Part shown: piece by piece, positions 1 to 32,149 of the stretch
Layout of the letters: each line of letters starts with the position of its first letter
Position numbering within the stretch: position 1 is the first letter of the stretch
Source of the DNA: a candidate division Zixibacteria bacterium SM23_73_3
Lineage (GTDB): Bacteria; Zixibacteria; MSB-5A5; SM1-73
NCBI GenBank assembly: GCA_001304155.1
Contig: LJUX01000013.1
Coordinates: 1-32,149, forward strand
DNA length: 32,149 nucleotides
Direction of reading: 5' to 3'
Translations under genes and position numbers: made by a program
Notes under the pieces: generated by a model
Told to the model about the DNA's origin: nothing
Database searches by the model: none
Seen by the model: the letters and a program-made list of their open reading frames with translations, nothing else

Positions 1-1609
1 CGGCTTCTTCGCTTGTTGGATCAATCCTAATTTGAGAGATTGTGCCTTGCCAAGTTCCCACCGTTCGCATATCCATCGAATAAGTTACAAAGTTATCCCC
101 CGAATTGATTAAGAAATGTTTCACCTTCGCTCCATTCCACTCATTGTCCGCTAAGGTTGTAAAGTAAATTGAAGCCACGTTCCCAGAGCTTACCCTCATT
201 CTCAGATTAACAGTATAATACACTGCGGCGTCAATCCCGAGATCTGCCCAATAGACCATATGTGGATCAATACCTGTCGCAGACGCTCTCAACAATCCAT
301 CAGAGACCTCAAGTACAGACAAATCACACCAAGGAATCCATCCTTCCCTGTCTCCCTCAGTGTTGAACTCCCACGTTAACATCGGATTTTCAGTGGAATG
401 AATGGAATAGATAATATCTCTCGTATCTTGGTAATAACCTGCGATAAGCCACGAGGTTACCTCAACTGTGCCCAGCGGAGCGATGTCAAAAAAGGGCAAG
501 TTGATAAAAGTATTTGTTCCAGCGAAGTAAGGAAACAGCAATGCGGCAAAGTCAGGGAAATGAGTGGTACTGTACAAAGTAAGTCCCATCCCACTACCAT
601 CGACGAACGCTGCCCAATACTCAGTTGATTTAAACACTAAGGTTGAACCCGGAGACGAAGGCACACTCTTTTCAGTTAAGCTATCATAAGACCATGGATT
701 ACCCCCCTCGTAAGTAAATAGCCTGCAGAAATCCCTGTTTACATAGACACAAGGAAATGATTCAACTGTTATTGTGTGGTGATCTGTTCCGAGGTGCGTC
801 ACCTTCCATTTCACCTTCACCGCCTGTCCTTCGAGAGAAGTCCACTGTTCAAAGTAGACATCTGACAAAACTCCTTGATCACTCCCTCCACCTTTGTTAT
901 CCGGATTGTATTCCAGTGGCTGAGTCTTTGTATACATAGAGTCTGTTGATGCTGAGTAGAATAAAACAGAGCTAGGATGGTTGTATTTATCACCGGCTTG
1001 AGTGGGATTCCAACCCCAATTGGGGTCAGTACCGTCAGTGCCTGGATATATGTCACTTCCATCATACAGGCTGAGTTGAAGAAGACGACCTGTGTCATGT
1101 TTATTAACCAAGTTCACACCTTCATAGATGATCTCACTAATTACACCCCCCCAATCCAAATTGAGTCCCACTCTAACTGTGTCATTATCCAGATACACGG
1201 TTCCAAGCTCCACAATTACGTATTGGGTGTTTGGTAATTGAACGCTATCTCCTATTGGGTAATTGATTGCATATACTTTAATGCTGTGAGCGCCGGGTGA
1301 TAAAGCAGGCATGGACCAATCAAACCCATGATAGTCACCCTGAACTTCAGGAATGACTTGTGGAAGCTCAGGATAGTACCCATCGGCTAACGCTTGTCCA
1401 GCGTAAACATCGTCAATATAAATACAGACACATATAGGATCAGTCTCCGCATCCGGGTCATATGCCCAGCCCCAGACGCCGCCGATAGTTGCTAGACATA
1501 CGGAACCAAAAGGATCAGCTGCCCAAATCACTTTAGGAGACATCCAAACCAAAGATGTCAAAACAATCATCACCAATAAAAAAGCTAAGTTTTTCTTGTT
1601 TAATGTCAT
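1..1609 (-). CDS. Large secreted multidomain surface protein, 5' part only (C-terminus beyond window)
   Basis: An uninterrupted reading frame of 536 codons runs from an ATG at 1609 off the left edge. It is missing from the ORF track because no stop lies in the window. Residues 1-31 form a signal peptide (MTLNKKNLAFLLVMIVLTSL, then an Ala-Ala cleavage region). Residues ~40-115 look like a small Ig-like module (GGVWGWAYDPDA ... PGAHSIKVYAIN). The middle ~250 residues are rich in Trp, Tyr and Gly (DWGGVISEI, WGWNPTQAGDKY), like a beta-sandwich. The last ~120 residues begin WEFNTEGDREGW and end GTWQGTISQIRIDPT, resembling the carbohydrate-binding-like jelly-roll modules repeated in large bacterial surface proteins. 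An extracellular adhesive or glycan-binding role is inferred; no catalytic motif was recognised. No strong Shine-Dalgarno precedes the ATG. The frame is certain, the function is not. Confidence 0.85.
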   Translation of the reverse strand, partial: MTLNKKNLAFLLVMIVLTSLVWMSPKVIWAADPFGSVCLATIGGVWGWAYDPDAETDPICVCIYIDDVYAGQALADGYYPELPQVIPEVQGDYHGFDWSMPALSPGAHSIKVYAINYPIGDSVQLPNTQYVIVELGTVYLDNDTVRVGLNLDWGGVISEIIYEGVNLVNKHDTGRLLQLSLYDGSDIYPGTDGTDPNWGWNPTQAGDKYNHPSSVLFYSASTDSMYTKTQPLEYNPDNKGGGSDQGVLSDVYFEQWTSLEGQAVKVKWKVTHLGTDHHTITVESFPCVYVNRDFCRLFTYEGGNPWSYDSLTEKSVPSSPGSTLVFKSTEYWAAFVDGSGMGLTLYSTTHFPDFAALLFPYFAGTNTFINLPFFDIAPLGTVEVTSWLIAGYYQDTRDIIYSIHSTENPMLTWEFNTEGDREGWIPWCDLSVLEVSDGLLRASATGIDPHMVYWADLGIDAAVYYTVNLRMRVSSGNVASIYFTTLADNEWNGAKVKHFLINSGDNFVTYSMDMRTVGTWQGTISQIRIDPTSEEA

Positions 1610-1679
1610 CTGCTTACTTCCCTATAATGTTCAAGCAATAACTCCTACTTTTGCTGGTCAGGGGTACCTTTACCCCTCA

Positions 1680-1714
1680 CCTTTTTATGTTTCGGGGTGT
1701 GAGTATCCCGAAAC
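1680..1714 (+). repeat. Stem-loop repeat copy 1 (GTTTCGGG type)
   Basis: The 20-base sequence CCTTTTTATGTTTCGGGGTG occurs at 1680-1699 and exactly again at 1898-1917. In this copy GTTTCGGG (1689-1696) pairs with CCCGAAAC (1707-1714) around a 10-base loop. Confidence 0.75.
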
Positions 1715-1740
1715 GACAAATCAACTACTTTTCCTCTCGC

Positions 1741-1783
1741 GTAGCGGTCATCTGACCGCACAGAGGCATGAAGCCTCTGCTAC
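1741..1783. repeat. REPIN-like inverted pair A (GTAG ... CTAC)
   Basis: GTAG at 1741 is followed by the hairpin CGGTCA-TC-TGACCG, a two-base spacer, and a second hairpin CAGAGGC-ATGAA-GCCTCTG that ends in CTAC at 1783. Outer GC extends the flanks, so the whole element can fold as a three-way junction. The layout GTAG-palindrome / palindrome-CTAC is that of two REP units in inverted orientation (a REPIN). Confidence 0.75.
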
Positions 1784-1800
1784 GCATTCTTATATTATCT

Positions 1801-1891
1801 GTAGGTCGGATATGTCCCCAAATGGGGACTAACCGACAATCAATGGTCCTCGAATTTTGTCCGAAAGTCCTAAAGGACATTTCGGACCTAC
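1801..1891. repeat. REPIN-like inverted pair B (GTAG ... CTAC)
   Basis: GTAG at 1801 precedes an imperfect palindrome with arms GTCGGATATGTCCCC and GGGGACTAACCGAC. After ~20 bases a second palindrome follows (GTCCGAAAGTCC-TAAA-GGACATTTCGGAC) and ends in CTAC at 1888-1891. A near-identical copy of the first arm pair occurs at 25706. Confidence 0.75.
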
Positions 1892-1897
1892 TCTTAA

Positions 1898-1961
1898 CCT
1901 TTTTATGTTTCGGGGTGAGGGTTCATCCTGAAGGGATTCACCCTGAAGGGCACCCCGAAAC
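1898..1961 (+). repeat. Stem-loop repeat copy 2 (GTTTCGGGGTG type)
   Basis: Second copy of the 20-base direct repeat. GTTTCGGGGTG (1907-1917) pairs perfectly over 11 bp with CACCCCGAAAC (1951-1961). The 33-base loop contains CCTGAAGGG twice as a direct repeat. It lies just downstream of the mutase stop (minus strand), but neither side has the T-run of a classical terminator. Confidence 0.75.
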
Positions 1962-1982
1962 AACTGATCTTGACCCTTGACC

Positions 1983-3653
1983 CTAAATTAACGGTGGTTC
2001 TACATATTCCCCAAACACCTCCCGCAGAACGTCGCAGATCTCCCCTTCGGTGGTGTAACAACGCACACAATCTATTAAGGCGGGCATGGTGTTTTCCGTG
2101 CCTTCAGCGACTTTCTTTAAATTCTCCAATGACCTTTTCACTTTGTCATTATCCCTTTTTTCCCGAACTTTCTTAAGATTGTTCACCTGTTCTTTTTCTA
2201 CCTCCGGATCGATCTTTAGGATGGGAATCTCCACCTTCTCATCCTCTAAGACAAATTCATTTATGCCCACCACTATTCTTTCCTTATTTTCTATCTGTTT
2301 TTGATACCGATAAGCCGCCTCGGCGATCTCCCTTTGGAAGTAGCCCTCCTCGATGCATTTTAAAACCCCTCCCCGTCTTTCGATCTCATCGAAATATTTC
2401 TCCGCCTCCTGCTCCATCTTGTTGGTCAAAGACTCCACAAAGTAGGAACCTGCCAGAGGGTCGATGGTATTCGCCACTCCGGTCTCATGGGCGATTAACT
2501 GTTGGGTCCGCAAGGCGATGTGAACCGCCTTCTCCGAGGGAAGAGCGTAAGTCTCATCCATGGAGTTGGTGTGAAGGCTCTGGGTGCCCCCCAGAACACC
2601 GGCTAATGCTTCAAAAGCGGTGCGGATGATGTTGTTCTCCGGCTGTTGGGCGGTGAGACTGCATCCGGCAGTCTGGGTGTGAAATCTCAAAAGCCAGGAT
2701 TCTGGCTTTTTGGCTTTGTATTTCTCTCGCATGTGTCTTGCCCAGATGCGGCGAGCCGCCCGGTATTTGGCGATCTCTTCGAAGAAATCCAGATGGGAAT
2801 TGAAGAAATGCGAAAGCCGAGGAGCAAAATCGTCTACGTCCAATCCTGCCTTGATTGCTGCCTCCACATAGGCAAAACCATCTGCCAGGGTGAAGGCTAA
2901 CTCCTGCACCGCGGTGGAGCCCGCCTCTCTTATGTGATAGCCGGATATGGAGATGGTGTTCCACTTGGGCACATGCTGAGTGCAGAAGGCGATTAAGTCG
3001 GTGATCAATCTCATATGCGGTTCCGGTGGAAAGATCCATTCCTTCTGGGCGATGTATTCTTTTAGAATATCATTTTGCAGGGTTCCGGTAAGCTTCTCTG
3101 AAGGGACCCTCTGTTTTTCGCCCACGGCGATATACATGGCTAAGAGGATGGATGCCGGGGCATTGATGGTCATGGAGGTGGAGATCTTATCCAAACTGAT
3201 CCCATCAAAGATTATCTCCATATCCTGAAGTGAATCGACCGCCACCCCGCAGATTCCTACCTCCCCCACGGAGAGTGGTTGATCCGAATCCCATCCCATC
3301 AAGGTAGGCAGATCAAAAGCCACCGACAGACCGGTCTGACCTCTATTCAAAAGAAAGTGGTATCTTTGGTTGGTCTGGCGAGGGGTGCCCATGCCGGAAA
3401 ACTGCCGCATGGTCCACAGCCGTCCCCGATACATATTTGCCCTTACCCCCCTGGTGTATGGATATTCTCCGGGAAAGCCTATGTCCCGATTATAGTCTAC
3501 ACTCTCAGTATCCAGGGGTGTGTAAAGCTCCTTTACCGGTTCACCGGAGACGGTGATAAATTTTCTTTCTGCAGGAGATTTCGCTTGTTTTAACCCCTCC
3601 TCCCATTTCTTTTGGCGCTGAGCAATTTCATTCGATTTGGTTTGGTTAGACAT
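1983..3653 (-). CDS. icmA: B12-dependent acyl-CoA mutase large subunit, isobutyryl-CoA mutase-like
   Basis: 556 residues covering the substrate-binding TIM-barrel half of the methylmalonyl/isobutyryl-CoA mutase family, without the C-terminal cobalamin domain. Adenosylcobalamin-dependent enzymes of this family interconvert branched and linear acyl-CoAs. The start is ATG 3653 rather than the track's 3695, because AGAGGTGA lies 5 bases before it. Family motifs include [27 protein letters not shown] and [11 protein letters not shown] (His240, the B12-proximal His). Methylmalonyl-CoA mutase uses Tyr89 and Arg207 to hold the substrate carboxylate. Here the aligned residues are Phe85 (WTMRQF) and Gln203 (KEYIAQKEW), the pair described for isobutyryl-CoA mutase. 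The small B12-binding subunit must be encoded elsewhere. It follows meaB by 113 bases in the same direction. Family call is very sure; substrate call is inferred from two residues plus similarity of surrounding motifs. Confidence 0.9.
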
Positions 3654-3766
3654 AAAATCACCTCTTTTGTTTTCAAAAATCTGTCTGTAATTCAAGTAAA
3701 TTTTTTAAGAAATTTAAAAGTGGCATTGAAAAAGTCAAATCTTGCTTTTGGTCTTGAAAGGATTTA

Positions 3767-4717
3767 TCATGCTGAATTGCTTATGTTGATATCGTCTAAG
3801 ATCCTCTCTCCGGCTGAATATGGGTCACCCTCCCCTCGAAAAACTTTCTCTGCCATTTCATCTAAATTCAGAGAGGTGAGAATCTTTTCCCCGATAAGTT
3901 CTCTTATCTTAAGCTCGATGATCTTTTTTATATCTGATTTTATCTGGCTTTTTCTGTGTTTTTCAAAAATGTGGTTGTTTATTATGAATTCTTTATGCTC
4001 AGAGATATTGGATAGCAAAAGATCAATTCTCTTGTTATTCACCGCTTCGGTGGAGATTATGGGATATTCCCACTCTCCTTTTTTTCTGCGGACGTCTAAA
4101 ATCATGTCCAGCTCGGAGACGATCCTATTTGCCCCTTCTCTATCAGATTTATTGACCACGAAAATATCTGCAATCTCCATCAATCCGGCTTTCATGGCCT
4201 GGATGGAATCGCCCGATTCCGGCACCAGCACCACCACGGTGGTATCACAGGCATTGACCACGTCCAGCTCCACCTGTCCCACCCCCACGGTCTCGATCAG
4301 AATAAAATCTTTACCAAAAGCATCCATAACCAAAGCTACCTCCTTGGTGGTGGTGGCCAATCCTCCGTATGATCCTCTGGTGGCCATACTGCGGATGAAA
4401 ACTCCCTTTTGGCTGGTCAGATCCTGCATGCGGATGCGATCTCCCAAGAGGGCACCGCCGGTGAAGGGACTGGTGGGATCGACCGCAATTATTCCCACCC
4501 TTTGGTTATTTTTGACCAACAAAGAGGTAAGCTTGTCCACTATGGTGCTCTTCCCCACTCCTGGAGGGCCGGTAAATCCTACCCGATATGCCTTTCCAGC
4601 TTTAGGGTAAAGTTGAGACAAAATCCTCCTGTAATCGGGAGACTGATTCTCCACATAGGAGATTACCTTGGAGAGCGCCATCCTGTCGCCTTTGTGGAAT
4701 CTTTCAAGGATATTCAT
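3767..4717 (-). CDS. meaB: MeaB/ArgK-type GTPase, chaperone of a B12-dependent mutase
   Basis: 316 residues, the usual length of the MeaB (G3E P-loop GTPase) family. These proteins protect and reload cobalamin on methylmalonyl- or isobutyryl-CoA mutases in the cytosol. Visible motifs are Walker A GPPGVGKST, the base-binding NKSD, and the switch region ETVGVGQVELDV, together with the family stretch VDPTSPFTGGALLGDRIRM. It lies between recJ (57-base gap) and the mutase (113-base gap), all minus strand, so it is presumably co-transcribed with its client enzyme. No clear Shine-Dalgarno precedes ATG 4717; an internal ATG at codon 13 is less likely because the N-terminal helix is conserved in the family. 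The C-terminal third (RKKGEWEYPIISTEAVNNK...) is also typical. Confidence 0.95.
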   Translation of the reverse strand: MNILERFHKGDRMALSKVISYVENQSPDYRRILSQLYPKAGKAYRVGFTGPPGVGKSTIVDKLTSLLVKNNQRVGIIAVDPTSPFTGGALLGDRIRMQDLTSQKGVFIRSMATRGSYGGLATTTKEVALVMDAFGKDFILIETVGVGQVELDVVNACDTTVVVLVPESGDSIQAMKAGLMEIADIFVVNKSDREGANRIVSELDMILDVRRKKGEWEYPIISTEAVNNKRIDLLLSNISEHKEFIINNHIFEKHRKSQIKSDIKKIIELKIRELIGEKILTSLNLDEMAEKVFRGEGDPYSAGERILDDINISNSA

Positions 4718-4774
4718 GTAAGTTTCAAAAGGATTCTTCGTGGTTTACAACTTACTGTTTTCCTAAAAAAGAAC

Positions 4775-6490
4775 TTAGACTGTTTGCTCTGAGATTCTCA
4801 AGTCTTTTATCCTGAGCTGAATTTTATAGGTATCGTTCCAGAAGTTGGTCTCCACCACATACGCCAGATCAATGCGGATTCCCTTCATGGAGAGGAGTTT
4901 TGACATATCTCCCATCCCGAAACCTATGCAGTCAAAGACCGGACCTTCTTTTTTCACCCGCAAACGGAGATGATTGTTACCCACCACATGCGGTTCACCC
5001 CAGATATGCAAGTCTCGCGTCGAAAAGACCGGCCGCATATTCTGGGGACCAAAGGGTGCGAAAATGTCCAGCACACCGACCAGTTCCGGATTAATCTGTT
5101 CTAACTCCAACTCGGAATCGATTGACAGTCGAGGAATTAAATCATCTCTGGAAAGCTTCTTATCCGATACTTTTTTGAACTTCTCCCGGAAGGGATGGAT
5201 CTTCTCTGGCAAAATGGAAAGCCCAGCCGCATATTTATGACCACCGTATTGAACCAGATATTCTTCACATTCCCTTAAAGCCTCATACAGATGGAATCCG
5301 GGAATGCTTCGGGCAGAGCCCTTTCCTTCAGCCCCATCAATGGCGATCATGATGGTGGGGCGGTGGAACCTTTCCACCAGGCGAGAGGCAACAATTCCGA
5401 TAACCCCTTGATGCCAGCCAGAGGAAGCTAAAACTATGGCTTTGTCGGTAGCTAAATCCGCATCCTGTCCGATCAGATCGAGGGCTTCCTTTAGAGTGAT
5501 CTCGTCGATGTCTCTTCTACGTCGATTCTCATCGTCTAAAATCCGGGCCATCTCAGAAGCTTTAGACTCATCCCGGGTGGTAAGTAGTTTGATAGCCAGA
5601 TCGGCATCTCCCAATCTGCCTATTGCATTTATTCGGGGAGCCAAGATAAAGACCACCTGCCCGGTTCCAATCTTTTGACCTAATATTCCGGAGACGAATA
5701 TAAGAGACTTCAGACCGGGTTTGGTGGTTTTGGCTATCTGAGCCATTCCAAATTTAGTGAATATTCTATTCTCACCTACTAAAGGGACGATGTCGGCGGC
5801 GGTTCCCAAAGCCACCAGATCCAGGTGATCCTGCAGCTCACTCTCCTCCTGCCCCAATCTTCTGTAAATAGCTTGAGCAAATTTGAAAGCCACTCCTACT
5901 CCGGAGAGTTCACCTCCCGGGTAGCCTTCCTCTATGATCTTGGGATTTATGATGGCACAAGCATTGGGCAAAATCTCTTTGGGCTCGTGATGATCGGTAA
6001 TGATGGTGTCGATTCCTTTGCTTTTAGCAAAGGTAACCTCCTCCACTGCGGTGATTCCACAGTCGACTGAAATGATCAACCTCACTCCCCGCTTTTCCGA
6101 CTCCTGGATGCCTTCCTTTGATAGACCGTAGCCTTCATTCAAACGATTAGGCAGGTAATAGGTAACCTCTGCCCCTAACTTGTTCAATACCAGAAACAAA
6201 AGAGAGGTGGAGGTTATTCCGTCCACGTCATAATCGCCAAAGATCATGATCTTCTCCCTCTCCTTCAAGGCACGGATGACTCTTTCCACCCCTTTTTGCA
6301 TGCCCGACAGAAGAAATGGATCCAGAAGGTTATCCAGCGAAGGAGATAAGAACCCTTCGGCTTTGCTTATTGTATCCAGACCCCGGGTGACCAGAATTCT
6401 GGTGGCCACCTGAGGCAGAGAAAACTCTGATGACAGTTGGTTCACCGCACGCTGATCTGGCTCAGGTAGCAATTCCCATTTTAGCTTCAT
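4775..6490 (-). CDS. recJ: Single-stranded-DNA-specific 5'-3' exonuclease RecJ
   Basis: 571 residues, full family length. RecJ degrades single-stranded DNA 5' to 3' in recombination and mismatch or base-excision repair, using two metal ions. DHH-phosphoesterase motifs are visible in order: FGDYDVDG (~85-91), SVDCG (~141-145), TDHHEP (165-170), the helix with ALGTAADIVPL, and the DHHA1 motif QYGGHKYAAGLS near residue 425. The C-terminal ~110 residues form the OB-like domain. The start codon has AGGAAAGA upstream, lying inside the end of the preceding glycosyltransferase gene (14-base gap), which implies translational coupling. No missing catalytic residue was noticed. Confidence 0.97.
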   Translation of the reverse strand: MKLKWELLPEPDQRAVNQLSSEFSLPQVATRILVTRGLDTISKAEGFLSPSLDNLLDPFLLSGMQKGVERVIRALKEREKIMIFGDYDVDGITSTSLLFLVLNKLGAEVTYYLPNRLNEGYGLSKEGIQESEKRGVRLIISVDCGITAVEEVTFAKSKGIDTIITDHHEPKEILPNACAIINPKIIEEGYPGGELSGVGVAFKFAQAIYRRLGQEESELQDHLDLVALGTAADIVPLVGENRIFTKFGMAQIAKTTKPGLKSLIFVSGILGQKIGTGQVVFILAPRINAIGRLGDADLAIKLLTTRDESKASEMARILDDENRRRRDIDEITLKEALDLIGQDADLATDKAIVLASSGWHQGVIGIVASRLVERFHRPTIMIAIDGAEGKGSARSIPGFHLYEALRECEEYLVQYGGHKYAAGLSILPEKIHPFREKFKKVSDKKLSRDDLIPRLSIDSELELEQINPELVGVLDIFAPFGPQNMRPVFSTRDLHIWGEPHVVGNNHLRLRVKKEGPVFDCIGFGMGDMSKLLSMKGIRIDLAYVVETNFWNDTYKIQLRIKDLRISEQTV

Positions 6491-6504
6491 CTACATCTTT
6501 CCTA

Positions 6505-8244
6505 TCACTGAGACACAAACTTATATAGCACCGCCCCCAATCCAGACGGCGCTTTGTAAATGTTCACCAGCTCAAGCCTTAAGTCTTCTGGGACTTTTGA
6601 TCGATCATTTAGCGGCTCCAAAAGAAAGGACAGGTCGTCTCGCCATGAAGCTTCCTTTCCCAGACTTACAAGTAGATGGCTCACCTTGTTTTTTTCAGCG
6701 AACCAGACTATCCTTTCATATGGAACAAAGGGGACGGTAAAGACCGGCCGGTTGCAGTAGAAGAGGAATGAATCTCCGGAAAGAAACATCACCACTGCAT
6801 CCTGTGGCAGGATCTGATCTGCCCACAATCCTAACTTTTTGAACTCCTCTGATTCCAACTTCAAATTCCCAAAGATCTTTTGATGATTTTCCGCCATTTC
6901 GTTTGCCTTAACCAAGGAGAAAACCGACAGAATCGCTACGAATAAAAGAACCACGAAAGACCCGAGGGTAAAACTCTGAGCGGGTCTTGTACCTTTGGAA
7001 AGTTCAGCTACCGCCTTTCGAATATTTAAAATCCCTCCCACCGACAGCAAGATCAAAAGGGGAGAGTAAGGTTCAAGAAGTCGCCCAGCGGGGATGAAAA
7101 AAATGGGCATGGTGAGTAGGGGAGAGAATGCACATAAGAGGAAAACTCTTTTTTTCCATCCTTCTTTGTCCACCTTCCAGGAAAATATATAGAACAAAGA
7201 CAAAAAAAGAAAGGGTAAGAAGAAGAGATTTATCTTTTTTACACCATTCCAAGCGTTTCTGAAATAGTTGCTAAAAAAACCGGGAGAAGTAACAAAGCTT
7301 ATGATGTTCTCCTCGCCCAGAAGCACCTTTCCCTTGATTTCACCCTCCTCAGTCAATCCGCCCAGCACCTCAGCAAAAGCTTTTCTTTGCTGAAGATAGT
7401 TCAATCCCTTGGAGTAAGCTTTCTGCTTGAGAATATTATGAGCTGTTTTTCCACTCAAAATCCAGTGCCCGGTTTGGGAATGCATGAAATTGATGTAAGG
7501 GAAGGCCAAAATGAGAAAACTCACCAGAGAGATCAAAAGCATAACAAAAGAATGCGATTTTTTGCTGGTCCTATTTTTTATCTGAATTATCACAAACAAC
7601 AAAACTATAGCAACGAAAGCCACCAAAAACTCCGGACGGGTAAGATAACAAACTCCACCGAAGATTCCGAAGAGGGAGGCGTAAAGAAACGATCTTTTTG
7701 AGATGAAAAGCCATGCGCAAAAGAGGGTGGTCAAAAGAAAAAATGTATAGGTGGCTTCAGATAAAGGAACCCCCGAGATCACCACAAGGGCGGGAAAAAA
7801 GATCATTAAGACTGAACCCAAGTAAGCCGACTTATAATCGAAGACATTTCTTGCCAAAAAGAAAAAAGGCACCACCACCAGGCTTCCCAGAAATAAAGAG
7901 ACCGCAGAAGTGGCGGTTTCCAAAGTTCCCACCACAATTGAGAAAATGAATATCATAAACGGATATAACGGCGACCATACCACCGACCACCAGTGAAGGC
8001 CCTGTCCGTTTATGATACCCCAGGAGATCTTGGCATATATGGCCGCATCTCCAGTAAGCGGAGCTTCAAAATATTTGAGAAGAGAGAGTCGTATGAAAAA
8101 GGCGGTCAGAAATAAAATACCCAGAATGGTCAGGCTGACCCATCTTTTTTTGAGGAGATTGTCTACCTTTTGGGAGACTGAATCGACTTCGGTTTTTTTA
8201 TCCTTTTGAGAGTAGCTGGCCTTAGTTTTCTTTTTTTTCTTCAT
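6505..8244 (-). CDS. Polytopic membrane glycosyltransferase, GT39/PMT-ArnT-like
   Basis: About 579 residues. A very basic cytosolic tail (KKKKKTKASYSQKDKK) is followed by ~10-12 hydrophobic segments and a C-terminal soluble/periplasmic part from about residue 460. The first extracytoplasmic loop carries LTGDAAIYAKISWGIINGQG, in the position of the Asp-containing catalytic loop of GT-C enzymes of the Pmt/ArnT type, and is followed by WSPLYPF. Such enzymes move a sugar from a polyprenyl-phosphate carrier to lipid or protein at the outer face of the inner membrane. The acceptor cannot be told. The track starts at a TTG (8271); I prefer ATG 8244, though neither has a clear ribosome binding site. 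It is first in the run leading to recJ, meaB and the mutase, with no evident functional link. Confidence 0.8.
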   Translation of the reverse strand: MKKKKKTKASYSQKDKKTEVDSVSQKVDNLLKKRWVSLTILGILFLTAFFIRLSLLKYFEAPLTGDAAIYAKISWGIINGQGLHWWSVVWSPLYPFMIFIFSIVVGTLETATSAVSLFLGSLVVVPFFFLARNVFDYKSAYLGSVLMIFFPALVVISGVPLSEATYTFFLLTTLFCAWLFISKRSFLYASLFGIFGGVCYLTRPEFLVAFVAIVLLFVIIQIKNRTSKKSHSFVMLLISLVSFLILAFPYINFMHSQTGHWILSGKTAHNILKQKAYSKGLNYLQQRKAFAEVLGGLTEEGEIKGKVLLGEENIISFVTSPGFFSNYFRNAWNGVKKINLFFLPFLFLSLFYIFSWKVDKEGWKKRVFLLCAFSPLLTMPIFFIPAGRLLEPYSPLLILLSVGGILNIRKAVAELSKGTRPAQSFTLGSFVVLLFVAILSVFSLVKANEMAENHQKIFGNLKLESEEFKKLGLWADQILPQDAVVMFLSGDSFLFYCNRPVFTVPFVPYERIVWFAEKNKVSHLLVSLGKEASWRDDLSFLLEPLNDRSKVPEDLRLELVNIYKAPSGLGAVLYKFVSQ

Positions 8245-8307
8245 GGGCTGGACTTTGCGATCTTTTGCCAAGGACTACAGGTGATCTTTAAACCGAGTTT
8301 GCCGCGC

Positions 8308-8334
8308 GTAGCTGAGGCTTTATGCCTCAGTTAC
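8308..8334 (+). repeat. REP-like unit: GTAG + palindrome
   Basis: GTAG at 8308-8311 is followed by CTGAGGC-TTTAT-GCCTCAG (8312-8330) and then TTAC, a one-base variant of CTAC. It lies between rnpB and the membrane glycosyltransferase gene. Confidence 0.65.
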
Positions 8335-8462
8335 ACTAAAATACACTCTCTGCTCTCGAAAAGCAAAGAAATCTTTTTGACTTTTTTTAAGTATCTGTGG
8401 TCTCTGAATATCTAAAACCTGCAGGGGGAAGTTTTTAAACTTTTTGAAAGACTTCACTCGGC

Positions 8463-8481
8463 CGGGATAAATTCCCGCTCC
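8463..8481 (-). repeat. REP-like unit: GGAG + palindrome (degenerate)
   Basis: On the minus strand GGAG is followed by CGGGA-ATTTA-TCCCG. It has the same layout as the other GTAG/GGAG units but is short. Confidence 0.45.
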
Positions 8482-8602
8482 CACGCTTCCAACAACCCCA
8501 CTCATAGAGCAGGGCATTCGGCCTTGCTCCGTCTTTTCAGGTGTTCTGGGATTTGTCTTCTTTTTAACGCAGAGTTTTTTAACGGAGCCAATAAAAGAAA
8601 TT

Positions 8603-9037
8603 GCCAGAGCAGAAAATAAGCCGAGTTCTGTTCCCTTCGATCCCGCCGTCGGCGGGACTCGGGACGATGATCATCTATCTGGGTCCTTTGTTGCCAAAGG
8701 ACTCAAGCGACCTACCCGGAAGTTACCCTTTGCCTTCGGCTCAGGACGAATCCCTGGTCTTAAGGTTAGGGACGAGGCGGGCAACCTCTTTCTTCCTTAC
8801 TTGGTCTTGCTCTCAGGTGGGGTTTGCCCGGACCCGTGTTACCACGGGTACGGGTGGTCTCTTACACCACCTTTTCACCCTTAGCCAAATGGCCGGTCTG
8901 TTTTCTGTGGCACTTTCCGTCCCTTCAGGATTAACCCTGACGGGCCCACGCGTTACGTGGCACCTTGCCCTGGAGAGCTCGGACTTTCCTCCTCCCCCGC
9001 CAAAGGTGGGGGAAGCGATCATCTATTCTGCTCTGGC
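8603..9037 (-). ncRNA. rnpB: RNase P RNA, bacterial type A
   Basis: The catalytic RNA that removes 5' leaders from tRNA precursors. On the minus strand the ends pair as helix P1: GCCAGAGCAGAA at the 5' end and TTCTGCTCTGGC at the 3' end. Conserved blocks are present in order: GAGGAAAGTCCGAGCTC near the 5' end, CCACAGAAA, GGGTGAAAAGGTGG, AAGAGACCACC, and finally ACAGAACTCGGCTTAT before P1. Length is ~435 nt, towards the long end for the type. A strong GC hairpin (tcccgcc/ggcggga) lies in the 3' part. The three ORF-track entries here (8601..9077 +, 8813..9022 - and neighbours) are artefacts of the RNA sequence. Confidence 0.95.
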
Positions 9038-9083
9038 AACTCTAACTCACCTTTGCATAACCTCTCTTTTAAACTGAAGCCAA

Positions 9084-9111
9084 CCAATAAAGATACGCTT
9101 TTTTCTGTCAA
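9084..9111 (-). promoter_or_regulatory. Possible rnpB promoter
   Basis: TTGACA (9106-9111, minus) is separated by 16 bases from TATTGG (9084-9089), a weak -10. Transcription would start about 40 bases before the mature 5' end, requiring a short processed leader. The -35 is convincing, the -10 is not. Confidence 0.35.
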
Positions 9112-9216
9112 AACGAGAGTTTGATCTTCGTAACCTCAAGTACTCTGCTCGTTCGTCACCGAATCATCCTGGATGGACAAGATGTCTTTTATCAACAATG
9201 TTCGCTAGCTGGCACT

Positions 9217-9948
9217 TCAAAAGCCTTCCTTCTCGATAATGGCAACGCACCATGATTGTTCCGAACCGAAAAAACGTTTGACTCGCCAGCCAGTGCCGTC
9301 CAAAATGTTCTGCATCTCATTTTCTGACACCAACAGGTAATCAAACCAGGGGGTCGCATATTTTTTGTACCTAACCCGCAGCCTTACTTGCCCGGACATT
9401 CTGCCCCTCTTTCTGTTGAATTTGTGATATTCAAAATGGGCAGGTTCATCAGTTTTGTATGGGTCCATGCTCTCTGCTATAATCCTCGCCCTCTGGGGGG
9501 TGATTTTGTGGAATCTTTTCAGCAGTCGCTTTGCGCTGTTGAAACTCCCGAATAGTCCAAAGTTGTTGCCCAACATGAGCAGAGTGTCAAATTTTCCTAT
9601 TCGTGAACTAACCTGGGTAATAGATACCAACTTTGCTTTTTTGAGACCCCTAAGTTTACAGACTTTTATTGCCAGAGGGGATACATCTATTCCTAAAACA
9701 TCAAATCCCCTTTTCTGAAGATAGAGACAGTGCCTTCCAGCCCCACAGCCTATATCCAATACCTTGCCTCTCACATATCGCATCGCCTTCTTTTCGTGCG
9801 GCGGCCAATCCTTAAATTTGGAAAAATATACCTTGGGCGCATTTGTAGGAGTAATGAAGCCATCATCTCTTTCTGCAATTTCAAAGCCGCCCTTACCTTT
9901 AAGGTAGTCGTACATTGCGTAACCGTGTGCGTCCTGGTAATCTTTCAT
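9217..9948 (-). CDS. Class I SAM-dependent methyltransferase, substrate unknown
   Basis: 243 residues from ATG 9948 (the track's 9981 start is a TTG; GGAAGAG lies before the ATG). The SAM-binding Rossmann core is clear: VLDIGCGAGRHCLYLQKRG (motif I) followed by GIDVSPLAIKVCK (motif II) with the acidic Asp at the end of strand 2, and DTLLMLGNNFGLFG in the position of motif IV. The N-terminal ~60 residues (GYAMYDYLKGKGG) and the basic C-terminal part (RGRMSGQVRLRVRYKKYATPWF) probably form the substrate cap. The fold resembles small-molecule methyltransferases of the Methyltransf_11/25 groups. It stands alone between rnpB and a repeat cluster, so context gives no substrate. Confidence 0.85.
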   Translation of the reverse strand: MKDYQDAHGYAMYDYLKGKGGFEIAERDDGFITPTNAPKVYFSKFKDWPPHEKKAMRYVRGKVLDIGCGAGRHCLYLQKRGFDVLGIDVSPLAIKVCKLRGLKKAKLVSITQVSSRIGKFDTLLMLGNNFGLFGSFNSAKRLLKRFHKITPQRARIIAESMDPYKTDEPAHFEYHKFNRKRGRMSGQVRLRVRYKKYATPWFDYLLVSENEMQNILDGTGWRVKRFFGSEQSWCVAIIEKEGF

Positions 9949-10035
9949 GAGTTCATCTCTTCCAGAGCTTGACAATTTCAAGTGATTTGCTTATCTCCGA
10001 ATGGGGCGGGCATCTGTGAGCGACCAAGGAGACCT

Positions 10036-10088
10036 GTAGTTGCTCAATTCATTGAGCTTTCTTTTGGCTCGATAAATCGAGCCACTAC
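10036..10088. repeat. REPIN-like inverted pair C (GTAG ... CTAC)
   Basis: GTAG at 10036-10039 precedes GCTCAAT-TC-ATTGAGC. A short spacer follows, then GGCTCGAT-AA-ATCGAGCC and CTAC at 10085-10088. The two palindromes differ in sequence but share the GTAG boundary and inverted orientation. Confidence 0.75.
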
Positions 10089-10183
10089 AAATCCCATATA
10101 TTTTTGATGCATCGGCATTAGTAAATACCGATGTTTTTAGCTTCGGTAATTCTTCATGATAAATCGGCGAAAATCATAAACAT

Positions 10184-10642
10184 CTACTCCATTTCGCCTT
10201 TCTCTTTTAACTTGATTAGATATTTAAGATCTTGCAAGTCTTGCGGACGACCTGTGGCTTTTTTCATCTCGATAAGATCATCTAAAGAAGCGAAATACAC
10301 CGGGGCCTCACTAAAATTTGCGTCTACTTTATTATTCCAGATTTTCTCAAAGTTTGTACCTTTTACAAATGGATGAATATTCGTATGAATGCTTACGGAT
10401 CTGTTTCCACCTCATACTGGCGAATCAAAAGCTTCTTTTGCAATAGGTCGTCCACAGAGACGTCCGACATATCATAGCCGAATGCTTTTAGCGCCTCTAA
10501 AGTTCTCTCTGCATTCTGTCGCTCTGGTCTGATGAAGAAGGTATGCACGGATATATCCGTGTACCGGCATGGCCGTAGCCCCGATTATGACGAAATCAAC
10601 TCTATGTTCTCTTAACAATCTGAGTAGGTCTTCTGTGTCCAT
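10184..10642 (-). pseudogene. Broken AbiEii-type nucleotidyltransferase (two frameshifts)
   Basis: Three fragments in two frames together spell one nucleotidyltransferase of the AbiEii/AbiGii-toxin-like (DUF1814) type. Frame 1 from ATG 10642 gives MDTEDLLRLLREHRVDFVIIGATAMPVHGYIR. The frame then shifts and continues FIRPERQNAERTLEALKAF ... KKLLIRQYEVETDP to a TAA at 10395. The first frame resumes with HPFVKGTNFEKIW ... PVYFASLDDLIEMKKATGRP to a TAG at 10184. The stretch where the conserved TEDIDI catalytic acidic motif should sit is missing or scrambled, so the enzyme is probably dead even if a frameshift were a sequencing error. The start overlaps the end of the upstream small gene by 41 bases, the normal arrangement for this pair. 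Confidence 0.8.
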
Positions 10643-10787
10643 TTCTTTCCAGAAGCTCAATTAGCTCTTTGGTTTTCTTAAGCATCAACTGAAATCTCTC
10701 TTGGAGGCTCAGAGACAAAAGCCAGGATAGCTCAAACTCAATCTCCTGCTCTTCATTGTGGTTATCCAACTTTAGTACCGGAGACAT
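10602..10787 (-). CDS. Small conserved partner protein of the nucleotidyltransferase
   Basis: 61 residues, with AAGGA ten bases before ATG 10787. Residues 9-45 (NHNEEQEIEFELSWLLSLSL ... LQERFQLMLKKTKELIELL) form an amphipathic helical region, and the C-terminus ends HRRPTQIVKRT. From memory, short proteins of this type (xRFxMM..K...EL...NGHRRP.EIVKR) precede DUF1814 nucleotidyltransferase genes. It overlaps the pseudogene by 41 bases and appears intact. Function is unknown; an antitoxin-like or structural partner role is only a guess. With its partner broken, this gene is likely a relic or acts alone. Confidence 0.6.
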   Translation of the reverse strand: MSPVLKLDNHNEEQEIEFELSWLLSLSLQERFQLMLKKTKELIELLERNGHRRPTQIVKRT

Positions 10788-10895
10788 TGCTCGCTTCCTT
10801 CAAGATTTAATGCATCAACATTTTCGTTACGTCACATCTTCTAAACCTGAGGTACTGTCAGGAGAAGCACTTGACAGAACACAAGAATATTTAGA

Positions 10896-10918
10896 GGCGA
10901 TTCATGAATCGCCCCTAC
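10896..10918 (-). repeat. REP-like unit: GTAG + palindrome
   Basis: Minus strand: GTAGGG followed by the perfect palindrome GGCGATTCATGAATCGCC. It sits immediately downstream of the guaB stop codon. Confidence 0.7.
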
Positions 10919-10922
10919 AGGG

Positions 10923-12416
<1,494 letters not shown>

Positions 12417-12426
12417 TTAAGTTGAA

Positions 12427-13146
12427 TCATCCTGACTCATCAGTCCAGATCAATATCCTTCCGCAATTATCACAGGTATAGATTATCTCTCCCTTTCTTA
12501 TCTCCTGGATCATCTGGGGAGGGATACCCTTGTAGCAAGCTCCACATGCTCTCTTTCTTATGGTGACCACCACCTGATTACCCCTTCCCCTTTTCACTCT
12601 CTCATAAGTGGCTAAAAGCCTTTTATCGATCCTTACCGTGATATTTTTTCGGTCGCCCTCCTTGATCTTGATCTTATCCTCGATGGAATTAAGCTCCTCT
12701 CTTAAGTGAACCAACTGGGTGGCGTTATTTTCTTCCACTTCCTCTAATTTCTGCTTGTATTGTTTTATCTTCTCTTTCAGATCATCCATATGGGTGAGGA
12801 TTTTCAATATCTCCTCCTCGGTCTCGGAGATCCTCACTTTGCGGTTAGCTATCTCGCTGGTTAAGGCGTCATATTCCTTGTTGGTCTTAATGATAAGCAT
12901 CTGTTTTTGAAATTTTGCCAGCTCTTGATTGAAGGTGGCTAACTCCATGTCCAATTTGCTGTGAAGTAGATTCTGTTCTTTAAGCTCCTGTTCTGAAGCT
13001 TCGAGCGCTTTCTTAGTCTCCTCCGTCTCCCTCTCCAGGTTATTTATCATCTCCGGAAGATAGTCTTTGGACCTGTCCAGCTCTCCCAGATCATAGTCGA
13101 TATTCTGGAGCTTCAAAAGCATCTCCATTTCTTTTTCAATAACCAT
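12427..13146 (-). CDS. Coiled-coil protein with C-terminal zinc ribbon (CT398/DUF164-like)
   Basis: 239 residues starting at ATG 13146, which has GAGGAG seven bases upstream; the track's extra 13 residues overlap a terminator hairpin. Residues ~5-180 are almost continuous heptad-rich, charged coiled coil (NLERETEETKKALEASEQEL ...). The C-terminus has four zinc-binding cysteines (CGAC and CDNC, 18-20 residues apart) around GIPPQMIQEIRKGE, typical of the zf-RING_7 domain. The family is widespread in bacteria, and a chlamydial member has been studied as a coiled-coil hairpin protein, but its cellular job is not settled. Genes of this family often lie near DNA-replication, nif3-like or rnpB genes. 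Here it lies 25 bases before guaB and ~220 bases after tRNA-Val. Confidence 0.88.
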   Translation of the reverse strand: MVIEKEMEMLLKLQNIDYDLGELDRSKDYLPEMINNLERETEETKKALEASEQELKEQNLLHSKLDMELATFNQELAKFQKQMLIIKTNKEYDALTSEIANRKVRISETEEEILKILTHMDDLKEKIKQYKQKLEEVEENNATQLVHLREELNSIEDKIKIKEGDRKNITVRIDKRLLATYERVKRGRGNQVVVTIRKRACGACYKGIPPQMIQEIRKGEIIYTCDNCGRILIWTDESG

Positions 13147-13160
13147 TCGATTTCTCCTCG

Positions 13161-13203
13161 GTATAAAAAACAAAAAAGTGCACAAACTTTTTGTGCACTT
13201 TAC
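13161..13203 (-). terminator. Rho-independent terminator after tRNA-Val
   Basis: Minus strand: AAGTGCACAAA pairs perfectly with TTTGTGCACTT across a short loop and is followed by TTTTTTGTTTTTT. It ends the tRNA transcript ~165 bases after the tRNA. The zinc-ribbon gene starts only 15 bases further on, so it may also limit read-through into the zinc-ribbon-guaB pair. Confidence 0.85.
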
Positions 13204-13366
13204 GACCCGCTTTTTCCTCTTTTAATTGTCAATAACTCTGAGAATATTCTTTTCAAGTTTTCCTCACCCCCACAACACTCTTCCTTCTCCATCAACTCTC
13301 CTTGAGTTTTAGGTATTTCATGTCAGCTTCATCCTTTACGCTTAAGTTGCCGTTTTTTGCTCTTTA

Positions 13367-13443
13367 TGGTGGGCAATACTGGATTCGAACCAGTGACCTT
13401 TCGGATGTGAACCGAACGCTCTAACCAACTGAGCTAATCGCCC
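13367..13443 (-). tRNA. tRNA-Val (anticodon CAC), CCA encoded
   Basis: The cloverleaf is complete. Acceptor GGGCGAT/ATTGCCC has one G-U pair. The D arm is GCTC-AGTTGGTTA-GAGC, the anticodon stem TTCGG/CCGAA with loop TTCACAT, and the T arm ACTGG-TTCGAAT-CCAGT, followed by A73 and an encoded CCA. Anticodon CAC reads the valine codon GUG. The gene has its own promoter and terminator. Confidence 0.96.
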
Positions 13444-13502
13444 TATCAATTTTCTAATTCCACCTTGAGGTTTATACGATTCCTCAAAGTTCTTAACTTT
13501 TT

Positions 13503-13531
13503 AATATATCACCAATGACCAAATTTGTCAA
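13503..13531 (-). promoter_or_regulatory. Sigma70 promoter of tRNA-Val
   Basis: Minus strand: TTGACA (13526-13531), exactly 17 bases, then TATATT (13503-13508). Transcription would begin near 13496, about 50 bases before the mature tRNA. Confidence 0.85.
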
Positions 13532-13665
13532 TATTTAAAATCTATCACGCAAAAATTTTTGATTTGTTGGAGTTGTGCACAAAATCCCCCTACCATTACT
13601 CAAAAAAAGAGAAATCCCGAATCTTCGATTCCCACTCCAACTCCCCAAAATCCCTCGCTTCTCTC

Positions 13666-13875
13666 TTACTCTCTGATCAATAATACGTTCACTGCCTTTA
13701 CGATAACTTTTACTGTATCACCTTCCTTGATACCTAAATCGTTAAGCGAGTCTATGGTCATAACCGAGCTCATCTTTGAACCGGCTGGAATATCAAGTCT
13801 GACCTGACACATCATCGCGCCTCTCTTGACCTCCACCACCTTGCCGACTAACTGGTTTCTGGCTCCATACTTCAT
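13666..13875 (-). CDS. Mop/TOBE-domain molybdate (molybdopterin)-binding protein
   Basis: 69 residues, the usual size of a single Mop domain. The start is ATG 13875, not the track's 14022, because a near-perfect AAAGGAGGT lies 6 bases upstream. The sequence MKYGARNQLVGKVVEVKRGAM ... TIDSLNDLGIKEGDTVKVIVKAVNVLLI is a canonical TOBE beta-barrel. Such proteins oligomerise in the cytosol and bind molybdate or tungstate, buffering the oxyanion. No molybdate transporter or cofactor gene is nearby. Tungstate binding is equally possible. Confidence 0.92.
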   Translation of the reverse strand: MKYGARNQLVGKVVEVKRGAMMCQVRLDIPAGSKMSSVMTIDSLNDLGIKEGDTVKVIVKAVNVLLIRE

Positions 13876-13938
13876 GGTAAGACCTCCTTTCAAAGAGTGA
13901 AACTTAGGGTGAAGGGAATATAACAAAAGACGGTGGGA

Positions 13939-14019
13939 GATGCAACAGTCTCTTGGTGCATAGACACCAGGAAGTGCCGACGCAAATTGGCTTCGGGAAT
14001 TGGCATTCCCGATGCAACA
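13939..14019. mobile_element. Small palindromic insert with 9-bp direct flanks (MITE-like)
   Basis: GATGCAACA at 13939-13947 is repeated exactly at 14011-14019. The 63 bases between hold two hairpins, TGGTG-CATAGA-CACCA and CGGGAAT-TGGC-ATTCCCG. The layout resembles a tiny non-coding insertion with a target duplication, but terminal inverted repeats are not evident. It lies between the Mop and prolyl oligopeptidase genes. Confidence 0.4.
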
Positions 14020-14081
14020 CAAATCCTTCCTACTTCACATATGGTATATGCGTCTCACTCCAGATAAACACTGTCTCAGGA

Positions 14082-16262
14082 CTAAGGATATGAAACTCCC
14101 AATTGCCAGAAGATGAAACTCCAGATATCGGTGTATTCCTCTATCACTTTGGAAAGAGGAGTTCCGGCATGACCGGCTTTGGTGTCAAAGCGTAAAATTA
14201 TGGGGGCGTCTGACGATGTGGCCGCCTGCAATCGGGCAGTCATCTTCAGCGCGTGCATGGGATCAACCCGGCTATCTGAGTCTGCGGTCAAAATCATTGT
14301 AGCGGGATAGGGCGTTCCATCGACCACCCGGTGGTAGGGAGAGTAGTCAAAGAGCCACTGGAACTGGACCGAATCTTCCGGCGATCCGTATTCGGGAATC
14401 CAAAACTTGGCGATTAAGAAATTGTGATACCTTACCATGTCCAGAAGAGGATTCCAGCAGACTACCGCACGGAAGAGATCAGGTCTTTGGGTCATGGCGG
14501 CTCCCACCAGAAGTCCACCATTGCTTCCCCCCTTGATAACCAGCCTGGAGGTATTGGTATAGTTATTGGAGATCAGCCATTCGGCTGCAGCAATGAAATC
14601 ATCAAAGGTATTCTGCTTATTTCCCAACATACCTGCCTTATGCCACTCTTCGCCATATTCTGATCCTCCCCTCAGATTTGCAGCGGCAAACACTCCCCCG
14701 TTTTCCAACCACAAAAAGGTGCTTCGCTGAAAACTTGGGGTCAAGGCGCTGTTGAATCCCCCGTATCCGGTTAATAGAGTGGGATTTTCGCCGTTTAGTT
14801 TCAATCCCTTCTTGTGGACCAAAAACATCGATACTTTTGTCCCGTCCTTCGACTCATACCACACCTGTTTTACCTGATAGGGTGAGGTATCGATGTCCGA
14901 TTTTACCTGGTCAAAGACGGAAAGCTTATCTGTTTTGAGATCGTAATGACATATGGTTGGTGGTACAAAGTAGGAGTGAAAGCCGAACAAAACCTCCGAA
15001 CCGTCCCATTCTCCGTTGAGCCCATAGACGGAGCCTAAGGTGGACAGCTCGATATCTTTGAGATGCTCGCCGGATAGAGAAAATATCTTCAGTCTGGAGG
15101 AGGCGTTCTGCATGTATTGAGCCACCAGCCACTTACCCACCACCAGCACCATCTGTAGCACTGACTCATTCTCCGGGATAAGCTCCTCCCAGTTTTCCAT
15201 GGTTGGTTCTTTCAAATTTACCTTAAAAAAGCGATAGTTGGGCGCCTCGTAGTTAGTGTGCAGATATAGATTGTTCTCAACAATTTGTCCATTGAACAGC
15301 GCCCCCTTTTCCACCGCCACCGGGATAAATCCATCCTGTTTCACCGATTCGGGTGAACGGTTAAGGGGCTGGAAATACACATCGGACTTATCCCAGCCCA
15401 TGAAGGTGGAAAGCAAAAGATTGTGATCGTCCGACGAAAAGGTTATGCTTGACCACTCGGTCATGTCCCTTCCTTCACCAAATATTTTTGGGTCCTTCTC
15501 CGGGTCCGTTCCCAGCACATGATAAAAGACGTGCCGGTGATAGTTTTCCTCATCCTGTGGGACCGTTCCTGGTGCGGGCAAACGGGTGTAGTAAAATCCA
15601 GTGTTGTCTTCCTTCCAGGAGAGATCGGTATATCGGGTTTTTGTGATCATGTCAGGCAGTTTCTCGCCGCTCTCCACGTTCATAATATGGAGAGTGCTCT
15701 GCTCCGTCCCCTCCCGAGAAATACCATAGGCCAGTAGTTTGCCGTCATCTGAAGGATACCACCAGTCGAGTGATACGAGACCTTCCTTATCCAGGGTATT
15801 TGGATCGATTAAGACTTTTTCCTTGCCACCCAAGCCCCATCGCGCATAAAGAATCGGCTGATTCTGTTTTCCCTCTCTTCTGGTATAGAAGTACCGGTCC
15901 TTATGAATCTGCGGTGAGCCGATGGAACCGATGGAGAAAAGTTGCTCTAAGCGCTTTCTGATCTTCTGACGAGCTGAAAGAGAATCCAGGAAAAGCCGTG
16001 TATACTCATTTTGTTCCTCTACCCACTTCTTTACCTTCTCACCATCCGCATCTTCTAGCCAGCGATATGGATCCTCCACCTTCTGATTGTGTATTATCTC
16101 TACCACGTTGTCCACTTCAGTTTTCGGCGGGGTTGTGCTCATGGCTTTCTCCTGTGAATTTACTTCAGCGACGCAGATGCTTCCGAATAAAATGGAAAAA
16201 CAACAAAATAGGAGACAAAAATTTTTAAAAGTAGCTCTGCAAAATGAATTTGTTTGAATCAT
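14082..16262 (-). CDS. Secreted prolyl oligopeptidase (serine peptidase family S9A)
   Basis: 726 residues, slightly longer than cytosolic prolyl oligopeptidase because of an N-terminal export signal (LLFCCFSILFGSICVAEVNS). The family cleaves short peptides after proline; here it would act in the periplasm or outside. Residues ~45-110 match the N-terminal segment (EDPYRWLEDADGEKVKKWVEEQNEYT), followed by the seven-bladed propeller and then the alpha/beta hydrolase domain. The catalytic triad is visible: Ser580 in GGSNGG, Asp663 in TADSDSRV (with the adjacent substrate-binding Arg665) and His698 in KAGHAG. The last motif differs slightly from the common GHG form. GAGAGGAG lies 8 bases before the start. 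It is divergent from the outer-membrane gene at 16774. Confidence 0.95.
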   Translation of the reverse strand: MIQTNSFCRATFKNFCLLFCCFSILFGSICVAEVNSQEKAMSTTPPKTEVDNVVEIIHNQKVEDPYRWLEDADGEKVKKWVEEQNEYTRLFLDSLSARQKIRKRLEQLFSIGSIGSPQIHKDRYFYTRREGKQNQPILYARWGLGGKEKVLIDPNTLDKEGLVSLDWWYPSDDGKLLAYGISREGTEQSTLHIMNVESGEKLPDMITKTRYTDLSWKEDNTGFYYTRLPAPGTVPQDEENYHRHVFYHVLGTDPEKDPKIFGEGRDMTEWSSITFSSDDHNLLLSTFMGWDKSDVYFQPLNRSPESVKQDGFIPVAVEKGALFNGQIVENNLYLHTNYEAPNYRFFKVNLKEPTMENWEELIPENESVLQMVLVVGKWLVAQYMQNASSRLKIFSLSGEHLKDIELSTLGSVYGLNGEWDGSEVLFGFHSYFVPPTICHYDLKTDKLSVFDQVKSDIDTSPYQVKQVWYESKDGTKVSMFLVHKKGLKLNGENPTLLTGYGGFNSALTPSFQRSTFLWLENGGVFAAANLRGGSEYGEEWHKAGMLGNKQNTFDDFIAAAEWLISNNYTNTSRLVIKGGSNGGLLVGAAMTQRPDLFRAVVCWNPLLDMVRYHNFLIAKFWIPEYGSPEDSVQFQWLFDYSPYHRVVDGTPYPATMILTADSDSRVDPMHALKMTARLQAATSSDAPIILRFDTKAGHAGTPLSKVIEEYTDIWSFIFWQLGVSYP

Positions 16263-16576
16263 GGGAAACTCCTCTCTTTTTACCTAAAAAGCCATGCTTT
16301 TCATCTTCATCCTCAAGGATCGTGATCATTGATCTTTTTCAGTGGAAAAGGCTTAATTCATGGGCAACTCACCGATATACAATTATCTCTTCGGTTTGAA
16401 TTTCCAAGAATGTTTAAGATAAGTAACTTTAAAGGGGTTGGCAACAAAAAAATGGGGATAACAATACAAAATATACTTTGATATGGGGAAATCTTATTCC
16501 CACAATACAAGACAAGATATTACATTTCTCAACAGATGACCGGTATCGGACCTTTACAAAAAAAGCAAAAAAATAG
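16263..16576. other. Intergenic region between divergent genes
   Basis: AT-rich spacer between the prolyl oligopeptidase start and the plus-strand promoter. Apart from the oligopeptidase ribosome binding site I see no convincing promoter for the minus strand and no gene. Confidence 0.6.
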
Positions 16577-16605
16577 TTGACAAACCAAATGGCTTCTCTT
16601 ATACT
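16577..16605 (+). promoter_or_regulatory. Sigma70 promoter of the outer-membrane barrel gene
   Basis: TTGACA (16577-16582), 17 bases, TATACT (16600-16605): near consensus. Transcription would start near 16612, leaving a ~160-base leader before ATG 16774. The leader holds three purine-rich AGGAGG-like tracts and a small hairpin followed by T5 (16693-16711). Confidence 0.85.
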
Positions 16606-16773
16606 TTTTCAAACTTTTAGCACAGAAGGGAGATATATCAAAACGGGCACTGTTATGTGAAAAGTTTAACAAAAATGAAGAAAGGAGGTGAGAAAGCACA
16701 AGTGCTTTTTGAAAAAGGAGGGGTACGCTTTTCCTGTCTAACCGTTTAAATCAAAAAAGAGGAGGGATAAGGG

Positions 16774-17445
16774 ATGAAAAAAATATTTGTTATTCTGGTC
16801 GTGTCAATCTTTGTCTCAAGCGCCGCTTATGGTATGGATATGTCCAAACACATTGGTTTTGGAGTTTGGGGTGGTGGGATCATGTCCATGAACGGAAGCA
16901 TCAACGCAGATGACAATCTCTCGGACGTATTCGGCTTTTATGGATTTCCAGCATTGGAGATAAAATATGTGATTATCGACAAAGTAGCCGTAGGAATTAA
17001 CGGAGGTTATGGCTACTTACCCGCCAAGGACGACAAAAGGGATGAACTCTGGCCTGAGTTGGGAGATGCAACTCCTGCCCTGAATATGCCCTATGTCGCC
17101 TTAAATGGAACTTTCAACTTCGGCCCCATGATGAAAGCTGAGGACAACATGCTCAATCCCTTTGTCACCGCGGGAGTGGGAATGTATATGTGGTATTTCT
17201 CTAAAAATGAGAGAACGGATAAGCTTTCCGTGATGGGGGAGGAATTTAAAGCCTCAAGCTTTGGATTTAACGTTGGCGGGGGAGTGGAGTATTTCGCCGC
17301 CGAGAAGCTGGCGGTATTTGGGCGGGTCAACTACCACATGGTGATGATGGAAGATAAGGATAAGTTCGGGGATGATTTTGGCAATCAGGGATTCTTGACC
17401 TTCGGCGCTGGAGTTACCTACTATCTGTTCACCGAGAGCGAGTGA
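16774..17445 (+). CDS. Outer-membrane beta-barrel protein (OmpA/opacity-like porin)
   Basis: 223 residues with GAGGAGG before the ATG. The signal peptide MKKIFVILVVSIFVSSAAYG is followed by alternating hydrophobic/polar strands with aromatic girdles (HIGFGVWGGGIMSMNGSI, LEIKYVIIDKVAVGINGGYG, FGFNVGGGVEYFAAEKLAVFG). It ends in a strand GFLTFGAGVTYYLF, a barrel-closing C-terminal signature, before a short acidic tail. This fits an 8-stranded barrel. Substrate or partner is unknown. It is strongly expressed judging by its promoter, has a terminator of its own, and is followed by a second barrel gene of similar design. Confidence 0.85.
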   Translation: MKKIFVILVVSIFVSSAAYGMDMSKHIGFGVWGGGIMSMNGSINADDNLSDVFGFYGFPALEIKYVIIDKVAVGINGGYGYLPAKDDKRDELWPELGDATPALNMPYVALNGTFNFGPMMKAEDNMLNPFVTAGVGMYMWYFSKNERTDKLSVMGEEFKASSFGFNVGGGVEYFAAEKLAVFGRVNYHMVMMEDKDKFGDDFGNQGFLTFGAGVTYYLFTESE

Positions 17446-17471
17446 TCTTGGAGTTTTGAATGGTGATCAAA

Positions 17472-17513
17472 CCCATCTGGGGGCGATAACGCCTCCAGAT
17501 GGGTTCTTATTAT
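17472..17513 (+). terminator. Terminator after the first barrel gene
   Basis: CCCATCTGG-rich arm (17472) pairs with CCAGATGGG ending at 17503 around an inner GGCG/CGCC stem, followed by TTCTTATTAT. The stem is long; the T-run is only moderate. Confidence 0.75.
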
Positions 17514-17718
17514 CAATAAGAGAGCTGCATCCAGCGGAGAAATACAGGACAGGACGGTAATGGACTTCTTTGTAGTTGACCTTTCACATGTAGAAGTGAA
17601 CACACAATTTCTTTCTTGATCGGGCACGGTTGAACCCCTGCCCGAACCAAGAGCTGACAACTTAGCTAATTGTAAAAATTCTTTATTTTGACAATTTTTG
17701 TAAAGAAAGGAGTGTGAC

Positions 17719-18333
17719 ATGGCAAAGAAATATCTCATCTGGGTCTTTGTCGGTTTTATTCTGTTCTGTCTGGCGTCCAACGCGCACGCATGGGATGACC
17801 AACGTAAGGGTTTCTTATTAGGATTTGGTATCGGTCCCGGTTTTACCTCATTTACTCAAAAAGTTACAGTGGACTACTTTGGGGGAGGGACTGAAAGCGT
17901 TGAATCAGATCGCGAGAACAAGGTGGGAGTTATGACCGATTTCAAGATCGGTTATGCTCCGGATAATTCTTGGGCGATATATTATACCAGTAAGGTCTCC
18001 TGGTTTGGAATGACAAACGCCTTGGGCAGCGATGTCACGATTGCTAATGGTTTGGGTGCCGTGGCTGTATCTTACTGGTTCAACCAGCAAGCTCCCTCAC
18101 CGTTTATCGCCGGCGGTATTGGATTCTCTACTTGGTCCTTGCCGTTCGAAGACAATCCCCCGGACACCTGGATGGGCGCTGGTTTATTCGCAGGCGGAGG
18201 ATATGAGTTTACCAGACACTGGAGTATCGAGGGGTATTTATCTTGGGGAAAACCCAAGGATAAGGAATTCGGCATTGAAGTCAGTTCTAACGCCTTATCT
18301 GTAATGTTTACGGTTAATGTTCTAGGATACTGA
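17719..18333 (+). CDS. Second outer-membrane beta-barrel protein
   Basis: 204 residues with AAAGGAG 8 bases before the ATG. Signal peptide MAKKYLIWVFVGFILFCLASNAHA is followed by glycine- and aromatic-rich strands (GFLLGFGIGPGFTSF, WAIYYTSKVSWFG, AVAVSYWFNQQAPSPFIAGGIG, WMGAGLFAGGGYEFTRHWSIEGYLSWG). It ends SNALSVMFTVNVLGY, a barrel-type terminal strand closing with an aromatic residue. It is probably an 8-stranded barrel of the opacity/OmpW-like kind; ligand unknown. It is separated from the first barrel gene by a terminator and 270 bases, so it probably has its own promoter, which I could not place firmly. It converges on the TPR lipoprotein gene. Confidence 0.82.
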   Translation: MAKKYLIWVFVGFILFCLASNAHAWDDQRKGFLLGFGIGPGFTSFTQKVTVDYFGGGTESVESDRENKVGVMTDFKIGYAPDNSWAIYYTSKVSWFGMTNALGSDVTIANGLGAVAVSYWFNQQAPSPFIAGGIGFSTWSLPFEDNPPDTWMGAGLFAGGGYEFTRHWSIEGYLSWGKPKDKEFGIEVSSNALSVMFTVNVLGY

Positions 18334-18361
18334 TTTGCATCTTGTGCAAGCTTTTTAAAGG

Positions 18362-18403
18362 GTGTCAGGTCCGCAGGATCCATAGGAACTAAGGTCCTGA
18401 CAC
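18362..18403. repeat. GTGTCAGG palindrome
   Basis: GTGTCAGG (18362-18369) and CCTGACAC (18396-18403) form an 8-bp perfect inverted pair around a 26-base loop containing GGATCC. It does not carry GTAG/GGAG and is followed by no T-run, so it looks like a dispersed palindrome of a different type. Confidence 0.55.
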
Positions 18404-18406
18404 AAC

Positions 18407-18439
18407 ATAAAAAGAGCCGTCGCCTTTTTTAAGGCGACG
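18407..18439. terminator. Bidirectional terminator between convergent genes
   Basis: CGTCGCCTT-TTTT-AAGGCGACG, a 9-bp perfect stem at 18418-18439. On the minus strand it is followed by GCTCTTTTTATG, so it terminates the TPR lipoprotein transcript. On the plus strand the T tract is only in the loop, and termination of the barrel gene is less certain. Confidence 0.75.
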
Positions 18440-18480
18440 CTTATGTTTATCTTCTCTCTTTGAGAGGGCGGCAAAAAACT

Positions 18481-19941
18481 CTATCTTCCGGACTTTTTAA
18501 AAGCCTCCTCCGCCTTATCCTTTTTTCCTAATCTGGCATAAGCGATGGCAAGATAGCCCCAGGCTTCCCTGTCGGTGGGATCCGATTCTACCAATCTCTG
18601 TAAATTAAGGCTCGCTTCTTCCCATTTCTTTTGACTTAAAAGAGAAAAGCCCAGATACTTCATGCTCTCCGTATCCTGCGGATCAAGCTCCAAACTTTTT
18701 TTAAAGAAGCCTTCAGCTGAGTTGAAGTCGTCATTCTGCCCTTCGCCAGATTCAAGAACCTGGGCTCGGCTCAGATACAGAAGCCCCAGATGGAAAAATG
18801 CATCTTTGTCACCCGGGTCTATTTGCGTGGTCTTTTCAAAGTCCCCTTCAGTTTTAACGAAAAGCAGGTTATACTCCTCCTGCTCAGACTGATACCGGGA
18901 CAAAAGCATTCTGTCCTTTGGATTATTTTTCAAAGAATCCTGGTAGGATTTGAGGACGGATATCTTATCTTGAGTTTTGGATAATAGCAAAAGTCCCCGA
19001 TTGAAGTAGGCATCTCTGTATTCTGGATCTATAGAGATTACTCGCGAATAGGTATCCAGCGCTTTTTCAGCCTCCCCTTTTCGGGCATAGATCATAGCCA
19101 GGTTCACCAAGGCATTTACATTGGTGGGATCCTTTTCCAAAATCCTCTCATAGAGGTTCAAGGCTTGCTCAAACTTTTGGGCACTCAGCAACGTTATGGC
19201 ATAATCGTTCATCACGTTGGAATCGTCCGGTTTGAGTTGGTAGGCTTTCTGGTAATAGCCCAGCGCCTTATCCAACTCATCTTTGCCCACATATTCTGCG
19301 GCTAAGTTGACAAAGGGTTCATATCGGGTGGAGTCGATCGAAATGGCGATCTGATAACGATTCACGGCTTCCTTTTCCAGCGTCCTCTCCAGCTCCTCCA
19401 ATGCCGGTTTTGCCTGGCTGAACATCTCATAAGTATCCCAGGTAAGCCTCTCCGCACCTTCCAAATCAGCGGAGATGGCTTTGAGGCTATCCTTATACTG
19501 GGGGTATTTGGAGAAATCGGCGAGAAGTTCAAGCTTGTATTGATCAACCTGCCTCTGTTTTTTCCCTAAGCGTATTCCTGAATTTAACACTTCGGTCCAT
19601 TTCTGTTTTCTTATCTGGTGTAGCTCCTCTAACTGTTCTGGCTTCAGCTTGCCCCCCTCCGCCCTTTGGAACTCCTCCAACATCTCTTCATACAGCTTCT
19701 TTTGAGCATATATCTTTCCCAAAAGAAAATGTGCTTCTGCGTTTTCAGGTTCCTGCTCTATGGCGATCTGAAGCTGTTCGGTTGCCTTTTCATAGTCCGG
19801 TGGGGTAAGGTTCAAATATATTTTGGCAGAGACCAGCCCTGGATTTTTTGTTCCACAACTTAAGAGAGAAACAACTCCACAGAAAAAGACCAACCAGAAA
19901 AGCCACCCTTTAAAGTTTGTTTTGAACTTTAAGGATTCCAT
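18481..19941 (-). CDS. TPR-repeat lipoprotein
   Basis: 486 residues from ATG 19941, which has GGGAGG upstream (the track's start is an upstream TTG). The N-terminus is a lipoprotein signal ending LLSC-GTK with Cys29 as the lipid-modified residue. Most of the rest is tetratricopeptide repeats of 34 residues, e.g. AEAHFLLGKIYAQKKLYEEM, SNVMNDYAITLLSAQKFEQA, VNALVNLAMIYARKGEAEKA, REAWGYLAIAYARLGKKDKA. A non-repeat helical insert lies around residues 95-190 and another near 330-380. TPR lipoproteins scaffold envelope assemblies in the periplasm; a specific partner cannot be assigned. It is downstream of the DUF4139 gene in the same direction. Confidence 0.87.
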   Translation of the reverse strand: MESLKFKTNFKGWLFWLVFFCGVVSLLSCGTKNPGLVSAKIYLNLTPPDYEKATEQLQIAIEQEPENAEAHFLLGKIYAQKKLYEEMLEEFQRAEGGKLKPEQLEELHQIRKQKWTEVLNSGIRLGKKQRQVDQYKLELLADFSKYPQYKDSLKAISADLEGAERLTWDTYEMFSQAKPALEELERTLEKEAVNRYQIAISIDSTRYEPFVNLAAEYVGKDELDKALGYYQKAYQLKPDDSNVMNDYAITLLSAQKFEQALNLYERILEKDPTNVNALVNLAMIYARKGEAEKALDTYSRVISIDPEYRDAYFNRGLLLLSKTQDKISVLKSYQDSLKNNPKDRMLLSRYQSEQEEYNLLFVKTEGDFEKTTQIDPGDKDAFFHLGLLYLSRAQVLESGEGQNDDFNSAEGFFKKSLELDPQDTESMKYLGFSLLSQKKWEEASLNLQRLVESDPTDREAWGYLAIAYARLGKKDKAEEAFKKSGR

Positions 19942-20028
19942 CTTGCCTCCCAAAAAGAGTAAAAATTATTTTTTCCAAGGCGTGTTTTTTTAATCATCTA
20001 TTAGGCAGAGCCCTTTACGCCAAAACGG

Positions 20029-20068
20029 ACGGCTACCATTCGGTAGCCGCCCCGCCTTTGGCGGGGCG
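20029..20068. repeat. Tandem GC-rich hairpins with GTAG
   Basis: GGCTACC-ATTC-GGTAGCC is directly followed by GCCCCGCC-TTT-GGCGGGGC (20049-20067). The second hairpin is preceded by GTAG (20043-20046) like the other REP-like units. On the plus strand TTTTTCTT follows, but no plus-strand gene ends here. It may help end the DUF4139 transcript on the minus strand. Confidence 0.55.
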
Positions 20069-20078
20069 CAGCTTTTTC

Positions 20079-21485
20079 TTATCTGTAATATCTCACTGTA
20101 TAATTCAGCACCACCTCTTGATCTTTGTCTAATTGAATCTTAAACTCAATGGTGCTGGCGTCCTTCTTCTCATAGGAATGAGTGGACTCTCTTATCTCCC
20201 ACTCGGTGTAGGAATAAAGATGCTCCACCACTACAACCTCAACCGCTTCCTCCTTATGATTTCTCAGTTTGATCTGATATGATTCTTCGGTGATATCCTC
20301 TCTGATCGTTTTGAAATCGGTTTTTTGTCTTTCCCCTACAATATCAAATGCGTTCCCCAAAAAGACCCTTACCTTCTCGTTTTTGGGGGTATGATCGATC
20401 TTATCCTCTCCTACGAATTCCAAGGCTTTGTCCACGTCCTCTTTATACACCCGGATTTTCCCCTGCGGCAGCGGCATACCCAAACCCGCGCTTTCAGCAT
20501 TCTCAAACTCCAGCTCCACCCTGACCTTCTTTTCATCCCTGGCTCCGTCGTAGGTAAATATCTTCTTAACCGTTACCTCGGTGGATGGGAAAAGCGACAC
20601 CTGCTTTATCTCATTATCTTTGATAGTAGCTGGACGCAGAAGGGTATAGAGATGATATTCGAAAAACGCCTTTTCCTCGAACTGGGGCGCTCCAGCAGCC
20701 ATGTCTGCTATGTATCCTTTTGCTAAGCGGGGCGGAACTCTTTCCTCTCTTACCCGATGCACCTCCCCGGCGATCAGCTTCACCTTGGCCTCCTCGTAAG
20801 TGGCGCCGGAACGGTTGTCGATGGACACCCAGCCAGCCAGCTCCAGGTTCTCATCCCGTTGGTCCACCACCGCCACGTATTCGGCATGCCAGTTTATTCC
20901 ACCGGTTAAATAACTCACCTCTGCCTTTCTCTTTCCGCTCACCTGGCTATCCAAAAGCCACACCAAGGTGGGCTTGGTGATCAGACCCTCCGGCAGGGTG
21001 GGAAAATAAAGATCTCTCACCTCATCCAGTCTTACTATGCGAATAGCTCCATCCGGCTCCTGGAGGGTTACATTTTCGTTGGAATAAGACAGAAGCTGAC
21101 CCTTATATGATTTACCCTCCTCCTTGGGTCCTGCGGATTTGGCGAAAAGCTCGATCTCTTTGTCCACATATTTTTGCAATATCTTGGTAGAACTTACCAG
21201 ATCATATTGATAGTTCTGCTCCAGTATGCTCACCCGATCGGAAGCGTTAACCGGCTTGAAATGAACCGAGGTTGGATCTATCCGTGCGGCCACGTCGGTG
21301 AATTTAATTAAGCTTTTTCCTTTTTGAAATTCCAGTTCCCGCACGTCTTTGATAAGCCCTAAATCCTGGTTGTAAATGGTAACCGAAACCTTCCCATAAG
21401 CTGGCGAAGGTTTTCCTAAAAACCAACTGCCTAGGACAAAGACAAAACTTAAAACCACCAACCTGAAAAAAACTGAGTTTTTCAT
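20079..21485 (-). CDS. Exported DUF4139 domain protein
   Basis: 468 residues from ATG 21485 (AAGGTGG upstream; a GTG at 21497 is the track's start). Signal peptide FFRLVVLSFVFVLGSWFLGK...AYG. The mature part begins VTIYNQDLGLIKDVREL and continues with SYLTGGINWHAEYVAVVDQ and LAGWVSIDNRSGATYEEAKVKLIAGEV, the recognisable core of DUF4139. The C-terminus (SYQIKLRNHKEEAVEVVVVEHLY ... VVLNYTVRYYR) is all beta. The family is periplasmic or surface-exposed in many bacteria, and its biochemical function is not established. It may be co-transcribed with the TPR lipoprotein 137 bases downstream. Confidence 0.85.
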   Translation of the reverse strand: MKNSVFFRLVVLSFVFVLGSWFLGKPSPAYGKVSVTIYNQDLGLIKDVRELEFQKGKSLIKFTDVAARIDPTSVHFKPVNASDRVSILEQNYQYDLVSSTKILQKYVDKEIELFAKSAGPKEEGKSYKGQLLSYSNENVTLQEPDGAIRIVRLDEVRDLYFPTLPEGLITKPTLVWLLDSQVSGKRKAEVSYLTGGINWHAEYVAVVDQRDENLELAGWVSIDNRSGATYEEAKVKLIAGEVHRVREERVPPRLAKGYIADMAAGAPQFEEKAFFEYHLYTLLRPATIKDNEIKQVSLFPSTEVTVKKIFTYDGARDEKKVRVELEFENAESAGLGMPLPQGKIRVYKEDVDKALEFVGEDKIDHTPKNEKVRVFLGNAFDIVGERQKTDFKTIREDITEESYQIKLRNHKEEAVEVVVVEHLYSYTEWEIRESTHSYEKKDASTIEFKIQLDKDQEVVLNYTVRYYR

Positions 21486-21992
21486 TTCACTCACCACCTT
21501 AGGAAATTAAATGTTTTTTTGTGTTTCTGTAATCTTATACAAACCGGAAATGATTTTATTCCCATACTGTAATTTTTTGAAAGGCTGCCTTTTTGGTCTG
21601 AAATCATTTCTCATTATTTATGATTTTGAACCAAAAACCTAAAGAGAGTAGCAGATTCTTTATGTGGACATCAACATTCATAAGCACTGTTTCTCGGTAG
21701 CGGTCATAGACTAAAGAGACGATTTGGCTGTTCACCATCTGGTCAGTCACCGCTATCGTGAATAGCCGATAGGATATTTTAATCAATCTCCTTTAAAAAC
21801 GCAAGTGGTAATGAACGCTTGTTGTGGATGGAGATAGTTGGCCGATTCACCCGGAGGATCGGGTTGGATGAAGCCAGTCCCTACAGGTAGGGGGCGGATT
21901 TATCCGACCCGCCATAATGAGAATAGGCAAATCTAAGCCCGATAAATCGGGCAACTACAATCTAAGCAAACATTCATGTTTACCTCGAAAGT
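21486..21992. other. Gene-free region with degenerate palindromes
   Basis: About 500 bases between nadD and the DUF4139 gene. It holds one REPIN-like pair (21887-21958) and a degenerate inverted repeat around 21695-21775 (GTAGCGGT ... ACCGCTAT; GGCTGTTCAC ... GTGAATAGCC). The 60-codon minus ORF at 21604-21786 reads through these repeats and has no family resemblance. Confidence 0.65.
21887..21958. repeat. REPIN-like inverted pair D (GTAG ... CTAC)
   Basis: GTAG at 21887-21890 precedes GGGCGGAT-TT-ATCCGACCC. After ~25 bases GCCCGAT-AA-ATCGGGC follows with CTAC at 21955-21958. Confidence 0.75.
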
Positions 21993-22586
21993 TTATTTCC
22001 GATATAACTTTTTCTCTCTTATGTATTCTTCAACTTTGTCGGGAACTAAATATTTGATGGTTCGTCCTTTTTTTACCCGTTCCCTTATTTGGCTGGAGGA
22101 GATGTCCATCCCGGTTATCCTGACAATTGTGCTTTTTTTCGCAAAATGATTTTTTGAATCAAATTCGTCAAAGCCCGGTCTGGTGGCGATTACAAACTTT
22201 GTTAATCCAAAGATCTTTTCCGGATCCTTCCAGGTGCATATCTCGTTCAGCACATCTGATCCGGTTAAAAAATAAATCTCTGAATCTGGGAATAGAATTT
22301 TCAACTGCCTCAACGTATCGATGGTATATGATACTCCTTTTCTTTTCAGTTCAGTGTCTGAGACTGAGAAGAAGGGGTTGTCCTTTAGGGCAAGCTTGGT
22401 CATACAGTATCTATCTTTGGCTGGGGAGAGCTTTCGCCGGGTCTTGTGAGGGGGGCTAAAGCAGGGAATGAAGATCACCTGATCTAATCCAAGCTTTTCC
22501 TTCACCTGCTCCGCCAGCACCAGATGTCCCAGATGAATGGGATCGAATGTCCCCCCTAAAATACCGATCTTTTTTGGCCGAACCAT
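21993..22586 (-). CDS. nadD: Nicotinate-nucleotide adenylyltransferase
   Basis: 197 residues, full length. It transfers AMP from ATP to nicotinate mononucleotide in NAD synthesis. The nucleotidyltransferase signature GILGGTFDPIHLGHLVLAE (HxGH) is at the N-terminus, SYTIDTLRQLK and YFLTGSDVLNEICTWKDP follow in the middle, and the C-terminal ISSSQIRERVKKGRTIKYLVPDKVEEYI (SxxxR-type ATP motif) completes it. It is the last gene of the long minus-strand cluster, 95 bases after the bamD-like gene, with a REP-like palindrome in that gap. The usual partner rsfS is not in the window. Confidence 0.97.
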   Translation of the reverse strand: MVRPKKIGILGGTFDPIHLGHLVLAEQVKEKLGLDQVIFIPCFSPPHKTRRKLSPAKDRYCMTKLALKDNPFFSVSDTELKRKGVSYTIDTLRQLKILFPDSEIYFLTGSDVLNEICTWKDPEKIFGLTKFVIATRPGFDEFDSKNHFAKKSTIVRITGMDISSSQIRERVKKGRTIKYLVPDKVEEYIREKKLYRK

Positions 22587-22634
22587 CTCAAATTTTTCTC
22601 TTTAGGAAAAGACTTTCTTCTTTGTTATGATTTG

Positions 22635-22659
22635 GGCGATGACAGAGCATCGCCTCTAC
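22635..22659 (-). repeat. REP-like unit: GTAG + palindrome
   Basis: Minus strand: GTAG, one base, then GGCGATG-CTCTGT-CATCGCC. It sits between the bamD-like gene and nadD, inside a probable transcript. Confidence 0.65.
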
Positions 22660-22681
22660 ATTCTTTTTTACCTCACCGCAT

Positions 22682-23464
22682 TTATCTTTCCTCGACGTCC
22701 TTCTTTTCTTCTATTCTTTTTAACCTTTTCTTTGCCTTCTTGGCTGACTTATCTTCGGGGAAATCTTGCAAGAATTTTTCGTATTCCACTTTGGCTTGAT
22801 CGTATTTTTTCCGCTTGTAAAAAACCTCCGCAATCTGGAACTGGGCCGGACCTACCCACTCGGTGTCGTGGTAATCATTCAAGACTTGCCTCAAATACAT
22901 CAAAGCGGAAGCATGATGTCCCATCCGATAGTAGAGATATCCGGCTTGGTAAGCCTTCTTGGCCAGCTTGGCTCTGCACTTAGTTAACAGTTCCCCAGCT
23001 TCTTCTCTCCGGTCGCTTTCCGGATAGTCATCTAAGAAGTTTCTCAGCTCATCTGTTGCCCTCCGGGTATGCTTTGGATCCAATTCTGCTTTAGGCGACA
23101 TCTTAAAGTCACTTTGGGCTATCATAAAGGCGGCATCATCGGCAAGCTGGCTGGTGGGATAGGAGGAGAGAAGTTTATTAAATTCTCCGATGGCTAAAGG
23201 ATATTCCTTTTGATTGAAATATGTCATTCCCAGAAGATACTGAGCGGAATCGATGAAGACCGCTCCCGGATAGTTGAAAATGAGTTTTCGAAGCTCCACC
23301 ACTGCCTCATCCCAGTGCTTTTCATCAAATTCCCTTTTAGCCACGGCATATTGATCTTCAGCATCCAGTACGACTTTAGGGGCTTTGGGGCCACAACCAA
23401 ATCCAAGCAGGAAAAACAATAAAACTATGTTGAGAAAAACGAAAAGCTTTGATTTTTTCTTCAT
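22682..23464 (-). CDS. bamD: BamD/YfiO-like outer-membrane assembly lipoprotein
   Basis: 260 residues from ATG 23464. It has a lipoprotein-type signal ending LLGFGCGPKA (Cys24; an imperfect lipobox). TPR-like helical pairs then match BamD: YAVAKREFDEKHWDEAVVEL, AQYLLGMTYFNQKEYPLAIGEF, the BamD-typical SYPTSQLADDAAFMIAQSDF with a following proline- and charge-rich linker, and a C-terminal YYRMGHHASALMYLRQVLNDY. BamD helps BamA fold barrel proteins into the outer membrane from the periplasmic face. The terminal part is lysine/glutamate rich. It is 25 bases after the unrecognised envelope gene and in the same direction. A general tetratricopeptide lipoprotein is the main alternative. Confidence 0.87.
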   Translation of the reverse strand: MKKKSKLFVFLNIVLLFFLLGFGCGPKAPKVVLDAEDQYAVAKREFDEKHWDEAVVELRKLIFNYPGAVFIDSAQYLLGMTYFNQKEYPLAIGEFNKLLSSYPTSQLADDAAFMIAQSDFKMSPKAELDPKHTRRATDELRNFLDDYPESDRREEAGELLTKCRAKLAKKAYQAGYLYYRMGHHASALMYLRQVLNDYHDTEWVGPAQFQIAEVFYKRKKYDQAKVEYEKFLQDFPEDKSAKKAKKRLKRIEEKKDVEER

Positions 23465-23489
23465 GTCTCCACTCAAGAAAAGTTAATTT

Positions 23490-24200
23490 TCATCGGTTGG
23501 CAAAGAAAAGATAAATCAATCCTCCCACCACTGCCACCACCAAAGCCGGTTCAAGAAATCTGCTGTGTGGATCGTCCGGAAGAGATGGACTCAAAAAGGG
23601 ATAGGATGGATTGTTCACCGATTTTATCATACTCTTTTTTACCCAATCCGATCTTTCCTCCTTCCCTCTTTTGGTCCACAGCACCTTTCCGGTGACGTTA
23701 TCCTTTAGCCGAAACGACAAATTGAGCCAAGTTTTTCTGGTTACTAATCTGGCACCCAAAAAACCCTTTCTTTTGATTTGAGGATAATTCAGGCTCATCT
23801 CCATGATACGATAAAATAATGACTGAGATTCCGACAAATCATCGTTCGGTGCAGTTGGGTGCAGGGCCACCTGATAATTAGAAGACAGAAGATAAAAGAC
23901 AAGTTCATCTTCCAAAAGCCAATTAGCTGGATGTTCTCCCTCCGCTTTCAAAAGGAGCAACTTCGAATTAGCTGGAGGAAAATCATCGAAGGTGCGCCCC
24001 AGAACGGATCTTATGGACTCTCGCAAAAACTCCTCGTTGGAGGAAGGATTTTCCGGGGTTGCATTTTTGTTCTGGGCAAATCCGGCAAGCGGGATGAACG
24101 TTGTCGCGAAAACAACAAGCCAGGCCAGAATAACCTTTTTTAAAACCAGACGTATTTTAATTCCAATAGCAAAAAGTTTTTTAGCCTTTGGAACGATCAT
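23490..24200 (-). CDS. Unrecognised exported protein with C-terminal membrane anchor
   Basis: 236 residues; I do not recognise the family. The start overlaps the end of the transglycosylase gene by 20 bases, so translation is coupled. An N-terminal signal (LKKVILAWLVVFATTFIPLAGFA) would place residues ~43-210 in the periplasm. That part (ANWLLEDELVFYLLSSNYQVA, SLFYRIMEMSLNYPQIKRKG, RLVTRKTWLNLSFRLKDNVTGKVLWTK) looks like an alpha/beta domain of the type that senses or assembles surface components. The last ~22 residues FLEPALVVAVVGGLIYLFFANR form a single membrane helix. Between a lytic transglycosylase and a BamD-like gene, an envelope-assembly role is likely but unproven. Confidence 0.75.
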   Translation of the reverse strand: MIVPKAKKLFAIGIKIRLVLKKVILAWLVVFATTFIPLAGFAQNKNATPENPSSNEEFLRESIRSVLGRTFDDFPPANSKLLLLKAEGEHPANWLLEDELVFYLLSSNYQVALHPTAPNDDLSESQSLFYRIMEMSLNYPQIKRKGFLGARLVTRKTWLNLSFRLKDNVTGKVLWTKRGKEERSDWVKKSMIKSVNNPSYPFLSPSLPDDPHSRFLEPALVVAVVGGLIYLFFANR

Positions 24201-24846
24201 ATTTCTCTTCCAGTTCCTTATACTTTTTTAGCACTCTGCGGAGAAAATAGGTGGGGGGGTTCTGCCCCTCTTTCAGATGAAGTTTCAAAGCATTTTCTCC
24301 CAGGTTATATGCAATTATTGCCTTTTTCACATCCTTGAATTTAAGGATTAACTCGAAAAGATAAAGGGTCCCCAGTTGAATGTTAAAGGCTGGTTCAAAA
24401 AGAGATAGTTCCCCCTTCCAGTGCAGTCCCCTTCTCTGAGACAGCGCATGTCCCACCGAGGGCTTAACCTGCATCAACCCCAAAGCTCCCATCTCCGAGA
24501 TCTGTCCCTTACGGAAGGAACTTTCGGTTAAGATCAAAGCTAAAATCAAAAGAGGATCATAACCATATTTTTTGCTCTCATCATAAACAACTTGAGTTAG
24601 CTGTGCCACCTCCTGATCCTTGAAACCCACCTGAAACTCCTCGATGATGTCCAATATCTTTAGCTTTTCCTCTAATTCATTTATCTTAAGTTGTTGCTCT
24701 CTTAAGATGCCCTGGAGTTCAAATCTGTCTTGAACCAGATAGATAATCAGTGCGAACTGGCCAATGTAAAGCAGAACCAGAAGCGCGCTTATGAATTTGG
24801 AGACCAAGATACCGCTCTTTCTGATAAATTTTACTCCAAGTGCCAT
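24181..24846 (-). CDS. Membrane-anchored lytic transglycosylase (SLT family)
   Basis: 221 residues. A single membrane helix lies at ~15-38 (ISALLVLLYIGQFALIIYLV), followed by a coiled coil (EQQLKINELEEKLKIL). The lysozyme-like SLT domain has the catalytic Glu in LALILTESSFRKG, GALGLMQVKPSVG, and AYNLGENAL in the third motif. The enzyme cleaves peptidoglycan between MurNAc and GlcNAc with anhydro-ring formation. The N-terminal anchor and coiled coil point to tethering in a periplasmic complex; neighbours are envelope genes. It overlaps the downstream gene by 20 bases. ATG 24846 is followed by a basic stretch, as expected for an inner-membrane anchor. Confidence 0.92.
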   Translation of the reverse strand: MALGVKFIRKSGILVSKFISALLVLLYIGQFALIIYLVQDRFELQGILREQQLKINELEEKLKILDIIEEFQVGFKDQEVAQLTQVVYDESKKYGYDPLLILALILTESSFRKGQISEMGALGLMQVKPSVGHALSQRRGLHWKGELSLFEPAFNIQLGTLYLFELILKFKDVKKAIIAYNLGENALKLHLKEGQNPPTYFLRRVLKKYKELEEKYDRSKG

Positions 24847-24871
24847 ACCAACTCCTTTTTTTCACCTCTTA

Positions 24872-25684
24872 TCAAAACAAAACCTCTGCTTCGAAAGAAA
24901 ACTCAGATAGGGCTGAAGCTAAGTTGCTCTTTAGCCATTCTGAATACCTCTTTTCATGGTCTATCACGCCTTCATAGAAGCGCAAAGCCTGAGGAGACCT
25001 TCCTTCCAAAAGCGTGCTGATCTTCTTCCGCTTCCCTTTAATATAATTCATTTTGTCCAGATATACCTTCTTTATTTTCATCTTCTGCAATCTTTCAAAA
25101 AGTAACCTGATGGAGTTCATATTGTCGGAAAAGAAGGGCAGAATTGGCCCAAAAAATACAAAAGTGGGGATACCGTTCTCCTTCAGCTTTATCAATGCCT
25201 CAAACCGCCTCTCCAGAGTCGAAGCGCATGGTTCAAACATCTTCTGCACATTTGAATCAGGGCAGGTGATGGTGAAACCAACTTCTTTATCTTTTATCTT
25301 CTTCAGGACGTCTAAGTCTCTCAAGATCAGATCGGATTTGGTCTGGATAGAGACCGAAAAATCAAAGTTTGTCAGGATTTCAAGACATTTACGGGTTAGT
25401 TGATATTTTTCCTCCAGAGGTTGATAGGCATCTGTCACCGTGCTGACCATCACCACACCCGGCTTGGTTTTCCTAATCTGTTCCCGAAGACGATCGATTA
25501 TGTTTATCTTCACATCTACGAATTCGCCCCATTCCTCTTTGTGATTTGTATATTTTTTCATAAACTCAGCATAACAGTATACGCAGCCATGCTGACAACC
25601 AGTGTAAGGATTGAGGGCATAATCCACCCCCTCAATTCTTGATTTGACCAGCGCGTTTTTGCATTTTCCTTTTGTTATCTTCAA
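24872..25684 (-). CDS. Radical SAM protein of the SPL (spore photoproduct lyase-like) family
   Basis: 270 residues. I take the start at TTG 25684 with CAGGAG four bases before it, instead of the track's 25726, which lies inside a repeat. The iron-sulfur motif is in NPYTGCQHGCVYCYAEF (CxxxCxxC), followed by VVMVSTVTDAYQPLEEKYQLTRKCLEIL, FSVSIQTKSDLILRDLDVL and FGPILPFFSDN, matching Rv2578c-like SPL-type proteins rather than true spore photoproduct lyase of Bacillus. Their substrate is not known. It sits between a methyltransferase and the transglycosylase gene (25-base gap). Confidence 0.85.
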   Translation of the reverse strand: MKITKGKCKNALVKSRIEGVDYALNPYTGCQHGCVYCYAEFMKKYTNHKEEWGEFVDVKINIIDRLREQIRKTKPGVVMVSTVTDAYQPLEEKYQLTRKCLEILTNFDFSVSIQTKSDLILRDLDVLKKIKDKEVGFTITCPDSNVQKMFEPCASTLERRFEALIKLKENGIPTFVFFGPILPFFSDNMNSIRLLFERLQKMKIKKVYLDKMNYIKGKRKKISTLLEGRSPQALRFYEGVIDHEKRYSEWLKSNLASALSEFSFEAEVLF

Positions 25685-25705
25685 TTGACTCCTGCTTGCA
25701 CTTTT

Positions 25706-25742
25706 GGAGGTCGGATATGTCCCCAAATGAGGACTATCCGAC
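25706..25742 (+). repeat. REP-like unit: GGAG + palindrome (copy of the 1801 arm)
   Basis: GGAG then GTCGGATATGTCCCCAAAT, identical to the arm at 1805-1823, then a right arm with two changes, one of which restores pairing with GTCGGATA. Only this copy uses GGAG instead of GTAG. It lies just upstream of the SPL gene start. Confidence 0.7.
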
Positions 25743-25819
25743 TTCTTCCTACGAACTCAGGGTTTTCGACAACCTCTTGTGTTGAACGAAGTTTTAGGAA
25801 ATGTCATCACCATAAGGAA

Positions 25820-26644
25820 TCAGTTTTTTCGTCCATAGATAATGGACGAACCGCCAACGGCCGCCACTTTCGCTTCGTACTGCTGAACAGTACTTTCTAC
25901 GGCACCAGAGGCAATGTCCTTTTGTAACTTCTCACATCCCAACTCGATGTCGTCCTTCGTCAGCAGAGTGAAAGTAGAAATCCCGTCCCGGTAATTCTTA
26001 TCCAGATAGCGTTCTGGTGTCTCATGTGCAACTACGACATCATGATAACATATTTCAATGCCAATGTTTGAAAATCCAGTTCTTTCAAGCAGTGAGGCAA
26101 TCTCACCAACATCAGGAGTTCGTTTGATGTCCTTCTCAACGCCTTTCGGAAAGTAGTGATAAAACCAGAATGCCTGCATCTGTCTATGAGAACAGGAATG
26201 TATCACAATGTATGCATTTTTCCGAAGCACGCGACGGGCTTCCATTAAGAAGATTTCCTTCTTTTTGACATGATGGAGTACTTGAATGGCAAACGCTCCG
26301 TCAAACGTTTCTGAATTAAAAGGAAGATTTGTAACATCACCACAAATAAATTGCAACACAGGAGATTTAGCTTGCGCTCGCTCAATCATACTTATGGATA
26401 TATCTATACCCATAACACTTTTCGCTACTTGCTGCAGTGAAGCAGTGTAATTGCCGGTGCCGCAACCCAAGTCAAGGAGCACGGAGTCAGAGCTCACGTG
26501 AAGCAATCTAACCAACTTCTCCACAGTTTCAACATTAGCCGCCCTGCTTACATCGTAGATTCGGCTTATGTTGTCATAACCAATGGGACAATTATCTTTC
26601 ACCATGTAGCTACTCTTAGAGATAAATTTCGAGTTATCAACCAC
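25820..26644 (-). CDS. SAM-dependent methyltransferase (UbiE/Methyltransf_11-like)
   Basis: Up to 274 residues. The GTG at 26644 is the track's start; an ATG at 26605 (codon 14) is equally possible, as neither has a good ribosome binding site. Motif I is VLLDLGCGTGNYTASL, motif II VMGIDISISMIERAQ, motif III CGDVTNLPFNSETFDGAFAIQVLHHV, motif IV EARRVLRKNAYIVIHS, the typical UbiE-like order. A C-terminal ~100-residue helical tail (YLDKNYRDGISTFTLL ... VQQYEAKVAAVG) is unusual for UbiE itself and suggests a small-molecule or lipid substrate. It stands between rimO (36-base gap) and the SPL gene (135-base gap with a repeat). Confidence 0.87.
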   Translation of the reverse strand: MVDNSKFISKSSYMVKDNCPIGYDNISRIYDVSRAANVETVEKLVRLLHVSSDSVLLDLGCGTGNYTASLQQVAKSVMGIDISISMIERAQAKSPVLQFICGDVTNLPFNSETFDGAFAIQVLHHVKKKEIFLMEARRVLRKNAYIVIHSCSHRQMQAFWFYHYFPKGVEKDIKRTPDVGEIASLLERTGFSNIGIEICYHDVVVAHETPERYLDKNYRDGISTFTLLTKDDIELGCEKLQKDIASGAVESTVQQYEAKVAAVGGSSIIYGRKN

Positions 26645-26679
26645 CCCACTAAAATCGGTGATGGTTGAACCACAAACTT

Positions 26680-28008
26680 TCAGATCTCTTCACCTATCAG
26701 ATCATAATCACACCAATCCACGATTTTCGCTTTAACAAACTGGCCTATCTTAGCACGATCACCTTTTACTAAAATCACCCCGTCCACCTCTGGCGCCTCG
26801 GCTTGACTTCTGCCGAGAAAGTAACCATTGCCTTCTTTCGATTTAGCGTCAATTAGAACGGTCAAAGTTTTTCCGATCTTTGCTTGATTTTTCTCAAAGA
26901 CTATCCTCTGCTGGGCAAGCATCAATTGGTCCAATCTTTCCTGCTTAAGCTTGAAAGAGAGTTGCCCTTTGAAGTTGAATGCTTTGGCACCTTCCTCCCT
27001 GGAGTAGGGGAAAGCGCCCAATTTGTCGAACCTGACCTCCTCCACGAATTTAAGCAATTCTTCAAAATGTTTATCTCTCTCTCCTGGAAAACCCACTATA
27101 AATGAGGTCCTCAAAGTTAAGTCAGGAATTTTTCCCCTCAATTTAAAGATAAGTTGCCTCACCTTTTTTTTAGTCACCCTCCGGTTCATCTGGCTCAAAA
27201 TCTCACCCGAGATATGTTGCAAAGGCAAATCCACATATTTGCACACTTTTGAATTTGAAGCTATCTGGTCTATCAGTTCAGCGGAAAAGTGCGCCGGATG
27301 AGTGTAAAGCAGACGAATCCACTTAAGCCCGGATATCTGTGAGAGAGAAGCAAGCAGTTGCGGCAGTCTTTTTTTCCCGTATAGATCGACTCCATACAGA
27401 GTGGTATCCTGGGCAACCAGATTTATCTCTTTGGCTCCATTTTCTACCAACTGTGAAGTTTCCTCTAAGATATCTTCAAGTCTTTTACTTCTGAATCCCC
27501 CTCTTATCATGGGGATGACGCAATAGCTACAAAGGTTATCACAACCATCCGCAATTTTTACGTAAGCGTAAGGGTATTTCGGTGCTGTTCTCTTTGTCTT
27601 TCCCACACCGTTATTTTTATCCGGTTGACTGACTTTAAATATTTTTTCTCCTTCCAAAACAGAAAGACATACTGAGTCCACCTTATCGATTTCGCTTATA
27701 CCAAAAAGGGCATCCAGTTCCGGGACTTTACTCCACAATTCCTCGCCGTAGCGCTGGGCTAAACACCCGCAGAGGATGATTTTTTTCTTTCTATCTTGAT
27801 TTTTCAAAGTGATTAAATTGAAGAGCTCCTCTATTGATTCCTCTTTGGCTGACTGGATGAAGCCACAGGTGTTCAAAATAAGAATATCTGCCCGGTTTTC
27901 ATCCTGGGTTATTTTGTATCCTCTCTTTAAGAGAAGGACCTCCATCCTCTCTCCATCCACCTCGTTTTTTGGACAGCCCAGACTTTCAAGGTAAACGGTT
28001 TTGCGCAT
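26680..28008 (-). CDS. rimO: Ribosomal protein S12 methylthiotransferase
   Basis: 442 residues, full length. This radical SAM enzyme adds a methylthio group to a conserved aspartate of ribosomal protein S12 near the decoding centre. The N-terminal UPF0004 domain carries the three cluster cysteines (LGCPKNEVD, LNTCGFI, LCGCLAQRYG). The radical SAM motif is DGCDNLCSYCVIPMIRG, followed by VAQDTTLYGVDLYGK and SFIVGFPGE. The C-terminal ~65 residues form the TRAM domain (GKTLTVLIDAKSKEG...). DNLCSYC and the short first motif separate it from MiaB. AAGGA lies ten bases before the ATG. It is 96 bases after lolA. Confidence 0.97.
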   Translation of the reverse strand: MRKTVYLESLGCPKNEVDGERMEVLLLKRGYKITQDENRADILILNTCGFIQSAKEESIEELFNLITLKNQDRKKKIILCGCLAQRYGEELWSKVPELDALFGISEIDKVDSVCLSVLEGEKIFKVSQPDKNNGVGKTKRTAPKYPYAYVKIADGCDNLCSYCVIPMIRGGFRSKRLEDILEETSQLVENGAKEINLVAQDTTLYGVDLYGKKRLPQLLASLSQISGLKWIRLLYTHPAHFSAELIDQIASNSKVCKYVDLPLQHISGEILSQMNRRVTKKKVRQLIFKLRGKIPDLTLRTSFIVGFPGERDKHFEELLKFVEEVRFDKLGAFPYSREEGAKAFNFKGQLSFKLKQERLDQLMLAQQRIVFEKNQAKIGKTLTVLIDAKSKEGNGYFLGRSQAEAPEVDGVILVKGDRAKIGQFVKAKIVDWCDYDLIGEEI

Positions 28009-28104
28009 ATATTTGTTGTCCTTGCCAAAGGTAACTCAACAAGTTATCCAACATCCCTGTTAAGGGAGAAAATCCACCCCCTGATCTTTTTTTTGAATTT
28101 GACC

Positions 28105-28761
28105 CTATTCGCTCAGATCCAGTTCCTCCACCCCGGGTGGGGCTTGGAAGATAAATTCAGAGTCTTTGATTTTTCGGTTGGTTTTTATGTGGTGGAAGAT
28201 CAGAACAATTTCATTATCATTGGAATCTTTATATTTTAATTTCCTGGCTAAAAGATGTTTTTTGTCAACCCATATGGTCATTTTCTTTATGAAGACTTCG
28301 TCTTTTTTGGGAGACAGCACAAGTTTGAAACACTTGGTGCGGTCGATCTCCTCCTCCCCCTTCAGTCGAGGGATATACTCAGATCGAAAATTGGAAAGAT
28401 ATTGCAGGGGTTTAAACAGATTTTCAGATCGATCGACTAAGTTTTTGATCACCTGCTGGTTTTCCACCGAATAAGTCCAGACAAATTCTCCATCGCATAC
28501 GATGGTCTCCTCTTTTGTCTGAATCTTGAACTTATCCGGATTTTTCAAAACCATCTTGCCTTCGATCCTGTTTTCGGTCTCGAATATCTCTGAGCGGACC
28601 ATTTTGATAAATTCCATGGAGAGATTTTTAAGGGAACGGTATTTCTTCTCCACCTGCAAAGCCAGTTCATCAGCGGTGATGCTGGATGCATCTTGATCGG
28701 AGATGATCACGATAAAAGGAATTATCAAAAATGTTAGGATTATTATTCTGAGCTTTTTCAT
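28105..28761 (-). CDS. lolA: Outer-membrane lipoprotein carrier protein LolA
   Basis: 218 residues from ATG 28761; the track's extra 31 residues are ftsK shadow sequence. LolA carries lipoproteins across the periplasm from LolCDE to the outer membrane. Signal peptide KKLRIIILTFLIIPFIVIIS; mature start ITADELALQVEKKYRSLKNLSMEFIK, then GKMVLKNPDKFKIQTK, IVCDGEFVWTYSVENQQV and TIWVDKKHLLARKLKYKD, the LolA beta-sheet signature, ending FQAPPGVEELDL. The start codon follows the ftsK stop by one base, so the two are translationally coupled. Confidence 0.93.
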   Translation of the reverse strand: MKKLRIIILTFLIIPFIVIISDQDASSITADELALQVEKKYRSLKNLSMEFIKMVRSEIFETENRIEGKMVLKNPDKFKIQTKEETIVCDGEFVWTYSVENQQVIKNLVDRSENLFKPLQYLSNFRSEYIPRLKGEEEIDRTKCFKLVLSPKKDEVFIKKMTIWVDKKHLLARKLKYKDSNDNEIVLIFHHIKTNRKIKDSEFIFQAPPGVEELDLSE

Positions 28762-28762
28762 T

Positions 28763-31021
28763 CTATTCTTTCTCCCGGCTTTTCTTCTCCTTCCACTGTT
28801 GGCTTTCCAGATAAGAAGCATCCACCAGCACCTCTCTGGCTTTGCTTCCATCATAAGGTCCTACGATCCCCTCCTCCTCCAGTTGATCTATCAGACGGGC
28901 GGCACGCTGATAGCCAACGGCAAGTCTTCTTTGCAAAAGTGATACCGAACCCTGCTTGTGCCTGATCACCAGCTCCGTCGCTCTGCGGAAAAGATCCTCA
29001 TCCTTTTCAGCATCCTGTTGAATAATCACCTCTTCCGGCTGGGTGGAGAGTATCTCGGTCGGTTCCACAGAATAATTCTGTGCCTTTATAAAGTCTACGA
29101 TGCGACCGGTCTCCTGGCTGGAGATGAAAGCTCCATGAAGTCTTCTGGGCTCAGGGTGGCCGGTTTCGATGAAAAGCATATCTCCTGAACCCAAAAGCTT
29201 TTCTGCTCCGTTGGTATCCAGTATGGTGCGGGAATCTATCTTGGAGGCGACCTGGAAGGCGATGCGAGCGGAGAAGTTGGCTTTGATCAGCCCGGTGATC
29301 ACATCCACCGAGGGCCTCTGGGTGGCTAAGATCAGATGAATTCCCACCGCCCGCGCCATCTGAGCTAACCTGGTAACCAGACTCTCCACCCGGGTGGAGG
29401 AGGACATCATCAGATCCGCCAGTTCATCCACGATGATGACGATATAGGGGAGTATGGATTCCCTTCTCTGTTTTCTATTGAAATCCTCGATATTTCTCAC
29501 CCCGCATTTTGCCAACTTCTTATACCTCTGCTCCATCTCTATTACAATCTCAGATAGCACATGTTCCGCCACCTTGGGGTTGGTGATCACCGCTCTTTCC
29601 AGATGCGGGATTCCCTGATAGACTGAAAGCTCCAGCATCTTGGGATCGATCATGACGAACCTGACCTCCTCTGGAGCAAGTCGGTAAAGAATGCTGGTGG
29701 TTACGGCATTTATGCAAACCGATTTGCCTGATCCGGTGGATCCAGCAATCAAAAGATGGGGCATCTTTCCCAGATCAGTTACAAAAGGCTCCCCGGAGGA
29801 GGTTTTACCTAAAGCCAAACTCAGCTTTGCCGGCGAATTTTGAAAGGCAGGTGAGGTGAGTATTTCTTTTAAGTTAACCGTCTGCGAACTCTTATTGGGA
29901 ATCTCCACCCCAATAGCCGCCTTTCCGGGAACCGGAGCTACGATCCTTACCTTTCGTGCCCGCATGGCCAAGGCTAAATCGTCCGATAAGTTAACCACCT
30001 GATTGACCTTGATCCCGGCGGCTGGCTTGAACTCATATCGGGTTATGACCGGACCGGGATAAATCTCAATTCTCTCCCCTTCGATCTCCACACCGAAGGT
30101 GGATAGAGTCTGTTTAAGAATTTTAGCGGTCTCATTCAACTCCTCCTCTGACACAGATAGCCTGAGGTCAGGTGGATCGTCCAGAAGATCCAATGGAGGA
30201 AATTTATATCCTCCTCCTTTCTCCTCTCCCCGCACCAGGGTGAGCGATGTCTTTTCCCTGCTCATAGATGGAACTTGGGGAGTGATCTTTTCTTCCCCAG
30301 ACAAAGTTGTAGCTATCTCCGTCACCCGGAGATCTTGTTCGGATATTCTTTTTGCTTTGGATTCCTTCTCCCTTTTGACCCTTTGCCGATGAATTCTCCT
30401 CAACTCCCGCCATTTGCTCCCCTGAGTGAGTAGTCTCTCCAACATCCGTTTGAACAGGAAAATAAAGTCGCTGGGTTTGAATGGTGTGATCATGGCAGCC
30501 AGCATGATCAGAGAGGCGATCAATACTACATAAGAGCCAGCGTTCCCCAAAAGATTAAAAGATATCCCTGCCAGAGCGGATGAGACCCATCCTCCTACGG
30601 TCACCCGGGAAAAATCGATCATCGCTTGGTTTTCAATGGTTGGCAAGCTGAAGAGGATACCCAAAATAAACACGAAAATGAAAGAAAAAAGAATCTTCTT
30701 TGAGATGAGGGTAAGTCTCACCTTGGGAAAACAGCTTATTCCCAAAAGAATAAGAAACAGTGGTATAAAAAATCCAGAGTAGCCAAAAGAGTAAAGGATA
30801 AGATAGGAAACCCCGGCCCCCACTGGACCACACTGATTGTTGAATTTCTGGGAGAAGATTTCCGCTAAGTTACGTAAGCTTAGGTCTCTCTGAAGAAGCT
30901 GATTATCGTTTGCGCGGTCATAGCTGAAAAGCGAAAGCCATATAAAGAGGGCTAAGGCGATCAACAAGATTCCCAAAACCTCTTTTTTTCTTTTATCCGA
31001 AATGGTGGTCGAGACCCTCAT
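28763..31021 (-). CDS. ftsK: DNA translocase FtsK/SpoIIIE
   Basis: 752 residues. It pumps chromosomal DNA through the closing division septum and activates dimer resolution at dif. The N-terminal ~185 residues have four to five membrane helices. A short charged linker (~200-290) follows, much shorter than in E. coli. The motor then has an alpha domain (GPVITRYEFKPAAGIKV), Walker A IAGSTGSGKSVC (~425-436), Walker B IVIIVDELADLM and LATQRPSVDVITG. The last ~70 residues form the winged-helix gamma domain (VRHKQGSVSLLQRRLAVGYQRA-type), which reads KOPS sites. AAAGG precedes the ATG. It leads the long cluster and is directly followed by lolA. Confidence 0.97.
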   Translation of the reverse strand: MRVSTTISDKRKKEVLGILLIALALFIWLSLFSYDRANDNQLLQRDLSLRNLAEIFSQKFNNQCGPVGAGVSYLILYSFGYSGFFIPLFLILLGISCFPKVRLTLISKKILFSFIFVFILGILFSLPTIENQAMIDFSRVTVGGWVSSALAGISFNLLGNAGSYVVLIASLIMLAAMITPFKPSDFIFLFKRMLERLLTQGSKWRELRRIHRQRVKREKESKAKRISEQDLRVTEIATTLSGEEKITPQVPSMSREKTSLTLVRGEEKGGGYKFPPLDLLDDPPDLRLSVSEEELNETAKILKQTLSTFGVEIEGERIEIYPGPVITRYEFKPAAGIKVNQVVNLSDDLALAMRARKVRIVAPVPGKAAIGVEIPNKSSQTVNLKEILTSPAFQNSPAKLSLALGKTSSGEPFVTDLGKMPHLLIAGSTGSGKSVCINAVTTSILYRLAPEEVRFVMIDPKMLELSVYQGIPHLERAVITNPKVAEHVLSEIVIEMEQRYKKLAKCGVRNIEDFNRKQRRESILPYIVIIVDELADLMMSSSTRVESLVTRLAQMARAVGIHLILATQRPSVDVITGLIKANFSARIAFQVASKIDSRTILDTNGAEKLLGSGDMLFIETGHPEPRRLHGAFISSQETGRIVDFIKAQNYSVEPTEILSTQPEEVIIQQDAEKDEDLFRRATELVIRHKQGSVSLLQRRLAVGYQRAARLIDQLEEEGIVGPYDGSKAREVLVDASYLESQQWKEKKSREKE

Positions 31022-31071
31022 GATACCTTTATCCTATTTGTTTTCGGAAACGATGTTTTTGTCGCAGATTT

Positions 31072-31099
31072 AATTTAAGACTATAATTCACCCTGTCAA
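31072..31099 (-). promoter_or_regulatory. Possible ftsK promoter
   Basis: Minus strand: TTGACA (31094-31099), 16 bases, then TAAATT (31072-31077). The -35 is consensus, the -10 only fair. It would start transcripts ~45 bases before the ftsK ATG. Confidence 0.45.
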
Positions 31100-31264
31100 C
31101 TAAAATATGATCCAACAGGCTTCCCATTTTCCCCAATCCATCCAGAGACTCTTATTTTAGACGAAAAATTTTTTTCTCCAAAATATTTGGCTCATGCTGA
31201 CAGTATGGAAATATAAAATGGGACGACCAAATCAGACGGGGTAGAGAAAAGAAGGATCTTCGGG

Positions 31265-31315
31265 TCAAAAAAAAGAAAGGCAGGGACGCACTCTGATTTT
31301 GATGTGCCCTGCCTT
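31265..31315 (-). terminator. Rho-independent terminator of the HU gene
   Basis: Minus strand: AAGGCAGGG pairs with CCCTGCCTT, with an additional GCAC/GTGC inner stem, followed by TCTTTTTTTTGA. It lies 20-70 bases after the HU stop codon, so ftsK needs its own promoter. Confidence 0.88.
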
Positions 31316-31338
31316 CAGAAATCTGTTGTAGCCAGTCT

Positions 31339-31611
31339 TTACTTCACAGCATCCTTCAGTTGTTTGCCGGCTTTGAACTTTGGCACTTTGGAAGCGGCGA
31401 TCCGGATGGGTGCACCCGTCTGGGGGTTTCTCCCCATGCGGGCTTTTCTCCTGGCTATGGAGAAGGTCCCAAATCCGACGAAGCTAACCTTCCTCCCCCT
31501 CTTCAGGGAACCGGTAACTCCATCAAAGAAGGCCCTGACAGCCTTATTAGCCTGGGCTTTGGTAACCTTCGCCTCTTTGGCGATCCTGTTAACCAGATCC
31601 TCTTTTGTCAT
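31339..31611 (-). CDS. hup: HU/IHF-family DNA-binding protein
   Basis: 90 residues, exactly HU-sized. It bends and compacts DNA as a dimer. MTKEDLVNRIAKEAKVTKAQ starts the helical dimer half, VSFVGFGTFSIARRKARMGRNPQTG contains the GFGxF turn and the beta-arm with the RNPxTG signature, and IAASKVPKFKAGKQLKDAV is the C-terminal end. GGGGGTGA lies before ATG 31611. It has its own near-consensus promoter and a strong terminator, so it is a single-gene unit. HU rather than IHF is inferred from single-gene context and sequence. Confidence 0.96.
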   Translation of the reverse strand: MTKEDLVNRIAKEAKVTKAQANKAVRAFFDGVTGSLKRGRKVSFVGFGTFSIARRKARMGRNPQTGAPIRIAASKVPKFKAGKQLKDAVK

Positions 31612-31657
31612 CTACTCACCCCCTTTACGATTTTTAGGGGTTAAACGGCTTCTGTTT

Positions 31658-31669
31658 TCTGTTAACAGA
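31658..31669. promoter_or_regulatory. 12-bp palindrome at the HU transcription start (possible operator)
   Basis: TCTGTTAACAGA is a perfect palindrome located 4-15 bases downstream of the HU -10 box, at the expected start of the transcript. A repressor site is possible; chance cannot be excluded. Confidence 0.35.
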
Positions 31670-31672
31670 CCG

Positions 31673-31701
31673 AGAATACTATATTTTCAAGGCTTTGTCA
31701 A
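31673..31701 (-). promoter_or_regulatory. Sigma70 promoter of the HU gene
   Basis: Minus strand: TTGACA (31696-31701), 17 bases, TATTCT (31673-31678). Predicted start ~31666, leaving a 55-base leader. Confidence 0.85.
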
Positions 31702-32040
31702 GAACTTTTTTTATTTTTTTCATAAAAATGGCTTAACCATGCCATTTCGGAAAATAAATCAAAATCTATGACCAGAAGATTTCAATACGTGATGCATTTC
31801 CCGCGGTTCGAAATTTCTGTGGATGCTATATTTTTTCCACCAATCCCTGTTGGTTATAGCCTTTTTGCCAGCCCCTAACTTAAGTTAGGGGCTGGTCTGG
31901 AACCTGGCGTAAGACACAGGTGGAGGCTCTTTCTTTCGCTGGCAATTGATCCCCTTAACTGTTCAACCTGAATTCGCTGAGGACAACGTTTCCGTCACAA
32001 GCGAGTCATCATTTCAGGATGAATCCGTGATGAACAAAGA
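31702..32040. other. Gene-free region with one long perfect palindrome
   Basis: About 340 bases without a credible gene. The only structure seen is a 28-bp perfect palindrome at 31868-31895, listed separately. A short plus frame near 31770 ends in that palindrome and resembles nothing known. Confidence 0.6.
31868..31895. repeat. 28-bp perfect palindrome
   Basis: Left half CCAGCCCCTAACTT is followed immediately by its exact reverse complement. There is no T-run, no GTAG flank and no neighbouring gene end, so neither a terminator nor a REP-like unit is indicated. Confidence 0.6.
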
Positions 32041-32149
32041 GAGACAGTATAGTGTAAATTATTGTGTGTAAAATTGTGTTTGGAGGGACAAGCACAAAGG
32101 GCATATCCATTTAGTGAACTTTAGAAAGGAGGATATGCCCTATGCAGCG
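32041..32149 (+). mobile_element. Probable left end of an insertion sequence (IS256-like), running off the window
   Basis: From about 32041 the sequence has the repeated GTGTAAAATTGTG-type motif (GTGTAAATTATTGTGTGTAAAA) seen in terminal repeats of IS256/mutator-type elements. It is followed by a ~40-base leader, AAAGGAGG and a start codon (ATG 32135 giving MPYAA, or ATG 32142). GGGCATATCC (32099-32108) pairs perfectly with GGATATGCCC (32131-32140), covering the ribosome binding site and first start codon. Transposase identity cannot be confirmed because only five codons are inside the window. Confidence 0.45.

Follow-up and report, generated by a model that had tools for sequence, protein, structure and literature searches.

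Results

Features of the window

The window, that is, the whole stretch of 32,149 nucleotides analyzed here, is contig C30 of a Zixibacteria genome bin of 1.88 Mb in 90 contigs (82% complete), and it holds the RNase P RNA, a tRNA, and a series of palindromes (Table 1). The methylmalonyl-CoA mutase encoded in the window shares 91% identity with that of a "Candidatus Zixiibacteriota" MAG and 60 to 66% with the best copies from the other phyla tried, which makes a Zixibacterium the most likely host. The original prediction had read ten loci as one design, namely, a GTAG or GGAG tetranucleotide next to a palindrome. Palindromes were present at all ten; nine loci bore tagged palindromes of the REP type, the GTAG itself was found at eight, and the exception, 8463, fits a separate, ATAG-tagged class described below. 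At 1741, 1801, 8308, 10036, 20043, and 21887, the tag lies 5′ of the hairpin on the plus strand, directly or a few bases off, as had been proposed, but the units at 10896 and 22635 are oriented the other way, with minus-strand GTAG tags at 10918 and 22659, respectively. All four inverted pairs that had been named (1741-1783, 1801-1891, 10036-10088, and 21887-21958) are present in the sequence. The idea of GGAG as a second constant tag did not hold up, since this word occurred before hairpins at background level; the GGAG at 25706 is evidently a point variant of the 1801 unit, and that at 8463 belongs to the other class.

The hairpin at 8463 looks like a degenerate copy of the ATAG class (tip ATTYA) carrying GGAG, and its assignment as a GTAG REP was rejected. 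Its placement within the RNase P RNA was also rejected, because Rfam puts that gene elsewhere (Table 1). Sequence related to this hairpin is found at the matching site of the same-genus genome G001, and part of it in the congener G002.

Other window units recur as well. The asymmetric two-hairpin plan of 1741-1783 is also seen around the RAYT gene of contig C73 and at further places in the genome (L040, L032, and L029), sites resembling the 1801 unit occur in L029 and in G001, and 16 places in the genome sample resemble the 10896 palindrome. On either side of the pairs between 1741 and 1891, at 1660-1715 and 1889-1965, stand copies of a repeat without GTAG, TTTTTATGTTTCGGGGTG(A/T)G..., of which many partial copies exist in the window genome and in its relatives G001 to G004. 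Its GGGGTGAG stretch fits GGGGWSAS, the TIR motif known from the literature, and a RAYT-like gene of G001 (L061) has related repeats on its flanks.

Toward the right end, a palindrome without a GTAG tag, CAGCCCCTAACTTAAGTTAGGGGCTG at 31868-31898, has 17 places in the sampled genome plus G001, G003, and G004, and one reading we offer is a further repeat family or a terminator type. The contig end itself (32048-32149) is a repeat with matches of about 80% in relatives that ends in an AAGGAGG-ATG start; perhaps a mobile gene begins here and interrupted the assembly.

Table 1. Repeat units and RNA genes of the window, with sites of the ATAG class elsewhere in the genome
Feature	Position	Strand	Structure or source
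Composite cluster	1660..1965		Two REPINs between two copies of non-GTAG repeat TTTTTATGTTTCGGGGTG(T/A)G..; repeat family D1
REPIN, C73 RAYT class	1741..1783	+ and -	+ GCGTAG-GCGGTCA(TC)TGACCGC; - GCGTAG-CAGAGGC(TTCAT)GCCTCTG; from sequence
REP unit, 1801 family, bulged stem	1801..1837	+	GTAG-GTCGGATATGTCCCC...GGGGACTAACCGAC
Inward-facing partner of 1801	1851..1891	-	GTAG-GTCCGAAATGTCC...GGACTTTCGGAC; 85% match in L029
Single REP, C73 class	8308..8330	+	GCGTAG-CTGAGGC(TTTAT)GCCTCAG
Degenerate hairpin, ATAG-class tip	8463..8481	-	GGAG-CGGGA(ATTTA)TCCCG
RNase P RNA, class A	8602-9034	-	Rfam, 262 bits
REPIN, C22 RAYT class	10036..10088	+ and -	+ GTAG-TTGCTCAAT(TC)ATTGAGC; - GTAG-TGGCTCGAT(TT)ATCGAGCCA
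TC(AT)GA-class palindrome, near-symmetric "double foot" type	10896..10918	-	GTAG-GGGCGATTC(AT)GAATCGCCTCT
tRNA	13370-13443	-	
REP-like hairpin	20043..20069	+	GTAGC-CGCCCCGCC(TTT)GGCGGGGCG; stem recurs elsewhere in genome
Inward-facing pair, AT(TY)AT tip on both	21887..21958	+ and -	+ GTAG-GGGGCGGAT(TT)ATCCGACCC; - GTAG-TTGCCCGAT(TT)ATCGGGC
Probably a degenerate REP	22635..22659	-	GTAGA-GGCGATG(CTCTGT)CATCGCC; similar places in L017, L038
Copy of 1801 unit, tag GGAG	25706..25742	+	92% identity to 1800-1837; repeat family D6
ATAG/ATTYA class sites	Contigs C1, C3, C6, C21, C36, C39, C44, C57, C58, C80; L074:1501-1800		

Enrichment and polarity of the GTAG tag

We counted tagged hairpins in the window and in a genome sample of 664 kb (40 stretches plus the window, about 35% of the genome), with hairpin scores and class labels following our own rules. 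The window held 11 hairpins preceded by GTAG, compared with a mean of 0.2 and a maximum of 2 in 200 dinucleotide shuffles, and the controls CTAC (0), GGAG (1), and GATG (1) stayed at background. One of the 11, at 30309, lies in a coding ORF and is probably due to chance; the units at 1801 and 25706, with their bulged stems, were missed by this simple score, and thus the window count is not inflated. When all 256 tetranucleotides were ranked by enrichment 5′ of hairpins whose stems had 7 bp or more, GTAG came first in the 664 kb, with 82 occurrences versus 13.1 expected (58 versus 6.6 without stem overlap). CTAC preceded hairpins only 11 times in the same sample, which indicated that the GTAG tag has polarity. 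The fraction of occurrences preceding a hairpin was 96/2502 for GTAG, compared with 34/7571 for GGAG and 28/7099 for GATG, and GGAG was not enriched 5′ of hairpins in either the window shuffles or the genome sample. Thus, the frequency of GTAG before palindromes, for which a chance test had been suggested, is far above expectation both in the window and in the 664 kb. The units are dispersed and mostly lie outside genes, with 105 found in the 664 kb and 7 weak matches in 427 kb of long ORFs, and close neighbors face inward in 12 of 14 cases.

RAYT genes and the hairpins beside them

As predicted, no RAYT gene lies in the window. Genes for Y1-type transposases, on whose existence the REP reading had been made to depend, do occur in the genome, and all three RAYT copies are on other contigs, two of them intact (C22 and C73) and one a remnant (C58). 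The C73 protein (160 amino acids) scored 116 bits against NF047646 (cutoff, 80), and the C22 protein (146 amino acids) scored 68.6 bits, under that cutoff but over the one for Y1_Tnp; the C58 gene is a C-terminal remnant from which the HUH half is gone. The nearest solved structure to both intact proteins is that of Escherichia coli TnpA-REP (4ER8). Their HUH motif (HCH/HVH) and catalytic tyrosine [Y(I)..NP] are present, and their tag-contact segment, LWQ..(F/Y)Y(D/E)HVIRN, aligns with IWQPRFWEHAIRN of 4ER8. They therewith possess equivalents of W94, Q95, and R104, the residues with which the E. coli enzyme contacts the tag and which have been described as conserved in GTAG-REP enzymes (PMC6006769).

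Each of the three RAYT genes is flanked by hairpins of a single class. Those beside the C22 gene, e.g., GTAG-TTGCCCGAT(TC)ATCGGGCAA and GTAGTT-GCCCAAT(TT)ATTGGGC, share their class with the window units 10036-10088 and 21958, and those beside the C73 gene, e.g., GCGTAG-GCACCCG(TA)CGGGTGC and GCGTAG-CCAAGGC(TTCAT)GCCTTGG, share theirs with 1741-1783 and 8308. The search for Y1 genes flanked by the window's stems, which had been proposed, thus returned both intact genes, at the level of hairpin class. The C58 remnant is flanked by ATAG-tagged hairpins with the tip ATTYA, a class to which the window match is weak. In G004, a genome of the same family, the closest relative of the C73 RAYT has the flank GCGTAG-CCGAGCC(TTCAC)GGCTCGG, in which tag and tip are the same and the stem is different.

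No cognate RAYT for the 1801/25706, 20043, and 22635 units was found in the bin, which is 82% complete, and the RAYT loci of G001 and G002, checked as candidates for the 1801 family, lack such flanks. Hairpins of the CT(TY)AG type flank RAYTs in relatives (L059, L047, and L070), and no intact RAYT so flanked was found in the incomplete bin of the window genome.

Stem variation and hairpin tips

Units of the C22 class were gathered by tag and tip only, with the stem left free; because the search pattern itself sets tag and tip, the stem is the only feature of this covariation set that gives an independent result. In register, the outer stem pairs were Watson-Crick in 84% of cases in the window genome and in 88% at the loci of the C22 RAYT clade, compared with 20 to 34% when the pairing was slid by 1 or 2 bases, and two or three pair types occurred at most stem positions. 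These data indicated that the stem is conserved as a structure rather than as a sequence.

For an independent test of the tip, the hairpins flanking 80 RAYTs were scanned freely. Tip class requires 11 changes on the tree of these RAYTs, compared with at least 22 (mean, 27) in 300 label shuffles, and without the largest class, AT(TY)AT, it requires 10 versus at least 12 (mean, 17.7) with shuffled labels. In the clade of the C22 RAYT (24 rows; SH-aLRT, 98), AT(TY)AT was the main tip in every one of the 21 members for which REPs were detectable. Going by the titles of their records, these 21 loci represent about eleven phyla (Zixibacteria, Planctomycetes, Chloroflexota, WOR-3/Stahlbacteria, Poribacteria, Proteobacteria, Omnitrophica, Nitrospirae, CPR groups, Actinomycetota, and Clostridia), the records being mostly genome bins whose single phylum assignments may be wrong. 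The tips YCY, CT(TY)AG, and five-base loops each appear in more than one RAYT branch, and the tip is therefore not a unique key. By tip, the 105 units comprise AT(TY)AT (23), CT(TY)AG (20), TC(AT)GA (18), TTYAY (11), (YCY) (8), and others (25), the TC(AT)GA class including many symmetric "double foot" palindromes, in which one site is counted on both strands.

The stems thus vary because several families are present and because, in each family, the tag and tip stay fixed and the stem letters drift. Coexisting subfamilies, one of the two sources of variation originally offered, agree with the three RAYT lineages and several tip classes of the genome; relaxed recognition, the other, applies to the stem letters, which are free, but not to the tag and tip, which any one family keeps strictly and which track the phylogeny of the RAYTs.

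An ATAG-tagged class

In the genome sample, 9 or 10 of the 12 hairpins with the ATTYA tip have ATAG no more than 1 base from the stem, with a chance expectation for ATAG at that place of about 2%. The strict ATAG/ATTYA pattern matched 9 sites in the whole window genome, 10 in G001, 5 in G004, and 1 in G005; the remaining 16 relatives had no match, and the reversed-pattern control found none. The main texts of PMC3733652 and PMC6006769 do not name ATAG among the tag variants. We regard the ATAG-tagged family as a lead and make no claim of novelty for it.

Turnover in related genomes

The GTAG units of the window are absent at the matching sites of G001, G002, and G004 (68 to 83% DNA identity), and some of the matching gaps hold other tagged hairpins, e.g., GTAG-CCGCAGGCTTCAGCCTGCG beside the mutase gene of G004. 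Exact empty sites were not found in G001 to G004, where the flanks are too diverged, and movement is therefore inferred; judged by these alignments, the turnover of sites among relatives would fit mobility. Separately, G002 lacks about 1 kb at 9119-10166, a segment comprising the REPIN of 10036-10088 and an ORF (9217-9981) similar to methyltransferases; in G002, the flanks of this segment lie about 20 bases apart.

Discussion

We consider it very probable that the window units belong to several coexisting REP/REPIN families that are nonautonomous substrates of RAYTs encoded elsewhere. The REP/REPIN reading put forward originally is borne out by the enrichment of the tag, by its polarity, and by RAYT genes flanked by the window's own REP classes. 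Each RAYT would most likely read a single-stranded hairpin through its 5′ GTAG tag and its tip. The stem would need to pair, with its letters largely free, so that paired changes would let the stems of one family drift, and the families would differ in their stems, while the tag and layout persist. By analogy with published enzymes, the tag would guide the RAYT to cut at CT/CA, and inward-facing pairs would be the form in which the RAYTs mostly move the units.

A single REP family of relaxed recognition, whose one transposase takes any GTAG followed by a hairpin, would account for the tag and geometry common to all units, but it is improbable, given that the genome has three RAYT lineages, each flanked by one class, and that tip class tracks the RAYT tree. 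We give even less credit to the view that the hairpins are mainly transcription terminators or mRNA-stabilizing elements beside which GTAG is incidental. The units do lie between genes, in several cases downstream of a gene, and such roles have been acquired by REPs elsewhere (PMC3733652); however, neither a one-sided tag ranking first of 256 words nor head-to-head pairing and RAYT association would be expected of such elements, and neither the 8308 nor the 8463 hairpin was called by a terminator scan of 8200-8700. The hairpins may have a terminator or mRNA-stabilizing role secondarily. A chance meeting of a common tetranucleotide with palindromes might explain single weak items, such as 30309 in its coding ORF, but as an account of the set it is scarcely credible in view of the window count relative to shuffles and the hairpin-preceding fraction of GTAG relative to GATG.

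Beyond the coexistence of RAYT-dependent families, a more speculative proposal, which we think possible and rather doubtful, is that the eleven-phylum RAYT lineage reads only the tag and the AT(TY)AT tip, with the stem free, and that a sister lineage in the same genome has also shifted its guide from GTAG to ATAG. If true, REP stems could diversify without loss of mobility, and nature would offer a guide-change series. The 21 RAYT loci from about eleven phyla reveal what portion of the hairpin remains constant along with its enzyme, and a single genome with three RAYT lineages and both GTAG and ATAG tags would make a convenient test set for tag and tip specificity.

Comparison with known REP systems

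The GTAG-tagged REP superfamily comprises 24 families (Di Nocera et al. 2013, PMC3733652), and coexisting families, complementary stem changes, RAYT-specific families, and head-to-head dimers were all described there. The units analyzed here share with it the 5′ GTAG, stems of 6 to 13 bp with short loops, the presence of several families in one genome, subfamilies showing complementary changes in the stem, head-to-head dimers, and repeat-specific REPtrons. They differ in the host phylum, which is absent from that survey as presented in its main text, and in the ATAG family, where the main text has changes at the second or third tag position and GTGG. The variable stems, which had been considered odd, therefore match published GTAG families (PMC3733652 and PMC6006769) as well as the group 3 TnpA-REP enzymes. 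For the latter, from Stenotrophomonas maltophilia and Marinomonas, the tag, a loop base, and stem pairing are needed and most stem letters have a modest effect (Corneloup et al. 2021, PMC8266576), which by analogy may provide a ready mechanism for variable stems; the loop bases differ, however.

As in REPtrons with TnpA-REP of subclass 2.4 (Quentin et al. 2018, PMC6006769), each transposase has a REP family of its own, "double foot" REPs occur, and cognate REPs lie in frame inside the transposase genes of relatives; in contrast to that subclass, the two intact RAYTs of the window genome are without an internal REP. Among 51 related RAYT genes, 13 (including L080, L082, L084, L085, L087, L088, L100, L104, and L109) bear, within the coding core, GTAG hairpins that are mostly cognate, often 24 to 26 codons before HUH (peptide VVAQFIEH or VVAELALL) and at a rate far above that in long ORFs of the window genome. 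REPs inside RAYT genes were rejected as a novelty, since they have been published for subclass 2.4 (PMC6006769).

Like REPINs (Bertels and Rainey 2011, PMC3116915), the window pairs consist of two inverted REP units with the RAYT elsewhere, but here there are tens of copies per family, not hundreds, and the stems of the two halves are often unlike each other. The bracketing repeat without GTAG (1660-1715 and 1889-1965) resembles TIRtrons in containing GGGGTGAG/GGGGTGTG, as TIRtrons and their TIRYT carry GGGGWSAS repeats (PMC3733652). The literature thus already has families that coexist, REPs specific to their RAYT, stems that change, "double foot" REPs, and REPs in RAYT genes, and the additions made here are modest: the occurrence in Zixibacteria, the ATAG family beside a RAYT remnant, and the GGGGTGAG repeat in the 1660-1965 cluster. 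They extend REPtron biology to Zixibacteria and leave the general picture of REPs unchanged.
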